The notes below the pieces were generated by a model. The model saw only the letters and a program-made list of their open reading frames with translations. It made no database searches and was not told the DNA's origin. A stretch of DNA of 64,000 nucleotides from Acidicapsa dinghuensis (GTDB lineage: Bacteria > Acidobacteriota > Terriglobia > Terriglobales > Acidobacteriaceae), in NCBI RefSeq assembly GCF_025685685.1, contig NZ_JAGSYH010000004.1, forward strand, positions 248,001 to 312,000, given 5' to 3'. Shown here one piece after another: positions 1-64,000 of the stretch; position 1 is the stretch's first letter, and every line of letters begins with the position of its first letter. Position numbers and translations under genes: made by a program.

Positions 1-2359
1 AATAGGTATACGTCGCCGATGCTTCAAATCCGTTCAACAATCGCCGCCGCACTTGCAGTTGCCCCTCTTGCCGCGTTGAGTTGCCCCCAGAAGTTTCGTA
101 TAGAAATCCCGCTGGACAGTCAGGGCATGGATTCGCAGCGCCGATAGGATAGCTGTTTGGCAGCATCTCCTGCGGCCCATGCGTCCCCTTTGTGCCGCGA
201 TAGGTTGCAACCGCCTGCAAGGCAAACGGCAAATCACGTTGCACAATCAGATTCCACACCTGCGCATAGCCCACGCGAAACCGCGGGTCTACCGCAAACG
301 TGCTGCTCGTAAACGACGAGCAATTTTGGAATCCATTCGCCAGGGTCAGCGGACACGATGCGCTGTTCTCCACGCTCAGACTCTTTGACAGCGGCGCCTG
401 CTGCGCCATCTGGTTCACAATCCGCAGATAGACCGAGGTATCGCTATAGATGCCGTACCCACCGCGCACAATCACGGATGAAGCCGCAAACGGTCTCCAT
501 GAAAAGCCGATACGCGGCTCTACCACCGAGCGATCAGGCTGCATCAGCGATGAAGAATAGTGCGTTCCAGTCACCGGCCCAACCGGATCGCTGCCCAATA
601 CCGGCTCAGCCGCGGTAAAGCCGCTAGCAATATCCAGATTGACTAGCCGCCCGAACAGTTCTGTCATCGGCGCTCCGTATTCCCAGCGCACCCCTGCGTT
701 GATCGTCAGCGCCGAGTTCACGCGCAGATCGTCGGTTGCGTAGGCGTCATACACCGATTCGCGAAAATACTTGTCCGCATTGCCAAAAGCAATTGCACTG
801 GCGTCGGGAACACCCACCAGAAAATCCGCCAGATCCGATCCTGTTGCCGCACCAGTGAATGTAAATGCACCACGCGGATTCTGCTGCGCCAGTTCATTGT
901 TTTCCTGACGCCTGAAATCGCCGCCTGCTGTAATGTTATGCCGCCCGCGATAGTAGCTCGCGGTCAACGAAACACTATCCGTGCGATCGCGATTGAATGC
1001 GCTGTTCGCATCACTCAGAGCCGCCAGACCACTGACAAAGTTCAGCCCTGGTGGTCCCCAGTTCGTTGGGTCCTGATCGTTCCCCGTAATTCCCGCAGCG
1101 CCTGAAACGTTCGTATGGTTCTCGAACTCCGGCACAATCTGTATCCGCTGTCGGCTGAACTCGAACCCCGTATTCGCGAAGAGATGTGGATTGAACCGGT
1201 GCTGCCAATGCACATTCGAATTGAGGCCCAGCGCATCGGTCTTATCCACAAAACCAAAGAGATTCTCGCTTCCTGCCCGCGTGCTCTCCAGATTGAATCC
1301 ACCAAATAGCTGGTCTCTGTGTCCGATCGTCTTATCCAGCCGCAGTTGCGCAGTATCCTGATGCACCGAGTTCAGCACCGCAGCCTGATAATTGTACGCC
1401 GGCGTACCCGTAATATTCGGCATGGGAAAAAGCGCCAGCAGCGTCGCAGCCTGCGGGCTCACCGGCACTTGATTATTTCCATACGCCTGCCCTGTCGAGG
1501 GATTCGTAATCGTTACCGGCAAGCTCGACAAATCGCCGTTTCGTTCAGCTGCCGTCGGTACCAGACCCGTATTGATCGCGGCATTGCTCACACGCGTCCA
1601 CACATATGCCGCAAATAGATTAGGCCCATGCGGCATCACATGCGGAACATTCAGCGGGCCGCCAAACTGTACCGCGCTTGTCACGTGCGTATAGTCGCTC
1701 TTCGGCGCCGTAACACCGCTTACCGCATAAGGCCGCGCATCCATTCCGGAATTGTCTACAAACGTCACAAATCCGAAGTTGTACAGGGATCTTCCGTTCC
1801 TGCGCGCATTACCAAACGCCCGCTCGATCGTGAACTGCGAAGTCGCCGAATTATTCTGGCTCCCATTCACCAGAAATCCATCCTGAGCCTGCTCGCTTTC
1901 TCCAGGAGCTTTGGTAACCTCTTTCGCGGCCCCTTCATCTTTCTTGATGCTCTCGGGCTTCTTCACTGTGGCAACACTCGGCGCTTCTCCTGCGCCTGCG
2001 GCAGGCGCAGGCACCGAGCCAGCCGTCAGTTGCTCCACGCTCTCAATCGCCAACTGCCAGTTGCCCGCGACTGTCTGTGCATTGATCGTCAGCGTCGCAT
2101 GCAGCGGCTCGAAACCCTGCATCTCCACATCGATCGTCCACTCGCCATCGGCCACATCGTCAAAGTAGTAAATGCCGCCGATATCTGTCGCTGCGGTTAA
2201 TTTTTTCCCGTCGTGCGTCAGCGTCACCGTCGCGCCAGGTACCGCGATGCCGCCAGACGTCACCTTGCCTGAATAGTGCTCGGCCGCAGTCGCAATCAAA
2301 GCCCAGCAACCCAGCATCAGACACACAATCCCATTTCCGACCGCTTGCCAACGGCGCAT
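1..2359 (-). CDS. Oar-like TonB-dependent receptor, partial (C-terminus beyond window edge)
   Basis: About 786 residues are visible, reading from an ATG at 2359 and open to the left edge of the window, so the C-terminal barrel end is missing. The N-terminus is a signal-peptide-like hydrophobic stretch (residues 8-25), followed by a carboxypeptidase-regulatory/Cna-B-like domain (about residues 28-95) whose G-x-x-V-x-x-G-G-x-x-V-P-G-A-T pattern is typical of acidobacterial outer-membrane receptors. A low-complexity Ala/Pro/Lys linker (about 110-155) then leads to porin-like sequence rich in aromatic and Asn/Gly residues (for example NVSGAAGITGNDQDP and the repeated GGDF/GGYG turns). I see no obvious plug motif as strong as in the other receptors of this window. 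Role in outer-membrane uptake is inferred from family; the substrate is unknown. The neighbouring M56 gene lies 22 bp upstream on the same strand. Confidence 0.75.
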   Translation of the reverse strand, partial: MRRWQAVGNGIVCLMLGCWALIATAAEHYSGKVTSGGIAVPGATVTLTHDGKKLTAATDIGGIYYFDDVADGEWTIDVEMQGFEPLHATLTINAQTVAGNWQLAIESVEQLTAGSVPAPAAGAGEAPSVATVKKPESIKKDEGAAKEVTKAPGESEQAQDGFLVNGSQNNSATSQFTIERAFGNARRNGRSLYNFGFVTFVDNSGMDARPYAVSGVTAPKSDYTHVTSAVQFGGPLNVPHVMPHGPNLFAAYVWTRVSNAAINTGLVPTAAERNGDLSSLPVTITNPSTGQAYGNNQVPVSPQAATLLALFPMPNITGTPAYNYQAAVLNSVHQDTAQLRLDKTIGHRDQLFGGFNLESTRAGSENLFGFVDKTDALGLNSNVHWQHRFNPHLFANTGFEFSRQRIQIVPEFENHTNVSGAAGITGNDQDPTNWGPPGLNFVSGLAALSDANSAFNRDRTDSVSLTASYYRGRHNITAGGDFRRQENNELAQQNPRGAFTFTGAATGSDLADFLVGVPDASAIAFGNADKYFRESVYDAYATDDLRVNSALTINAGVRWEYGAPMTELFGRLVNLDIASGFTAAEPVLGSDPVGPVTGTHYSSSLMQPDRSVVEPRIGFSWRPFAASSVIVRGGYGIYSDTSVYLRIVNQMAQQAPLSKSLSVENSASCPLTLANGFQNCSSFTSSTFAVDPRFRVGYAQVWNLIVQRDLPFALQAVATYRGTKGTHGPQEMLPNSYPIGAANPCPDCPAGFLYETSGGNSTRQEGQLQVRRRLLNGFEASATYTY

Positions 2360-2380
2360 CCGCAGTCTCCAGCCTTTCAA

Positions 2381-4222
2381 CTAATTCGGCGAAGGTTGAC
2401 TAACCTGATCGATCACAATCACATCCACCGGCTCTTTCTTCGCCTCCAGCTTCAGCCCGAGCTGTTCTTGAATTGCCGTGACAAGCGAGGGCCCTGTAGG
2501 AGATGTTGACGAGCCTCCGCCTGGCTCTGGCCCACCTTCTGGGCCTTTCGGCCCCATCCGCATGCCCTGTTCGGGCACCCAATGCAGCGCAAGGTCATAG
2601 TGGCCAGTTAGTCCGGTTTTATCGACTACGGTAGCTCCCAGTTGCATGCTGATCGTGTGCGCCAGGCTCTCCATCGATACTTCCCCGCCCTCCAGCGACA
2701 CACCCTCGCCCGACATGCGCATCATCAACTTCGGCATGTCCTTGGCGTCGCCTGTCACAGGCTTGGACTCAGCCATCTTCGGTCCACCCTTGGCCACCAC
2801 CAGCGTATACACCTGCAGCTCTTTTGTCTCATGGTGATATTTCAGGCCAAAGCGATCTTCAAGCAGGGGCAGCAACATCGCCCCGCGTTCCTCCATCTTC
2901 AGCTTGCCGAGTGCGGCCACATCCGCCGCATCCACCTTCGCATCGATGTCGAAGCGCTCCGACTTCGTCCAGCCCGGCGCGCCCAGTATGCGGTCTTCAG
3001 AAAGACCGAAGGCACCTCGTATCAGCATGTCCAGCGACATCCCGGACATGGTCACACCGTCCGGTGTATACCGCACACCCATCATCATGTTGCCTGAGGG
3101 ATCATCCTTATGCGGCTTGATCGATGCCACATCAAACTTCGGAAGATTCGGCACAGCAGATTGTGCAAGCACAGTGCTATCCGGCGCCATGCCAAACATA
3201 CCAAACGCCAGCGGAGCGCCTACGCACGCAATTGCCGTCGCAACCAATGCAATCTTCCGATGAATGCTCATCTTACGATCAACCTGATCGGACATGATAC
3301 GCAGAATCCTCGCTTTCAGATCCGCACCGGTAATGCCTGAAATGCATGCCACCGGCGATTCAACACAAAACCTGCACGCGGTCAGCAGGCTCTCTGCATA
3401 AATTTCAGGCCTGCTGGTCTGCTGCACTGCGGCCTCATCGCATGCCCGTTCACGCTCCTCCAGCATCCGCGATCCAATCCACCACACCATTGGATGAAAC
3501 CAGAAGACCGCTTCCACAGCCATATGTATAGCCGCCGTCAGATTGTCCCGGCACCGCACATGCATCAGTTCATGCGCAACAATCGCCTCGACATTCTCGT
3601 GGCTGAGCCGCTCCGTCAGGAGCTCAGGCCACAGCAGCACAGGGCGAATGATCCCGACAATGCAGGGTTCGCTCATCTCTATAGACCGCAACAGTGGAAT
3701 TCTCCGACGCGATCCCATCGCTGTCTCCAGCCTTCGAAGCGCCTCCACTTCTATTCCACTATCGGACAGACACGCATTCCGGAGCGTTCTTGCTGCTTTT
3801 CTGCAGCGCAAAGCCCAAATCACAACCACTGTTGTCGCGCCTAAAACCCACACTAGAGCAAGTACCGGCATCAGCGAGCCCGAATGACTTCTCTGTACAG
3901 GTGCGTAGACCACAGCAGAATTCTGTTGCCCCTCCGCAAAAGGCTGCCCCACCGCACTCAGAGTCGCTGTGAAGGCTGTTCCTGCAGGCAGCGCACTGGA
4001 CCGCAGGCTCCCCGAAAGTGTTCCCAACCAGACCAGAAGCGAAAACGGGAAAAGAAACTTAACCGAAGCTGCAAGCCACAACAGATGCCGGGCCTGCGCC
4101 CGATCTTTCCTCAGCAGCAGAGTCAGCAGCCACATCAAAATCGCGAAGCCGGTCGATTGCCACAGGTGATTGGCGATCGCAGGCGCAATTCGTCCTGCAA
4201 TTGCAGTCAGTCCTTCCATCAT
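2381..4222 (-). CDS. M56 family (BlaR1-like) membrane metallopeptidase fused to a TIGR03435 domain
   Basis: The 613-residue protein starts with several membrane segments (about residues 20-38, 48-68, 118-138) and carries the zinc-peptidase motif HELMH at 217-221 with a downstream acidic stretch (EERERACDE, about 255-263) that can supply the third ligand, as in BlaR1/MecR1. After another membrane segment (about 325-345) comes a C-terminal domain of about 250 residues beginning near NLPKFDVASIKP (about 360) that matches the TIGR03435 family, abundant in Acidobacteria and of unknown function. It replaces the penicillin-binding sensor domain of true BlaR1. The start codon overlaps the BlaI stop (ATGA), so the two genes are translationally coupled. 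By analogy it would sense an extracellular signal and inactivate the repressor; the signal is unknown. Confidence 0.85.
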   Translation of the reverse strand: MMEGLTAIAGRIAPAIANHLWQSTGFAILMWLLTLLLRKDRAQARHLLWLAASVKFLFPFSLLVWLGTLSGSLRSSALPAGTAFTATLSAVGQPFAEGQQNSAVVYAPVQRSHSGSLMPVLALVWVLGATTVVVIWALRCRKAARTLRNACLSDSGIEVEALRRLETAMGSRRRIPLLRSIEMSEPCIVGIIRPVLLWPELLTERLSHENVEAIVAHELMHVRCRDNLTAAIHMAVEAVFWFHPMVWWIGSRMLEERERACDEAAVQQTSRPEIYAESLLTACRFCVESPVACISGITGADLKARILRIMSDQVDRKMSIHRKIALVATAIACVGAPLAFGMFGMAPDSTVLAQSAVPNLPKFDVASIKPHKDDPSGNMMMGVRYTPDGVTMSGMSLDMLIRGAFGLSEDRILGAPGWTKSERFDIDAKVDAADVAALGKLKMEERGAMLLPLLEDRFGLKYHHETKELQVYTLVVAKGGPKMAESKPVTGDAKDMPKLMMRMSGEGVSLEGGEVSMESLAHTISMQLGATVVDKTGLTGHYDLALHWVPEQGMRMGPKGPEGGPEPGGGSSTSPTGPSLVTAIQEQLGLKLEAKKEPVDVIVIDQVSQPSPN

Positions 4223-4605
4223 TCCGGTTTGCCTCCCGACTTGATTTGCTTCAGAGCCCGCTCCGCGAACTCAACGTCTTCAAGAGTCAGCTTGCCTGCC
4301 CCGATCAGATGAGCAACTACTGGCCGCGTCTGGCCGCCAAATATTGCGAGAAGATCGTCAACCCACCGCCCCTGTGCGGCTTCGCGTGTCACCGCCGCCG
4401 CGAACATATGAAAGTTGCCGACCTTGCGCACACGATGAAGAACCTTCTTCTCTTCCAGGCGATACACCATCTTCTGCACCGTCGTGTAGCCAGGACGCTT
4501 CTTCTCCGGAAACGACTCCTGAATCTCCCGGATCGAGGCTTCGCCTTTTCCCCAAAGCGTCTCCATGATCTGCATCTCGAATTTAGTTAGCCGTACTCCA
4601 GTCAT
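4219..4605 (-). CDS. BlaI/MecI/CopY family transcriptional repressor
   Basis: The 128-residue protein has the family's winged helix at the N-terminus (LTKFEMQIMETLWGKGEASI, then a recognition-helix region GYTTVQKMVYRLEEKKVL) and the short C-terminal dimerisation part. Length and layout match BlaI/CopY. It is the first gene of a two-gene unit with the M56 peptidase that follows with a 4-bp overlap, the classic repressor/sensor-protease pairing. A near-perfect inverted repeat immediately upstream of the start is a convincing operator, so autoregulation is likely. Confidence 0.92.
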   Translation of the reverse strand: MTGVRLTKFEMQIMETLWGKGEASIREIQESFPEKKRPGYTTVQKMVYRLEEKKVLHRVRKVGNFHMFAAAVTREAAQGRWVDDLLAIFGGQTRPVVAHLIGAGKLTLEDVEFAERALKQIKSGGKPE

Positions 4606-4609
4606 GCTC

Positions 4610-4646
4610 TACGACTCCAGTCATAGACACTATGACTGGAGTCGTA
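4610..4646. promoter_or_regulatory. Operator-like inverted repeat upstream of blaI-type gene
   Basis: Two perfect 17-base arms (TACGACTCCAGTCATAG and its exact complement) at 4610-4626 and 4630-4646 are separated by three bases and end 5 bp before the blaI-type start at 4605. BlaI/MecI repressors bind short inverted repeats of the TACA/TGTA or GACT type at their own promoter; the site's position and symmetry fit autorepression. Binding itself is inferred. Confidence 0.7.
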
Positions 4647-4845
4647 ATTGCTGTCAAGCCTCTTGATGCAACATCTTTGGTTAAGCGCAAGTATTCATGT
4701 CCAGATTCCCAAAGAAACAACAACTGATGCCTCTGCCTTTGGAATCGGGTGGGGGTCTATTTGTCAGACCTGCGGCGCGCGCTATCGCTCTGCGATTTTC
4801 AGGCGCCGCAAAATTGACGAGCAGCAAATTTACCTGACCGACTCT

Positions 4846-6021
4846 TTAATTCGCCGACGGATGATCGACATGATCAATCGTCAACACGTCCACCGAGGTC
4901 TTCTCCGCGCTCAGTTTGAGTCCCACTTGTGCCTGGAGAGCGTCAAACAGGTTCGGCTGCGCGCTTGGTTCGGGCGTTGTACTGCTGCCTTGCGGCGTGG
5001 GAAAGCGCGGCGGATGACCATTGAACTGGGAATCATCTGGCGCAAACGTGATGTCGAAATCGTATCGGCCCGTTAGCGCTGTCTTATCTACGACGGGCCG
5101 ATCCAGCACTAACGTCTGCAGAAATCCGGTGAAATCTCCAATCGTCGCATTAACTACGTGCAAGCCGATGCCGCCGCTCGCCGGCCGCAGCCCAAGGCCC
5201 GGCAGTGGTCCCTTCAGTTCCGTCGGTTTCAGCTTCTCACCGCCCTTGCCCACCGCCATCACATAAGCTGGAAGCTCTTTCTGATCGTGATGAAACTTGA
5301 GTTGGAAGCGGTCGGCCAGCAGCTTCTGAATCATCGTCCGTATCTGCGCGGGATTCGGCGTTCCCGCTGCATCCGGCACGGCTTCAATATCGTAGCGTTC
5401 GGTGTTGATCCACCCAGGCGCACCCACGATCTGTTTAGCCTGTACCTGATAAGCAAAGGAAATAAGATCCTCAACCGAAGAAGCCCGTGTTAGAAATTGC
5501 CGCCCACGAATTACCAATCCCTGCATCTGATTCGCGCCCGAATTATTGGGCTTGATTGTCGCCACGTCAAACGACGGATTCGCATCCGCTGCCATCGGCG
5601 GAATTTCAGGCGGTGGTGCAGGAATCGCCCACTCGGTTGCCGGCGTCGTGCGCGTCAACACCAGCGGCAGAGGATTCGATCCCTGGCTCCACTTGCCGTC
5701 TATCGTGTTACTGTCTGCACTCAGCTTTCCCTCAAACTTACCACCGATCACATTCAGCGTGATCGTCACATTCGCTCCGTCGCGATCCACGCTCGTGACA
5801 GGAATCGGCGCACCACCTTGATCTATGCTGTAAAACGTCGCCTTGTACGTTCCCTTGTCGTCCTTCGTAATCTTTACGACTGTGCGCAGGTCGTTGCCTG
5901 CATGCAATGTACCCTGCCAATCGCCTACAATGTCGGTCGGCCCCGTAGCGACCTGCCCGTTTACTACGGGAAGTAGGCTCAACACAGCAATCAACACAGC
6001 TACCATCCAGGACTTGTGCAT
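4846..6021 (-). CDS. Secreted TIGR03435 family protein with N-terminal beta domain
   Basis: I place the start at the ATG at 6021, because a purine-rich RBS (GCGAGG) precedes it and the protein then begins with a clean signal peptide (MHKSWMVAVLIAVLSLLPVV). The 391-residue product has an N-terminal module of about 100 residues (DIVGDWQGTLHAG..., GTYKATFYSID..., IDGKWSQG), resembling the small beta domain common in acidobacterial secreted proteins, followed by the TIGR03435 domain (PSFDVATIKPN at about 145, then the FAYQVQAKQIVGAPGW and MIQKLLADRFQLKFH blocks). The same family domain ends the M56 protein about 600 bp away, suggesting they belong to one locus. Molecular function is unknown. Confidence 0.85.
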   Translation of the reverse strand: MHKSWMVAVLIAVLSLLPVVNGQVATGPTDIVGDWQGTLHAGNDLRTVVKITKDDKGTYKATFYSIDQGGAPIPVTSVDRDGANVTITLNVIGGKFEGKLSADSNTIDGKWSQGSNPLPLVLTRTTPATEWAIPAPPPEIPPMAADANPSFDVATIKPNNSGANQMQGLVIRGRQFLTRASSVEDLISFAYQVQAKQIVGAPGWINTERYDIEAVPDAAGTPNPAQIRTMIQKLLADRFQLKFHHDQKELPAYVMAVGKGGEKLKPTELKGPLPGLGLRPASGGIGLHVVNATIGDFTGFLQTLVLDRPVVDKTALTGRYDFDITFAPDDSQFNGHPPRFPTPQGSSTTPEPSAQPNLFDALQAQVGLKLSAEKTSVDVLTIDHVDHPSAN

Positions 6022-6500
6022 CAGAAACCTCGCATCTGTTTTTAATCTGCAAATTGAGAATCGAGTCCCCATAGGATCAATTTCCTCGCTGTGAGTCTGA
6101 CAGCCAATTCACGTACAAAGGTGATGGTCAGACGTCTGAAAGAATACCCTGCACGGGGCATAGCAGAACAGGCAATCCGCAATCCGCCTTCAACCGGAAA
6201 GCAAATTTTCCTTGAACATTTCTCGCGACTCGAACACTGACTTGAAGTCTACCGTTGCTTTTATGTCGCCGCCTGCACATGCCCACCTTGTAAGCGCGGT
6301 CGCTGACGAACGTAGACCGGCCCCGGCAAAGCGGAAAGGGCGAAGAGCTGCACAAGCGGAGCGCGGAAACCTGGGGAGACTCCTTGCGCGCACGGGGGGC
6401 AGCGCCCTTGAGCGTACTTAGCACTTGCGTTACAAAACAGACCGGAGACATGGTTTACAGCGAAGCGCGACGCGATAGTTCCTCAGCTTCTGGGCAGTTA
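6022..6500. other. Non-coding stretch, no supported feature
   Basis: About 480 bp between the TIGR03435 gene and the transposase remnant. Short open frames here lack RBS, domain signal or plausible composition. It should hold the promoter of the 6021 gene, but I cannot point to a convincing site. Confidence 0.4.
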
Positions 6501-6513
6501 CGACGATGGAAGT

Positions 6514-6990
6514 ATGCCCTGGAAAGAGAGTCGTATCTTGGATCAACGCTTGCAGTTTTTGTCGAGTTATCAAAGGGAGGAGATGTCTGTTACAGACCTT
6601 TGCCATGCATTTGGAATCTCCCGACCAACAGCATACCGATGGATCAACCGCTATAAAGAAGTAGGACCGGAAGGCCTTCTCGACCTAAGCCGACGGCCGC
6701 ATAGTTGCTCGCATGCGACAGCAGATGCAGTCGTGAACGCAATTGTTTCGCTGCTGGCTAAACACCCGTCATGGGGCACGAAAGCTCAAAGCTCGAATAG
6801 AGGAGATCGAACCGGGCATTAGTTGATCGGCTGCCAGTTTCTGTGCGCTGGATCAGCGACATTGTGACCCCTGTCCTGCTTCGGCTGGATTCAGGAAGCA
6901 ACGCCGCAGTTCTGTATTCGGCCAAGTCGTCTCGCGGGGACTTCTCTAACTCGAACTTCAGCGCTCAAGCGCGTCGTCAAAGGAGTGGAG
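6514..6990 (+). pseudogene. IS481-like transposase remnant
   Basis: The first about 90 codons read MPWKESRILDQRLQFLSSY... with a helix-turn-helix (VTDLCHAFGISRPTAYRWINRY) and the GPEGLLDLSRRPH segment characteristic of the N-terminus of IS481-type transposases. At HPSWG the expected continuation (ARKLKARIEEIEPGI) is found in another frame and then meets a stop; recognisable similarity fades by about 6990. The DDE catalytic part is absent. No terminal inverted repeats were identified. It is a dead insertion-sequence fragment. Confidence 0.75.
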
Positions 6991-7322
6991 CAGTCATTTG
7001 CCGTTCTGCCTGCCCAAGACATCCTCGTCCGGACACATCTCGTAAAGCAACTGTCCTTCGTAGTTCCGCTGAATGGATTGGGGGAGATTCCCAATCCCCG
7101 TGAGGACGGCCTGCTTCCAACCAGTGCATTTAAGAGTGTCTTCATCAGCTACTCGAAAGGCTATGTAGTTCTGGATGCCCGAACCCAATAGATGAAGAAG
7201 CGGCAAAGTTTTCGAGATCGCGAGGCTGCGCTCATCCGCAACGCAAGTGCTTCCGAGGTTCCTGAACTCATCGGCAACTGTTTGGGCTTCTTTTCTCTTT
7301 TCGCGAGTATCGCTAAACTCTC
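6991..7322. other. Unassigned stretch between decayed genes
   Basis: About 330 bp with overlapping open frames on both strands (plus 6985-7191, minus 6994-7332), neither with a good RBS or recognisable domain. Its position between a dead transposase and a frameshifted DinB gene suggests degenerate sequence. Confidence 0.35.
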
Positions 7323-7915
7323 TCAGAACCATCCACCGGGCGGTTCGAGATTATTGAGGCGCAGATAGGTCACCAGATTGCCATAGTGCAAGGCGTCATG
7401 ATTTCCGAGTTGGGTGAGAATGAACATCTTGTTCGTCTCGTGACCCCAGAAGCCCGCTGAGTCATTAAGGTGGTCATCCGTGAATCCGGAGAACGCCGCA
7501 TCACTGTACTGGAACGAGGCTTTTAAGTAGGCGGAGATTTCGGCCTTCGAAGTCTTTCCGCTTGCCATAGGCGGGGGCGCTTCACCCTTCATTTTCGAAC
7601 ACAAGTAGTAAGAGATGTCCGCTATATGAGTCACGATCTCTCTCCGAACGATCGGACGTCCTTGGTGGGCCGGTAGCTGTATTTTAACTCCGGCATCATC
7701 TCCGCCGCCTTAGTGATTTTGTCCTGCATATTGAGCCGGAAAATCGACAGCGTTTTCGTGAGCTGATTTGGCGCGGCGATCCGATTGGGCATGTCAGATG
7801 TTATTTGGGCTTTAGCTAGAGGCGCCGGGATTGAAACGGCGATCATAACTCCAAGAACCACGAGCCGAACAACGGCTCGGACAGTACAGAAGAGATTTGT
7901 CGAGAAGTCTTGCAT
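7323..7915 (-). pseudogene. DinB-family protein, interrupted by a 2-nt frameshift
   Basis: Reading starts at an ATG at 7915 with a signal-peptide-like N-terminus (about residues 10-35, ending in AKAQ). It then enters a DinB-like four-helix region (KITKAAEMMPELKYSYRPT), where frame 1 stops at 7631. The continuation (EIVTHIADISYYLCSKMKG ... QLGNHDALHYGNLVTYLRL) is intact in the next frame, and removing one AG from the AGAGAG run near 7640 would restore one protein ending PPGGWF at 7323. DinB-like proteins are metal-binding helical-bundle enzymes of unclear role; secreted versions are common in Acidobacteria. It is either a recent pseudogene or a sequencing error. Confidence 0.75.
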
Positions 7916-8118
7916 TCTAACGTGCTCCTGCCCCTTGCAGGCACGCAAAGCACCACTTGGCGCGCGGAGTGCTACTTCTTTGTAGTTACAAAGAAGCACG
8001 CGAACCGAGGCTCTGGAATCGAAGTAGACTGTTCGTTTTCGATCAAAACTGTTCGTGGACGGACACCACTCGATGCCTTCAAAGAAAGGCCTTGACAGTG
8101 TTCATGTTCGGTTGCAAT

Positions 8119-8144
8119 ATATCGCAATGAAACATATCGCTATG
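8119..8144 (+). promoter_or_regulatory. Direct repeat, probable PadR binding region
   Basis: ATATCGCAATG at 8119-8129 and ATATCGCTATG at 8134-8144 are near-identical copies 15 bp apart, overlapping the candidate starts of the PadR gene. ATATCGC-type repeats commonly precede acidobacterial PadR/ADOP units; binding is inferred. Confidence 0.45.
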
Positions 8145-8480
8145 ATGGCTATCGACCGGGAATTAAAGAAGGGCAGCGCAGAACTGCTGATCCTTTCCCT
8201 AATTGAGCACCGTGCGCGCCACGGTTACGAGATCGGCAAGCTGATTGAGGAGCGGTCAGGAGGAATGTTGAAGTATAACGTTGCTTCGTTCTATCCGCTG
8301 TTGTACCGCCTTGAGGATCGCGGCCTGATCGAGGGGCGCTGGGTCGAAAAGGCGGGCCAACGCCGCCGCCGCTACTACAAGCTGACATCGAAGGGCAAGA
8401 AGATGCTCGAAGCGCAGCGTTCTACCTGGGCCAATCTGGTGAATGCGATCCGCCTGATCACGGAGGCCGAGAATGCATGA
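8127..8480 (+). CDS. PadR family transcriptional regulator
   Basis: The product of about 117 residues shows the PadR winged helix: LKKGSAELLILSLIEHRARHGYEI near the N-terminus, then LKYNVASFYPLLYRLEDRGLI and RRRYYKLTSKGKKML. Candidate starts are ATGs at 8127, 8142 and 8145; none has a strong RBS, and the later ones fit the family length equally well. Its stop overlaps the permease start at 8473 by 8 bp, giving a coupled PadR-permease unit, the standard arrangement for acidobacterial ADOP transporters. It probably represses the unit through the repeat at its start. Confidence 0.9.
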   Translation: MKHIAMMAIDRELKKGSAELLILSLIEHRARHGYEIGKLIEERSGGMLKYNVASFYPLLYRLEDRGLIEGRWVEKAGQRRRRYYKLTSKGKKMLEAQRSTWANLVNAIRLITEAENA

Positions 8481-11229
8481 CTGGTCCAAGGAGATCGAGA
8501 AAGCAATCACTCCACTGAATCTTTCGGCAGCGCGCGAAGCAGAGGTCGTAGAAGAACTGGGCCAGCACCTTAGTGATCGTTACGAAGACTTGCTGATCTC
8601 GGGCGTCAGCGAGGAGCAAGCCCGTCAAATTCTGAAGCAGGATCTGACGGACGGCAAACTAGTGGCCGGATTGAAAGCGACCCTGCGCGAGACGTCGGTG
8701 CCTATCCCTATTGGCAGGGAAAAACAGGAGAGGCTGCTGGCTGGCATATGGAATGATTTGCAGTATGGCGCCCGCCTGCTCTCGAGAAGCCCAGGCTTTG
8801 CCATTGTCGCGATTCTTTCGCTGGCCCTGGGAATTGGTGCCAACACCACTATCTTTCAACTTCTGGACGCGGTTCGACTCAGAATGCTACCGGTAAAGAA
8901 ACCAGAGCAGCTTGCCAGGGTGGCCATTGTGAACTCGCCCCACTGCTGTAGCGGAGATTTCTATTCATCGAACTCAGACCTGACGGGTGATCTGTGGAAG
9001 TCCGTGCATGACAGGCAACAGGGTTTCTCCGCGATCGCGGCGTGGGCTGACACCCGCATAAATGTCGGAGCGGGCGGAGAGGCTCATTACGCCAACGCTC
9101 TGCTGGTGAGCGGAGATTTCTTTCATGTTTTGGAGATACAACCCTTTGCGGGCCGTTTGATCTCACCCGCTGACGATTACCGCGGATGCGGCGTGCAAGG
9201 TGCTGTATTGAGTTACCCTTTCTGGCAACGCGAGTTTGGAGGCCGGCCTGGCGTGGTGGGCGGCAAACTCCTGCTCAACGGCCATCCGTTTCAAATCATC
9301 GGGATTACGCCGGCAAGCTTCTATGGTCTGGAGGTCGGACAGAACTTTGATGCTGCCCTTCCCCTCTGCAGTGAGCCGGTCTTTTCGACGAATCCCAACA
9401 GACCCTCCCTGATGGACAGTCCGGCCGTCTGGTGGCTCGCGGCCATCGGCCGGCTGAAGCCAGGTTGGACTCTCGAGCGAGCTTCTTCGCAACTCGATGC
9501 GATCTCGCCCGGAATCTTCGCCGCAACCTTGCCTGCGGGTTACGACGCAGCTGCGAAGAAGGACTATCTCACGTTCCACCTGGGTGCGCTGCCCTCAGCC
9601 ACTGGAGTCTCCGCCCTGCGCAAAGACTATGATTCTCCGCTGTGGATATTGTTGGCGATGTCGGGATTGGTTCTGCTGATTGCCTGCGCAAACCTGGCTA
9701 ACCTGATGCTTGCCCGGGCCAGCGCGAGACAGCGCGAGATGGCGTTACGGCTGACGCTCGGCGCCTCGCGAAAGAGGTTGATCCGCCAATTGCTGGCAGA
9801 AAGTTTGTTACTTGCCACGCTGGGAATGTTGGCAGGCGTTGGCTTGGCACAGATCATGAGCCGTGCGCTGGTCGCATTCTTAAGCACTCAGCAAAACCCG
9901 GTCTTTGTGGAACTGACTCCCGACTGGCGTGTGCTCGGCTTCGTCGCCGGCTTGGCGATTCTGACGTGCATCTTGTTTGGGCTCGCTCCTGCGATCCAGG
10001 CGTCGCAGACCGAACCGGGCGTAGCGCTGAAAGCAGGTGCACGTGGGACAACTGCCGGCCGAAATCATTTTCTGCTGCGGCGAATATTCGTTATCTCCCA
10101 GGTCGCGCTATCTCTTGTATTGCTAACCGCGGCCCTCTTGTTCGTACGCAGCTTCCGGAACATTGTCACGTTGAACGCAGGCTTTCAACAGGACCATATT
10201 CTCATCGCTGACTTCGAGTTCGCAGCGCTGATGCTACCCCCTAAGAACCAGATGATCTTCAAGCAGGCGTTACTTTCGCGTATCGAAGCCATTCCCGGTA
10301 TAAATTCTGCCGCGGAGGTTCAGATGATTCCCATGAGCCAGAGCGGATGGGACAGCAACATCGATATTCCTGGCGGAGCTGAGCAGCAAGACGTGACCTT
10401 AAACCGCATTAGTCCCGGGTACTTTCAAACGATGGAAACTCCGCTGCTTGCGGGGCGGGATTTCGATCATACAGATCTGCCGGCTGCGCCGCGCAAGGCG
10501 ATCGTAAACCAAGCATTCGCGCGCAAATTTTACGGGGGAGCCAATCCGGTCGGCAAGGTGTTCCACGATTCCGACGCGCCCGCCAAGCCATACGAGATTG
10601 TGGGCATGGTGAAGGATTCCAAATTCCACGATATGCGCGAAGACCCGCCACCGACGGTCTATGTATCGTTCACGCAGTCGAATGGTCCTGAACAACGCTC
10701 GACGTTAGTGATTCGATCGGAAGAATCTCTGGATTCGCTGATTCCATCCATCAACAGAGCGGCAAATCAAATCAATCCCTCGATGGAGATCGGCTATACG
10801 GTCTTAAAGACGCAAATTCGCGAGGGCCTCCTGCGCGAGCGTCTGATGGCCACGCTGTCGGGCTTCTTTGGTGCACTGGCGACGATCTTGGCGGTAATCG
10901 GCATCTATGGTGTGATCTCCTATGTCGTCCTCCAACGCAGAAACGAGATCGGCGTGCGCATGGCGCTGGGAGCCGATCGAACCCGCATTGTACGAATGGT
11001 CTTAGGGGACGCCGCAATTCTGATATCCATCGGTGTGCTCACCGGCACGGCGATGACAATCGCATCCGGAAACGCGGCAGCCGCGATGTTGTATGGGCTA
11101 AAGCCGAGAGATCCCGGCACGCTGGCGGCTGCAATCGCTGGTATCGCTGTGGTTGGCGTAGCTGCAAGCTTTATGCCGGCACTGCGCGCTGCGAATATAC
11201 ATCCTGTGGCAGCTTTGCGTGAGGAATGA
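8473..11229 (+). CDS. ADOP-type ABC transporter permease (FtsX/MacB domains)
   Basis: The 918-residue inner-membrane protein begins with a soluble N-terminal region of about 85 residues (HLSDRYEDLL ... EEQARQIL), then a first MacB-like core with membrane helix (FAIVAILSLALGIGANTTIF, about 115-135) and periplasmic domain. Three FtsX helices follow (about 390-410, 440-465, 480-500), then a second periplasmic half and a final FtsX helix bundle (from about 795: LSGFFGALATILAVIGIYGVISYVV ... EIGVRMALGA). This duplicated layout without a fused or adjacent ATPase defines the acidobacterial duplicated orphan permease (ADOP) family. Its substrate and partner ATPase cannot be told from sequence. It follows the PadR gene with an 8-bp overlap. 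Confidence 0.93.
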   Translation: MHDWSKEIEKAITPLNLSAAREAEVVEELGQHLSDRYEDLLISGVSEEQARQILKQDLTDGKLVAGLKATLRETSVPIPIGREKQERLLAGIWNDLQYGARLLSRSPGFAIVAILSLALGIGANTTIFQLLDAVRLRMLPVKKPEQLARVAIVNSPHCCSGDFYSSNSDLTGDLWKSVHDRQQGFSAIAAWADTRINVGAGGEAHYANALLVSGDFFHVLEIQPFAGRLISPADDYRGCGVQGAVLSYPFWQREFGGRPGVVGGKLLLNGHPFQIIGITPASFYGLEVGQNFDAALPLCSEPVFSTNPNRPSLMDSPAVWWLAAIGRLKPGWTLERASSQLDAISPGIFAATLPAGYDAAAKKDYLTFHLGALPSATGVSALRKDYDSPLWILLAMSGLVLLIACANLANLMLARASARQREMALRLTLGASRKRLIRQLLAESLLLATLGMLAGVGLAQIMSRALVAFLSTQQNPVFVELTPDWRVLGFVAGLAILTCILFGLAPAIQASQTEPGVALKAGARGTTAGRNHFLLRRIFVISQVALSLVLLTAALLFVRSFRNIVTLNAGFQQDHILIADFEFAALMLPPKNQMIFKQALLSRIEAIPGINSAAEVQMIPMSQSGWDSNIDIPGGAEQQDVTLNRISPGYFQTMETPLLAGRDFDHTDLPAAPRKAIVNQAFARKFYGGANPVGKVFHDSDAPAKPYEIVGMVKDSKFHDMREDPPPTVYVSFTQSNGPEQRSTLVIRSEESLDSLIPSINRAANQINPSMEIGYTVLKTQIREGLLRERLMATLSGFFGALATILAVIGIYGVISYVVLQRRNEIGVRMALGADRTRIVRMVLGDAAILISIGVLTGTAMTIASGNAAAAMLYGLKPRDPGTLAAAIAGIAVVGVAASFMPALRAANIHPVAALREE

Positions 11230-11337
11230 AACCGTTTGCTTTCATCCGTTCGCGACGTTTGATCAAATGCAGCATGTTCTGTTGGGTCGAAGAATATCTC
11301 GTTCATGCGGTCTCCGCATTCTTTGAGCTCCTGAAAA

Positions 11338-11373
11338 GGGGGAAGAATGTTGTTCAGTTCTTCCCCCTCTTTT
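11338..11373 (+). terminator. Rho-independent terminator after the ADOP permease
   Basis: GGGGGAAGAA (11338-11347) and TTCTTCCCCC (11358-11367) form a perfect 10-bp stem with a 10-base loop, followed by TCTTTT. It lies about 110 bp after the permease stop, on the same strand. Confidence 0.8.
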
Positions 11374-11437
11374 CCAGAATGTTTCAGATTACTTGCGCAC
11401 AACGGTCTTCGAATCATGGCGCCGTTAGAAGGAAACC

Positions 11438-12556
11438 ATGCAAAATCTGTTCAAGCTCTTACTCGTCGTTCTCGCTCTTGGGTCGATTATTGATTCGTCC
11501 ACACGGCTCTTAGCGCAATCCGAGCAACCGACACAAGCCGCACTCCGCGCAAGAATCAGTCACGATCTTCCCGGGTGGCTCAAGCAATACAACGTACCCA
11601 GCGCTTCTGTCGCTTACATCGCGAACGGCCGGCTTGCTTGGACAGTTGTCATCGGCGAGCAGAGCCCGGGTGTCCCTGCTACAGACAAGACCCTTTACAA
11701 CATCGCCTCGCTCACCAAGCCCATCGTCGCTGAAACCATCCTGCGCATGGCCTCCCAAAACAAACTTCAACTAGACGAACCCATCTACCCCTATTGGGTC
11801 GACCCCGACATCAAGAACAATCCCTGGAGCAAGCTCCTTACCCCGCGTCTCTGCCTCTCGCATCAGACCGGCTTCGCCAATTGGCGCAGAATGACAAACG
11901 GCATCCTGACATTCAAGTTCAAGCCAGGTACGCAGAGCGGCTATTCGGGCGAAGGTTTTTTCTACCTAGCTAGGTTTGCGCAGAACAAGACTGGACAGCC
12001 GTTCGATCAGCTCGCACAGAACGAGGTGTTCGGCCCCATGGGCATGAAGGACACCTCATTCACCAGCCAGAATTGGTTTAACGGCCGCCTCGCCCAGCCC
12101 TACACGAACAGTGGCTTCCTGCCACCGGCGCTTACTTCCACCTGGAATGCTGCCGACCTGGTCGAAACGACTATTACTGACTATGGGCACTTCGTCGCCA
12201 GCGTAATGCGCAACGAAGGCATCAGCCCGGCCATTGCTGCCGAGCGCCTGATCATTACCCGCGACTGGACCTCGGAGGACGCACGTGAGCAGGCCTGCAC
12301 ACACGAGACGCCCGGCACTGCCTGCCACATCTCCGCCGGAATGGGTCTCGGCTGGCAGGTTATCGTCCACAACGGCGTCACCATAGTCGATCACTCCGGT
12401 TCCGACACGGGAGTGAACACCCATGCTTTCTTTATCCCTTCCAAGCTTACTGGTGCCGTTGTTTTCACTAATGGCGAAAACGGCTCCAAAGTCATTGGAG
12501 AGATCATCCATGTGCTCTCCTCCGATCCGGTGTATGCAGCTACTGTCTCACACTGA
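11438..12556 (+). CDS. Secreted serine hydrolase, beta-lactamase/class C PBP fold
   Basis: The 372-residue protein has a signal peptide (residues 1-27, ending LLAQ) and the class C serine motif S-L-T-K (SLTKP, about 92-96). A Y-S-G motif (GYSGEGFFYL, about 168) stands where Y-x-N is expected, and HSGSDTGVNTH is near the C-terminus. The Y-S-G variant makes true beta-lactamase activity doubtful; esterase or D-Ala-peptidase-like activity is possible. RBS AAGGA precedes the ATG. It sits between the ADOP unit and a second hydrolase of the same fold. Confidence 0.85.
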   Translation: MQNLFKLLLVVLALGSIIDSSTRLLAQSEQPTQAALRARISHDLPGWLKQYNVPSASVAYIANGRLAWTVVIGEQSPGVPATDKTLYNIASLTKPIVAETILRMASQNKLQLDEPIYPYWVDPDIKNNPWSKLLTPRLCLSHQTGFANWRRMTNGILTFKFKPGTQSGYSGEGFFYLARFAQNKTGQPFDQLAQNEVFGPMGMKDTSFTSQNWFNGRLAQPYTNSGFLPPALTSTWNAADLVETTITDYGHFVASVMRNEGISPAIAAERLIITRDWTSEDAREQACTHETPGTACHISAGMGLGWQVIVHNGVTIVDHSGSDTGVNTHAFFIPSKLTGAVVFTNGENGSKVIGEIIHVLSSDPVYAATVSH

Positions 12557-12731
12557 CCGCTTTTACTCGACCTCGCCTGCTCCAGAAGCAATTGCGATCA
12601 CGGCACGTACATCCACCGCGCTAGAGACTCTGCGCAAATCGCCGAAATGAACTGCACAACAATTCGCGCGATATTGTGACCCGTAATAGCTAAAAGTCGA
12701 ATGCCTGTTATCCGGTTCTATCGAGGATCGA

Positions 12732-14312
12732 ATGTTCACCATGACAAAAAATACGCTGCGAGCATGTCCGATCAGCCCATGGAGGGGTTTCGTGCGACAA
12801 CTACCGACTCTTGCTCTATTCGTCTGCTGTGCATTCATGCCCTTCTGTTTCGCTCAGGATCAGTTCGAGTCCATACGCGCCTCAATCCTTAGCCAAATGC
12901 AGCAACGGAACGTACCCTCGATTGCTGTTGCAGTGGCACAAGGAGACCACATCATTTGGGAGCAAGGCTTCGGCTGGGCTGATCGTGAAAAGCTCATTCC
13001 GGCGGACGCGAATACCATGTATTCGCTCGCATCTATCTCAAAACCGCTCACGGCTACTGCGCTCATGACCCTGACCGCCGCTGGCAAGATCGATCTGGAC
13101 AAGCCGGTCAACGACTATCTTGGAGATGCGAAAATTCGAGCGCGAATAGGCAATGTAGACGATGCCACGGTTAGGCGAGTCGCAAATCATTCGTCAGGAC
13201 TTCCCGAGCACTTTCAGTTCTTTTATCGCAATGAGTCCTGGCGGGCTCCGTCCTTTGATGAGACGATTCTTCGCTTCGGCAATCTGATCACCTTGCCGGG
13301 CGAGCAATTTCAATACTCCAATCTTGGTTATGGTGTGCTCAGCGACATCATCTGCCGCGTTTCCGGGAAATCTTTCGCCGACTATATGCGCCAGGAAGTC
13401 TTTCTCAAACTCGGGATGACGCGCTCTGCCGTTGGGAACGACCCGGCTCTCGCCCAGTACGAGGCAATTCGCTACGATGGCAAAGATGCAACTCCGATTG
13501 TCTACTACGACACTGATCACCCGGGCGCGTCAGAAATCTATTCCAGTGCGCATGACATGGCGCTCTTTGGGATGTTCAGCCTCAAAGCACATCTTCCGAG
13601 CCAATCCGCGATTTTACCGGATGCTCTGATAGACGCCATGCAGAGGCCATCAATCTTCTTTTCCCCTGGCGCTGGGTATGGAATAGGTTGGCAAAGTGAC
13701 ACGAGGAATGGGATCACAATCGTCAGCCACAGTGGAGGAATGCCTGGGGTCTCCACATGGTTGCGCCTTGTTCCCGCGCAAAACCTTGTCATCGTAGTCC
13801 TTTCTAACTCGGATGACCGGCTGGCAAACAACATCGCCGATCAAATCACTCTGAAACTCGTAGCGAACTGGAAGCTTTCTCCGGCTGCAGCACCCGAGCC
13901 AGCATTTATTCCCCCGCCAGACCTGATAGGCAAATGGAGTGGCACAGTTCAGACCTATCGCTCTTCAACACCTTTTCATCTCGAAGTATTTCCGTCCGGC
14001 GAGATCCGCGCAAACCTCGGTAATCAGTTCGGAACCATTCTTGACCAGGTTTCGTTTCAAGACGGCACGCTTTATGGAGTGTTCAAAGGCGACATCGATC
14101 TGCCGGAAGCAGCACGCCGGCCTTATGTTCTAAGCGTCAATCTCAAGCTTCGCGATGGCAAGCTTCTCAATGGAGCCATTAGCGCAAGAGCGACTGGAGC
14201 AGGTACGATGCCCGCTTATAACGTTTCATCGGGCAGCCGAGCCATTCCGCAATCCATTCGAGTCGAGAAGGGTGCCTTTGTCCTTACGCAATGGGCGGAT
14301 CTTCGAAAGTAG
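12732..14312 (+). CDS. Secreted serine hydrolase, beta-lactamase family, with C-terminal beta domain
   Basis: The 526-residue product has an N-terminal signal sequence (about 22-41, [11 protein letters not shown]), the S-x-x-K motif as SISK (about 99-102), the Y-S-N motif (FQYSNLGYG, about 193) and HSGGMPG (about 335). These are the full active-site set of class C beta-lactamase/DD-peptidase-like esterases. The last about 130 residues ([12 protein letters not shown] onward) are an appended beta-sandwich domain common in this family. GAGGA precedes the start. A PadR gene begins 1 bp after the stop, so the two are probably co-transcribed. Confidence 0.9.
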
Positions 14313-14313
14313 T

Positions 14314-14703
14314 ATGTCTACCAGAGACGTCGAACGTATCGAACTTCTTCAGGACACTTTGGACCTGTTGATTCTGCGCACGCTACTCCTACGGCCGAGA
14401 CACGGCCACGCCATCGCGAAATGTATTGAATACAGCACAACAGACGTTCTCGCGGTAGGAAATGGGACCGTCTACCCTGCGCTGCACCGTTTGATCCGCA
14501 GGAAATGGATTGTGGCGGAGGAAGGAAGGTCAGAAAACAATCGCCGGGGAAGGTTTTATCGCGTGAAAACAAAAGGGCGCAAGCAATTAACGGTGGAAAC
14601 CGGTAAATGCGAAAAGCTCTCGGAAGCGATTGCACGAATCCTGAAGTCGGCGGAACAGAAGGGCGGCCGTGAATTGGTGCATCCGGATGATGGCCGATCT
14701 TGA
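14314..14703 (+). CDS. PadR family transcriptional regulator
   Basis: I chose the ATG at 14314, directly after the TAG of the hydrolase gene, because the domain begins immediately ([22 protein letters not shown]). The 129-residue protein shows the winged-helix signature [22 protein letters not shown] and [16 protein letters not shown]. In this lineage such regulators normally precede an ADOP permease; here only a stub of one follows, so this regulator appears to have lost its target gene. Confidence 0.88.
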
Positions 14704-14785
14704 CCAGGACAGTCAATACGAGCGCCCCAGGCAGCTAAGAACCACGCGTTCCGCCTTACCCAGATCGTTCTCTACGGGGCACCCG
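14687..14785 (+). pseudogene. ADOP permease N-terminal stub
   Basis: A frame opening at 14687, overlapping the PadR 3' end as in intact PadR/ADOP pairs, reads [18 protein letters not shown] and, after a 1-nt shift, AKNHAFRLTQIVLYG. This resembles the canonical ADOP beginning (ADL-QD--YA-RQLRK-P-F-LT). Nothing of the remaining roughly 800 residues exists; sequence from a conjugation gene begins at once on the other strand. Confidence 0.5.
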
Positions 14786-14789
14786 TCGT

Positions 14790-15070
14790 TGAGAACCATG
14801 GTGGCAACGCGTATCCGGTGCGACCCTGTGTGTATTGGTAGAGACAGGCATTCGGCGGCAATCCACGTAACGAAGCTTCGATGTCACGTACCCTTGCATG
14901 CAGGTCGTCGTCCGTGCACCTTTCGGGCTCCACCCTTCCAACGAAAACAAGCATCCATAACCCCCGCCCTTGATGGCGAAGATATTCGGGCCAACAAAAT
15001 GAGAGAGCGGCACGATGCTGTTCGCAGCTCCCGCTTTGGTAAACCAGGGTGCGCTATTTGCGCGGGTCAT
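14790..15070 (-). pseudogene. VirB4/TrbE-like conjugation ATPase, N-terminal fragment with frameshift
   Basis: From an ATG at 15070 the frame reads MTRANSAPWFTKAG then FVGPNIFAIKGGGYGCLFSL, the typical start of VirB4/TrbE type IV secretion ATPases. After about 48 codons the homology continues in another frame (RCTDDDLHARVRDIEASLRG, then PNACLYQYTQ) and ends near 14790. Walker motifs and the C-terminal two thirds are missing. It lies 10 bp downstream of a VirB3-like gene, the natural order of a conjugative operon. Confidence 0.75.
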
Positions 15071-15080
15071 AGTAGCTCCC

Positions 15081-15323
15081 CTATTTTAGGCTGAGAGCCC
15101 AGAGTTGAAACATCTTGGGGTGCTTCCGAACGACGAGCCACGCACCAATCGCCAACGCAGGAAAGGTAAGAATTGCGAGCCATCGGAAGGCGGCGAGGAA
15201 AACCGTGACCGTCACGAAAACGATGGCGATCCATGCGGACAGTTCCAAGCCGAGCTTCGTCCTGGGTCTGTTCAAAGCGCCATTGATCGGTCTTGCCTCT
15301 CCTCGCCGTGTCGGGTGCATCAT
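15081..15323 (-). CDS. VirB3/TrbD-like type IV secretion membrane protein
   Basis: An ATG at 15323 (or 15320) preceded by GGTGAGG encodes about 80 residues: a short N-terminal HPTRRGEARPINGALNRPRT segment followed by two membrane helices (AWIAIVFVTVTVFLAAF and WLAILTFPALAIGAWLVV), the layout of VirB3/TrbD. It is open in frame with an upstream integrase fragment, so in the present sequence it is the tail of a chimeric frame. It may be intact, but without partners it is a relic of a lost conjugative element. Confidence 0.65.
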   Translation of the reverse strand: MMHPTRRGEARPINGALNRPRTKLGLELSAWIAIVFVTVTVFLAAFRWLAILTFPALAIGAWLVVRKHPKMFQLWALSLK

Positions 15324-15339
15324 CGCCTCACCTGGACTG

Positions 15340-15650
15340 GCCAGTAAGAGAGCTTTTCCTACCTTCCAGTGCTCGTACCACTGATTAGCTACATCAGCGG
15401 TGCTGAGGGTTGTGCTCCGCTCTGGCTGTTCCTTACCCATCGGGTCAACGCCTTCAGCTACTTTCTTCCTCGCATCGAGATGAAGAACCCTGGCCTCAGC
15501 ACGCGTGATAACCGGGAATGCACCAAAGGCCATCTTCCTTTGAATCCCATTGATCCTGTACTTGAACCGCCAGAGCTTCGAACCGGATGGTGAGATGACA
15601 AGCATCAGCCCGTTGCCATCGGTCAGGGAGTAGCTCTTCTCTCCTGGCTT
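15340..15650 (-). pseudogene. Tyrosine integrase N-terminal fragment (P4-type arm-binding domain)
   Basis: The frame upstream of the VirB3-like gene reads KPGEKSYSLTDGNGLMLVIS, then SGSKLWRFKYR, MAFGAFPVITRAEAR, ARKKVAEGVDP and ADVANQWYEHW. This is the DUF4102-like N-terminal domain of P4/CP4-type integrases. The expected start is lost to a stop near 15650, and the core-binding and catalytic domains are missing. It marks the end of a former integrated element. Confidence 0.8.
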
Positions 15651-15777
15651 AGTTTAGAAATCAAAACCTAATGAAGGAGATTCAACTGAATCGGTCGGGG
15701 GTTGATTGCCTTACTTGCTTAGTCTGGGCCGCGAAGCATTGGCGGTCCGTCACCGTGGGCACCAGTCCTGATCAAGG

Positions 15778-16151
15778 CTAGGACGTACCCTTAACCAGTC
15801 GAAAGATCTGTGCTCCATATTTCTTAACAATGCCAGCCTCGATACCCTGCACAGCCAGTAACTCGGCTTCATTCCTCGGTGCGTTCGAGGCCATACTGAC
15901 TAGAGCTCGATCGCTGAAGATTCGAAATGCGAGAACCATCCGACGCTTAGCCTCGCTCAATCGCCATGCGCGGAGAGCTCGCTCGATGCGCTGTTGACCG
16001 GCCCCGGGGTTGGATGTACCTCTTTGCTTCGTCCCCGATTGCGCTGACGCAATAGCTGCCGGAGTTCTTTGTCGGTCAATGCATTGGCGATCTTGCTCTC
16101 ATTTACGACCATTGGCAGGTAGCGACACCGAGTCCGTTTACGGGACGCCAT
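15778..16151 (-). pseudogene. HRDC-domain (RecQ C-terminal-like) protein, frameshifted
   Basis: One frame (16151 to 15957) carries VVNESKIANALTDKELRQLL; the other holds QQRIERALRAWRLSEAKRR followed by FRIFSDRALVSMASNAP, NEAELLAVQGIEAGIVKKYG and AQIFRLVKG down to 15778. The latter is a textbook HRDC domain, the nucleic-acid-binding module at the end of RecQ and RNase D. The two parts join with a shift near 16010. The helicase core is absent. It may be a short stand-alone HRDC protein that has decayed. Confidence 0.65.
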
Positions 16152-16779
16152 CTCCTACTTTAAGCAGCGAGCGGACAAGAGTATCGGCCAGCCAGTCCTG
16201 GTAGTTTTGCGAGCTCCATCCACGCTCTCGCACAAGCATCCGGTATACATCGCTGCCAGTCAGCATCCAAAAGATGTCCCTGGCAGTGCGGTAACTGAGT
16301 TCCCTACGAAGCCTTTTCGCTTTACGGAGAGAAGCGATCATCAGTTCCTGCCTCTCGTAGCGAATGCACTCCCGCTCCTGTTCCAGTCGCGCCAGTTCCG
16401 GCGCAACCACGCCTGCGCCGCGCAGAAGGTCAAAGCCGGCCCGCTGCGCATCGTGAATTTGCCGGGCGATGCGGGCCGCGCCCCGCAGGCGGCTTTCCGG
16501 GTCTCTTTCCTCCATAGTTTGCCGGACTGTGTCCTCGTAGTCAGCCCCAAAAGTAACTTGATTAAGGAGCTCGGCGAGGATGCCCGTCTTCGACCCAAAG
16601 ACGGCATAGACGGTCTGCGCTGACACCTCGGCTTGCCGCGCTACTGCTTCGATCGTCATTCCGGCATAGCCTTCGGATTCGAGAAGTCGCCGCGTGGCCT
16701 CCACGATGCGCTCGCGGGTTTCATGCGCCTGACGCTCGCGAGTCGTTGATTTGTAACGGCGCTTCTTAGATTCCACCAT
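16138..16779 (-). CDS. TetR/AcrR family transcriptional regulator
   Basis: The roughly 213-residue protein has the TetR N-terminal helix-turn-helix (ETRERIVEATRRLLESEGYAG, then AVARQAEVSAQTVYAVFGSK) and an all-helical ligand-binding C-terminus. I prefer the ATG at 16779; six further in-frame residues are possible from 16797. It is divergent from the NAD(P)-binding reductase gene at 16899, and a small inverted repeat lies between them, so it probably controls that gene and itself. Confidence 0.9.
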   Translation of the reverse strand: MVESKKRRYKSTTRERQAHETRERIVEATRRLLESEGYAGMTIEAVARQAEVSAQTVYAVFGSKTGILAELLNQVTFGADYEDTVRQTMEERDPESRLRGAARIARQIHDAQRAGFDLLRGAGVVAPELARLEQERECIRYERQELMIASLRKAKRLRRELSYRTARDIFWMLTGSDVYRMLVRERGWSSQNYQDWLADTLVRSLLKVGDGVP

Positions 16780-16808
16780 CTGCAAAAATTCTAGCAACCT
16801 TTATTCAT

Positions 16809-16822
16809 TAGAGTCATCTCTA
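16809..16822. promoter_or_regulatory. Candidate TetR operator
   Basis: TAGAG-TCAT-CTCTA is an inverted repeat in the 119-bp divergent region between the TetR gene and the reductase gene. It is short, so the call rests on symmetry and position only. Confidence 0.35.
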
Positions 16823-16898
16823 GTCAATATAGGCAACAGGAGCCGAAACAGCTAGTGCATCTGCGTGGCAATTGAGGGCCTGTTTGAGGAGTTGAACC

Positions 16899-17564
16899 AT
16901 GGTTGCGACAGATCGCAGATCGATGCGACTACTTATCCTCGGAGCCACCGGCGGTGTTGGGCAGGAAATCGTGAACGAGGCCTTGAAGCGTCGTCACAGA
17001 GTAACGGCTTTCGTGAGGTCGCCGGAAAAGCTCGGCGCGTCGCAGGACGACCTAACCGTCGTCGAGGGTAGCGTCTGCAACGTGGACGCTATGGCCGCGG
17101 CCTTTACCGGCCACGATGCGGTGCTTTCAGCGATCGGCTCACGGGGGCTGGGACCATCCACAATTACCGGTGATAGCGCGCGGGCAACCGTGACTGCGAT
17201 GCGCACGGCGGGCATCCACCGCTTGGTAATTGTCGGGGTAGCGATGCTGTTTAAGGAAAGTGGATTGCTCGGTTCTATCCTGCGCAATACGCTGCTGCGC
17301 AACGTCGCCATCGACTCCGTCCAGATGGAAAGAGTGGTAACTGCGAGCGCTCTCGACTGGACGATCGTGCGTCCACCACGCCTGACCAACGGAGCCCGGA
17401 CTGAGCGTTACGGCGTCGCTGACAATCATCTGCCATCAGGCTCGGGAGTAAATGCGACAGTAAGCCGGGCGGACGTCGCTCATTTCATGCTCGATGAGGT
17501 CGAGCAACCCCGACACATGCGGCGGGTCGTAGGTATCGCATACACGAAGAGGGCGCACGCATGA
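16899..17564 (+). CDS. NAD(P)-binding reductase, atypical SDR (NmrA/BVR-B-like)
   Basis: The 221-residue protein carries the Rossmann glycine motif GATGGVGQEI (about residues 13-22) near the N-terminus, the VTAFVRSPEKL segment typical of NADPH-preferring atypical SDRs, and ALDWTIVRPPRLTNG downstream. This matches the flavin reductase/biliverdin reductase-B-like group that lacks the Y-x-x-x-K dyad. The start at 16899 has GAGGAG upstream; an ATG at 16923 would also give a full domain. It is divergent from a TetR gene that probably responds to a small molecule. Confidence 0.87.
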   Translation: MVATDRRSMRLLILGATGGVGQEIVNEALKRRHRVTAFVRSPEKLGASQDDLTVVEGSVCNVDAMAAAFTGHDAVLSAIGSRGLGPSTITGDSARATVTAMRTAGIHRLVIVGVAMLFKESGLLGSILRNTLLRNVAIDSVQMERVVTASALDWTIVRPPRLTNGARTERYGVADNHLPSGSGVNATVSRADVAHFMLDEVEQPRHMRRVVGIAYTKRAHA

Positions 17565-17687
17565 TCATGCGCTTTGGGCATTCCATCTGAAATGCCTACG
17601 GCTAACTTCCAAACTCTCCGCCACGGCGTTTCAGCGGTCTGGTCACGCCTTTGACTCAATCATCCAATCCAATCCAGGAGGAAGGGC

Positions 17688-17993
17688 ATGAAACCCGTAA
17701 CACAAATCAATTTCATTTCGATCAAATCCGACAAGATCGACGAATTCTTCGAGGCTGACCGCAGCTTCGTTGCGTCGGCAACTCTACCAAAGGGTCTTAT
17801 TGGCAGTCGCTTGTACAAAAGTCCAGATGGCAAGTCAGCGGCCCGGGTGACTCAGTACGAGTCAGCCGAGGCCCAACACGAGTATCACCGGAGCGAGGCT
17901 CTACAGCAGCAGATCGCCCTGCTGCGCACCTTCGTTGAATCGTCTACAGCGGGCATTTATGAAGAGGTTCGCACAACCGGTGACTTCAATTAG
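17688..17993 (+). CDS. Antibiotic biosynthesis monooxygenase (ABM) domain protein
   Basis: The 101-residue product has the dimeric alpha-beta barrel pattern of ABM proteins: an opening beta strand (TQINFISIKSD), the middle motif GLIGSRLYKSPDGKSAARVTQYES, and a helix ending in TFVESS. It has a strong RBS (AGGAGGAAGGGC) before the ATG. Members act on small aromatic or quinone-like substrates. It lies downstream of the reductase on the same strand, consistent with a small-molecule stress response, though the 123-bp gap leaves operon membership open. Confidence 0.8.
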   Translation: MKPVTQINFISIKSDKIDEFFEADRSFVASATLPKGLIGSRLYKSPDGKSAARVTQYESAEAQHEYHRSEALQQQIALLRTFVESSTAGIYEEVRTTGDFN

Positions 17994-18128
17994 CTTTCTT
18001 CTTTCGCCGCCGACCATAGGTGCACTCGCCTGTCAGATGGTAAGCCTGGCACGCAGACAGGCGGGCGAAACGTCGCGGCGAGGACGATGCTCGAATTTAC
18101 CGAGACAACCACTGCGAGGGAGTAGCGA

Positions 18129-18686
18129 ATGAATCTTTATACAGCAGTTCTCTTTGTCCATGCGATCGCGGTCCTTGTCCTTACCGCTGCATTGACTCTG
18201 GAAGCTTGGATACTGCTCCAGCTTCGACGAGCTACGTATCCGGCCGATGTTCGGCCCTGGATCGGGACAATGCAGCCCGTAGCCATTGGAGCGATCAGTT
18301 CGTTAGTCATCATCTACGTTACAGGCGCCTACCTTACCGAAAGCCTGCATTCCTGGGCGTTTGCCTGGCCACGGGTCGCAGTGCTTGAGATTGCCCTCTT
18401 CGCACTCTGCGGCGCAATTACCGGCCAGCGCATGCGCGCAATTCGCAGAAACGCCGAACGCGAGCAGATGAATCCGTCAGAATGGAAAGCTATGAGGCGG
18501 TCAGCGTTTCTCAAAATCTCGCTGAGCATGAGAATCTGGATCGTCATAGGAACTATTCTGCTCACGGCAGCAAAGCCCGGCCTTCCAGAATCCCTCGTAA
18601 TTGCCGCCTCCACCCTGATTCTGGGCCTCTTATTCTCATTTGTTTCTTTCGGAGGCTGGTCGGCGGTGTCGAGGGCCCAAATCTAG
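18129..18686 (+). CDS. Integral membrane protein of unknown function
   Basis: The 185-residue protein has about five hydrophobic segments (about residues 6-28, 48-70, 80-97, 128-146, 152-175) with a charged cytoplasmic loop between the third and fourth (MRAIRRNAEREQ). I do not recognise the family. GGGAG precedes the ATG, and the gene follows the ABM protein on the same strand. Confidence 0.75.
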   Translation: MNLYTAVLFVHAIAVLVLTAALTLEAWILLQLRRATYPADVRPWIGTMQPVAIGAISSLVIIYVTGAYLTESLHSWAFAWPRVAVLEIALFALCGAITGQRMRAIRRNAEREQMNPSEWKAMRRSAFLKISLSMRIWIVIGTILLTAAKPGLPESLVIAASTLILGLLFSFVSFGGWSAVSRAQI

Positions 18687-18917
18687 TTCAGATGATTCCG
18701 GGGGCCAATGCAGAAATCAAAGGGGATTCCTGGCGGCTGCGGACTGAAGAGACAATGCCGCCAGCCGCATGCCGCCAACTTGCCAGCATAAATTGTGCGG
18801 ACTAGTAGATTCGGCTGTCAATACCTCATCACTTCACGACTTCGGGGTTCCCGCCATCTCGCCAGCGTAACTATCTCCGACGCCAATTGAACGTGCGGCT
18901 AAACAAAAGGTCCGCGG

Positions 18918-19455
18918 TCATGAACGCACCTCAAGAGCCCTCCCCCAATCGAACCAGACTTCAGAATTGAGAACGAAGTACACGCCGATTGCGCAAAGCA
19001 ACGCGATCGATGTGGCGGCCACAAGCGTGATCGGTGCTGACACGATGAGTTTCTGCATCCACCTGGACCTGTTCCTCGACTTTGATGGCGAGCCGGATCG
19101 TCAGCGCGCTCGTCCTGCCCAACGCGATCGTCAGGCTTCCGAAATGGTATGGCGCAAAACCATGCGCCATTGCGTCATGCACATAGACACCCCGACGAAG
19201 GCTGGAGATATTGAACTGCCCCAGTCCGTTCGATTGAGTGGTCATCTTCTTTCCGGCGGGGGAAGAGAGGACGATCGCAACGCCTTGTACCACCGCTCCG
19301 GATGGATCGACGACGACCCCTCTCAATTCACCGAGCGCGGGTTCGGTCGCCTGCGCCCACAGGAGCGACGCGGGAGATGCGCAGGAGAGCAGCAAAAGAA
19401 CGGCAACGGCCAGTGTACTTTGGCGAACTCTTTTCACGGACAGACATCCCTGCAC
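18918..19455 (-). pseudogene. Carboxypeptidase-regulatory domain protein, truncated and frameshifted
   Basis: From 19455 the protein has a signal peptide (about 10-35) and a carboxypeptidase-regulatory domain (GELRGVVVDPSGAVVQGVAI, then FNISSLRRGVYV and IKVEEQVQVDAE), the N-terminal part of Oar-like receptors. After about residue 136 the frame loses homology and stops at 18961. In the next frame a hydrophobic stretch (ITLVAATSIALLCAIGVYF) continues to a stop at 18918. The barrel is absent, so this is either a receptor remnant or a small membrane-anchored protein broken by a frameshift. Confidence 0.6.
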
Positions 19456-19958
19456 GCGAACCCCCGTAATCGGGAGGAGCCAACGTCAAGAATTCAAAGG
19501 TCGTGTGGGGCTGAGCAGAAGAGGGGTTTTCGGAATCTTCTCACCAGCGTTCTCAATGCGAACATGCGCATGTGTTCCTACTTCCAAATGACGAGTCCGC
19601 ATGCATCGGATTGTTGAAGACTAATACCGCCCAATGTGTCCTTGCTTAAGGAACCTTCCTCGCTGAGCCTTTCGAGCACCATATACTTCTCCCTGTTAAA
19701 GAGCGGATTGCTGTCAGAGGGGCTTGGATATTTAAGCGGGAAAAACCTCTGAGCGATGGTTGCAGGGAAAGATTGAACTGAAAGGATTTGCGGTTGCGAC
19801 GGCCTGCAACGAAGTTTGCAACATCGCTTTCTCCCCGGCTTGTCGCTAGACATGTTTCGTGATGGATGACGGACGTATCAGATCGTAAGCCATACGCAGT
19901 AGCAACCCGGGTTCGGCTGTTGCCTGTTATCTACAAAGACTTGTTACTCAAGATTGAC
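19456..19958. other. Non-coding stretch, no supported feature
   Basis: About 500 bp. A minus-strand open frame (19578-19853) has no RBS, no recognisable domain and odd composition. I see no hairpin or repeat worth naming. Confidence 0.35.
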
Positions 19959-20318
19959 TTAAAGATTCCAGTCATCAACCGGTTCATGCCACATCCAACC
20001 ACCGAAGAGATGTTCGAAGCCGCGTTCGACTCTTAAGACTAGAAGATATCCGAGAAACGCGACAACCGCGATCCACAACAGGATACAAAGACAACTCAGA
20101 ATGAACTCTGGCATCCTCATCGGCCCAACAAAGCGGAAGCCCATGTCAGTTCCACAAAGCGTGCAAATTCGTCTGCCATTGCGAACCGGAATCGCCGCTT
20201 GAGAAACCTCTGACCTGTGAGCGCAGTCGAGTGCCGGGTTGACATTCCGCTGACACGGCACGTCAGATGGCAATGCTGTATCGATCTTCTGGCTCTGCGT
20301 CCTGTTCATTATCCGCAT
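19959..20318 (-). CDS. Small membrane protein with CxxC motif
   Basis: I place the start at the ATG at 20318 because GGAGGAG lies just upstream, inside the end of the preceding gene (56-bp overlap in another frame). The 119-residue product has a polar N-terminal half with a C-T-L-C pair (ICTLCGTDMGF, about residue 60), one long membrane helix (ILSCLCILLWIAVVAFLGYLLVL, about 76-98) and a short acidic/aromatic tail. No family is recognised. The coupling suggests it is made together with the SANT-like regulator. Confidence 0.55.
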   Translation of the reverse strand: MRIMNRTQSQKIDTALPSDVPCQRNVNPALDCAHRSEVSQAAIPVRNGRRICTLCGTDMGFRFVGPMRMPEFILSCLCILLWIAVVAFLGYLLVLRVERGFEHLFGGWMWHEPVDDWNL

Positions 20319-21024
20319 CTTGCTCCTCCTCTCCGTCGTCGGTGCCCCCAAGATGGTGCTGCGACTGTTCGAATGCGGCTCGCTCTCGCTTGTCACGTCG
20401 TACAGTGAGGAGTTGCTCGCCGACCGTGTGTTTTGGAGAGTAGCAATACTGCACGTAAGCCTCGAAAAGAGACTGGTTCGAAAGTCCGCGCTTAAGCGCA
20501 TCCTGAAGGTGGTTCCTGTAAAGAAAAGCAAGCGCTTCGGGCGTTATGGTGTAACGATTTCTCTGGCCGCATTTTCTTACTGTGGCCGGCAGCCATCCCA
20601 GTTCAATCCAGGAGAGAACCTGCGAACGCCGAACTCGAATTGCACACGCGAGACCATCAACCGAGAAAAGATCGCAGCGGATCTCACGCAGGTTGTAACC
20701 CTCGCGCAGAAGTTTGCCGCGCACTGCTTTGGGAGTGCGATGAAGCTTTACCGCCATCTCTTCGAGTGAGAACTTGACGAGTCCTTCTCGCAGCATCTCG
20801 AACTCTTCCTCGCTCCATCGACGGTGATCAGTCCGTCCTTTGAGACCGTACTGAATAACAAACCGCCAGCATGCCTCCTTTGGTTGACCGGAGTGGCGCT
20901 GCAGACGTACGACAAGCTGTTCTAGCTTGTTTCCAGACATCACTTTGGCTTGCGCTACAATTGCCAAGGCCTCTCGATCGGAATAAAGGGATCTTGACGT
21001 CGATGAACTAGCGGTGTTGCCCAT
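20263..21024 (-). CDS. SANT/Myb-like DNA-binding protein
   Basis: The 253-residue protein has a SANT/Myb-like segment (RRWSEEEFEMLREGLVKF followed by EEMAVKLHRTPKAVRGKL, about residues 65-105). A second putative DNA-binding part resembles MerR/excisionase-like helix-turn-helices (GLACAIRVRRSQVLSWIELG, about 123-142). It ends in a strongly acidic tail (GEEEQDADNEQD). Such proteins occur in Acidobacteria, with unknown targets. GAGG precedes the start. Two GC-rich palindromes about 95-120 bp upstream are candidate operators. Confidence 0.7.
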   Translation of the reverse strand: MGNTASSSTSRSLYSDREALAIVAQAKVMSGNKLEQLVVRLQRHSGQPKEACWRFVIQYGLKGRTDHRRWSEEEFEMLREGLVKFSLEEMAVKLHRTPKAVRGKLLREGYNLREIRCDLFSVDGLACAIRVRRSQVLSWIELGWLPATVRKCGQRNRYTITPEALAFLYRNHLQDALKRGLSNQSLFEAYVQYCYSPKHTVGEQLLTVRRDKRERAAFEQSQHHLGGTDDGEEEQDADNEQDAEPEDRYSIAI

Positions 21025-21115
21025 AATGTGCCTCGTATCGATGCAACGAGCAGCAACGAAAATCGCATTGGGCCTAGCGTCCCTTGTTTACTCCGATGTG
21101 TCCAATACTTCCCAA

Positions 21116-21147
21116 TTATCGGCCGATAAACAGGAGCTATCGGCCGG
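21116..21147. promoter_or_regulatory. Tandem TATCGGCCGATA-type palindromes upstream of SANT-like gene
   Basis: TTATCGGCCGATAA at 21116-21129 is a perfect 14-bp palindrome; TATCGGCCGG at 21138-21147 is a near copy. Their centres are 21 bp apart, two helical turns. They lie upstream of the minus-strand gene starting at 21024. Confidence 0.5.
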
Positions 21148-21456
21148 ATTGAACTCGACCAGTTTGTTGCAATTACCTGGGATCTGATGCAGTCCCATCG
21201 TGAGAACCATTGGTCTTGGTTCGAAGATCTTCGGGCGCTTTGAGTCCCGGTTTCGCACCGAATGCGGGCAAGCGAAGCCCGCATCGTTTGCTGTGTCCTG
21301 TCAACAACCATTTGAGTCTCTCTCGGCGTAATTTTGGCCAAATCGAGTGCCGGAGGTTGCATCTGGGAGGAGTGTGCGGCAAGATTTGCACAGGAGAAGG
21401 CACGATGTTCTCCCCACGTCGACTCCCATCACTCTTGCTTATCCAAGAGGAGGGTC

Positions 21457-22458
21457 ATGTACGATTGGGCAGAATTCCGTCATTTTTTGTATCTGCAAAA
21501 GGTCCTGGAGAAGGGCGGATTTCGCATCGCCGCAGAAGAGCTGCACACCTCGCAGCCGAATCTCACCGTTCAGGCGAGACGGTTTCAGGATCATGCATCC
21601 GTGTGTCTCTTTCGCAAGTTGAAAAATGGACAGATTCGGCCCACGGAAACTGGCATTGCGTTCATTACCCTGGCCCGATTGGTACTTGAGGTTCGTGAGG
21701 AGGTCATCGACGCTCTGGTCGCCATCGAGCGGGGCGAAATTGGAATAGTGCGATTCGGCTCAACCCCGCTTGTCGATCAAGATCTATTCCGCAACTTCTG
21801 TGCGCTGCACAAGGAACTGCTCCCGCGAATCGCCGTCCGGCCCACCCATGGAGATGCGGTGCTATTGGCGAAAGAGATCCTTGACGGCACAGTCGACGCC
21901 GCCATGATTACCTTACCGTTCACCCATCCCGATTTTCATATCGTGGAACTGCGCGGAGACAAAATCGTAGTCTGCCTTCGCAGGGATCATCCGCTTGCGG
22001 CCAAACCGGTACTTCAGGTTTCCGACTTGCGGGGCAATCTAACTGTGATTTACCACCCTCAACGCCACCCTGACGCACATCTACGGTTGCTCGAATTACT
22101 GAGCGACGCGGGCGTGACGTTAGACGGATACTCTTGCGCATCCCATCCATCTGAGATGCAGACTCTAGTTAAAGAAGGACACGGCCTCGCCCTGATGCGC
22201 GAAGGAACCTCGCTGGAGGAAGGTTTGACAACGCGGTATCTCACTGGCGTGAATTGGACAGTAGATACAGCCATCATCTATCACAAGCAGCGCTACCCCA
22301 AAACGATTCCTGTCTTGGTCAAAAGGCTAAAGCGGATCCTCCGGAAAGGAAACCCTAAAAGCAACGGCTTAACAGTGCTTCGATCCGAACAAGGGGGAGT
22401 CAAGCATTCGTTGGCGGAACCTCGCATCCAAAGTCCTCCGAATAACCTATCTCGCTGA
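21457..22458 (+). CDS. LysR-type transcriptional regulator
   Basis: The start at the ATG 21457 is supported by GAGGAGG upstream and by the HTH beginning at once: FRHFLYLQKVLEKGGFRIAA, then SQPNLTVQARRFQ. The 333-residue product continues with the LysR effector domain of two alpha/beta lobes (GIVRFGSTPLVDQ, VDAAMITLPF, VVCLRRDHPLA, VKEGHGLALM). The C-terminal about 40 residues are extra and basic. No divergent target gene is adjacent, so its regulon is unknown. It lies next to the XRE/lasso block but on the other side of an XRE gene. Confidence 0.9.
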   Translation: MYDWAEFRHFLYLQKVLEKGGFRIAAEELHTSQPNLTVQARRFQDHASVCLFRKLKNGQIRPTETGIAFITLARLVLEVREEVIDALVAIERGEIGIVRFGSTPLVDQDLFRNFCALHKELLPRIAVRPTHGDAVLLAKEILDGTVDAAMITLPFTHPDFHIVELRGDKIVVCLRRDHPLAAKPVLQVSDLRGNLTVIYHPQRHPDAHLRLLELLSDAGVTLDGYSCASHPSEMQTLVKEGHGLALMREGTSLEEGLTTRYLTGVNWTVDTAIIYHKQRYPKTIPVLVKRLKRILRKGNPKSNGLTVLRSEQGGVKHSLAEPRIQSPPNNLSR

Positions 22459-22518
22459 TCGACACCAGCACGGTCACTAAACTGTACGGCAATCGGTGTT
22501 CCTGAGCAGGCTTTAGTA

Positions 22519-22824
22519 TCATCGCTTCAAAGAGCGTCTTTGCCCTGGAAGTGGCGTTGTGCTTTCGCGCTTCTTGGACATTGAAAGTGCTTCGGCCTCG
22601 CGAATCAGGGCGCTCACGGGAATATCAAACAACGTAGCCATATCATTCATGGTTCGCAACGTGGCACTCTTTGTTCCGCGTTCGACATCACCGACATAGC
22701 GCAGGCTGTACCCAGTCGCCACGGCAAGATCCATCTGCGATAGACCGAGTCTATCCCGATGATGGACTATGATTCGACCGCACGCTTCTTCAAGCGTTCT
22801 CGGTTTCTTGCCGCCGTTAGCCAC
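22519..22824 (-). CDS. XRE family regulator (small HTH protein 1)
   Basis: The 101-residue protein is mostly one helix-turn-helix: ACGRIIVHHRDRLGLSQMDL, then TGYSLRYVGDVERGTKSATL and MNDMATLFDIPVSAL, with a basic tail. The start is the GTG at 22824, because an in-frame stop lies just before it. It follows a second, related XRE gene on the same strand, with a perfect 48-bp palindrome between them. Regulation of itself and of the neighbouring sigma gene is inferred from operator-like repeats. Confidence 0.85.
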   Translation of the reverse strand: MANGGKKPRTLEEACGRIIVHHRDRLGLSQMDLAVATGYSLRYVGDVERGTKSATLRTMNDMATLFDIPVSALIREAEALSMSKKRESTTPLPGQRRSLKR

Positions 22825-22841
22825 AAGCTAATCTTGTCTAA

Positions 22842-22889
22842 CTCCTGCGACGCTATAAGGCACTATAGTGCCTTATAGCGTCGCAGGAG
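22842..22889. promoter_or_regulatory. Perfect 48-bp inverted repeat centred on GGCACTATAGTGCC
   Basis: Every base from 22842 to 22865 pairs with 22866-22889, with no loop, so this is a 48-bp true palindrome. Its core GGCACTATAGTGCC recurs twice upstream of the second XRE gene. It sits in the gap between the two XRE genes, 17 bp upstream of the first one's start. It could be an operator, a cruciform-forming site, or a read-through terminator for the upstream gene. Confidence 0.8.
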
Positions 22890-22897
22890 GATCTGAG

Positions 22898-23158
22898 CTA
22901 CAACAGATTGTCTCGAAGTCGCTTTGCTCGAATAATCACTTCTTCTACAGGCAATTCAAAGAACAACGAGAGGGCATCAAGCGATCTAATTGTCATGCTC
23001 TGCTTGCCATATTCCATTGTTCGGATAGTACGCACTCCAAAGTTTGTCGCTGCCGCTACCTCGACCTGCTTTAGCCCTCGATCTAATCGCTCTTTGCGCA
23101 GTATTCGGCCGATCGCTTGTTCGAGCGTGAGTCCTTCCGGCGCTCCGCGATGGGCCAT
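22898..23158 (-). CDS. XRE family regulator (small HTH protein 2)
   Basis: The 86-residue protein is a single helix-turn-helix: AIGRILRKERLDRGLKQVEV, then TNFGVRTIRTMEYGKQSMTI and LDALSLFFELPVEEVI, with the same register as its downstream partner. GAGG precedes the ATG. Two palindromes with the same core lie 35-75 bp upstream, between it and the divergent ECF sigma gene, so it can plausibly control both. Confidence 0.85.
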   Translation of the reverse strand: MAHRGAPEGLTLEQAIGRILRKERLDRGLKQVEVAAATNFGVRTIRTMEYGKQSMTIRSLDALSLFFELPVEEVIIRAKRLRDNLL

Positions 23159-23192
23159 TCCTCATATTGGAACTTGACGGTCGATTCGTAGA

Positions 23193-23233
23193 GGCACTAT
23201 AGTGCCGACATGGACAAGCACTATAGTGCTTGT
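23193..23233. promoter_or_regulatory. Two GCACTATAGTGC operators between XRE gene and ECF sigma gene
   Basis: GGCACTATAGTGCC at 23193-23206 and ACAAGCACTATAGTGCTTGT at 23214-23233 are perfect palindromes with centres 24 bp apart. They share the 12-bp core with the 48-bp palindrome at 22842-22889. They lie in the divergent intergenic region upstream of the XRE gene (start 23158) and of the sigma factor gene (start 23322). Confidence 0.75.
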
Positions 23234-23321
23234 TTAATACGTTCACTGATTCCCTATTCTGATTTGTTGAACACCCCGCTCAAACAACCTTCTGCATGCT
23301 TGATGACGTACCGAGGCCTGC

Positions 23322-24002
23322 GTGACATCCGATAGTGCAGCATTGCTCCCAGGTGCACTAACTCGCCTAGTGGACGGCGAGGTCACTGACTCCTGTTCGA
23401 ACTTGGAGATTAGCCATGGTGAGCCAAAACGCTCTGTCGTTGCACCACACCAGATCCGATCCGACGACGCGCTGCTTGCCGAGGTTCAATCTGGGTCGAA
23501 GGAAGCGCTAGGATTGTTATTTCGCCGTTATCGCCCTCCCGTGGTGCATATAGCTCGGCGCATCTTAAGAGATGCATCCGAAGCAGAAGACCTGTGTCAG
23601 GAGGTCTTCGTATACTTGTTCGAAAAGGCAAAACTCTTCGATCCGAGCAAAGGCAGCGCCTCCACCTGGATCATCCAGATCGCCTACCACCGGGCGATGA
23701 ACCGCAGGGCATACCTGGCGCATCGGCAGCACTACACCGCTCAGGAGTTTGATGAACAACGGTTCGGCCCGAGTCCGCGGTCATCGATCGACGAGCTGAC
23801 TGCCCGGAATCTTCTGAACCGCCTCCGCGGACAACTCACTCAGGACCAAAGGCAAACTCTCGAACTTCATTTCTTTGAAGGCTATAGCCTCAAAGAAATC
23901 GCCGAAAGGACGCACCAAAAGCTCGGTAATGTCCGGCATCACTTCTATCGGGGCCTGGAGCGGCTTCGCTCCAACCTTTTCCCCCCAAACACATCTGAGT
24001 GA
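23322..24002 (+). CDS. ECF-type RNA polymerase sigma factor (lasso locus)
   Basis: The 226-residue protein has a variable N-terminal extension (about 45 residues), then region 2 (LLFRRYRPPVVHIARRILRD, then EDLCQEVFVYLFEK and STWIIQIAYHRAMNRR) and region 4 (LTQDQRQTLELHFFEGYSLK, then EIAERTHQKLGNVRHHFYRG). The start is a GTG at 23322. The stop overlaps the next gene's GTG by 4 bp, coupling it to a zinc-finger anti-sigma factor, and a TonB receptor and lasso isopeptidase follow. It is the likely inducer of the uptake side of the locus. Confidence 0.92.
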   Translation: MTSDSAALLPGALTRLVDGEVTDSCSNLEISHGEPKRSVVAPHQIRSDDALLAEVQSGSKEALGLLFRRYRPPVVHIARRILRDASEAEDLCQEVFVYLFEKAKLFDPSKGSASTWIIQIAYHRAMNRRAYLAHRQHYTAQEFDEQRFGPSPRSSIDELTARNLLNRLRGQLTQDQRQTLELHFFEGYSLKEIAERTHQKLGNVRHHFYRGLERLRSNLFPPNTSE

Positions 24003-25300
24003 GAGAATTGGTACGAAAACAGCTCGCGAGCACAGCTGCCTCTGTGAATCCTCAACTCCATGACGAATTTGTAGCTCTCCGTGCCCTTTACTACTCGGGC
24101 GAGATCTCCGATGAGGAGTGGGCTCTGCTGCAAATCCACATGTCCTACTGCGACTCGTGCCGAAAGACCTTCCTCGAATATCAGAAGATTCATGCCGATG
24201 TCATTCCGGCAATGGCCGCAGTGGTAGCGTGGGATTCGACAGAGGCTCCCGCAGAATCCGCCGCCTCGCTAGACGCTGCCGAACAGCGGCTGATGCGCCG
24301 GCTTGATTCTGCCTCTACCCAAGAGACGCGTCCGGAACCGCGACGATTCGTCGGGCGGTCTTCGCGCTTGCTGATCGCCGTCTGCGCCCTCGCGATAGCC
24401 GGCCTGACCGGCATATTTTTCATTCGCGCGCGAAATCATTCGATAGCACAAGGCTCCGGGGCGCCTCCTCCGCGCTACCAGCCGGCCCAGTCGGTATCGA
24501 CGACTCCCGATAGCGCAGCCCAGCAAGATCTCGAGCGCACTCAGGCAGAGACGGCAAAGCTCCGGCAACAGCTGGACGCCTCGGCGAATCGCGTCAGGCA
24601 GGCCAATCGGGCGCTCGACCGCGTTGAGCAACAGTTGGACTCCGAACAAACCGCGCGCGGACAACTGAACCAAGAGAAAGAGCAATTGAAGCAGCAACTC
24701 CTCGCGATGCAGGCTGAGATGGAGTCCATGCGGACGAGAGCGGTCTCTACCGGAACAGAGGCGACCGAACAGGCAAATCGCATCGCGTTACTGGGCTCGC
24801 AGGTCCACGAACTCAGGGCTTCCCTCGATGAGAAGGATGTGGCTCTCAACGAAAAGGACCGAATGCTGGCCCTCGACAAGGACTTTCTGGCTCACGATCG
24901 AGATATCCGCGATCTGATCGGAGCCCGGAATCTCTACATCGCCGACATCTTCGATACAACGGAGAGCGGGAAAACCGCAAAGCAGTTCGGACGCATCTTC
25001 TATACCAAGGATCGCTCGCTCGTATTCTACGGATTCGACCTCGACAGTCAGGCAGGTCGTAAGCAGAACGTGTCCTACCAGGTCTGGGGCAGTGGCAGCG
25101 ACCGGCCTGCCCCCGTAAGCCTTGGTTTGTTCTATCAAGACGATACGCACAAACGGTGGGTGTTACGTTGCAACGATGCGAAATCGCTTGCGAGATTAGA
25201 TATGGTTTTCGTTACCGTAGAGCCGCCCGGCGGGAGCAATCGGCCCACGGGCAAACCGCTACTGCGGGCATATTTACAGATTCAACCGAATCACCCTTGA
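23999..25300 (+). CDS. Anti-sigma factor: zinc-finger, one TM, periplasmic coiled coil and RskA-like C-terminus
   Basis: The 433-residue protein shows the zf-HC2 anti-sigma motif H47-x3-C51-x2-C54 in its cytoplasmic part and a single membrane helix at about 123-142. A periplasmic coiled coil follows (about 170-300, heptads rich in Q, E, L and R), then a C-terminal domain (SLGLFYQDDTHKRWVLRCND, then FVTVEPPGGSNRPTGKPLL) like the anti-sigma-K C-terminal domain. The GTG start overlaps the sigma stop (GTGA). It should hold the sigma factor at the membrane and release it on an envelope signal. The coiled coil is a plausible signal-relay segment. Confidence 0.88.
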   Translation: MRELVRKQLASTAASVNPQLHDEFVALRALYYSGEISDEEWALLQIHMSYCDSCRKTFLEYQKIHADVIPAMAAVVAWDSTEAPAESAASLDAAEQRLMRRLDSASTQETRPEPRRFVGRSSRLLIAVCALAIAGLTGIFFIRARNHSIAQGSGAPPPRYQPAQSVSTTPDSAAQQDLERTQAETAKLRQQLDASANRVRQANRALDRVEQQLDSEQTARGQLNQEKEQLKQQLLAMQAEMESMRTRAVSTGTEATEQANRIALLGSQVHELRASLDEKDVALNEKDRMLALDKDFLAHDRDIRDLIGARNLYIADIFDTTESGKTAKQFGRIFYTKDRSLVFYGFDLDSQAGRKQNVSYQVWGSGSDRPAPVSLGLFYQDDTHKRWVLRCNDAKSLARLDMVFVTVEPPGGSNRPTGKPLLRAYLQIQPNHP

Positions 25301-25388
25301 TCGGTTTCAAATTTCTTTTGGTACACATTGGGACCACCGGCGGTAGACAGAGTGGACACAATTCACTCTCAAGCTTTCGGAGCGCCGC

Positions 25389-28300
25389 ATGAAGTATGGA
25401 TTCATTCTCCTATTCTTGTTTTTAAGTTTTTCCATTGCCATTGCTCAATCCACCAACGCCACGATCAGTGGTGGCGTGACGGACCCCTCTGGCAAATTCA
25501 TCCAGGGTGCGGACGTTGAGATTGCAAACGATGCGACAGGGGTCGTTTATTCGTCCAGGACAAATGGTTCGGGAATGTACGTTGTTCCCATCCTGCCGCC
25601 CGGACACTATCATGTGCAGATTTCGAAGCCAGGGTTCAGAACCATCATCAAGGCGGATATCGTTCTGAATGTTCAAAGCGCGTTGGCGCTGAATTTTGTG
25701 TTGCCGGTCGGCAGTACCTCGGAAAGTGTGACGGTTGACGCCGATTCTTCGTTGATCAACACTACGGATGCTTCCGTCAGTACGGTTGTCGATCAGAAGT
25801 TCGTCAAGAATATTCCTCTCAATGGCCGAAGCTTCCAGGACTTGATTTCTTTGACTCCTGGAGTTGTCACTCAGAGCCCACAGCAGGGCGGAAGCGTTCA
25901 GGCTCAGGGCGACTTCAGCGTCAATGGACAGCGTACCGAGTCGAATTACTACATGATCGACGGCTTATCCGCCAACACCGGGGCAGGCAGTGCCAATGGA
26001 ACCGGTGGATTCGGACAGACAGGATCGATCGCCGCATCGAGTGCGTTGGGAACAACGCAGAATCTGATCTCGGTCGATGCCCTTCAGGAATTTCGGGTTT
26101 CCAGTTCAAGCTACTCTGCCGAATATGGAAGAATGCCGGGTGGGCAGTTCTCATTCTCCTCGCGGTCCGGGACGAATACCCTGCACGGAACAATATTCGA
26201 CTACCTCCGCAATGATTTCTTCGACGCCAACGACTGGTTCAATGACTATTACGGAATCCGCGAACCAGCGCTTCGTCAAAACGACTTCGGAGGTACAGTG
26301 GGTGGTCCGATTCTTCTTCCACGTCTCTACGACGGCCGATCAAAGAGCTTCTTTTTTGTCTCGTATGAGGGGCTGCGACTGGTTCAGCCGACGAACGCTT
26401 CAGCGCAGTATGTGCCTTCGCTGTCCCTGCGCCAGGACCCGGCTTTGAATGCTGCCATGCGATCCCTTCTCAACGCCTTTCCTCTGCCGACGGGAAATGA
26501 GATCGAACTCGCGGGAAATCTCAGTGGTCTTGCTTCCTTTGTGGAGGCGTACTCATTGCCATCGAGCATCGATGCGACGAGTGTACGATTCGACCGTGTC
26601 ATCTCCGACAAGGCCACCGCGTTCTTTCGCTATAGCTACTCGCCAACCAGCATCTCGAGCAGAAATCTGTCTTCCCCTGGGCAGACGCAACAGAACAGCG
26701 AGACATTCACCGCCGGATTGGACAACTCTTTCAGCACAAGAATCAGCAATGACTTCCGGATCGGTTTCGCCGCGAGCCGGGCGGTTGCGCTCTTTGGACT
26801 CGATTCCTTCGGAGGAGCTGTTCCTGTTGACTTGCAGACCGAAGTGGGTGCGCCAGGAGTCTACGACACCTACAGCTATTTCCCGTACATCAGCATCAGC
26901 GGAGTGGGAAGTGCATTCATCGAATCGTACAAGGGCGGAAACAGCCTTCGACAATGGAACGTCACCGATGCGGTTGCGATATCCCTGGGCCGGCATCAAC
27001 TACGCCTGGGCTTGGACGAACGTCACCTCACCAGCCCACTCGGCCCTGCAGCGATCTCGGTCTATCCCTATTTCTTCAGTCCCAATGATTTAGCAGCGAG
27101 TCAGACTTCCTATCTGTTTCTCCGCAAAACCGATCCTGCGAGGCCGACGTTCAATGAGTTCTCCGCTTTCATCCAGGACGAATGGCAGATCAGACCCGAG
27201 ATCACCGTGTCCACAGGCGTACGGTGGGACATAAACCCTGCGCCGGGCGCAGCGGATGGGCACCCTCCGTACACTGTCCTAGGCAACGTCTTTGATCCGG
27301 CTTCTCTTACGTTGGCGCCTCGAGGAACGCGTTTATGGAACACATCGTGGTACAACTTCGCGCCTCGGCTCGGTGTGGCCTGGAAAGCACGGAGTGCTCC
27401 CGGATGGGAATCGGTCGTTCGTACTGGCGGAGGAGTGTTCTTTGATACCGGAAATCAAGTCGGCGCCTATGGCTTTTCGGGACTTGGATTTTTGGCATCG
27501 AATACTCCTGCCAATTCGACAATGCCGTTTGCTGCCTCAGACTATGACTTCACGACAGCTGTGAGCGCGCCCTATACGGATAGCTTCGTCTATGCGTATC
27601 CGCGGCATATGCAGCTGCCGTACTCTCTGCAGTGGAACCTTAGCCTTGATCAGGCCCTCGGCAGATCACAGGCACTCACCATTTCTTACCTTGGCTCGGA
27701 TGGCCGCCGTTTATTGCAAGAGCAATATCGTTCCGTAAACTCGTTCAACCCGCTATTCGGAATCATCTACTACTACCCGGAAGGCGTCACCTCCAATTAT
27801 CAAGCGCTTCAGGTTAAGTTCCAACGGAATGTCGTGGCAGGGCTTCAGGTGCTCGGCTCTTACACCTGGTCCCATGCTCTGGACTTCGGTTCGACGACCA
27901 CTTCTTTGCCACTCACCTATGGCAATGCCGATTTCGACGTGCGCCACAACCTCCAGGCGGCGCTCAGTTGGGACATTCCGCGCACGAATCAAGGATCGGC
28001 ACTGAAATGGTTCACAAACGGCTGGGGAGTCGACGGACGCCTCAATGTCAGGTCGGCATTTCCCATCACGTTGACCGGAAACGTCATCGTCGATCCGACC
28101 GGTTCCTATTCCTACGGCTCGGTGAATTACGACTCTTCGAAACCTGCCTATCTCTATGGCTCGCAATATCCCGGCGGCCGCATCCTGAATGGCGGTCCCA
28201 ACGTAGCGGAAACAACGGCTGCATTCAGTCTGCCAACCGGTACGGATACGGGCAATGCGCCGCGTAACTTTGTCCGCGGGTTTGGAGCACATCAGATCAA

Positions 28301-28532
28301 CACCGCCATCCGACGGGATTTTCCGATTCATGGAGATATTCACCTGTCCTTTCGCGCCGAAGCCTTCAATGTCTTGAATCAGCCGAATTTCGGGTACATC
28401 GATCCGACCCTGACCGACTTGCAGTTCGGAGAAGCAATCAAGATGCTGAACGCGAGTCTCGCCTCCATGAGCTCCCTCTACCAGCAAGGAGGAGCGCGCT
28501 CGATGCAGTTTTCTCTCAAGCTGGGATTCTGA
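25389..28532 (+). CDS. Oar-like TonB-dependent receptor (lasso locus)
   Basis: The 1047-residue outer-membrane protein has a signal peptide (residues 1-20), a carboxypeptidase-regulatory domain (TISGGVTDPSGKFIQGADVE, about 25-105) and a plug domain (SVTVDADSSLINTTD, then VKNIPLNGRSFQDLISLTPG, about 115-300). The barrel ends in LKLGF with the terminal aromatic typical of BAM substrates. It lacks the STN signalling domain of FecA-type receptors. It sits between the sigma/anti-sigma pair and the isopeptidase, the position held by lasso-peptide receptors in proteobacterial loci, so uptake of the mature lasso peptide is the favoured role. Confidence 0.88.
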   Translation: MKYGFILLFLFLSFSIAIAQSTNATISGGVTDPSGKFIQGADVEIANDATGVVYSSRTNGSGMYVVPILPPGHYHVQISKPGFRTIIKADIVLNVQSALALNFVLPVGSTSESVTVDADSSLINTTDASVSTVVDQKFVKNIPLNGRSFQDLISLTPGVVTQSPQQGGSVQAQGDFSVNGQRTESNYYMIDGLSANTGAGSANGTGGFGQTGSIAASSALGTTQNLISVDALQEFRVSSSSYSAEYGRMPGGQFSFSSRSGTNTLHGTIFDYLRNDFFDANDWFNDYYGIREPALRQNDFGGTVGGPILLPRLYDGRSKSFFFVSYEGLRLVQPTNASAQYVPSLSLRQDPALNAAMRSLLNAFPLPTGNEIELAGNLSGLASFVEAYSLPSSIDATSVRFDRVISDKATAFFRYSYSPTSISSRNLSSPGQTQQNSETFTAGLDNSFSTRISNDFRIGFAASRAVALFGLDSFGGAVPVDLQTEVGAPGVYDTYSYFPYISISGVGSAFIESYKGGNSLRQWNVTDAVAISLGRHQLRLGLDERHLTSPLGPAAISVYPYFFSPNDLAASQTSYLFLRKTDPARPTFNEFSAFIQDEWQIRPEITVSTGVRWDINPAPGAADGHPPYTVLGNVFDPASLTLAPRGTRLWNTSWYNFAPRLGVAWKARSAPGWESVVRTGGGVFFDTGNQVGAYGFSGLGFLASNTPANSTMPFAASDYDFTTAVSAPYTDSFVYAYPRHMQLPYSLQWNLSLDQALGRSQALTISYLGSDGRRLLQEQYRSVNSFNPLFGIIYYYPEGVTSNYQALQVKFQRNVVAGLQVLGSYTWSHALDFGSTTTSLPLTYGNADFDVRHNLQAALSWDIPRTNQGSALKWFTNGWGVDGRLNVRSAFPITLTGNVIVDPTGSYSYGSVNYDSSKPAYLYGSQYPGGRILNGGPNVAETTAAFSLPTGTDTGNAPRNFVRGFGAHQINTAIRRDFPIHGDIHLSFRAEAFNVLNQPNFGYIDPTLTDLQFGEAIKMLNASLASMSSLYQQGGARSMQFSLKLGF

Positions 28533-28600
28533 GTCGCCATCGTTAAGCTCTACACATCTCCCTACCCATTCTTCGATTGACCAAAGGATAACTGCGACCC

Positions 28601-30916
28601 ATGAAAAGCCTCGTATGGTGGCTGTTGCCAATCTGTGTGTGTTGCCGAGCGATGCAGGCTCAGACGGAAAAAGACCATCGCTTCTCGGTGGCCTTGTCGA
28701 TTGAAATGACCACCTTCAGCGATCCCTATACCAGAGATCCGGGGGCGACGAGCAAGGTGTCGCCCGATGGCCGCTACTTCGTGGTTGTGACAACAAGAGG
28801 AATGCTCTCGTCGAATCGGTTGGAGTCGCGTGTCCTGGTGTATTCGTCCCGGCAAGTGCGGAACTATCTGCAGGAGCCGGGTGGAGTTCCGCCGATGCCG
28901 CACCCGCTGTTCACTCGATCCAAGGTGCCGGAAGCGTTGCAGAGCAACTCGTACGGGTCGCTCATCACCAGCGTTCAATGGGCGAGCGATTCCGCTTCCC
29001 TTCTGGCGCTGGTAGAGATGCCTCAGGGACGACGCCATCTTTATCGAATATGCGTCACCTGTCACAGGCCAGCGACAGATTTGACTCCGCAGCCCGAGGT
29101 CGATGTCCAGAGCTTCAGCGAGTCGTCCGGAACCATCGCATACGTGGTTGAATCTCAGATCGCGAATCACAAGGGTAATGCGATCGGTCAGCCAATCAAC
29201 GCAAGAGCGTCGGTGATCACCGGCACCACACTGTTTCAGTTCCTGGAGCCGGAACGCTATCCCGATCTCGAGAATGTTGGTCCTTCGTATGAGCTTTGGA
29301 CTCGTCGGAATGGGCAAACATGGAAGGTAATGGGAGACCATGGGAGGTATTTCCCAAATGGAGCCAGGAGTTTTCATTTGGCTCTGTCGCCGGATGGAAA
29401 GTACTTGATCGCTGCCCAGCCTGTCGAAGAGATCCCCGAGTCGTGGTCGAATTACAAGACCTCGCTCACCATGTTCAGCTTCCGACCTGATTCTCTCCGA
29501 GATCTTGATCGATCAGGAAGATCGCGAAATTGGCCATGGCAATACGTCATCCTCGATCTTGAGAAAAAGACGTCTCAGCCCCTCGTTGCGGCACCCTCGA
29601 GCTTTTTGAGCAATAACGGAGACGCCTTCGAGGCCGTTTGGTCGAAAGATGAGAAGCGCATTCTCTTTACCGGCACTTACCTGCCGCTTGAGAGGTCGGC
29701 TTCCGATGTGGATACCGACCTGCGCAACCCGTGTGCCGCCGCAATCTATGAGATCGCCGAAAGACGAGCCTCCTGCATCGCCTTCACCCACTTTCCAAAG
29801 GAGTATTTACGGCACACGGAGTTCGAAGACTCGGACCAGGAGGTGCGCCTGGATTGGTTGAGAGATGGCGCCATCCATACCGAGCTCTATCAGCAATCAG
29901 GGCGCGCTTGGTCGCAGCAAACGGAGAGGGCTGACACAAGACAGGAAAACAGGCTCACCCTGTCATTGCATCAAGATCTCGATTCGCCACCAGAATTGTG
30001 GGCAGCCGATAACGTCACTCACACCAGCAAACCGCTGTTGGACCCAAATCCTCAGGTGCGGCGAATCCACTTCGGCGAAGCGAGAGTCTACCGATGGAAA
30101 GACAGGAGTGGGTACGTTTGGCGAGGCGGTCTCGTGCTTCCACCCGACTACGTGCCGGGGTGCCGCTATCCACTGGTTATCCAGACACACGGGTTTTATA
30201 ACGAAAAAGAGTTCCTTGCGGACGGGTCCTTCACCACGGGATTCGCGGCACAACCGTTAGCAGCCGCAGGCATGATCGTTCTGCAAATGGAGGACCGCGC
30301 GGACCGCTTTACTTATCCCCCCACGGAGGAAGCGGCGCTTGAGGTAGCAGGCTTCAAATCGGCCATCGAACATCTCAAAGCCGATGGGTTGATTGATGAA
30401 GCGCGAGTCGGAATCATTGGGTTCAGTAGAACTCACTGGTATGTCGAAAGCGCATTGATTGATTGTCCTCATTGTTTCAAGGCAGCCACACTGATCGATG
30501 GCGTCGATCAATCGTATGTCTCAGACATTCTCTTCGCAGCCAACATGCCCTCGACCGCGATGGAGGATAAGGCGGCAAATGGAGGCAAGCCGTTCGGCCC
30601 GGGGTTGCAGCAATGGGTCGAACGTGCTCCGGGCTTCCATCTGGATAAGATTATGACTCCGATCCGGATCGAAGCCATCGGAAAGCTATCCGCGTTGGGC
30701 GAGTGGGAGATTTACTCTCTCTTGACCCGGCAAGGCAAGCCGGTCGATTTTATCTACATTCCCGACGGGCAACACATACTTCAGGCTCCGCTCGACAGGT
30801 ACGCTTCGCAACAAGGGAACGTAGATTGGTTCCGCTTTTGGCTAAATGAGGGTCAAGCGCACATCGATGCGAAGGAATCGGCGCGATGGGAGAAGCTTCG
30901 TAAGATGCTTCCTTGA
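28601..30916 (+). CDS. AtxE2-family lasso peptide isopeptidase
   Basis: The 771-residue protein begins with a signal peptide (to about residue 21) and continues with a beta-propeller-like region (SPDGRYFVVVTTRGM, SVQWASDSASLLALVEMP, LALSPDGKYLIAA). It ends in an alpha/beta-hydrolase domain with nucleophile Ser609 in G-F-S-R-T and His725 in PDGQHIL, followed by GNVDWFRFWLN. The GFSRT nucleophile elbow and the H-x-x-x-P plus VDWFRFWL end are the signature of AtxE2-type isopeptidases, which hydrolyse the isopeptide bond of lasso peptides, rather than of ordinary prolyl oligopeptidases. It converges with the biosynthetic operon, its stop 68 bp from the precursor's stop. RBS AAAGGA. Confidence 0.9.
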   Translation: MKSLVWWLLPICVCCRAMQAQTEKDHRFSVALSIEMTTFSDPYTRDPGATSKVSPDGRYFVVVTTRGMLSSNRLESRVLVYSSRQVRNYLQEPGGVPPMPHPLFTRSKVPEALQSNSYGSLITSVQWASDSASLLALVEMPQGRRHLYRICVTCHRPATDLTPQPEVDVQSFSESSGTIAYVVESQIANHKGNAIGQPINARASVITGTTLFQFLEPERYPDLENVGPSYELWTRRNGQTWKVMGDHGRYFPNGARSFHLALSPDGKYLIAAQPVEEIPESWSNYKTSLTMFSFRPDSLRDLDRSGRSRNWPWQYVILDLEKKTSQPLVAAPSSFLSNNGDAFEAVWSKDEKRILFTGTYLPLERSASDVDTDLRNPCAAAIYEIAERRASCIAFTHFPKEYLRHTEFEDSDQEVRLDWLRDGAIHTELYQQSGRAWSQQTERADTRQENRLTLSLHQDLDSPPELWAADNVTHTSKPLLDPNPQVRRIHFGEARVYRWKDRSGYVWRGGLVLPPDYVPGCRYPLVIQTHGFYNEKEFLADGSFTTGFAAQPLAAAGMIVLQMEDRADRFTYPPTEEAALEVAGFKSAIEHLKADGLIDEARVGIIGFSRTHWYVESALIDCPHCFKAATLIDGVDQSYVSDILFAANMPSTAMEDKAANGGKPFGPGLQQWVERAPGFHLDKIMTPIRIEAIGKLSALGEWEIYSLLTRQGKPVDFIYIPDGQHILQAPLDRYASQQGNVDWFRFWLNEGQAHIDAKESARWEKLRKMLP

Positions 30917-30943
30917 TCCTCTCACGAGGCATGATCCGAGGGA

Positions 30944-30967
30944 TGGAACGAGCGCGCGATCGTTCCA
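30944..30967. terminator. Hairpin between convergent isopeptidase and precursor genes
   Basis: TGGAACGA (30944-30951) and TCGTTCCA (30960-30967) form an 8-bp stem with an 8-base GC-rich loop, in the 68 bp separating two convergent stops. There is no clear T-run, so a bidirectional terminator is only a fair guess. Confidence 0.45.
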
Positions 30968-30984
30968 CCCTTCCGGTTTAGAGG

Positions 30985-31131
30985 TTATTCGTCGGCCGGA
31001 TACGCCGGTGTGGTTTCCGGCTGCATTGGCCCGGTATGCGCATCCCCATTCGGGCCGTCTTTGCCGCCCTGAATTGATTTGGTGGCATCGAAGACTTCAA
31101 TGAGTTTGGGTGCTTCGTACTTCCTGGTCAT
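30985..31131 (-). CDS. Lasso peptide precursor (A)
   Basis: A 48-codon gene with AAGGAG 8 bp before its ATG at 31131. The leader contains Y5-E-A-P8-K-L10, the Y-x-x-P-x-L motif bound by RRE (B1) proteins of lasso systems. Two core starts are possible. With 11 residues after Leu10, as in many precursors, the core would be G22 to E48 (27 residues), closing a 9-residue ring G22-D30. If the usual Thr at position -2 is T17, the core starts at S19 with a 7-residue ring to D25. The tail is rich in Pro (P35, P38, P42, P45) and Thr, has one Tyr (Y44) and is acidic at the end (D47, E48). It is the last gene of the minus-strand operon, not the first as in most lasso loci. Confidence 0.85.
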   Translation of the reverse strand: MTRKYEAPKLIEVFDATKSIQGGKDGPNGDAHTGPMQPETTPAYPADE

Positions 31132-31157
31132 GTTGTTCTCCTTTCTTTGGGGAATAT

Positions 31158-31196
31158 CTGCGTGAAGAAAGATCGAACGATCTACTCCTCACGCAG
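31158..31196 (-). promoter_or_regulatory. Hairpin between cyclase and precursor genes
   Basis: CTGCGTGA (31158-31165) pairs with TCACGCAG (31189-31196); inside it AGATC (31170-31174) pairs with GATCT (31179-31183) around a GAAC loop. The structure overlaps the cyclase stop codon and lies 27 bp upstream of the precursor start. It could be an mRNA processing or stabilising element raising precursor mRNA, or a partial terminator. Confidence 0.5.
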
Positions 31197-33084
31197 AGCC
31201 TGATGGCCGATTCGAAGTCGGCGAAAATTCGCAGGAGGTTTTATTGGAGTCTTCTCTCCGGAGCCACAACTCGAATTGCACAGCTCGAAGCATGGGAGCG
31301 AGCCACATCTCGATCTGATGAGTATTCGCTCCCATGAGGGCACTCCGCAGCAGATCCACATCGACGAAGTTGACTTTGCTTAGTGCAGAATTCGCGAACA
31401 GCGATGCGATCCTCTCCCGATCGCGCGAGAAGCGGATCCTTAGGCTGCGAGCCACGAAGGCTTTCCTTTTTCTTTCCAGAATCTCGACTGGAACGATACC
31501 GCGCAAAGCGTTACGCATCAGGAAACGTCTGCGGCCAGGCTTGAGTAGCCGGCTCCGCGGTACTCGCAGAAGGTAATCCACCAGATCGCGATCGAGGTAC
31601 GGATAGCGATACTCGCGGCGGTACAGCACCGTCGGAAACCGATGCGGCAGAGTCTCAAGCATGTTCCACCAGGTAACGCAATTGTCCAGGGCAGACGGCA
31701 AATGGCCGAATTCCACGTGGCGTAAATCATCTGGCTCCAGGCACCGGGTACTTGGTAGTCGGGATTTAAGAATCCAGGGTGGGTTGTGATGGAACTGCTG
31801 GAATCGCGACACATAGAGCTTTCCTATGAAGGCTGCTGTGTGCGCGAGAGTGTAGATGAGAGGCGATCTGGAAACGAGGCTCCACGAAAGCGCTTGCGTC
31901 CATAGCGCCCAGAAACGTCCTCCGAAGGCGTAATCCGCCAATTCTGGAAGAGGGTTGGGCGGTCCCCCCAGAAGCTCATCCCCTCCGATTCCAGAGAGTA
32001 TGACCCGATAGTTCCCTTCCTCGATCTGATCCTCGAATGCCTGCTCTCTCGATAGCGCTGATGCGTCTGCTCCCGGTTGTAAATACACTGAGTCTGGCAC
32101 TCCATAGCCGTACTCCGCGCGAGAAACGTCAATATGGAAACCCTGCTTGGCTCTTTGCCGCTCCACAGCGATAAAGAATGGGGTCTCATTCCAATCCGGT
32201 TCCGAGTCGTCGTAATACGATACCGTGTCCAGCAAATCAGAAGATGAAGCCCCCGGTTGATTACGCACGTGATCGGATACGCACACGATCGATGAGGAGT
32301 CCATGCCTCCGCTCAACTCAGCGAGGATCGGCGCGCCGGGACCCGTGCGCCGCAGGACCGCCTGTTTGAACAGCGACAGGAAGTGATCGGCATATTCCTC
32401 ATCGTTTCGATAGTGGATTCTTTCCCGTGTTTTCGAGCTCCAATGAGGTCGCTGCTGTACCTCTTGACCACGGATCTTTAGATAGTGAGCGGGGCTGACG
32501 GATCGGATACCCAGGTAAGGCGTGGAATCGCGGGTAGGCTGCGCAGTGAGGTAGCGCAGCGCATATGCCTGGTCGAGATCCCTCGTACATCCATCAACGA
32601 GAAGCGTCTCTAGATACGTACCCCAGGTGATGGCTTCGCCGGCAATCTCGTAATAAAGGTTTCGCGTACCGGCATGATCTCGTGCCAAGTACAGAGCATT
32701 CTCTCGCTGAAACCAGACTGCAAGAGCCCAATCCCCAACAAATCGAGAGAAGCACATTTCACCCCAACGATGAAAGGCGGAGAGCACGATAGATGAATCC
32801 GAGGCATTTCGGTTCTCAACATCGAGTTGCTCGCACAGATGCTTTCGATTATCGAGTCGTCCATCGAAGACGATCATGTCACCTTGATTGTTCGAAAGCG
32901 GCTGCGCTTCAAGACTGGAGTGTTCATGGGTGTGGTACGGCTGAAACCCCATCCCCACCGTTCCTGCGGTCCCAAGAAATGTACCATCAGGCGCATACCG
33001 TCGCGTGGCGTGAGCCAAACGCTCCAAATGGCTCCCCATTTGAGGATCCGCTTGCTGCTTCGAGATGCCGAATAGGATACTCAT
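31189..33084 (-). CDS. Lasso peptide cyclase, asparagine-synthetase-like (C)
   Basis: The 631-residue protein has an N-terminal glutamine-amidotransferase-like domain in which the catalytic Cys is replaced (MSILFGIS, Ser at position 2), so no glutaminase activity is expected. The C-terminal synthetase domain has the ATP-pyrophosphatase loop S258-G-G-M-D-S-S. LasC enzymes adenylate the Asp/Glu side chain and close it on the core N-terminus, forming the macrolactam. It starts 9 bp after the B2 gene (RBS GAGGCG) and is followed by the precursor. The degenerate amidotransferase half is normal for LasC. Confidence 0.93.
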   Translation of the reverse strand: MSILFGISKQQADPQMGSHLERLAHATRRYAPDGTFLGTAGTVGMGFQPYHTHEHSSLEAQPLSNNQGDMIVFDGRLDNRKHLCEQLDVENRNASDSSIVLSAFHRWGEMCFSRFVGDWALAVWFQRENALYLARDHAGTRNLYYEIAGEAITWGTYLETLLVDGCTRDLDQAYALRYLTAQPTRDSTPYLGIRSVSPAHYLKIRGQEVQQRPHWSSKTRERIHYRNDEEYADHFLSLFKQAVLRRTGPGAPILAELSGGMDSSSIVCVSDHVRNQPGASSSDLLDTVSYYDDSEPDWNETPFFIAVERQRAKQGFHIDVSRAEYGYGVPDSVYLQPGADASALSREQAFEDQIEEGNYRVILSGIGGDELLGGPPNPLPELADYAFGGRFWALWTQALSWSLVSRSPLIYTLAHTAAFIGKLYVSRFQQFHHNPPWILKSRLPSTRCLEPDDLRHVEFGHLPSALDNCVTWWNMLETLPHRFPTVLYRREYRYPYLDRDLVDYLLRVPRSRLLKPGRRRFLMRNALRGIVPVEILERKRKAFVARSLRIRFSRDRERIASLFANSALSKVNFVDVDLLRSALMGANTHQIEMWLAPMLRAVQFELWLRREDSNKTSCEFSPTSNRPSGSA

Positions 33085-33093
33085 GCGTTCGCC

Positions 33094-33471
33094 TCAGAAG
33101 CGTTCCAGGACTTGGTAGATTTCGGACACATAAGGCTTGTCGTTCACAATCACGCTGTTGATCTCCACCCAGGCGTGCGACTTAAACGGCACGAGTTGCG
33201 CGCCAATGACCAACTCCGCACGCCATCCGTAACGTCGTAGCAGCAACGTGGTAGCGCACGAGCGTTGTAGGCATTGGACTCGCCTGAAGTAGAAGACACA
33301 CGCATAGTCCATCGCTCGACAAAGATCTCCGCTGGTGACGAAATCGGAACCGTGACTAGCTCGTACCGGCACACTTCGGACAAGCCGATGCAGGTCCTTG
33401 AATTCCGCAAAGCGCATCATGATTTCGAAGCGAAAGAGAAGCAACCAGCTCTCAAGAACGCGACGTAGCAT
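33094..33471 (-). CDS. Lasso leader peptidase, transglutaminase-like (B2)
   Basis: The start at 33471 is set by AAGGAG just upstream; the gene overlaps the preceding oligopeptidase by 20 bp. The 125-residue protein matches the stand-alone B2 form of McjB with the transglutaminase-like triad Cys67 (CLQRSC), His99 (SHAWVE) and Asp111 (VNDKPYV). With the RRE protein (B1) it removes the leader from the precursor before cyclisation. Length is normal for B2 proteins. Confidence 0.92.
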   Translation of the reverse strand: MLRRVLESWLLLFRFEIMMRFAEFKDLHRLVRSVPVRASHGSDFVTSGDLCRAMDYACVFYFRRVQCLQRSCATTLLLRRYGWRAELVIGAQLVPFKSHAWVEINSVIVNDKPYVSEIYQVLERF

Positions 33472-35485
33472 CGAGATCTCCTTTTGGCAGAGGGATGGCA
33501 AGTTCCCGGCACAGGAAGGCAATGCGGCGCGCAAGGGCCTGCACGCGCACTGAGAGGGGTAGCAGGGGTGAATGTCCGCGCTCTTCGCTGTAGTCCACAA
33601 TCACGGGCGATCTCTGGCTGTCTCTCTCTTGCAGGGCTGCGGCCATCTTCCGGACGTGTGCCGGATTGCAGCGATCGTCTTTGTCACCCGCAACGAACAG
33701 GATGGGTGGATAGTCGACACTATCCGAGATATGGTGATACGGCGAGTAAGCGAAGAGAGCACGGAAGTCTTCGGGGTCTTCAACAGTTCCGTATTCGTGT
33801 CGCCATTGGATGGCGTGATCGAAGGATTCGTAATGAACCATATCAAGCAGTGGCGCAATCGATAGCACCGCACCAAACAGGTCAGGGCGCTGGATCATCG
33901 CCGTTGCCACCAGGAGACCGGCATTCGAACCTCCAAATATTGCGAGTTGACGAGTGCTTGCGATTCGTTGACTGCAGAGCCACTCAGCCGCGGCTAGGAA
34001 ATCATCGAAACAAACCTGGCGATTCCTGGCGCGCCCGGCGTCATGCCATGCTCTGTCAAACTCCCCGCCGCCGCGAATATGTGGTACCGCGAGGATGGCG
34101 CCGAGCTCCATCATGATGGTGATCAGCACCGAGAACCGCGGCTTCGTGGAGACGCCAAAACCACCGTAGCTGGTCATGATGATCGGCGACGGACGAAGGT
34201 AGACCTCCTCGCTCTGTGCTACCAGCGTCAGCGGAACAAGGACGCCATCCTTGGATTCAAAACACTCTTCGCGTATCTGGAGACGCCGTACGCGATACCC
34301 TTGATATTTCTGATGCCAGAGTGTCGATGCCCCGGTCTCCGCATCGTACTCGTAAATTGCCGGAGCCATGTCATAGGACTCATGGCTGTAAAGTAAGCCT
34401 TTGGCGTGTTGCGTGTGACCAGGAAAGAGCTCTACCGTTCCATGAGTTGGGAGATCAATCGAGGCGGTTTGCTGCCCTTGGGTGCCCCAGACTTCAATCG
34501 CTGAACCATCGCGCTTCTGGCGGCTCACATAGATTCGGTCCCGTGTGATCACAACTTGCCGGATTGGAAATTCCGTCTCCGGGATCACCGTTCGGATCTC
34601 CTCACCGTTCGTAGACAGTTCGACTATCGTTGCATTCCTAGAAGCCCCTGCGGTGAGCACCAAGATTCTGTCTTGGCAAAAGATTGGACCATATGGGAGT
34701 CGTCGATTCCTGAAAACTGTTGCCCAGTTGCACACCTCGCTCATCGAAGCCACCCAGAAATCCGCGAACCGCTCAGTGCCTTGCTGGCGAAGACAATAGG
34801 CGCCGAGGAGCAGGTCGTTGGCGATCAATACGAGTCGACTCCCAACGGTCCGTGGGGCGTGGAATAGAACCTCGTCCTCGCCTCCTTGCCCCAATTGATG
34901 AAGACGGATGAAGTGCTCATTCGGCGAGTCCTCGGTATCCTGCGCATAGAGGCAGCCGCTGCTCTCGCGAGTGAATGCAAGCCCTCTGGGATGTCCCATC
35001 GGAATACAGTCGGGAAAGGCTGAGCCACGTTCGACGTCGACAATATGAATTTCCTTGCGGTCGCCGCCGCCTCTTCCCACTTCGATTGCCACCAGCTTCG
35101 CATCTTCCGAAACGCGGTGTATTCCGACCGAGGTGAATAGGCCGTCCCGTGAGGGGTCAACGAGCAATCGTTCCTCCGTTGTGCCGGCCTCCCGGACGTA
35201 GATACTGCCTTGTTCTTCATACTTGCGCCGCATACGGTAGAAGTATCGATCTGCCACCCGACTAGGTTGATCGACGACTTCCACATCGAGATAATCTCGG
35301 ACCCGACGCTCCAAGCACTCAAAGTCCGGATATCCGTCGAAATAGGCCTTACATCGACGCTGTTGCTCGCGGATCCAGGCTTCGGTCTCTGGCATGCCTC
35401 TTTCTTCGAGCCAACGGTAGGGATCACGCACCGTCACTCCATGAAGCGTCTCTTCGAACGCGGGCATCGCTACGCTCAGCGGCAT
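33452..35485 (-). CDS. Prolyl oligopeptidase (S9A family) inside the lasso operon
   Basis: The 677-residue protein has the S9A N-terminus (LHGVTVRDPYRWLEE), a seven-bladed propeller region and a hydrolase domain with nucleophile Ser520 in G-G-S-N-A-G, acidic D-K-D-D-R at about 601-605 and His638 in ERGHSP. No signal peptide is visible, so it should be cytoplasmic. Such enzymes cut short peptides after proline. It is co-transcribed with the kinase (10-bp overlap) and B2 (20-bp overlap), so a role in the lasso pathway is likely: trimming the proline-rich tail or degrading the linearised peptide after uptake. It lacks the GFSRT elbow of AtxE2-type isopeptidases. Confidence 0.9.
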   Translation of the reverse strand: MPLSVAMPAFEETLHGVTVRDPYRWLEERGMPETEAWIREQQRRCKAYFDGYPDFECLERRVRDYLDVEVVDQPSRVADRYFYRMRRKYEEQGSIYVREAGTTEERLLVDPSRDGLFTSVGIHRVSEDAKLVAIEVGRGGGDRKEIHIVDVERGSAFPDCIPMGHPRGLAFTRESSGCLYAQDTEDSPNEHFIRLHQLGQGGEDEVLFHAPRTVGSRLVLIANDLLLGAYCLRQQGTERFADFWVASMSEVCNWATVFRNRRLPYGPIFCQDRILVLTAGASRNATIVELSTNGEEIRTVIPETEFPIRQVVITRDRIYVSRQKRDGSAIEVWGTQGQQTASIDLPTHGTVELFPGHTQHAKGLLYSHESYDMAPAIYEYDAETGASTLWHQKYQGYRVRRLQIREECFESKDGVLVPLTLVAQSEEVYLRPSPIIMTSYGGFGVSTKPRFSVLITIMMELGAILAVPHIRGGGEFDRAWHDAGRARNRQVCFDDFLAAAEWLCSQRIASTRQLAIFGGSNAGLLVATAMIQRPDLFGAVLSIAPLLDMVHYESFDHAIQWRHEYGTVEDPEDFRALFAYSPYHHISDSVDYPPILFVAGDKDDRCNPAHVRKMAAALQERDSQRSPVIVDYSEERGHSPLLPLSVRVQALARRIAFLCRELAIPLPKGDLDATSRS

Positions 35486-36810
35486 AGTATCTCCGAGAGA
35501 TTGGGATTCTCTGCCGCTCGATCCATATGCCGTGCCAGGCTCCGTGCATAGCTTTTAAATTTCGCATCGTGGTTCTTGCTTTTGATCCAGTCGCCTCTGC
35601 CGTGCAGGTATGCGTAGATAGCGAGCAACGGCATCAAAGCAAGCGCTTCTTCGATCGCGGCAGCGCTGAGCCGGTGCGACCACGTTTGCCGATAGATTGA
35701 GCGAACTTGGTCGCTGTGATCCGGGTTCAACCGGCAGAGACGCTCACACGAGAGAAAGGGATTGCTGATCGCCGCTTCGCTCCAGTCCGTGAATACACAA
35801 CGGGTTCCATCGTCGAGGATGTTACCTGCACTCAAATCGTTGTGGATCAAGGTCTCCGGGATACCGAGAGATTCCAAGCGCTCACACGCTTCGTGCAGCA
35901 TGTCCGCTAACCCATGAAGGCGTTCTCGACTGAGGGGAGCCACTTTGGTCGAGCTCTGCCGTGCCATTTCGATGACCAGAAACTCCGTGATCGGATCGAT
36001 GTGGCTTCTCAAAACCGGAAGCCGCAAGTCGAACGCTCCAGCAGCCAGCAGCACATCAGGACAGTCCGCTGTCTGAAACTGAAGAGATGCAAGCGTTCTT
36101 GCAGCGTACGTCAACACATGCTCCGGTGGGCGATCCGCCAATGGAGTCCCCGCTTGCTCCATCAACCAGGCATTCCAGTCGTTCCTGGCCGCAACCAGAG
36201 GTGGCAACGAATCGGGAGACAACTCGGAAAGACAAAGAGTGATGGCAAATTCATGATCGTTAGGTGGCGCGGTGGCTTTCAACCAGTAGCTGTCGCCGTC
36301 CTCCATGCGGAACCGGATGAGCGCGAAACCGCGGCCCGCGTTCCACTGCTCGATCTCGTTTCGTGGCGAGAGGGTGCGGCCCGTCGTCCCTTCCACCCAG
36401 ACGGCAGCCTCCTCGATCCACCCAAACCGTGAGAGTGCGCACTGACTCGTACCCTTCAGTATTTCAGCAACATTGGCAATCTCTTGCTCAGACAAGTCGA
36501 AACTGGAGAGCTGATCGAACGCCAACTTCGCAAACCCTCGATTTGGAGTCTCCCCGGCCAGCAGTTCGGCAACAGCGCTGCACACGTTGCCATTGTCCGC
36601 CGTGACAAAATCCAGGATCAGGACTCGCAGCCCCCAGGTCGCATGAATCGCTCTGCATAGTTGTTGTGCGGGACGCATCCGTGAAGGAATTGACATGTGG
36701 GGCAACGAATAGCCATTGATCGTTTCTAGCGCCAATATGGCTTTGGAAACATCATCCACGAGGATGATCCGGTACTCCATCGAATCGGCAATTTCAAGCG
36801 ATTCATCCAT
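35476..36810 (-). CDS. APH-fold kinase with Nudix-like N-terminal region (lasso operon)
   Basis: The C-terminal half of this 444-residue protein carries the aminoglycoside/choline kinase-type catalytic motif H-N-D325-L-S-A-G-N330 and the metal-binding D342-W (TDWSEAA), with a possible nucleotide-binding Lys in SYWLKATAP. Residues about 10-80 (YRIILVDDVSKAILALE, then PAQQLCRAIHATWGLRVL) resemble a Nudix-type fold without an intact Nudix box. It lies between PqqD (12-bp gap, RBS GAGGTGG) and the oligopeptidase. Kinases that phosphorylate a lasso peptide are known for paeninodin-type loci but belong to the HPr-kinase family; an APH-type enzyme here would be a different solution. Phosphorylation of the peptide is inferred from context. 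Confidence 0.85.
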   Translation of the reverse strand: MDESLEIADSMEYRIILVDDVSKAILALETINGYSLPHMSIPSRMRPAQQLCRAIHATWGLRVLILDFVTADNGNVCSAVAELLAGETPNRGFAKLAFDQLSSFDLSEQEIANVAEILKGTSQCALSRFGWIEEAAVWVEGTTGRTLSPRNEIEQWNAGRGFALIRFRMEDGDSYWLKATAPPNDHEFAITLCLSELSPDSLPPLVAARNDWNAWLMEQAGTPLADRPPEHVLTYAARTLASLQFQTADCPDVLLAAGAFDLRLPVLRSHIDPITEFLVIEMARQSSTKVAPLSRERLHGLADMLHEACERLESLGIPETLIHNDLSAGNILDDGTRCVFTDWSEAAISNPFLSCERLCRLNPDHSDQVRSIYRQTWSHRLSAAAIEEALALMPLLAIYAYLHGRGDWIKSKNHDAKFKSYARSLARHMDRAAENPNLSEILCR

Positions 36811-36822
36811 CGCGATACCACC

Positions 36823-37077
36823 TCAGTGAATCAGAAGTTGTTCCGCCATCAAGGCGCTGATGAACTGGCGGACATCCCGCTCCAGAGCGTCTACGTGCTC
36901 ACCAGTTTCACGTGCGAGCTCCGCAGCGATCTGTCCGACCTCATCCCCGCGTTCGAGAGCTGCCCAGACATAGGCTCCCGTGGAATTCAACGTCGAGATC
37001 CTGCCGCGTCTGGTGTCGAGGATCACGGCACCATCGGCGTTTGCAACTGTTCGCAGATGTGAAGCGTCGCGTCTCAT
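36823..37077 (-). CDS. PqqD-like RRE protein (B1) of the lasso system
   Basis: The ATG at 37077 follows a good RBS (GGGAGG), giving 84 residues. The sequence has the winged-helix PqqD pattern: GAVILDTRRGRISTLNSTGA, then VWAALERGDEV and VGQIAAELARETG. These proteins bind the precursor leader through its Y-x-x-P-x-L motif and deliver it to B2. It is the first of the tightly packed biosynthetic genes. Confidence 0.92.
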   Translation of the reverse strand: MRRDASHLRTVANADGAVILDTRRGRISTLNSTGAYVWAALERGDEVGQIAAELARETGEHVDALERDVRQFISALMAEQLLIH

Positions 37078-37289
37078 TGAATAACCTCCCGCAGGCAGCG
37101 TCGTGACGACGCCGACAATGAACAAGAGCTTACCCTCAATGAAGGAAACGGAAAGAGAGAATGTTTATATTGGCCAAACTTACTTTCGATCGATGTTTTT
37201 AGGGGTGTTAGGACGATTGAATGTCGTTGTAATGGTGCAGCGATCGATGTCGTTTTCGGCCAGATTTACGGCACGCATGCTTGCATTTT
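37078..37289 (-). promoter_or_regulatory. Leader/promoter region of the lasso biosynthetic genes with CGATCGATGT repeats
   Basis: This is the only sizeable gap in the minus-strand block. CGATCGATGT occurs twice in the same orientation (37187-37196 and 37241-37250, 54 bp apart), each followed by a T-rich run. A promoter for the pqqD-to-precursor genes probably lies here. The repeats may be binding sites, possibly for the LexA-like protein encoded just upstream; no -10/-35 could be fixed. Confidence 0.4.
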
Positions 37290-38849
37290 CTACACTGGAA
37301 CGGCAATGCCGGAAACGCGATTGAGTTGTGCAAGCGAATCGATACGGAACGTTTGCTTCACTTCGCCGACTCTGTCTGCGAGTAGCGCGAATTGGTCACC
37401 GTCTCGCGCCAGATGGCCGCAAATCATCTCTAATCCTTTCCGCAGTACATAGATCGGCCGCGACCATCCATACCGTCTTCCCTCTCTTCTCGTATCCGGG
37501 ATAGAGGAAACTCTTTCAAGGAGCAGCCACGATCCAGGGCCAATCGCTGGGTCAAGATCCTTGATCCCACCACCCTGAGATAGCCGTATGACACGATCGT
37601 CCCACCGCTGTAGTTGTGGAAACTTGATCGACAAAAGAGGGGGCCATTCGCCGAACTCTTTGCGACGGGCCTCCCATACATCGACAGGCGTGGGCAGATG
37701 CGCATTGCGATCGGCATCCGACGCCTCCTCCAACGACGTTGCGTTCAGGAGAGTCTCGAGCGAGAAGCGGCCTCGATCCGAGAACCACGAGCCTCCAGTT
37801 CGAAGAGCGTCCGTATAGCGCGCGACGTTCGCAAGCGTGAGATGAAGGAGTGCATTGACGTGTGGATCGGAGGACGTATCGCTGCGATACCGTCGCTCGC
37901 TTCTTTCACTCAGCTTGGCCTGCAATTCCGTCCTGAGGAATTGCTGAATGAACTCCTTCTCTTCCTTGGATCTCTTAAAACGCCTCCGCTTCGTCGCCAA
38001 TAGGCTGTCCCGTGTGACATGCTCCCATGGAAGAATGAGGTCCGCACCCCGTGCGGCGTGCGGCAGGGGCCGCAAGGACGGATGATCCGGGACAGGAAGG
38101 TTTATAGCGAACATTCGAACTCGTCCCGCAATTCGCACTGCGCCGGGGTAAGCGAATTCCTCTCGTGCGAAGTAGGCTCTCTCCGTACTGAATAACCGGA
38201 GCGTTCCGCGTGTGACGACGCAGTGACTGCAGCGATATCCATTCGCAAATTGAAGCAAATAGATTGCTCGTGGATTTGGAAGTGCCTTCTCGTTTTCGCC
38301 GATAGGTTCTACGAGAGCCATAGCTCCGGGAGGAATGCTCGATCCCAGGCTATCTTCCGTTCCAACATGCACATAGAAGGCACCGGGCTTCTTCCAACCG
38401 TCTTCCTCGATCACTCGTATCGGAGTTTCTTTTTGCCACTCCAACACGAGATCTCGCAAGGAAGCATCCACACCAAACGATTCATGAGAGGCAAGGCGCG
38501 CAGGCAGATCGACGGGCAGGTCGCGGTTGAATGGGTACGACTCGAAAATATGTGTACGTCCGCCATTCAGTCTCAGATCAAAATCTCTGATCGCTTCAAG
38601 ATCATAGCCAAACAACCGATGAGCGCCTTCCAACGTCAGCCAACAGATTTCTGCAATCTCAAGCAAAGTTTTGAGGGTTGGGTGTTCGCTGGTTCGCGGC
38701 AGATTGGACAACAGATCCCTTATTACAACTTCTCTTCGTTCATACGCACGGATCTCACGCTCGTTCGATGGTTTGATCCGACGGTGGAGCTCTCGAATAT
38801 GAACCAGGGCGTCAATGATCGCGCTGCGCGGAACAGCGTGGAATACCAC
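37290..38849 (-). CDS. Unknown protein with two LexA/S24-like domains, first gene of the lasso block
   Basis: The 519-residue protein starts at a GTG (38849) preceded by AAGGAG. Residues 1-90 are helical. A stretch near 175-255 (IPPGAMALVEPIGENE, then YCSH-type strands, LFSTERAYFAREEFAYPGAV and RIAGRVRMFA) resembles the beta fold of LexA/S24 regulators. A second, similar stretch ends the protein (IGPGSWLLLERVSSIPD, then YVLRKGLEMICGHLARDGDQ and NRVSGIAVPV). In neither copy do I see the Ser-Lys dyad, and no clear helix-turn-helix is visible. It might be a regulator or scaffold for the lasso operon. The fold call is tentative; the gene itself is sound by length and RBS. Confidence 0.75.
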   Translation of the reverse strand: MVFHAVPRSAIIDALVHIRELHRRIKPSNEREIRAYERREVVIRDLLSNLPRTSEHPTLKTLLEIAEICWLTLEGAHRLFGYDLEAIRDFDLRLNGGRTHIFESYPFNRDLPVDLPARLASHESFGVDASLRDLVLEWQKETPIRVIEEDGWKKPGAFYVHVGTEDSLGSSIPPGAMALVEPIGENEKALPNPRAIYLLQFANGYRCSHCVVTRGTLRLFSTERAYFAREEFAYPGAVRIAGRVRMFAINLPVPDHPSLRPLPHAARGADLILPWEHVTRDSLLATKRRRFKRSKEEKEFIQQFLRTELQAKLSERSERRYRSDTSSDPHVNALLHLTLANVARYTDALRTGGSWFSDRGRFSLETLLNATSLEEASDADRNAHLPTPVDVWEARRKEFGEWPPLLSIKFPQLQRWDDRVIRLSQGGGIKDLDPAIGPGSWLLLERVSSIPDTRREGRRYGWSRPIYVLRKGLEMICGHLARDGDQFALLADRVGEVKQTFRIDSLAQLNRVSGIAVPV

Positions 38850-38882
38850 GAGACGTTCTCCTTAGGAGGCTCAACATGGGAG

Positions 38883-39043
38883 CTACTTAGCCACGGATAA
38901 AGAGAGAGCTGTGGTCAAGTCTGCAGGAAGTTCTTTACACTGCGGATTGACGAATGACTTTTCGTAGAAGGACATGTATTCCGGCAATGTAATATCGATG
39001 TCCGCTTGAGAGACCTTCTTCAGTATCGTGCGCCCAACCTCTG
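38883..39043 (-). pseudogene. C-terminal fragment of an unknown protein
   Basis: A minus-strand frame open from about 39043 to a stop at 38883 reads EVGRTILKKVSQADIDITLP, then MSFYEKSFVNPQCKELPADL and ends in SLSVAK. Its composition looks like real protein, yet it has no start and no domain I recognise; upstream frames are closed. It is probably the tail of a lost gene. Confidence 0.35.
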
Positions 39044-39329
39044 TATGTCACACAAGAACTTTTCTCTGAGCCGACGAGTGCTGCGCTCGCTACAACATGG
39101 GACCAAATCTTACAAGAACGGTCCTGAGCCAAGTCTGCCATAACTCTCTCCACAAACAAAGTCAGTTGAACGGAGATGACAACACATGTCTGCGTTCTGA
39201 TGGACTGCAAGCGAGAGCATTACGTTGCTGGCTTTCCAAACGCGGATAACGCAAATATCGGAAAAGGAAGTTCCATAGTGACTACGTTGCTTGTTTGTTT
39301 CTCTTGCACCCACAACTTACAGGACCTAT

Positions 39330-40218
<889 letters not shown>

Positions 40219-40353
40219 GGATGCGAGGCAGTAGACCGCGTCCTCATTACCGGCGTGGCCACTGGCCACGATTTCTCCGACACCAGAGCCTCTGATTTGT
40301 ACTTGGTTCCCGATGAGCGCCTCATTGCCAAGGCGCTCATCGGCGGACGAGTG

Positions 40354-41355
40354 TTACTTTGCGGAGGCAATCATCGTAGCGAGTTGCTGATAGTGATCTG
40401 TGGAGATGAAATCCGCCTTCGCCTTGACGGCGGCCTTCCAGCGGATCATCGCAGCATCGCGCGAGCCAAAGTTATAGTCCGCATCCCACCCCTGGTTTTG
40501 CTCAGCGGTATAGCCGTCCAGACAATAGACGCTCACAAGATATCCTAGCTTGTGCCCGTAGTTGACGAAGTCTTTGAGCCGCTTCTCCTTTTCCTCTGTC
40601 CACTCCCCTGCATTTGCCTCGCCACCCTTTTCGATATAAGCCCAGTCAAATCCAATCCAGCGATGATAGTTGTCTGCTCTTCCAAGAATCAGATCGTCTA
40701 CATTCACTGACGCCTGACGATCGATTGCCTCCTGTTTGGCAACCGCTTTCCCCGGATTGGGATCCAGTTTCGGCATACTTCCGAAGACACGAATTCTTCC
40801 CCCAACAGGCACATCGTCATAAAAGGCGCGCTGCTTGTTGATATCGTTTTGCTTGTCTTCGACCAACACCATCATGGGCTTCACATCGAGCGGCGATACC
40901 CGCAGAATATCGTCCGTCTTCCCGGCGGTAGTCAACCATGCGCTGTACTTGTCCAGCACTTGATTGATGACCGCAAGGTGCTCTGGCGGATCGTTCTTGA
41001 TATCGAGGTAAAGCGTAATGAGAGGCCAATCTGCTTTTTTGCCTTCCTTAAGAGCCCGCTCCATAACCGGCGTGACCTTAGGGAAAAAATAGGAATCGAG
41101 GGTTGGGTCGCCGCCCGATGCATTCTTGGAGCCATGGATCAAAAGCGACTGGCCGTCCGTCCATGCCAGGTCCTCTTCCACAGCAAACGGATGTCCGGAC
41201 GCAAGCGCCTGGTCGAGGCGGTCGGCGTATTTGCCGTGATCGGGATATGCATTGTGCGCCAGCATGATGGTACGGGCCCCTGGCGCGACCGGACCATGTT
41301 GAGCAAAGGCTGCGGTGGCAAGGGCAAAGCTTGCCGCAAGGATAGTCTTCTTCAT
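40354..41355 (-). CDS. Secreted PI-PLC/GDPD-like phosphodiesterase
   Basis: The 333-residue protein has a signal peptide (1-18, FALATAAFAQ) and a TIM-barrel pattern with LAHNAYPDHGK (general-acid His, about residue 34), VEEDLAWTDGQSLLIHG (metal/His region, about 59-75) and LITLYLDIKN. It resembles the PLC-like phosphodiesterases related to glycerophosphodiester phosphodiesterase. The neighbouring phosphoesterase suggests organophosphate use. Start supported by GGAG upstream. Confidence 0.8.
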   Translation of the reverse strand: MKKTILAASFALATAAFAQHGPVAPGARTIMLAHNAYPDHGKYADRLDQALASGHPFAVEEDLAWTDGQSLLIHGSKNASGGDPTLDSYFFPKVTPVMERALKEGKKADWPLITLYLDIKNDPPEHLAVINQVLDKYSAWLTTAGKTDDILRVSPLDVKPMMVLVEDKQNDINKQRAFYDDVPVGGRIRVFGSMPKLDPNPGKAVAKQEAIDRQASVNVDDLILGRADNYHRWIGFDWAYIEKGGEANAGEWTEEKEKRLKDFVNYGHKLGYLVSVYCLDGYTAEQNQGWDADYNFGSRDAAMIRWKAAVKAKADFISTDHYQQLATMIASAK

Positions 41356-41435
41356 CGCGAATCTCCATTGTCTATAGGCGCTGGTTGGCTTAGTAAACAG
41401 TGATAAGAGTTGTGGTCGCGCGAGCCGGTGCGTCG

Positions 41436-44171
41436 TTATTTCCCCGCTTCAGATTGAAATGCCGAGGAGCCTTGCTTCGAGATCGGATAATCTGTGCCCA
41501 TCGCATTGCGCCACAGAATCCGGTTGAGCTTTTCGGTGGGAACGTCGTCCGGATCACGCCAGTTCATCTTGCTGGAAGCGATGGCGTCTAACCTGGCCTG
41601 TCCGGTAAGCGCATCTGCATTTGGGTTCATCTCGTAGATAGACTGCACCGGCTCGATGGCCCTGTATGGCGTCAAGTCCGGCGCCGTCTGGAAGCTGGCG
41701 CGCATATCGTTGGCGATCCTATCGAAAATCGACATCGGTGGAACCGCCATGATCTGTTCAATCGTCTTGACCATGCTCACCTGGGAATAAAACGTGGAAT
41801 CGACCGAGCCCCGCTTGGTATAGGGACTCACTGCGAGGGCCACGGTGCGATGCCCATCCACGTGATCCAACCCGTCCTGTGCATCGTCTTCCACGATCAG
41901 GATCAGTGTCGACTTCCAGAATTTCGAGTGCGAGATGCCGTCCACAATCTGTCCCACCGCCAGGTCATTATCGGCAAGGCAGGCCTTCGGGGTGGAGAAT
42001 GCCGGCGTGGTTCCCTGCGTGTGGTCCGAGGGCAACTGAATCATGACCAGGTTCGGCATGGCGCCCCCATTCTCCCAGCCCTTCAGATGGCGAAGAAAGA
42101 TACGCGCCCGCACGACGTCGGGAACATTCAAACTGTAGTTGGGAAAATCCTTGACCACATACTGATTCAAGCGGGCAATGGGAGCTTTGGTCGCGAACGT
42201 ATCCGTAAACTCACTTCCCTGCTTGTACTGCTCCAGCAGCTTGGCGCGGCGATCTCCGTCTTTGCCGCCCATCTGGCCCTCGTATTCGCCAAAGTCGGCA
42301 AAAGTCTTGTGATGTGTCACCAGATGGTCCCACAAGAAGCCGGACCCTGCAAAAGCCAGCGGATCATCTCCATTCTTCGGGTAGCTGCGCCCGTTGTATC
42401 CGGGCCAGTAGGTGTAGTCGGTCTCGGCTGCTTGCGTTACCCACTGGTGTCCATCGGCGCTGTTTCCACCGTTGGCATAGAAGTTATCCAGCAGCACAAA
42501 TTCACGCGCCAGCTTGCGTTGATTGGGAATGACGCTCTCGTCATATTGATTCAGGGTGGAATCGCCATTCCCCTTGCCCAAGGATCCGAAGTACTGATCG
42601 TAGCTGCGATTTTCCTTGATCACGTAAACCACGTGGTCGATCGTCGAGGGTTCGCCCAGGCGGCCGGGCACAGGCTTGGGCGTGATGCCAGGCCGTGGTT
42701 TTTCTTCAATGCCGGCAGCTGCCGATAACTCGCCGTGCAGCTGTAGATGATTGTTCTCGGCCACTGCAATCGAATAGCGATCGAGTTCATCCGCATCGGG
42801 AACCGCGATGATGTGCACGGTTCCGCGATCGGCGTGAACATAGCGGCGGTGCATATTCAGTTCCGGCTTCATGCCGTCGCGGCGCTCCCGTGCCAGAAGA
42901 TTGGGACTGTTCCATCCGGACCCAACGCCAAGAAGGGTCGACACCGCAAGGTACTTTCCATCCGGACTGACAACAACATCATCCGGATACCACCCTGTTG
43001 GAATCAGTCCCGACAGCTTCGGATGCGCTCCAACCAGATCGAACACCGCCACTGCATTGATGCCAGCACACGCCGCATAGAGCCTGGCATGATCCGGAGA
43101 CAACGCCACCGACTCAGGCGATACACCTGCGACAGGACGGGCGAATGGTTCGAGCGCGATCGTGTCGGCCACCTTGTTCGTTGCAGTATCCACTACCGAA
43201 ATCGTGTCGGAGTTGCTGTTAGCCACGTACAGCCGATGATGCTCCTCATCCCACGCAAGCCCCGAAGGATGCAGCCCTACGTTGATTTGAGCCGTCACCT
43301 TCCCCGTAACGAGATCGATGCGAGTCACGGTTCCACTGGAAGCCACGCCCCGGTCATCCACTAGCACCTGATCGGCATTGGGCTCCGATCCCGTCGCTGC
43401 AGTCCTTTCGCCTGTGTGAGTAAAACGGCCGCCCCAGTTGCTGATGTACGCAACAGAACTGTCCGCACTGACAGCAACCCCAAACGGAGCCACACCTGTC
43501 CTGATCTTTTCAGCGATCTCTTTGGTATCGAGATCGACCACATCAGCCTCATCGTCAAAGGTCAGCGCTGTAACCGCAAATCTATGCCCTGCTGAGTTCT
43601 TAGTCAGCCCCATGCCAATGCCGCCGATCTGCTTCGTTCCCAGACCATCCGCCATCACAGTGCTGCTTTTGTCTACAGCAATTAGTTGTCCAATGGACGC
43701 TTTGCTATTTCCCGCCAAGCCGCTCATCAGCGGGATGTGAGTGACTGGATCGTAAGTCAGTCCTTGCATCCCAGCCGTGGCTGGTGTGCTGAAAACTGCC
43801 ATCATCTGGTTGGTCTTCAGGCTGATTTGGTAGATATAGGAGTTCTTCTGGCCGACAGTCGCTGCATAGATCGTATCGCCATGTTCTCCGAAGGCAACAC
43901 CGTTCACCCGGCCCTCGAAAACGCTCTGCCAGCCGGCAGGAGAGATCGACTGGCGGCTGGGGATAATTCCCGGATCGACAACGGAGTTTGCAGGCGGCGT
44001 AGCTTTCGATGGCTTGGCGTCTTGTTCTCCCACCGGACCCATCTTGGGCGCCGCCGCGCCTGATGCCGGCGATCCCGTGTCCTGAGCCCTGGCTATTCCA
44101 TACATCGCGAGAGGGATGCAGATCGAAACTACGGCCGTCCTCAATGCGGCGCGCATGAACCTGACAATCAT
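41436..44171 (-). CDS. Secreted YncE-like beta-propeller plus phosphoesterase (alkaline-phosphatase-superfamily) protein
   Basis: AGGAGG lies 10 bp before the ATG at 44171, giving 911 residues with a signal peptide (ending ARAQ). An Ala/Pro-rich linker leads to a YVTN/YncE-type propeller (about 80-470, for example HPSGLAWDEEHHRLYVANSN and PESVALSPDHARLYAACAG). A phosphoesterase domain follows (from about 510: DHVVYVIKENRSYDQYFGSL, then ANGGNSADGHQWVT, TLILIVEDDAQDGLDHVDGH and RTVALAVSPYTKRG), related to acid phosphatases and phospholipase C. The combination occurs in Acidobacteria and suggests extracellular phosphate-ester hydrolysis. Confidence 0.87.
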   Translation of the reverse strand: MIVRFMRAALRTAVVSICIPLAMYGIARAQDTGSPASGAAAPKMGPVGEQDAKPSKATPPANSVVDPGIIPSRQSISPAGWQSVFEGRVNGVAFGEHGDTIYAATVGQKNSYIYQISLKTNQMMAVFSTPATAGMQGLTYDPVTHIPLMSGLAGNSKASIGQLIAVDKSSTVMADGLGTKQIGGIGMGLTKNSAGHRFAVTALTFDDEADVVDLDTKEIAEKIRTGVAPFGVAVSADSSVAYISNWGGRFTHTGERTAATGSEPNADQVLVDDRGVASSGTVTRIDLVTGKVTAQINVGLHPSGLAWDEEHHRLYVANSNSDTISVVDTATNKVADTIALEPFARPVAGVSPESVALSPDHARLYAACAGINAVAVFDLVGAHPKLSGLIPTGWYPDDVVVSPDGKYLAVSTLLGVGSGWNSPNLLARERRDGMKPELNMHRRYVHADRGTVHIIAVPDADELDRYSIAVAENNHLQLHGELSAAAGIEEKPRPGITPKPVPGRLGEPSTIDHVVYVIKENRSYDQYFGSLGKGNGDSTLNQYDESVIPNQRKLAREFVLLDNFYANGGNSADGHQWVTQAAETDYTYWPGYNGRSYPKNGDDPLAFAGSGFLWDHLVTHHKTFADFGEYEGQMGGKDGDRRAKLLEQYKQGSEFTDTFATKAPIARLNQYVVKDFPNYSLNVPDVVRARIFLRHLKGWENGGAMPNLVMIQLPSDHTQGTTPAFSTPKACLADNDLAVGQIVDGISHSKFWKSTLILIVEDDAQDGLDHVDGHRTVALAVSPYTKRGSVDSTFYSQVSMVKTIEQIMAVPPMSIFDRIANDMRASFQTAPDLTPYRAIEPVQSIYEMNPNADALTGQARLDAIASSKMNWRDPDDVPTEKLNRILWRNAMGTDYPISKQGSSAFQSEAGK

Positions 44172-44238
44172 CAAACCAACTCCTCCTAAAGACAATCCAC
44201 CGTTTTATGCAACACCATCCATTCCGTAGAAAAGACGG

Positions 44239-44673
44239 TCACAAAAACATCATCGCAATCGGCAAAAGTGTACCGATCGCCAACATTCCCCAGACTAGCC
44301 GTCCATCTCCCCCAAAACGAAACGCCATGTAAATTCCCAGCAACGTTGTCGCCATCAGCCCCACCGACATGACCACAACAAAACACTTGAGCGGCAGCGG
44401 CGACTTCTTCGCTGCAACATCCTTCTTCTGGCTGCCGGGGTCGCTGGATCCTTGATCAGCCTGTGCGGGCTTGCTTTTTGCCTTGTTAAGGGTCAGCGTC
44501 TGTTTCTTGTGAAGCTGCGCCATCTCCACCAACCATAGTGGAGGAACATAGCCGGTGCTCTTATTGGTCGAGTGCAGGTCAAAGGTCTGCAAAGCCCCGC
44601 TGAAGGCGAAGAACAGGATTGCCGGCGAAAATAAGAGCCCCATATAGCGGTGCAGGATACGCAGCTTTTTCAC
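44239..44673 (-). CDS. Small PepSY-type membrane protein
   Basis: I use the GTG at 44673 because GAGGATC lies just upstream. The 144-residue product begins KKLRILHRYMGLLFSPAIL, the N-terminal helix typical of PepSY-associated membrane proteins. A loop with charged low-complexity (SKPAQADQGSSDPGSQKK) follows, then two helices (KCFVVVMSVGLMATTLLGIY and LVWGMLAIGTLLPIAMMFL). These are often linked to iron-siderophore or redox traffic. It is in the same-strand series between the phosphoesterase and the propeller gene. Confidence 0.75.
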   Translation of the reverse strand: MKKLRILHRYMGLLFSPAILFFAFSGALQTFDLHSTNKSTGYVPPLWLVEMAQLHKKQTLTLNKAKSKPAQADQGSSDPGSQKKDVAAKKSPLPLKCFVVVMSVGLMATTLLGIYMAFRFGGDGRLVWGMLAIGTLLPIAMMFL

Positions 44674-44690
44674 GGATCGATCCTCGAAGG

Positions 44691-44713
44691 CCCGGCGCGC
44701 TATTGGCACGCCG
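44691..44713 (-). terminator. GC-rich hairpin after the propeller/LHAIPPG gene
   Basis: CCCGGCG and CGCCGGG, about seven pairs with an interior spacer, lie between the stop at 44740 and the start at 44673. There is no T-run; it may reduce rather than stop read-through. Confidence 0.4.
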
Positions 44714-44739
44714 GGTGCTCTTTGAAACTACGTTGCGAA

Positions 44740-46587
44740 TTACTTCGGAAGGAAGAGCGATTGATAGTCAGAAATCTTCTGCGAGAGTTCCTCACGGATA
44801 CTTTCGGCCTCTTGCGCTGCTTGCTCTTCGGTCGGCGCCGACGTGAGAGGAATCTCCATCACGAGAATACCGATGACATTCCCGGAAGCATCCTTGAGGG
44901 GAAGCTTCGCGTTGATGAATGAGCCATCAGTCTTCTTCGCAGTATAGGTTTTGCCATCTTTCACCGCATCCAGATCGCCTTGTGACGATTTATTGCCGAT
45001 GCGGGAAGTATTGACATTGGCAATAATGACAGAGTCTTTGCCACCTGGAGGAATGGCGTGCAATCCCATCTTGCGCAAGTAGGGATGAGCAGACATCGTC
45101 TCCAGCACAAGCTTCAGAGCGTGTGGGGCCGTAACGGGCTGAGGTACTTCCGAGGACACAGCCGCGGGCAGCGGAGTATTTACAGGCTGAAGAACCGCGA
45201 CTTTGGCGGGCGCATTCTCCGAAGCGGGCACTGCCGCAAAGTACCGGTTGATGGCGGCAGCCAGGCGGCCGGTCCTTGCGTCAGCGCCCACAGAGAAGCT
45301 TGCAAGAGAACGATAGTGGTCCGCATCCGTCTCTTCGAAGACCTCCAATGTGCCGTTCCCTATCGCATACAGGCGCTTGCTGGCGGGATCGAACTCTACG
45401 TCGTCGACACCCTTTGAGATCGGAAGCGTCTGCAGCTCTTTGCCCGTGTTCGAGTCCATCACTACGATCTGGCCGCTGCGGCATCCAACAAACAGTCTTT
45501 GGCGCTGCTCATCGTGGCCCATCGCTACGTTGTCTTTGGCCATCGTTAGCGGCCATGAAGCGATGACCGCTTTCTTCACCCGGTCAATCACCGTGACCTG
45601 ACTGTGCGTCGCGTCATTCACATAGATCCGTGGCCGCCAGATATCGACAGCCATCGCTTCCAGCGTCTCGCTCTCGACGCGAATGTCCGCGACCTTGGTC
45701 CCCGAGGAGGTATCGACGCTGGTGACATAGGAAAAGCCGTTTCCCGCGTCCTTGCCGCCATTGTCGATAAAAAGATACTTGCTCGAAGGCTCATAGCCGA
45801 TCGAATCGGCATCCTTTTGAAGCGGAACCATGCCGATCAATTCGTAGGATTTGCCATCATAGATTTTGAGAGCGCCATCGCCGCCATCCGTGACATAGAG
45901 GCGATTGAGATCGTCGCGATACAGCACGGCATGCGGACGAGCCAGCCCATTGATTTCTTTCAGAACGGTCCCATTCACCAGGTCGAACACCACCACAGCA
46001 TGACTGTCCTCGGCCGCGGTAAAGAGCCGGTTATGCTTGATGTCCACGCCGAAGTGATCGAAGTGGCCTTTAATGGAGCCGTCGAACGGGATCGCAGGCA
46101 TCACAGTCATCGGAGCATCAACGGTTTCGAAGAGCTGATCGTGTCCCGAAATCTTCTTCTGAATCTCGTCGCGGATGACGGTGGCCTTAGTCAACGCATC
46201 GTTCGCGTCCCTTGCGGAGCCGTACGGAATCTCCATTACGGTCAATCCGATGGGACTGCCCGATGCATCGGAGATCGGAAGCCGGAGATCGTAGAACCTC
46301 TCTTTACCGTTGTCCTCCACAGTTGCCTTGCCGGAAGTGATAACAGCAAGGTCGTTCTTACTGGAAAGCTTTCCGATCTTGCTCCAAATAGGATTGGCAA
46401 TAATGGCATATGCCTGTTGTCCGGGCGGAATCGCATGCAGTCCAAGCTTCTGCAATTCGGGATGAGCCTCCTTTTCCGCGATGAGCAGCTTCTGGGCATA
46501 AGGAGCGTTCACGGGAACATAGACGGTCTGCGCTGGGAGCGCGGCGGAAACCGCCGCGCCCAGCATGAGGAAAATAAGTAGCTTCAT
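44740..46587 (-). CDS. Secreted beta-propeller protein flanked by two 'LHAIPPG' domains
   Basis: The 615-residue protein has a signal peptide (1-19). An N-terminal domain (about 22-155) contains KLGLHAIPPGQQAYAIIANP, then SKIGKLSSKNDL and GLTVMEIPYGS. A YVTN-type propeller follows (about 165-450: DIKHNRLFTAAEDSHAVVVF and repeats), and a second copy of the first domain ends the protein (about 480-615: KMGLHAIPPGGKDSVIIANV, RIGNKSSQGDL, GILVMEIPLTS). The same domain alone makes up the protein at 58730. I cannot name this domain; the pattern of an N-terminal helix, IIAN strand, KIG-K-S-DL and final VMEIP strand resembles extracellular sensor (cache/PAS) folds. It follows the receptor gene at 46612 by 24 bp, so they share an operon. 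Confidence 0.85.
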   Translation of the reverse strand: MKLLIFLMLGAAVSAALPAQTVYVPVNAPYAQKLLIAEKEAHPELQKLGLHAIPPGQQAYAIIANPIWSKIGKLSSKNDLAVITSGKATVEDNGKERFYDLRLPISDASGSPIGLTVMEIPYGSARDANDALTKATVIRDEIQKKISGHDQLFETVDAPMTVMPAIPFDGSIKGHFDHFGVDIKHNRLFTAAEDSHAVVVFDLVNGTVLKEINGLARPHAVLYRDDLNRLYVTDGGDGALKIYDGKSYELIGMVPLQKDADSIGYEPSSKYLFIDNGGKDAGNGFSYVTSVDTSSGTKVADIRVESETLEAMAVDIWRPRIYVNDATHSQVTVIDRVKKAVIASWPLTMAKDNVAMGHDEQRQRLFVGCRSGQIVVMDSNTGKELQTLPISKGVDDVEFDPASKRLYAIGNGTLEVFEETDADHYRSLASFSVGADARTGRLAAAINRYFAAVPASENAPAKVAVLQPVNTPLPAAVSSEVPQPVTAPHALKLVLETMSAHPYLRKMGLHAIPPGGKDSVIIANVNTSRIGNKSSQGDLDAVKDGKTYTAKKTDGSFINAKLPLKDASGNVIGILVMEIPLTSAPTEEQAAQEAESIREELSQKISDYQSLFLPK

Positions 46588-46611
46588 TGTTTCTTTTGTC
46601 CTCTTATTTCG

Positions 46612-49600
46612 TTAGAAATCCAACCGCAGGCTCAGTTCAAGCTGACGCGGCGTGCCGCTTCCGGTTGGGTTCGTATTGAATGCGCTGTTGATCAGACCGA
46701 AGGTCCCTGGCGCGACCTGCAACTGGCCGCCTACCGTTTGCGTCGTTAGCTTGACGACCGGGTTTCCGTACTGCGCCACATTGAACACGTTGAATGCTTC
46801 AGCGCGGAAGGTCGTTGACATCCGCTCTCCCAACTGGAACTGCTTTCTCAGGGCCGTGTCCATCTGCCAGTGGCCAGGCGCGTTCGCGATATTTGCGCCC
46901 TCGTCACCCCAGGTCTTGTTGGCTGGAACCGAGAACGCTTCATAGTTGAGCCAATTTTGCGGCGTGCGATGGGTGGGATAAATTGATGTCCCCAGTACAA
47001 TGTTCGGACGCTGATTGCTATTGATCTGATCGGGCAGCGCGCTCGCCGAGCGGCTGATCGTTATGTTCAGTGGCAGGCCCGCGCGGCTCGTGCCAACTCC
47101 GGAAAGCTCCCATCCCCCCACGATTGCATTCATCACCGGGCCCGCGCTGCCGAGCACAGCATGATTGCGTCCAACCGGAATCTGCCAGATAGCGCTGGAG
47201 GTGAAGTAATGCCGCATATCGTAGACGCTTGACGCACGATCGCAGGAGAGGCATGCCTGGTTCTGAGGAGTTGTAGCCTCCGCGCCGCCCACCGAGTCAT
47301 CGTCGATAGCGTGCGACCACTGATAATTCGCAGCCAGCATCAGGCCAGTGCGAAGATTACGGTGGATGCCTGCCTCCAGAGCATTGAAACTGCTATGACT
47401 CTGTGACGCTTCTTCGGTAAAGGTAGAGAAGCCCGCAAATGGCCTGGTTCCCGTCGCAGGGTTAACACCGTTCGCGATTGTGTTCGACCACAGATGCGAG
47501 CCCGAGCTCCCGATATAGGTCACCGTAGCAGTTGTTTCGCGCGCAATCTCCTGTTGAATCCCAAGGGTCCACTCATCCACCGCAAAGTTCTGTCGATTGC
47601 GATTCTGTCCGGTATAGCTGGCGCTGTAAGCTGCGGCGCCAAGATACGGCGTCACCGGATAGCTCAGAGCCGGAATCGAGGTTTCCAGAAGCGTGTAGTT
47701 CTGGGGAATATTGCCCACCGCGCTTCCCAGATGTCCAAACTGTCCCTGCCCGTAGAAAATGCCGCCGCCCGCGCTGATTACCATCTTGTTGTGCATGAAC
47801 TCGGGCGACCATGTCATAGCCAGGCGCGGGCCGACATTGGTGTAGTCAGGAAAATACCACGAGCTCTTCGCGGGACATACAAGACTCGGACAAGTATTGG
47901 GATCGACCACAACACCGCGTCCCAACACATCGTGGTCGACGGTCCAGTAGTCGTACCGAATGCCTGCATTGACCATCAGGTTCTGCTTGATCCGGATCGT
48001 ATCCATCGCATAAACGCCGTACTCCGTCTGGCGCTGCCCTGTCATGTTAGAGAATCCTTGATACGCATACGAATCCATCTGGTTGTTCTCGAACTGCGAT
48101 TCCCCGATATACGTTGCCGTGATGACCGGAATCTTCGGCGTGTTCTTATCTTCCTGAACGCGGCGCACAAGGCCTCCGGTCTTGATCACATTGCGGCCCT
48201 TCACGAACGTTGTATCGTCCACAAAGTTGATCGAAGTATCGAATCGGTCGTCGGCCGCCGGGGTCGAAAGAGTGCTGAAGCCAGTCACGGAGAAGTTGGT
48301 TGTAAGAACCTGGTCGCCGCCCTCGTGGTACTCATCGCGGTTCACTCCCACGCGGGCGTCGGTAAAGATCGTTGGCGAAAACGTATGGGTAGCATCCAAC
48401 ACAACGTTCGGAGAGGTCAGAGAATTGAACTGTGTGGAAAGCTGCCCGTTGGAATTGACCTCGATTCCATTCGGAGACGTGTAGTTGTAGTGGTCTGTCG
48501 CATAGCGCGCGAACACTGAGGTGTGGTCGCTTATCTTGTAATCCACGCGCGCCATGCCTGCGTTCTCTTCCACAGGATTGCTTCCCGATCCGCTAAAGGA
48601 GAGCGCATTGGGATCGGTCGTGGGCACGCCTCCGCTAACGAACGAATTAATGATTGGCGCCAGCGCCGGAGATACCGCAATTGCCGCCGATCGATATGCT
48701 GCCGTCGGCGCAAGGCCTGTCACCTGCTGCGCCAGTCGCTGGCGGTATGCACCCCAGTTGGCGAAGAAGAATACCTTATTTTTGATTGCCGGGCCGCCAA
48801 AATTAGCGCCGAAGTTATTCAACTGGAGTTGCGGATGTCCCGTTGAATTCCACGTCGTAGCGTCCATATCGCTGTTGCGCAAGTACTCCCAGACAGAGCC
48901 GTGAAACTCGCTCGTTCCGGATTTGGTCACAAGTTGAACCTGGCCCCCGGCAGCGCCGCCCTGGTCTGCGCTATAAGCAAAGCTGCTTGCCCTGAACTCT
49001 GCAATGCCCTCCACTGGAACCTGAAGACGAAGATCTACCTTCTCAAACTGGTGGTTGATGCCGCCCGCATCGATGCCATCCATCTGAAAGTTGTTGTCTT
49101 CCTGAGATTCACCTGCGAAACGGATCTGATCCTCAGTGCTGCCCGCATCGTCGATTGCGCCAGGCACCTGCGATTCAAGGCGTTCGAAGCTTCGTCCGTC
49201 CATCGGCAGTTCGCTGATCTGCGTACCCCCGATAACACCGCCAACAGTAGTAGAGGCCCTATTCAGATCGTCTTCGGCGGCAACCTGCACCACAGTGTTG
49301 ACCTTAGCCACCGCCATCGAGATGTTGAGCACGCGGTTCTCGCCTACCTGCAGCGTGAACGGCTCGAATTCGAGTTTCTCGAACCCCGGCGCTATCACCA
49401 CCGCGGTGTAGTCGCCGATGGGCAGCGCGTTGACAGCATACACACCTGCGGAATTCGAAACTGCGTGATATTCCAAACCAGTCGCTAAAGCTTTGACTTC
49501 GATCTCGGCCGCGGGAATGCGATGATTCTTCGCATCTGACACGGTACCGGAAAGCATTGCATGATCGTTTTGCGCCACAAGTGGCAAATGGCAAAGAAAC

Positions 49601-49632
49601 AACAGTAAGAGGGCAAGACCAACTCTGCGCAT
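46612..49632 (-). CDS. Oar-like TonB-dependent receptor
   Basis: The 1006-residue protein has a signal peptide (1-20, ending PLVAQ), a carboxypeptidase-regulatory domain (MLSGTVSDAKNHRIPAAEIE, about 26-105) and a plug with ISELPMDGRSFERLESQVPG and QEDNNFQMDGIDAGGINHQF. The large barrel ends in LSLRLDF. AGGAGAAG precedes the ATG. It is the head of a unit that continues into the propeller/LHAIPPG gene, PepSY and phosphoesterase genes. The ligand is unknown. Confidence 0.88.
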   Translation of the reverse strand: MRRVGLALLLLFLCHLPLVAQNDHAMLSGTVSDAKNHRIPAAEIEVKALATGLEYHAVSNSAGVYAVNALPIGDYTAVVIAPGFEKLEFEPFTLQVGENRVLNISMAVAKVNTVVQVAAEDDLNRASTTVGGVIGGTQISELPMDGRSFERLESQVPGAIDDAGSTEDQIRFAGESQEDNNFQMDGIDAGGINHQFEKVDLRLQVPVEGIAEFRASSFAYSADQGGAAGGQVQLVTKSGTSEFHGSVWEYLRNSDMDATTWNSTGHPQLQLNNFGANFGGPAIKNKVFFFANWGAYRQRLAQQVTGLAPTAAYRSAAIAVSPALAPIINSFVSGGVPTTDPNALSFSGSGSNPVEENAGMARVDYKISDHTSVFARYATDHYNYTSPNGIEVNSNGQLSTQFNSLTSPNVVLDATHTFSPTIFTDARVGVNRDEYHEGGDQVLTTNFSVTGFSTLSTPAADDRFDTSINFVDDTTFVKGRNVIKTGGLVRRVQEDKNTPKIPVITATYIGESQFENNQMDSYAYQGFSNMTGQRQTEYGVYAMDTIRIKQNLMVNAGIRYDYWTVDHDVLGRGVVVDPNTCPSLVCPAKSSWYFPDYTNVGPRLAMTWSPEFMHNKMVISAGGGIFYGQGQFGHLGSAVGNIPQNYTLLETSIPALSYPVTPYLGAAAYSASYTGQNRNRQNFAVDEWTLGIQQEIARETTATVTYIGSSGSHLWSNTIANGVNPATGTRPFAGFSTFTEEASQSHSSFNALEAGIHRNLRTGLMLAANYQWSHAIDDDSVGGAEATTPQNQACLSCDRASSVYDMRHYFTSSAIWQIPVGRNHAVLGSAGPVMNAIVGGWELSGVGTSRAGLPLNITISRSASALPDQINSNQRPNIVLGTSIYPTHRTPQNWLNYEAFSVPANKTWGDEGANIANAPGHWQMDTALRKQFQLGERMSTTFRAEAFNVFNVAQYGNPVVKLTTQTVGGQLQVAPGTFGLINSAFNTNPTGSGTPRQLELSLRLDF

Positions 49633-50023
49633 CTTCTTCTCCTGAACAGGAAGAGTTCGCCATCACACAACTGCCCAACTGCCCTTACCAGGACAGAGCC
49701 CCAGCGCCCTTCGCCATCCATAGCGAAGACACGTTATGCAGGCATCACATCTGGAACGGCAACAGGACCAGACACACTGCGCGTTTTCCGGGAAGCGTCG
49801 TGCAACCATCCCGGCATGTCGAATCTCTTATAAGAAGAACCCTAGTGCTCATTTCTTAGGATTTCCTGAGGATTCGGAACAGGAAACGAATTGTCACGCA
49901 ATATTGATAGCGCTTTTAGACTAGCCATCCGAGGTTGTTCCATTCTGACAATTACAGGAAAAACGATACAGATCGGCCTTTTCAGCGCTGCGTCCATTCC
50001 ATGAATATCGAGTTGCGAACCAG
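49633..50023. promoter_or_regulatory. Intergenic region with 11-bp-spaced repeat (candidate response-regulator site at 49854-49871)
   Basis: About 390 bp upstream of the receptor starting at 49632. TCTTAGG (49854-49860) and CCTGAGG (49865-49871) are 11 bp apart, like the CCTTAGG pairs at 56080 and 58534. Nothing else notable is seen. Confidence 0.4.
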
Positions 50024-52591
50024 TTAAAAAGTAAATCCCACCGTAAGTTGCAACCTTCGTGCCGGAAGCGCTGTAGTGGGCATGCCGAAGAAAGCCGACT
50101 GAATATTACCGACATACGATGAGTAGTTAACGCGGTTCGGCAGATTGAAGCTGTCGAGCGAGATAGACATATGCGGGTCTGCGTCCGACTTCTTGTGTGT
50201 GAAGTACACGTCGCGCGCCCAACGCGCATCGACATCTGCGTATCCACCGCTTTGCAGTGTGTTGCGCGCAACGCCCGCGGGACGGGCGTTCGATAGACCT
50301 ATGTTGTAAGTATCGGCCCCGGAGGTCTCGGTATAAGGAGTTCCCGAATACAAGTTCACAGCCAACCCCAGATTCACCCAATGTCCTTCGTTGAAGGTTC
50401 CGAGAAGGTTAAAGCGATGATGCTGATCGAAATTAGCGCGGCTATACTCGCCGCTATTGTCATACTGATTGGCAGGAAACCAGGCGATGCCGCCCGTATC
50501 GTTGTTCGTGTGGCTCCACGTATACTGCGCCACTCCGGAAAACCAGCGATCGATCTTGCCTTCCAACGTTAGATCAAGCGCATTCTGCAACTGCCTTCCT
50601 TCAAATTCAATCTGGCGGACGAATCCCAACTGAGGATTGGGCACGGTGATATAAGAGGGCGGCAGAGGCGCATTCACGTCGCGCGATCGGAAGAGGTCTT
50701 CTCCTGCCATCCCCCGATACGTCGCAGAGAGCGTCGCGTTCTTTTGAATGGCGTGTTCGATGGCGGCGCTGTAGTGCAGCGTCATCGGCATATGCGATGC
50801 GCGCTCCAGCTCATCTAGATTCGTAGGAAGATTGGAGAGCGATTCTCCCGATGGAAGCGGATTCGGATACCCCGGATTCAAGATCGTATAAGAGCGAAGG
50901 ATAACGCCGTTGTATCGCGTAAGGTCGGCAATGGGAAGTGCGCCGGAGCGGTCGTAGTATAGTCCCGCGCCGGCGCGCAACACGGTCGAACGCCCGCCTG
51001 GCGAATAGACCAGCGATACCCGCGGCGCAACATCACGAGCCGAAGGAAAGTAAGTTTGCCAGTCATAACGAATCCCCGCCGAGAGCTGTAGATTCGAGCT
51101 CAGCTTGATCTGATCCTGGGCAAAGGCTCCAAATTCAACCCACCAGAACACACTGCGGCCCGGCCCCTGCTGTTGCGTGAACGCATAAGGACTGGGAGCG
51201 CTTGCATCGTAATTCTGAACGCTCGAAAAGCTGAAGGTTCCCAGCTCGTTGGAGTGATCCTCCCAAGCTCTGCGGCTGACGTTCGGCACATTGACTCCGA
51301 ATTTGAAGTAATGCCGGCCATGGCTCCAACTGACCGTATCATTGAACTTCATGTTGTTTTCCGTATTCAAAATATCGGCCTGAGCACCGCCAAAGGTTGC
51401 CGACCCGTCGATGACGATCTTCGGCGCTTCCAAAACACTTCGTGTCGGATTGTGATCCTTCTCCAGCATGAACATCAGTTGGTTGAGAAGCGTAGGTCCC
51501 AGAATCATCCGGTCGTTGAAGATGATGTCGTCTTCGCGGGCCTGAGCATTCACTCCGGACTGAGCCTCGACCAACCCGCCAACACCCTGATTCCTCGTAA
51601 TCACATCCGATACGTTGTACTGAAAGGACGCACGATGCATGGGCGTGAAATCATACGTAGCCCGCACTGCTACTTCTGTATCGCGAATAGGCGTCGGTAC
51701 GTTCTGATCGATCGGACCGCTGGGATCGATAGCATGCACGATCGCCTGCAGATCGTCTTCCTGACGGGTTCCCGAGACGAGAAACATAGTCCTGGGCAGA
51801 TGAAAGACAGGGCCTGTGATGGAGCCTTCATATATTCTTTTCTGCTCCTGCGGCTTGACGGTCGCAAAGTACGTAGTCGCGTCCACCGCAGAATCGCGGA
51901 ATCCGAAATTAAACTTTCCGTGCAAGGTTGGAGTACCCGGCTTGGTCATGATCTCAATTCGCCCCTTGCCCGGCACATTCGTTTCGACACTGTACGGATC
52001 GTTGTTAATACGCGCTTCCTGAATAGCCGAAGCGGACACCCCAGTCCCCTTCATCTCCACGCCATCCACAATGATGCTCGCGCCACTGGTTGCTATACCC
52101 GCTTGATCGAGGAATGGAGTTAATGCAGCGATATAGTTTTGATCCAGCACGGGGACATGCGCCAACATGTCTCCGGAGGCCACAACTTGATCGTGATTAT
52201 CGGAGGGGTCGGTAGAGAGTTGCCGATCGGAGGCATCCGCACTGGTCTCTTGAGTTATCGATGCAACAGCTAACTCAATCAGGATGAGAGGCGGAGCGGC
52301 TTCGCCAACCTCAACAATTTTGGAGAAGGCCGCGAACCCATCGTGAGCTTCAGTGGTAAGCATATAGCGTCCCGGGCGTATATCGGCCAGCCGGAATTGT
52401 CCACCCTTGTCGGAGACAGCCTGTTCTGTGAACGAACCACCCAGGCGCGTAAAGTGTATAGGCACTCCAGGAATCAAGGCTCCGGTAGAATCTGAGACTT
52501 GTCCTTTCACCGTGACTTGAGCCCAGCTCGAACGCGAAACAAAACCCGATGCAAGCAAAAGAAAAAAGAAGAATGCCCTTTTGGCTATCAT
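50024..52591 (-). CDS. Oar-like TonB-dependent receptor (shorter form)
   Basis: The 855-residue protein has a signal peptide (1-24, ending SSWAQ), a regulatory Cna-B-like domain (VKGQVSDSTGALIPGVPIHF, about 27-105), a plug (about 130-225, with SGASIIVDGVEMKGTGVSAS) and a barrel ending in LTVGFTF. It is shorter than its neighbours and divergent in sequence from them, so it is not a recent duplicate. It lies between two longer receptors on the same strand. Confidence 0.85.
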   Translation of the reverse strand: MIAKRAFFFFLLLASGFVSRSSWAQVTVKGQVSDSTGALIPGVPIHFTRLGGSFTEQAVSDKGGQFRLADIRPGRYMLTTEAHDGFAAFSKIVEVGEAAPPLILIELAVASITQETSADASDRQLSTDPSDNHDQVVASGDMLAHVPVLDQNYIAALTPFLDQAGIATSGASIIVDGVEMKGTGVSASAIQEARINNDPYSVETNVPGKGRIEIMTKPGTPTLHGKFNFGFRDSAVDATTYFATVKPQEQKRIYEGSITGPVFHLPRTMFLVSGTRQEDDLQAIVHAIDPSGPIDQNVPTPIRDTEVAVRATYDFTPMHRASFQYNVSDVITRNQGVGGLVEAQSGVNAQAREDDIIFNDRMILGPTLLNQLMFMLEKDHNPTRSVLEAPKIVIDGSATFGGAQADILNTENNMKFNDTVSWSHGRHYFKFGVNVPNVSRRAWEDHSNELGTFSFSSVQNYDASAPSPYAFTQQQGPGRSVFWWVEFGAFAQDQIKLSSNLQLSAGIRYDWQTYFPSARDVAPRVSLVYSPGGRSTVLRAGAGLYYDRSGALPIADLTRYNGVILRSYTILNPGYPNPLPSGESLSNLPTNLDELERASHMPMTLHYSAAIEHAIQKNATLSATYRGMAGEDLFRSRDVNAPLPPSYITVPNPQLGFVRQIEFEGRQLQNALDLTLEGKIDRWFSGVAQYTWSHTNNDTGGIAWFPANQYDNSGEYSRANFDQHHRFNLLGTFNEGHWVNLGLAVNLYSGTPYTETSGADTYNIGLSNARPAGVARNTLQSGGYADVDARWARDVYFTHKKSDADPHMSISLDSFNLPNRVNYSSYVGNIQSAFFGMPTTALPARRLQLTVGFTF

Positions 52592-52851
52592 GCGTCAACC
52601 ATAGCCCACCTTCCCTGAAGATTCGCTGAATGCCTGAAGGCCTGCTACCGGTCCCGCCGGCATCCACAAGCGAACAAGACCAATACAAGCCCCAACGTGG
52701 ATCCACATTCGCTGGCTCGCTAGCATGCCGCCGATGGCTCGGAACTCGGTTCTAGGCGTGTCCGCTACAACGTCGTTCGGCCGCACTTCTCGCTGAACTG
52801 CGGGCCGCCAGCGCCCGAGACGCTGACAGCCCGCAAGTGCACCTGTGCAGA

Positions 52852-55800
52852 TCAGAACTCGACCTTTAAGCCAAATTGCAACTCGCGAGGCGTTCCCGTT
52901 CCGGTCGGATTGGTATTGTAGGAATTGCTGATCAGGCCATAAGAATTGGGATTGTCGGAAACGCCCGGGTCCGGCGGAGCCCAGTTGGTATTAGGCTGAC
53001 CATACTGAGCTACATTCAGCGCGTTGAAGGCTTCCGCACGGAACATAAGCGTCGCTCGCTCTCCAACTTTGAAGTGCTTTTGCAGAGAGGGATCGATCTG
53101 CCATACACCCGGCGCGCGGACAGCGTTGCGGCCGAGATTACCCCAGGGTGAAACACCGGGTGGCACAACGCACGCGGAACCGTCACTTGGACAAGAAAAG
53201 GGATACGCGAAGGCTGCCGGATTCAACCAGAGATTGGTTGTTTTGTGCGCCGGGTAAAGCGGCACTCCCGGAATGAGGTTGGGCCGCTCATTCTGATTGA
53301 TCTGATTTGGAAGATCAGTATTGGAGCGGTTCAGCGTCACGTTGAGCGGAAGACCGCTGCGGACATAACCGATAGCACTCAACTGCCATCCACCGAGAAT
53401 CTCATCCACGGGGCGTGAAGCGTTATTGAGCAATGCGCGGCCCCTGCCGACCGGAACCTGCCACACCGTGCTCGCCGTGAAATAGTGCCGCATATCCTGA
53501 TCGCTCGAAGCACGTTCGCAAGTCATGCAATTCGGGTTCTCGGGCGTGTCGGACTCGCCGCCTCCGATGCCTCCATTGTTGATGGAATGAGACCATTCGT
53601 AGTTGATAGACAGTTGCAAACCCGTCGAAAAGTCGCGCTGCAGGCTAGTCTGGAATGCATTCGTGCTGGCGTGATTCGTAAATTCTTTATATTCGAAACC
53701 TATATCGTATGCCGGATAAGCAGGCAACCCGGTAGCTGGATTGTAAGGATTCGTCACCGTGTCATTGAATACGTGCTCCACTGCGGTTCCGAAATAAGCC
53801 AGCTGAAACGTGGTGCGCGGAGCGACCTGCTGCTGAACCGACAATGTCCATTCGTGAGCGCCTGTATCCTTCCGATGGATGTCCGCGCCGGTCGGACTCG
53901 TGTTGGTGCCGGCGGTCGCATTTTCTAGGATCGGGAAGTGCTGGTTATATAGGTTGTAATCCGTGCTGATATTACCAATGGGGTCGCCCAGACTGCCGAA
54001 CTGGCCGTCCCCATAGTAGAGCCCATATCCCGCTCTGATCACGGTCTTTCCATGGAGATAAGCAGGAGCCCACGCGGCGCTGACACGAGGCGAGAGATCC
54101 AGAAGGTCAGGGTAATACCACGGAACCGATTTAGGGCAAACAACATTCGGGCAGTGCAGCGGATCGACACTGATGCCGCGGCCGAGCACTTCATGGTCCT
54201 GGCCGAAGTACTCATAGCGCAGGCCGACGTTCATGGTCAGCGTCGGGCTCACCTTGAACTCGTCTAGCGCGTAACCAAACGTCCATTTCATGCGCGCACC
54301 GGTCAGCGGGTTCGAACCGCGGAAATAGACTTGATCGATGTAGTTATTGAGGAAGTCTGTGGTGTTGTTAAACGTCAACTCCCAGTCAGGGCTGTTCGGT
54401 GAGGCCTTGTTTTCCTGCATCGCGATAAAGCTGACGCCGGCTTTAATCGTATGCTTTCCGTGAAGAAACGTGGCATTGTCGATAAACGAGTAGCTGTTAT
54501 CGTTGCGCGTTGTCCCACTCGATGTATCGAGCTGCGTAAACGGGGAAATGCTCACCAGATAAGGAAGCTGCGTGCTCTGCCCTTCGAGCGAAACAGTGCG
54601 GTTGAAGCCGTACCTGAAGTCGTTCAGAATAGTAGGCGTAAAGGTGTTTTGCACGTCGATGACTGCGCTCGGCTGACTCTCGTTGTGGAACCCGGTGAGA
54701 GGATTGATGTGATCAGGCCGCGACTCCGTGTATGCGTCATCGTTAAATCGCGCAAAGACGCTCATCTTATCGTTGATCTTCCAATCCACGCGCGCCAGCC
54801 CCGAATTTTCCGCAGTAAGCTGTGGTCCGCTGCCGAACCATTGATCGGAAATCGGATCAATCGGGGACGAGTTTTGCGGGGTTGGCACCGGAAATGAATT
54901 GATTATCTGGGTTAGAGGAGACAGTTGCGCGGAAGGTAGTGGCAAGGCCGCAACCTGGTTTCGAAATGCAATAGTCGGAATAATGCCGGTAAGAATCTGA
55001 TTGATCGATTCCCTGGATCCTTCATAGTTGACGAAGAAGAAGATCTTCCTCTTCTTAGAAATCGGACCGCCCAGATTCCCGCCAAAGTCGTTATAGTGCA
55101 ATCCAGGAAGCTGACCAGCAGCGTCCCATGGCGATGCATCGAATACGCTATTACGAATAAACTCCCACGCCGATCCGGTGAACTTATCGCGGCCGGTTTT
55201 GGATACTTCTTCGATCTGGCCGCCCGGCGAGCCACCCTGATCCGCACTGTACGCAACCGCATTTGCGCGCACTTCGGCGATCGCTTCGGTAGATACCTCC
55301 AACCGCATGTTCACATCCACGAACGGATTGTTGATACCAGAATTGTCGATGCCATCGAGATGCCAGGTATTGTCCTCATCCGACAAGCCGCCAAAGCGAA
55401 TATCCTGCATCTGTCCAGTGCCGGAGTCCATGGCTCCGGGAATGAGATCGAGCAGGCCCGTAAAGCTGCGACCATTGATAGGAAGATCCGCCGCCTGCGT
55501 GTAGTTGACCACGCCGCCGATCTCCCCCGACGATTTGGACAGGCCCGAGTCCGGCTGCACCTCAACCTGTGTAACTCCTCCAGCCACAGTGAGCTTCGCA
55601 TCGAGTGTACGGGTCTGCCCTACGTCGAGATTGACATCGTTGAATTGCTGGCGAACGAAACCCTCCGACTGCACCGTCACCTGATAGATTCCTGTCACAA
55701 GCGAGGTCACAACATAGACACCCGCTCCATCGGTTACGGTCCGGTATTCCAAGCCCGTGGAAAGAGAGCGAATAACAAGATTTGCGCCGGCAATGACTCT

Positions 55801-55902
55801 TCCTGATTGATCCCTTACCGTTCCGGTGATAGTACCGCGGTCCGTCTGCGCCATCAAAGAGATGGAACAGAACATGAGAAACAGCGCCCATAGTCTTTTC
55901 AT
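52852..55902 (-). CDS. Oar-like TonB-dependent receptor
   Basis: The 1016-residue protein has a signal peptide (1-19), a carboxypeptidase-regulatory domain (TITGTVRDQSGRVIAGANLV, about 24-105) and a plug (AADLPINGRSFTGLLDLIPG, then DNTWHLDGIDNSGINNPFVD). The barrel ends in LKVEF. Large blocks are close to the receptor at 46612 (the DMRHYFT and LPNQINQNERPN regions), so these two are paralogues. AAAGGAG precedes the ATG. A repeat upstream at 56080-56097 may bind the adjacent response regulator. Confidence 0.88.
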   Translation of the reverse strand: MKRLWALFLMFCSISLMAQTDRGTITGTVRDQSGRVIAGANLVIRSLSTGLEYRTVTDGAGVYVVTSLVTGIYQVTVQSEGFVRQQFNDVNLDVGQTRTLDAKLTVAGGVTQVEVQPDSGLSKSSGEIGGVVNYTQAADLPINGRSFTGLLDLIPGAMDSGTGQMQDIRFGGLSDEDNTWHLDGIDNSGINNPFVDVNMRLEVSTEAIAEVRANAVAYSADQGGSPGGQIEEVSKTGRDKFTGSAWEFIRNSVFDASPWDAAGQLPGLHYNDFGGNLGGPISKKRKIFFFVNYEGSRESINQILTGIIPTIAFRNQVAALPLPSAQLSPLTQIINSFPVPTPQNSSPIDPISDQWFGSGPQLTAENSGLARVDWKINDKMSVFARFNDDAYTESRPDHINPLTGFHNESQPSAVIDVQNTFTPTILNDFRYGFNRTVSLEGQSTQLPYLVSISPFTQLDTSSGTTRNDNSYSFIDNATFLHGKHTIKAGVSFIAMQENKASPNSPDWELTFNNTTDFLNNYIDQVYFRGSNPLTGARMKWTFGYALDEFKVSPTLTMNVGLRYEYFGQDHEVLGRGISVDPLHCPNVVCPKSVPWYYPDLLDLSPRVSAAWAPAYLHGKTVIRAGYGLYYGDGQFGSLGDPIGNISTDYNLYNQHFPILENATAGTNTSPTGADIHRKDTGAHEWTLSVQQQVAPRTTFQLAYFGTAVEHVFNDTVTNPYNPATGLPAYPAYDIGFEYKEFTNHASTNAFQTSLQRDFSTGLQLSINYEWSHSINNGGIGGGESDTPENPNCMTCERASSDQDMRHYFTASTVWQVPVGRGRALLNNASRPVDEILGGWQLSAIGYVRSGLPLNVTLNRSNTDLPNQINQNERPNLIPGVPLYPAHKTTNLWLNPAAFAYPFSCPSDGSACVVPPGVSPWGNLGRNAVRAPGVWQIDPSLQKHFKVGERATLMFRAEAFNALNVAQYGQPNTNWAPPDPGVSDNPNSYGLISNSYNTNPTGTGTPRELQFGLKVEF

Positions 55903-56353
55903 AGCGGCTCCTTTTGTGCTTCAAGGATGTGTGGATGGAGTTGAAAAAGTTGCGAGCAGAGTCCTTCCAATAAGTCCAAATATGAGGATGGAGAGACATG
56001 TGCCTGCGCTCTAGGCACATGCCGAAGCGTTCCGATCAGATCGCCAGCCACGCCTTGTAGGGTCATTCAACCGGACCACCCTTAGGTCCGCCTTAGGAAA
56101 GTCCGCTTGTCATACAGAATTCACACGGCTCTTTGCACGAGCTCAAATGCGAAGGCGCGAAGCGTCCTTGCATCAACACCTGAGAGAAGTGGAAATATGT
56201 TGAGAACACAAGAGGGTGGGCAGGCTCGTGCGAACTCAATTCTCATTGCAATGAAAGGGAAAGGAGAAATGCCTCTGGAGAAAAGGACATGTGGCACTCG
56301 AGGAGCCTAAGAATGCATACGCAACGATAGTCCCTATATTGGCAAGATCTCAA
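55903..56353. promoter_or_regulatory. Upstream region: 9-bp hairpin (55997-56021) and CCTTAGG tandem repeat (56080-56097)
   Basis: CATGTGCCT (55997-56005) pairs perfectly with AGGCACATG (56013-56021) around a 7-base loop, about 95 bp before the receptor start, possibly in its 5' leader. CCTTAGG occurs at 56080-56086 and again at 56091-56097, 11 bp apart, the spacing used by OmpR-type regulators. No gene is supported here. Confidence 0.5.
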
Positions 56354-57790
56354 TCAGATAGTGACGGCTCTTTGCGCTCGTGCATCCGATGAGAACGCGT
56401 CTGAGTATTCAACCAGAGTCACTGTGAATGTTGTGCCCACATTCACGCTTGAATTTACTTGTATCGTGGCGGCATGAGCTTCGACGATCCACTTGGCGAT
56501 GGCCAGACCGAGACCGCTGCTGCCATCTTCCTGATTACGTGATTCATCTACCTTATAAAAGCGATCGAAGATACGCGCCAACGCATCGGGCGGAATTCCG
56601 ATGCCGGAATCGCTTACCTTCAGCTCCAATCGATCGTCTGCCTTTTCGACGCTTATGGTGATTGTTCCTTGCTCTGGCGTGTACTTAATGGCGTTGTCGA
56701 GCAATATGTTGAGCATGCGCCGAAGCATGGAGATGTCTCCACGCGTCCACGCGTCACTGCAGACGTGCGAACGAAGCGACTGCTGCCTGATTTCAGCCTT
56801 CGGACGAAGATGCTCGCAGACCTCCAGGGCAATCTCCGTGAAATCGACTGGCTGCCAATCGATCTTTCTCTGCACGATATCCGCGCGGGCTGCCGCCAGG
56901 AGATCGTCCAGAAGCCGGGAGGTTGTGCGGCATTCGGTGGCGATCGTCGTCAACACTTCACGATAGTAGCTCTCGGACCTGCTCCTCCGCAGAGCAAATT
57001 CGGCAGTCGTCAACATAACGGTGATGGTGGTTCGCAAGTCATGAGAAATATCACTGGTGAACTGCGTCAGACGGGCAACGGCAGCTTCGAGGCGTGCCAA
57101 TAACTCGTTCCATGTTTCAGCTAGCAATTGAAGTTCATCGCCAGTTTTAGGAACAGGCAGCCTATGCTTCAAATCTTGAATGCCGATGGCCCGAGCTTCA
57201 CTGGTGATGCGATGAAGAGGCTTCAGGGCCCGCCGGCTCAGAATGAATCCGCCTGCCACTGAAGCTATCAGCAGCATCGGGCAGGAGATCAAATACGAGT
57301 CCCGAATGGCCCGCAAGGTTTCAAGATGCTCATTGGTGATTCCTCCGATCGAAAGCCTCACCTTCTGTCCATCGAGCGTGACCGTGTGGCTCAAAGTTCT
57401 GATCGTATAAGGTCCACGCTGTACAACCGCATAGCAGTGTTGTGCGCATTCCCCTCCTGGCCATCCTACTTTGTAGATCTCTTCTCCAGGCGAAGAATAC
57501 AAGACGTTGCCGCGAAGATCGTAGACCTGAATCGTGTCCGTCTCGGCTATAGCGATGCTCAGTTGTCTCAGCTTTTCGTCGAGACCCAAAGACCTATCGT
57601 TTTTCGGCCATCTGTTGACAAAAGCCACGATGCGCTCCTCGCGCTTCACCATGGTCTGTTGTCTCGCGCTGGCAATGACGCGGTCGATGTTCCAATAAGA
57701 AAAGAAGCCTAGTCCGGCCATCGATGTCATCATGAAAACGCTGTACAGAAGGCCCAGACGAACACGCAAGGAGCGAAAAGACAATCTCAT
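56354..57790 (-). CDS. Sensor histidine kinase (HAMP, HisKA, HATPase_c)
   Basis: The 478-residue protein has two membrane helices (about 13-32 and 167-187) bracketing a periplasmic sensor of about 130 residues. A HAMP domain (ALKPLHRITSEARAIGIQDL), the HisKA box (TSDISHDLRTTITVMLTTAE) and the ATPase motifs follow: N box LLDNAIKYTPEQG, G1 DSGIGIP, F box IFDRFYKVD, G2 GSSGLGLAIAKW. It overlaps the response-regulator gene by 4 bp. The periplasmic part holds two Cys (GGECAQHC), perhaps a redox- or metal-sensitive site; layout and context recall CusS-type sensors. Confidence 0.93.
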   Translation of the reverse strand: MRLSFRSLRVRLGLLYSVFMMTSMAGLGFFSYWNIDRVIASARQQTMVKREERIVAFVNRWPKNDRSLGLDEKLRQLSIAIAETDTIQVYDLRGNVLYSSPGEEIYKVGWPGGECAQHCYAVVQRGPYTIRTLSHTVTLDGQKVRLSIGGITNEHLETLRAIRDSYLISCPMLLIASVAGGFILSRRALKPLHRITSEARAIGIQDLKHRLPVPKTGDELQLLAETWNELLARLEAAVARLTQFTSDISHDLRTTITVMLTTAEFALRRSRSESYYREVLTTIATECRTTSRLLDDLLAAARADIVQRKIDWQPVDFTEIALEVCEHLRPKAEIRQQSLRSHVCSDAWTRGDISMLRRMLNILLDNAIKYTPEQGTITISVEKADDRLELKVSDSGIGIPPDALARIFDRFYKVDESRNQEDGSSGLGLAIAKWIVEAHAATIQVNSSVNVGTTFTVTLVEYSDAFSSDARAQRAVTI

Positions 57791-58461
57791 TCGGAAGTTA
57801 CCATGGAATATCCCAGCGATCGCACTGTCCGGATCGTGCTGGGTCGGCCTTTCTGGTCAATCTTCTGACGAAGGCTATACATGAAGAAATCTATGGTGTT
57901 GTCGCGCACATCCGTATCGTATCCCCAGCCCGCGTTAATGACGTGATCGCGTGTGACTACCTGATTTACACGCCGCATCAGCAGTTCCAGAATCACATAC
58001 TCTTTCTTGGTCAACTCGATCCGCTCCTCGCCTCGAATGACCATACGAGTGTTCCGGTCAAGAATGAGAGTGCCGGCCGAAAGCTGCGGAAGCTGAGGAA
58101 TGTCGCCGCGCCGACCCACAGCACGAACTCGAGCAAGGAACACCTCCAGATGAAATGGCTTAGTGAGATAATCGTCCGCGCCTAAATCCAACCCGTGAAC
58201 AACATCCATCATGGAGTCCTTCGCCGTCAGCATCAGGATCGGAACAGCACACTTCGTCGTGCGTGCATGCTTCAGAACGCTGAACCCGTCTACTCCAGGT
58301 AACATAACGTCCAGCACAACCACATCGAACCCTTCGCTCGCGATCAAGTCGCGCCCCTCGTCTCCACGATAAGACAACTGCACCTGGTGCCCGTCTTCGA
58401 GAAGCCCCATCCTCAGAACATTTGCGATGCGTTTATCGTCCTCGATAATCAGCACATTCAT
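57787..58461 (-). CDS. OmpR/PhoB-family response regulator
   Basis: I take the ATG at 58461 because the receiver domain begins immediately (NVLIIEDDKRIANVLRMG). The 224-residue protein has the phospho-acceptor in VVLDVMLPGVDGF, the conserved Lys in MLTAKDS, and a C-terminal winged helix (ELTKKEYVILELLMRRVNQV, then RDHVINAGWGYDTDVRDNT and IRTVRSLGYSM). It is coupled to the kinase (4-bp overlap). A direct repeat upstream suggests autoregulation and control of the divergent gene at 58730. Confidence 0.93.
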   Translation of the reverse strand: MNVLIIEDDKRIANVLRMGLLEDGHQVQLSYRGDEGRDLIASEGFDVVVLDVMLPGVDGFSVLKHARTTKCAVPILMLTAKDSMMDVVHGLDLGADDYLTKPFHLEVFLARVRAVGRRGDIPQLPQLSAGTLILDRNTRMVIRGEERIELTKKEYVILELLMRRVNQVVTRDHVINAGWGYDTDVRDNTIDFFMYSLRQKIDQKGRPSTIRTVRSLGYSMVTSE

Positions 58462-58533
58462 GAAGGGTATTCGAACTCCAAAGCGTGAAAAATTCGCTTC
58501 AGACATGTAAATGTTATATGACAATCCGGCCGT

Positions 58534-58551
58534 CCTAAGGGCTTGCTAAGG
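58534..58551. promoter_or_regulatory. Direct repeat between response regulator and divergent gene
   Basis: CCTAAGG (58534-58540) and GCTAAGG (58545-58551) are in tandem, 11 bp apart, in the divergent region between the regulator (start 58461) and the secreted-protein gene (start 58730). The same heptamer, inverted, is at 56080-56097. Confidence 0.5.
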
Positions 58552-58729
58552 TTCGTTAGCTTAAATGGTTTTGCCGGAGCTGCTCGCGTAATTGCGGAAG
58601 ACGGCGTTCGCCAACATGCCTTTGACGTGTTTTTCCGGCTGGCGCATTCAAGTCGAAGAACTCAACCCCCTTTACTTGCATCCGCAAGCTCCGTTGTCAT
58701 GCTCATCCATAATTAAGGAGATTTCACTC

Positions 58730-59257
58730 ATGCTGCGTCCCCTTGTAAATGGCTTGGTCGCTTTCTTGCTTTGCGCCAGCGCCTCGTCGCTCCCAACCCA
58801 TGCCCAGGCCCCAAAAGCGGAGAAGGATAAAGCCCAAGACCCATCAACGTACATGCACGTCAATGCTCCTCTCGCGCAGTCGATTCTGATCAAGGTCAAA
58901 TCCCGGCATGATGACATCGTCAAGCTCGGTCTCCACGCGGTTCCTCCAGGAGCTGCAGATAACGTCATCATCGCCAACATCACTGCTTCTAAAATCGGCA
59001 AGAAATCCTCCGCCAAGGATCTCGAGAAACTAGCCCAGAACAAGCCTATTGCAGTTCGTCAAGAAAAGGATCAGACATTCGATCTGTTGATCCCAGTTAC
59101 CGACTCGAAGGGCCGTGACCTGGATGGGGGATTCGTCGTGATGGAAGTTCCGTATTCCAAGGCCAGCAACGAAGAGGAAGCTCTGAAGATTGGCGTCGGC
59201 ATTCGTGACGAGGTTCAACGCCAGATTCCCAGCAAAAGCGCACTTTATCAACAGTGA
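58730..59257 (+). CDS. Secreted single 'LHAIPPG'-domain protein
   Basis: AAGGAG before the ATG at 58730 fixes the start. The 175-residue protein has a signal peptide (about 1-25, ending THAQ) and one domain: YMHVNAPLAQSILIKVKS, then KLGLHAVPPGAADNVIIANI, SKIGKKSSAKDL, FDLLIPVTDSKG, FVVMEVPYSK and a closing helix. It is clearly homologous to both ends of the protein at 44740-46587, so these are three copies of one unnamed domain. It is divergent from the response regulator and probably under its control. Confidence 0.8.
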   Translation: MLRPLVNGLVAFLLCASASSLPTHAQAPKAEKDKAQDPSTYMHVNAPLAQSILIKVKSRHDDIVKLGLHAVPPGAADNVIIANITASKIGKKSSAKDLEKLAQNKPIAVRQEKDQTFDLLIPVTDSKGRDLDGGFVVMEVPYSKASNEEEALKIGVGIRDEVQRQIPSKSALYQQ

Positions 59258-59315
59258 GCCACAATCGCCTGGACGGCGCCGTGCTAGCGTCATTGCAAGG
59301 TGCCGTCCCCAGGCC

Positions 59316-59580
59316 CGCATCCGAATAGACTTAAACTGGGCGCCAGCACCCTTCTCCGACAACAAAAGCTCATCTTCGCCGGCCTCTCTCTGGAAGTATG
59401 CGCAGCTCTCCCGGCCATGACCGCCGTCAGCAAAGGTTTCGACGCGTATGTACCCGTGGACGCGTGCGGATCTTTCAGCGAGACCAAGCACCAAACTGGG
59501 ATTTTGCGAATGGTCCAGGCCGGTGTAGTGGTCTCAGACTATTGCACATTGATGGTGGAGATTCTCAAGGACAATCTCGT
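59316..59580 (+). pseudogene. Isochorismatase-family hydrolase fragment
   Basis: The frame reads KLIFAGLSLEVCAALPAMTA, then SKGFDAYVPVDACGSF, TGILRMVQAGVVVSDYCTLM and VEILKDN, the C-terminal half of YcaC-like cysteine hydrolases with the catalytic Cys in EVCA. The first half, with the Asp and Lys of the triad, is missing. It is followed without a gap by a piece of another hydrolase. Confidence 0.75.
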
Positions 59581-59594
59581 GCCAGAAGCCGGCC

Positions 59595-59866
59595 CGGGGA
59601 GGATGAGTTCATTTCCAAGGCAGCGCAAGCAGAGATCAAAGCGGCATTGAAAAAAAAGCAAACGCAACGGTGTACAGCTACCCGGGGCAGCGTCATGCCT
59701 TCTCCCGCCATAACGGAAAACACTATAACGCCGCCGCTGCTCACCTTGCCAACGGTCGGACGAACGAATTCCTGAACCGCCAATTGCCATGTCTGCTGGA
59801 CGTTCCTAGCGAAACTACGTCATCGCGGGCAATAGTTCAATTGCAATCGACGGCGAAAGAGCAGGA
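59595..59866 (+). pseudogene. Dienelactone-hydrolase-like C-terminal fragment
   Basis: Across one frameshift the strand reads DEFISKAAQAEIKAALKKK, then YSYPGQRHAFSRHNGKHYNA and LANGRTNEFLNRQL. This is the last third of a dienelactone hydrolase with the catalytic Asp and His region (RHAFSRH). The nucleophile and core are absent. Confidence 0.7.
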
Positions 59867-60031
59867 GTGATCGGAAAGCTCGATCTCGAGGAATCAAGGC
59901 TAGTATTTCGAGCCAGCTTACAACTACAGCTTTGCCGGCGGTCATCAACAATCCATCGGAATGAGCGCCGGCCTACTTATCGGTATTCCGTGAAACCCAA
60001 TTCCGATTTGGGCTATCCTATTAGTCGAAGC

Positions 60032-60403
60032 ATGAAGGCGGCACGCCAATTCGGGATCGTTTTGTTGTTGCTGGTGTCCTATCTGACACCAGCAATGGCC
60101 TGTGTGGTTTCGGATGTGCACATGAACGCCGAGGAACGTGCCTGCTGCCGGGCTATGAAAAACCAATGCGAGCAGATGGGAATGTCTGCCTCGCATGGCT
60201 GCTGCCAGAAAGCGCCCAAGAGTGCTCAGGAAAATGCGGTGGCTACCAAGGCGGTGGCCTACCATTCCGTTGTTGTAGCCGTCATCTGGCTTTCTGTTAT
60301 GGAGCGCCTGAATCTCAATCCTGTCACTATGGGATTGGTCGAATACGCCGACACCTCGCCTCCACAGCCCCCACCCAGTTCGATCTCCATTCTTAGAATC
60401 TAG
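60032..60403 (+). CDS. Small secreted cysteine/methionine-rich protein upstream of Cus-type efflux operon
   Basis: From the ATG at 60032 the 123-residue product has a signal peptide (about 1-22, PAMAC) and a short loop with Cys and Met/His (CVVSDVHMNAEERACCRAMK, then CEQMGMSASHGCCQ). After this come a hydrophobic segment and a proline-rich tail. This composition suits a periplasmic Cu/Ag-binding protein, and it lies 92 bp before the efflux genes. The family is not recognised; the metal role is inferred. Confidence 0.65.
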   Translation: MKAARQFGIVLLLLVSYLTPAMACVVSDVHMNAEERACCRAMKNQCEQMGMSASHGCCQKAPKSAQENAVATKAVAYHSVVVAVIWLSVMERLNLNPVTMGLVEYADTSPPQPPPSSISILRI

Positions 60404-60495
60404 CCTCGCCCTTTCTCGCTCTGCTTTCGCCGAGTGCGGACAAGTGTGTCTGCGCGTCGGTGACGTTTTGAACAGCAATCGAGATTGGAGTCAGT

Positions 60496-61758
60496 ATGAA
60501 CGTGGTCGCTTGTGTGACCGCCACGCTCGTGCTTGCCAGTGCTCTTTCCACCATTGGACAAGAGACGGCTGCAAGCACGCCTATACCTTTGTCTCAACTT
60601 CTGGCTGAAGCCAAGGCCAACAACCCTCAGCTCTCCGCAGCCGACCATGAGGCGCGAGCTGCCAGGCAGATGGTTCCGCAAGCGACTTCATTGCCTGACC
60701 CGAAGTTGACGTACCAACAATTCAGTGTCGGGAGCCCCAAGCCTTTCGCGGGGTACACCGACAGCGACTTCGCCTACGTCGCGATTGGAGCATCGCAGGA
60801 ACTGCCCTATCCGGGGAAACTGCGACTCCGCGGACAGGTAGCCGACCGTGACGCAGACACAAAGCAGGCAGAGATCGGAGTCCTTGGCGCAGGCATTGCC
60901 GACGCGGTCAAGGCCGATTATCTGCAGCTCGCCTATCTGCAACAAACGCTCAGCATACTGCGCCAAAACGAAACTGTCCTCGATCAGCTAATTCAGGATG
61001 CGACAGCTCACTATCAAGTCGGCAAGGGATTGCAGCAGGATGTGCTCGAAGCGCAGTTGAACCGAACCAAGATCGTGCGTGAGATCACCATGCACCACGA
61101 GCAGATGGGACAAATACAGGCGCATCTTAAGGGCCTGCTCAATCGCGATCAAGCTTCCCCCGACATCGTTACGGAAAGCTTGAACGAAACCCCTCTGAAA
61201 TCCACTTCCAGTAAATTGCTTGCGTTAGTTCAAAAGAACAATCCGCAGATTCAGGTGGATGCGAGCGCGATCCAGAAACAGGATGCGCAAGTGGCCTCGG
61301 CGAAACGCGAAGGCAAGCCTGACTTTGAAGTCGGTTATATGTATCAGAATACCGATCGTAAGTACCGGGACTACTACATGCTGACCTTCGACGTGCGTTT
61401 TCCAAGGAAGAAACGTGTCGATGCGGAGATCGCCGAGGCGCAGGAAAAGCGCATTGCATCGCAGAAGACATTCGACGCACATCTTCAGCAACAACTCGCA
61501 CAGGTGCAGCAACTCTACGTGCAGGCGTCGAGCGATGAGGAGCAACTGAAGGAATACCGCGATGGGCTGGTTCCACAGTCGGACGCAGCGTATCGAGCAA
61601 CGTTGAGCGCGTATGCCTCGAACAAAGACCAGTTCACGCATGCGCTTTCCCACTTCACCGAGCTTCTCAATTTGAAACTCGACTACACGCAGACTCTCCT
61701 CGATCACGAGACTGCGCTGGCCCACCTTGAATCTCTGACAGGAGCGACACTGCGATGA
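60496..61758 (+). CDS. Outer-membrane efflux protein, TolC family (CusC/CzcC-like)
   Basis: The 420-residue protein has a signal peptide (1-21), two repeats of the OEP domain with long helices (LAEAKANNPQLSAADHEARA; LNRTKIVREITMHHEQMGQI; VQLYVQASSDEEQLKEY-type coils) and the ELPYPGKLRLRGQ motif usual near the N-terminus of heavy-metal efflux OMFs. GGAG precedes the ATG. Its stop overlaps the adaptor's start by 4 bp. It forms the outer-membrane channel of a tripartite metal exporter. Confidence 0.9.
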   Translation: MNVVACVTATLVLASALSTIGQETAASTPIPLSQLLAEAKANNPQLSAADHEARAARQMVPQATSLPDPKLTYQQFSVGSPKPFAGYTDSDFAYVAIGASQELPYPGKLRLRGQVADRDADTKQAEIGVLGAGIADAVKADYLQLAYLQQTLSILRQNETVLDQLIQDATAHYQVGKGLQQDVLEAQLNRTKIVREITMHHEQMGQIQAHLKGLLNRDQASPDIVTESLNETPLKSTSSKLLALVQKNNPQIQVDASAIQKQDAQVASAKREGKPDFEVGYMYQNTDRKYRDYYMLTFDVRFPRKKRVDAEIAEAQEKRIASQKTFDAHLQQQLAQVQQLYVQASSDEEQLKEYRDGLVPQSDAAYRATLSAYASNKDQFTHALSHFTELLNLKLDYTQTLLDHETALAHLESLTGATLR

Positions 61759-63356
61759 ACAAATATGTCTTGAGAACATCACTGGTCTGGATCGCGGTGC
61801 TGGCAATTCTTGCCAGCGTGTGGGTCTATCGCTCCCGTTCAAGTCATTCTCCTCATGCGATGGTTACGCCAATATCAGGCGATGTGCAGCCCGTCGCTGC
61901 CGGGCCTGCTTCGAGCACAGAAAAGTCTCCGTCCTCCATGCCCGGAATGTCCATGCCAGAGGCGAAGGATGCGGCTCTCGTTCCCGTGCAGCTTACGACC
62001 GAGCGGATGCAGAGCATTGGCGTCAAGACAGGTACAGTCGAGTACAAGCAACTGAGCGACGACATCCGCGCGACAGGCACCGTGGATATTGATGAGCGCC
62101 TTCTCTCCTACGTGCAAGTACGGTTTCCCGGCTATATCCGCCAGGTTTTCGCCAATGCAACTTATCAGTACGTCCATAAAGGGGAACCGCTCTTTACCGT
62201 GTACAGTCCGGATCTCGTGGCAACCCAACAGGAATATCTACTGGCACAACAGAACCAGAAGGCATTGCAGTCAAGCAGTGTCGATGGCGTGGCGTCTGGA
62301 GCAGCGACGCTCTCCAACGCCGCCGAGCAACGCTTAGAGCAATGGGACGTTCCCGCGAATGAAATCGCCAAACTAAAGCAAACGGGCAAGCCAGTCACCG
62401 ATCTCACAATCTATTCACCGGTGTCGGGTTATATCACCGAACGCAACGCTCTGCCGAATCTGTATGTCGAGCCATCGACTCGGCTATATACCGTGGCCGA
62501 CCTCTCCCGAGTCTGGGTCAATGCGCAAATCTTTCAGGACGACATCGGTCTCCTAAAACCGGGAGATGCCGCCGTCATCACAGTGGACTCCTATCCGGGC
62601 CGCAATTTCGCAGGTCTGATCGAAGACATTCTGCCGCAAGTGGATATGGCAACTAGGACAGTTCGAGTGCGTCTGGCGATCGACAATCCAGGCCTCAAAT
62701 TGAAGCCGGGAATGTTTGTCAATGTGGGACTGAAGACAAACCTGGGCCGCCAGCTTGTTGTACCTGCATCGGCGGTCTTCCAATCTGGCACACGGCAACT
62801 GGTCTTTCTGAACCACGGAAACGGCAGCCTGGAACCAAAGGAACTCTCCGTAGGCCCGCGAGTCGGCGATGACTTTGTGGTGCTCAAAGGTTTAGAAGCT
62901 CATCAGTCCATCGTCACGTCGGCCAACTTCCTCATCGACTCCGAAAGCCAGCTACAAGCGGCAGCAGGGTCATTCGAGCCACCTCCTCCCGGTGCGGGAA
63001 ACAATGCTCCTACCGCAAATGCTCCTTCGGCTGCACAGGTGAACGTCAACTTCACCACCGATCCGAACCCGGCGAACAGAGGCAATAACATCCTTCGCGT
63101 CCGTCTGACCGGACCCGGAAATACGCCGATCACTGGTGCATCCGTAACGGTCACGTTCTATATGGCCGCGATGCCGGCAATGGGCATGGCTGCGATGAAT
63201 GCCAGTGCAACGCTGACGGAAAAAGGCAACGGCCTCTATGAAGGAAATGGCTCTCTCGGTTCCGGAGGTACATGGCAGGTGACCGTCACAGCCCAGAAGG
63301 ACGGTCAGACCATCGCTTCGAAGCAGTTGCGCGTAAACGCGACGGGAGGCATGTGA
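61755..63356 (+). CDS. Efflux RND periplasmic adaptor (CusB-like) with C-terminal YtkA-like domain
   Basis: The 533-residue membrane-fusion protein has an N-terminal signal-anchor (9-26) and a Met-rich stretch (SMPGMSMPE, near 60-70) that may bind Cu/Ag. The usual lipoyl and barrel domains follow (VRFPGYIRQVFANATYQYVH, then LTIYSPVSGYITERNALP, LKLKPGMFVNVGL and NFLIDSESQLQAA). After a proline-rich linker (about 405-425), the last about 100 residues form a YtkA/FixH-like beta domain (ILRVRLTGPGNTPITGASVT, then AAMPAMGMAAM), which is Met-rich. The appended metal-binding-like domain is unusual for CusB. Confidence 0.9.
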   Translation: MNKYVLRTSLVWIAVLAILASVWVYRSRSSHSPHAMVTPISGDVQPVAAGPASSTEKSPSSMPGMSMPEAKDAALVPVQLTTERMQSIGVKTGTVEYKQLSDDIRATGTVDIDERLLSYVQVRFPGYIRQVFANATYQYVHKGEPLFTVYSPDLVATQQEYLLAQQNQKALQSSSVDGVASGAATLSNAAEQRLEQWDVPANEIAKLKQTGKPVTDLTIYSPVSGYITERNALPNLYVEPSTRLYTVADLSRVWVNAQIFQDDIGLLKPGDAAVITVDSYPGRNFAGLIEDILPQVDMATRTVRVRLAIDNPGLKLKPGMFVNVGLKTNLGRQLVVPASAVFQSGTRQLVFLNHGNGSLEPKELSVGPRVGDDFVVLKGLEAHQSIVTSANFLIDSESQLQAAAGSFEPPPPGAGNNAPTANAPSAAQVNVNFTTDPNPANRGNNILRVRLTGPGNTPITGASVTVTFYMAAMPAMGMAAMNASATLTEKGNGLYEGNGSLGSGGTWQVTVTAQKDGQTIASKQLRVNATGGM

Positions 63357-64000
63357 TGCTGTCGAGAATAATCGAACTCTGCGCGCGCAATCGCTTTCTG
63401 GTCTTCGCTGCCGTCCTGATGCTGACCTTGGCTGGTATCTGGTCGCTTCAGCACGTGCCCTTAGACGCGCTGCCTGACATCTCCGATGTGCAGGTGGTCG
63501 TTCACACGAACTGGATGGGACAACCGCCCGACGTTATTGAAGATCAGGTAACGTACCCTATCGTCGCGAGTCTCTTGGCTGCGCCACATGTCAAGGCCGT
63601 GCGAGCCCAAACGATGTTTGGCGACTCCTATGTCTACGTGGTCTTTCAGGATGGAACGGATCTCTATTGGGCACGATCACGCGTCATTGAATACCTACAG
63701 CAGATCAGCGGGCGACTGCCGGAAAATGTCCATCCTTCGATTGGTCCCGATGCAACAGGGGCTGGCTGGGTCTATGAGTACGCCATCGTTGATAAGAGTG
63801 GCAAACACAGCCTTGCCGATCTGCGCAGTTTGCAAGACTGGCGTCTGCGCTATGCCCTCGAAACCGTACCGGGAGTCGCTGAAGTAGCGAGCATCGGTGG
63901 CTTCGTCCGCCAGTACCAGGTGCAACTCGACCCCAATAAGCTGCTCGCCTATGGCATTCAGCTTTCGACGGTAATAGACCGGGTCAAAGCGAGCACGAAC
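63356..64000 (+). CDS. Heavy-metal efflux RND transporter CusA/CzcA-like, N-terminal part (runs off the window)
   Basis: The ATG overlaps the adaptor stop by 1 bp (TGATG). The visible 215 residues start MLSRIIELCARNRFLVFAAV and a first membrane helix, followed by DALPDISDVQVVV, EDQVTYPIVASLL, FGDSYVYVVFQDGTDLYWAR and SIGPDATGAGWVYEYAIVD, the standard CusA/HME-RND pattern. The transporter pumps monovalent or divalent metal ions out through the adaptor and channel encoded upstream. Confidence 0.93.
   Translation, partial: MLSRIIELCARNRFLVFAAVLMLTLAGIWSLQHVPLDALPDISDVQVVVHTNWMGQPPDVIEDQVTYPIVASLLAAPHVKAVRAQTMFGDSYVYVVFQDGTDLYWARSRVIEYLQQISGRLPENVHPSIGPDATGAGWVYEYAIVDKSGKHSLADLRSLQDWRLRYALETVPGVAEVASIGGFVRQYQVQLDPNKLLAYGIQLSTVIDRVKASTN

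Follow-up and report, generated by a model that had tools for sequence, protein, structure and literature searches.

Mining for lasso peptides assumes that residue 1 of the core bonds to an Asp or Glu at position 7–9. The locus described here, from a soil acidobacterium, raises the question of which residue sets the ring in its peptide, and of what a kinase encoded among its biosynthetic genes would act on. The window (the whole stretch of 64,000 nt that was analysed) carries the locus genes at 23322–38849; the start of 23193 given earlier lies 129 bp ahead of the sigma factor ORF. From sequence comparison, and with moderate confidence, we regard the locus as a conserved acidobacterial maturation-and-recapture module in which a Lys would set the ring and the kinase (KIN) would phosphorylate the tail.

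Genes of the locus

An earlier note on this DNA had called the lasso locus complete, and every gene it named is present: B1, B2, C and an isopeptidase by Pfam and NCBIfam, and A as a small ORF. B1, B2 and C lie in one operon, with C scoring under the NF033535 cut-off. For both B1 and B2 an inner ATG is the more probable start, at 37077 and 33471 respectively. The features are:

23322..24002, forward: ECF sigma factor (PF04542 1.5e-18, PF08281 2.7e-12)
23999..25300, forward: anti-sigma factor with zinc motif, RskA_C and coiled coil (PF10099 4.9e-09; HMSYCDSC by eye)
25389..28532, forward: TonB-dependent (Oar-type) receptor, probable uptake (PF25183 3.2e-128, PF13620, PF07715)
28601..30916, forward: AtxE2-like lasso isopeptidase, IsoP (NF033523 1.4e-46; AtxE2 structures best; Ser609, His725)
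30985..31131, reverse: precursor A, 48 aa (small ORF behind AAAGGAG)
31069..31131, reverse: leader MTRKYEAPKLIEVFDATKSIQ, Ile at −2 and Gln at −1 (register fixed in 86/86 precursors)
31060..31062, reverse: core Lys3, the conserved Lys (comparison of precursors)
31042..31044, reverse: core Asp9, the presumed acceptor in the ring, 7 from Lys3 by inclusive count (comparison of precursors)
31012..31014, reverse: core Thr19 at −9, a candidate site for phosphorylation (Ser/Thr at −9/−10 in 80/80 precursors with KIN)
30988..31002, reverse: C-terminal tag YPADE (conservation of Tyr(−5), Asp(−2) and Glu(−1) in 86 precursors)
31189..33084, reverse: C, Asn-synthetase-like lasso cyclase (NF033535 1.1e-76; SGGMDS loop)
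33094..33471, reverse: B2, transglutaminase-like leader peptidase; ORF extends to 33600 (NF033537, PF13471)
33452..35485, reverse: prolyl oligopeptidase, POP (PF02897/PF00326; 2bkl best solved relative)
35476..36810, reverse: KIN, APH-fold kinase with N-terminal α/β domain (PF01636; model; 3dxq_A; invariant residues)
36823..37077, reverse: B1, PqqD-like leader-binding protein; ORF extends to 37125 (PF05402 2.5e-15)
37290..38849, reverse: LexA-like protein, presumed regulator (model pLDDT 81; LexA C-domain 6a2s_A)

The ECF sigma, zinc-motif anti-sigma and TonB receptor that the earlier note placed opposite the biosynthetic genes are found, as is its isopeptidase; together they form the facing uptake and linearisation genes, in an order conserved across relatives. 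The HxxxCxxC zinc motif of the anti-sigma factor is HMSYCDSC, spotted by eye. The receptor combines CarboxypepD_reg, plug and β-barrel (Pfam/NCBIfam). By sequence, IsoP is of the AtxE2 type, as assigned earlier: its best solved relatives in the PDB are the AtxE2 entries 5txc and 5txe, the GFSRT motif is present, and Ser609 and His725 are invariant in 24 relatives; its NF033523 match reaches 159.6 bits, under the model's 400-bit cut-off. C scores 258.8 bits against a cut-off of 525. It begins with MSILFG and lacks the N-terminal Cys found in active amidotransferases, and its SGGMDS loop is invariant in comparison A2. The six PDB sequences matched by the C profile include no solved lasso cyclase as template; they are asparagine synthetases, a β-lactam synthetase and a hydroxyamidotransferase. 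B2 matches NF033537 at 2.9e-20 (73 bits, over the cut-off of 33). POP has propeller and hydrolase domains (PF02897 and PF00326), with 2bkl at E 8.5e-99 over residues 11–672; assignment to oligopeptidase B was dropped, as prolyl endopeptidases come out best among solved structures. The 519-residue LexA-like protein has no Pfam match at E 0.01. It had been described as a double LexA-like gene; the model shows a single LexA-C-like domain, and weakly so (6a2s_A, Z 5.6, 95 aligned, rmsd 2.6, under the structure-search tool's level of trust). An export arm had also been proposed. PF00005 (ABC-transporter ATPase) finds no match in the 64,000-nt window, so the proposed export is unsupported and has no D gene here.

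The gene order, the last-placed precursor and the extra kinase, oligopeptidase and LexA-like genes had been taken as oddities. The same order, for which a search in other Acidobacteriaceae had been suggested, recurs in relatives. Among 88 gene maps of B2 loci in the window's bacterial family (87 fetched loci and the window, with loci cut by contig ends or stretches ≤20 kb scored as lacking a gene), KIN is present in 43, and these contain POP in 26 cases and the LexA-like gene in 24. The three genes recur among the 88 loci and are not oddities, and that reading is equally unsupported for the gene order and the last-placed precursor. Chance neighbourhood was dropped as an explanation, since their order is conserved across relatives.

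Spacing from Lys to the presumed ring acceptor

Precursor A joins the leader MTRKYEAPKLIEVFDATKSIQ to the core GGKDGPNGDAHTGPMQPETTPAYPADE, and the Y-x-x-P-x-L motif already recognised in its leader reads YEAPKL. Ile at −2, the spacing from Lys to Asp/Glu, the Y-x-x-D-E tail and the kinase-linked Ser/Thr were absent from the earlier note. The leader ends in Ile/Val-x at a fixed place in 86/86 precursors from 67 related loci; residue −2 is Ile in 68 and Val in 18, and the window has Ile in place of the usual Thr. The available text of PMC10368454 already records Ile/Val(−2) in Acidobacteriaceae and proves cleavage of the BsfA leader with Ile(−2), and since then Thr at this position is usual but not required.

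Precursors were chosen by eye among small ORFs. Left out were L131 (KIN shortened, C split, tail SGYVANA; decaying), L136 (overlapping L096), repeats of earlier loci among L145–L184 and L192–L208, loci ending ahead of A (e.g. L061, L160), and small ORFs without a leader or antisense to IsoP. Twelve precursors on contig edges, where KIN could not be scored (L211, L212, L214, L222, L229), were kept outside the 86, while edge loci L079 and L080 were kept in.

Counted inclusively, the distance between a Lys and an Asp or Glu is exactly 7 or 8 residues in 85 of the 86 precursors; in the exception, L192, it is 9. Set 1, picked without regard to residue −2, has the spacing in 53/53 (shuffles 8.5 ± 2.5, maximum 18 in 2000). 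Set 2 has it in 24/24 (shuffles 3.5, maximum 11 in 5000) and set 3 in 8/9; for both of these sets the Lys rule was already known at picking, an I/V/L/A pattern at −2 or the tail was used, and near copies occur (L182/L183; L176 resembles L065). The loci are related, so these counts are not independent events. The same test in set 1 gives 22/53 for Gly and 15/53 for Pro, and no other residue matches Lys. A composition effect was dropped because the shuffles and the other residues fail. The 12 edge precursors show the spacing in 12/12. At loci with two precursors, the Lys-acceptor distance is kept while the junction-acceptor distance shifts in L080, L102 and L201; both shift in L119 and L172. In L201 and in L172 a single cyclase serves two precursors whose spacers differ. 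Among the Thr(−2) controls (8 judged precursors from 17 pattern matches) the spacing occurs in 0/8; Asp stands at 8 or 9 in L055, L057, L059, L064 and L066 (L057 without C in the stretch) and at neither in L076, L094 and L110 (all without C in the stretch).

It is quite improbable that the window's peptide is an ordinary lasso with a Gly1–Asp9 ring and a Lys of no special role. The window core does fit the usual rule of Asp/Glu at 7–9 from residue 1, as G1 and D9, and the remaining lasso parts are all ordinary. However, the rule fits 26/86 precursors and leaves 60 relatives as misfits, against 85/86 that fit the Lys spacing. The distance from the leader junction to the acceptor varies from 8 to 16 over the 86.

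A Lys that becomes residue 1 after a protease strips the preceding residues would give an ordinary ring of 7–8 residues. A sister class, whose loci carry two cyclases in tandem, keeps a Lys at a distance of 8–9 in 16/16 precursors listed (near-duplicates L221, L223 and L238 omitted), and its ring would have 8–9. Lengths of 7, 8 and 9 from Lys are indeed known lasso ring sizes in the available text of PMC10368454. Such trimming is unlikely, however: the residue ahead of Lys is unconserved (17 kinds in 53), the 1–8 residues to be removed vary in sequence, the Ile/Val(−2) register is fixed in 86/86, and no dedicated protease other than POP was recognised. POP itself was considered as the trimmer up to Lys and is unsupported, since KIN loci without POP also have spacers of 1–6 residues. 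A Lys distance of 8 tracks POP among KIN loci (23/52 against 2/27), a comparison confounded by clade.

Relatives without KIN bear on the role of the Lys. In 13 'ordinary' precursors (Gly1, Asp/Glu at 8–9), Lys3 is kept in 11 and the 7/8 spacing in 5, so the role of Lys may lie elsewhere than in ring closure. It could be a recognition residue that picks which Asp/Glu the cyclase activates, with the N-terminal amine closing rings of 8–16 residues. The retained Lys3 speaks for this, yet most precursors would need rings of 10–16 (acceptor beyond 9 in 70/85), larger than the 7–9 range in the available text of PMC10368454, and we consider it doubtful. Outside both the 86 and the 13 are the KIN-less L060 (two precursors), L111 and L127_A2; L060 has Lys2–Asp8 at 7, L111 has Lys3–Glu10 at 8, and L127_A2 has no Asp/Glu at 7–9.

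In the boldest form of the Lys reading, to which we give less than even odds, the internal Lys would close the ring through its side-chain amine in place of the N-terminal amine, leaving a free N-terminal extension of 1–8 residues. Counted in atoms, a ring that spans 7 or 8 residues and links the Lys side chain to Asp has 26 or 29, close to the 25 or 28 in ordinary rings of 8 and 9 residues; with Lys at 9, as in the sister class, it would have 32. On this view the ring former would have switched from Gly1 to Lys, and a dedicated kinase of APH fold would mark the tail.

The kinase and the precursor tail

KIN matches PF01636 (APH) at 5.8e-05 (23.4 bits, barely above the cut-off). Its model (pLDDT 92.8) has 3dxq_A as top fold match (Z 18.5, residues 126–444), and its active-site residues are conserved, with K178, E187, D325 and D342 invariant in comparisons A1 and A3. 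The N-terminal part (~1–125) may be Nudix-like, judging by strand/helix order; the structure-search matches listed fall on the kinase domain. KIN reaches E ≤ 1e-20 in 5/199 phylum-sampled genomes, all five in the window's family, and strong matches occur also in two other families among 349 class-sampled genomes.

The precursors end in Y-x-x-D-E, with Tyr(−5) in 84/86, Asp(−2) in 84/86 and Glu(−1) in 86/86 after a trailing E/Q behind DE was removed in three. Four or five residues before this Tyr, at −9/−10, stands a Ser or Thr in 80/80 precursors of KIN loci, and in 7/20 of relatives without KIN. L079 has the Ser, yet its genome has no listed KIN; its contig begins inside POP. Among the 12 edge precursors the Ser/Thr occurs in 9, the exceptions being L211. 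Residues −6/−7, compared as a test of a POP cut at the tail, show no clear difference with and without POP.

KIN might instead act on a small molecule, in self-resistance or signalling. Its nearest solved folds are choline, macrolide and corramycin kinases, and genes like KIN also turn up where the stretch has neither B2 nor C (L135, L137–L143). Against this, KIN stands ahead of B2 in 40/43 KIN loci and directly after B1 in 39, and the Ser/Thr at −9/−10, constant with KIN, is absent in L102 (3 precursors) and L111 (1). We find a small-molecule substrate rather unlikely. Taken with the Lys spacing, the sequence patterns suggest that ring closure in these lasso peptides follows an unusual Lys-based rule, and that the peptides bear a tag read by a kinase of their own.

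Proposed maturation and known systems

B1 and B2 would cut the precursor after Ile-Gln. Cyclase C would then activate the Asp/Glu 7–8 residues from Lys, so that Lys, not residue 1, would set the ring (Lys3–Asp9 in the window peptide), and Lys may well be the amine donor. Guided by the YxADE tag, KIN would phosphorylate the Ser/Thr 4–5 residues before Tyr, Thr19 in the window core. Judged by gene family alone, POP may trim the peptide, the released peptide may enter via the TonB receptor, and the ECF sigma/anti-sigma pair may control the uptake operon. IsoP would open the recaptured peptide. Should Lys set the ring, predicted cores and expected masses would have to be revised for these acidobacterial clusters. 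For the window peptide, the calculated monoisotopic mass is 2691.151 for the cyclised full core (2771.117 when phosphorylated), 2577.108 for a cyclised core that begins at Lys (2657.074), and 2115.928 for a cyclised core lacking YPADE (2195.894). With the precursor set one can test directly which amines a lasso cyclase accepts, and YxADE is a testable candidate recognition tag for a RiPP kinase of APH fold.

The acidobacterial metagenomic BGC 482.1 has B1, an aminoglycoside-phosphotransferase-like 'kinase', B2, C and two A genes (PMC9064862, available text), and a prolyl oligopeptidase lies amid the core genes in three Group II BGCs (PMC12670498, available text). BGC 482.1 and the POP-bearing Group II BGCs are probably of the same class as the window locus. 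Both papers assign the ring from Gly to Asp, and the available text of neither states the Lys rule or the tail (their precursor figures lie outside this comparison). The expected product of BGC 482.1 was not detected in E. coli (PMC9064862, available text), which a Lys-set ring, if true, may help explain. In the open-access literature searched, as far as its available text goes, we found neither the Lys rule nor the kinase-linked Ser/Thr rule, nor an experimental link of an APH-fold kinase to lasso peptides; supplements (e.g. Fig. S14 of PMC10368454) may show the tail or the Lys.

The Bradymonas BsfA/BsfK system shares the Ile(−2) leader, and there the cluster kinase, aided by B1, phosphorylates the lasso precursor (PMC10368454, available text). 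BsfK is weakly HPr-kinase-like and acts on Ser3 within a Gly1–Asp8 ring (same source). KIN differs from it in its APH/choline kinase fold, which lacks the HPr-kinase-like character used as criterion for phosphorylated lasso clusters, and in a candidate site near the C-terminus.

The fold of KIN also matches LxmK of lexapeptide, a class V lanthipeptide (structure 9dk2, Z 15.7, against 18.5 for the top match 3dxq_A). LxmK is a kinase that acts on a RiPP precursor; at the window locus we recognised no equivalent of its lyase partner or of the lanthionine chemistry. In the proteobacterial layout of AtxE2-type clusters the isopeptidase faces the precursor and the TonB receptor is close by. The window locus shares this arrangement and the lasso A/B/C genes with the AtxE2 family, and differs from it in the split B1/B2, Ile/Val(−2), KIN, POP, the LexA-like gene, the YxADE tail and the Lys spacing.

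Two facing operons and their relatives

The lasso-peptide genes of the window lie in two operons that face each other (G000:C12:248001-312000).

37290-38849, minus strand: LexA-like protein
Minus strand, following in transcription order: B1, KIN (an APH-fold kinase), POP (a prolyl oligopeptidase), B2, C and precursor A (48 aa)
Plus strand: ECF sigma, anti-sigma, Oar-type TonB receptor and AtxE2-like isopeptidase (IsoP)

The earlier note had read these genes as a lasso locus with facing arms, and family searches back each assignment. AtxE2 is the best solved relative of the isopeptidase, and prolyl endopeptidases are the best solved relatives of the oligopeptidase. The LexA-like protein shows a single weak match, to LexA-C (Z 5.6). 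By gene coordinates, KIN and POP overlap by 10 bases and POP and B2 by 20 bases. No ABC ATPase is found within the 64-kb window. Read from the gene families, the locus would provide uptake, linearisation and sigma control. Two small helix-turn-helix proteins, XRE-like by eye, are encoded directly outside the uptake operon (22519-23158, minus strand).

This gene layout was known earlier from metagenomic clusters, as passages of PMC9064862 and PMC12670498 report. In a 250-genome sample of the family, 73 genomes match B2 (NF033537) and 41 match KIN. Of the 90 B2 places we fetched 87; the other three were the window's own and two weak matches, G105:C91 and G092:C97. Iterated profiles located ten genes across the fetched loci. 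Adding the window brings the total to 88 loci, L126 being counted though its B2 frame went unrecognised. KIN is present in 43 of them; with contig ends scored as absent, C accompanies it in 41, TonB in 36, IsoP in 34, POP in 26, sigma in 25 and the LexA-like gene in 24. The search for the same gene order in relatives, suggested earlier, bears the arrangement out: KIN precedes B2 in 40/43 loci and follows C in three. All ten genes occur in nine loci, the window among them, and one of these (L074) has POP in two frames. A quickly built tree of C proteins (90 rows, long branches flagged) falls into two parts (SH-aLRT 100): a group of 23 rows, of which 22 are classical and one has IsoP, and a group of 67 rows that contains all 58 KIN loci.

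Locus L131 is apparently decaying, with KIN shortened, C in two pieces and the tail now SGYVANA. L133 and L134 have the LexA-like gene, B1, KIN and B2, with C not found and B2 frames that appear broken. For the KIN-like genes at L135 and L137-L143 the fetched stretch contains neither B2 nor C, and an ECF-type sigma gene adjoins in 7/8. The window's own genome carries a further lasso locus belonging to the same class as the window's (G000:C12, about 735-747 kb; L096, L136), with two precursors ending in SYDLDE and SYDVDE and an ABC ATPase match (749226-749675) about 3 kb upstream of B1.

Spacing between lysine and the acceptor

The first precursor set (53 from 41 loci) was picked from small ORFs behind C. 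Its leader register is constant between Y-x-x-P and Ile/Val(-2), counted back from the leader/core junction. Passages of Duan et al. (PMC10368454) report Ile/Val(-2) for Acidobacteriaceae and prove BsfA cleavage past Ile(-2)-x. The distance from the junction to Asp/Glu, the presumed acceptor, is not fixed, and Asp/Glu is at 7-9 in 18/53. Lys stands 6 or 7 places ahead of Asp/Glu (7 or 8 residues inclusive) in 53/53, versus 8.5 ± 2.5 (maximum 18) in 2000 shuffles of the cores, and in 44/44 of the non-redundant set; the runner-up residue is Gly (22/53).

A KIN-profile search of genome contigs gave 43 loci, three weak Streptomyces matches being set aside; these include Edaphobacter aggregans DSM 19364, Silvibacterium bohemicum S15, Granulicella, Terriglobus albidus, Acidobacteriaceae TAA 166 and Candidatus Acidiferrum typicum. 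In the second set, which holds new loci only, with previously seen ones removed, and includes some near copies of one another or of the first set, the spacing occurs in 24/24 versus 3.5 in shuffles. In the third it occurs in 8/9, the exception being L192 (Lys to Asp, 9). The combined count is 85/86, with distance 7 in 55 and 8 in 30; in these 85, Lys is at core position 2-9 and the acceptor at 8-16. Precursors of the same locus vary in junction-acceptor distance in L080, L102 and L201, with the Lys-acceptor distance unchanged. Both distances vary in L119 and L172 (in L172 the acceptor stands at 15 in one precursor and 10 in the other, with Lys distances of 8 and 7 respectively).

The fixed Lys-acceptor distance is most simply explained if the ring runs from Lys to the acceptor. 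The Lys side chain could be the ring amine, with the spacer kept as an N-terminal extension, which is a tentative reading. Lys might instead turn into residue 1 of the ring, and rings of 7, 8 and 9 residues are known. This is unlikely, however: the residue preceding Lys is not conserved, POP-less loci are without a dedicated trimming enzyme and Ile/Val(-2) stays unchanged. That the cyclase reads Lys for register only is also doubtful. Counted from residue 1, Asp/Glu falls at 7-9 in 26/86, and an ordinary ring seems quite improbable here; for cluster 482.1, passages of PMC9064862 assign rings from Gly and describe the expected peptides as undetected in E. coli.

Control and sister groups

Eight judged precursors of the same family with T(-2) leaders show the Lys spacing in 0/8. 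Counted from residue 1, Asp is at 8 or 9 in 5/8; the remaining three are without it, and their loci are without C in the stretch. L076, L094 and L110 have B1-B2 pairs, no C in the stretch, and adjoining T(-2) leader peptides without Asp/Glu at 7-9; they are perhaps another RiPP type.

A class-wide IsoP-profile search with fetched loci gave two more precursor groups. The group classed as ordinary (n=13) has Gly as residue 1 in 13/13 and Asp/Glu at 8 (9 precursors) or 9 (4); Lys3 is present in 11/13, and the 7/8 Lys spacing is also met in 5/13. KIN is not seen in this group, the upstream part being cut in L235 and L239. The double-cyclase group has two tandem C genes and a Y-x-D-W-E tail, with a Lys-to-Asp/Glu distance of 8 or 9 in 16/16 listed and neither KIN nor POP seen. 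The architecture B2-C-C-A facing IsoP is observed in L220, L221, L224, L226, L227, L237 and L238 (L223 is cut off); the first cyclase has SGGRDS and the second mostly SGGMDS or SGGLDS. Lys thus predates KIN, as it recurs in two groups where KIN was not seen. Within the KIN class, the count of residues ahead of Lys varies and, we infer, it is as if residue 1 had departed from the ring.

The C-terminal tail and the kinase

Counted from the C-terminus, the tail has Glu at -1 in 86/86 (a single trailing E/Q removed in three), Asp at -2 in 84/86 and Tyr at -5 in 84/86. Ser/Thr is at -9 in 67/80 precursors with KIN, versus 20 ± 4 in shuffles; the remaining 13 have it at -10. In L111 and in L102 (an operon without KIN) the Tyr tail is present, but Ser/Thr in 0/4; the double-cyclase group has it in 7/16. 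The Fisher p for Ser/Thr against KIN is 1e-11, overstated owing to relatedness. Ser is present in L079, though the KIN search lists none for its genome; this contig begins inside POP.

From these residues, KIN may phosphorylate Ser/Thr at -9/-10, with YxADE as its putative tag. The open-access literature searched showed no sign of the Lys rule or of the tail, and the available passages of a 2026 review (PMC13352647) give no Lys-closed lasso ring. KIN is modelled confidently (pLDDT 92.8) with the APH kinase fold, and its active-site residues are conserved. Small-molecule kinases are its top fold matches (3dxq_A, Z 18.5), and LxmKY of lexapeptide follows behind them at Z 15.7.
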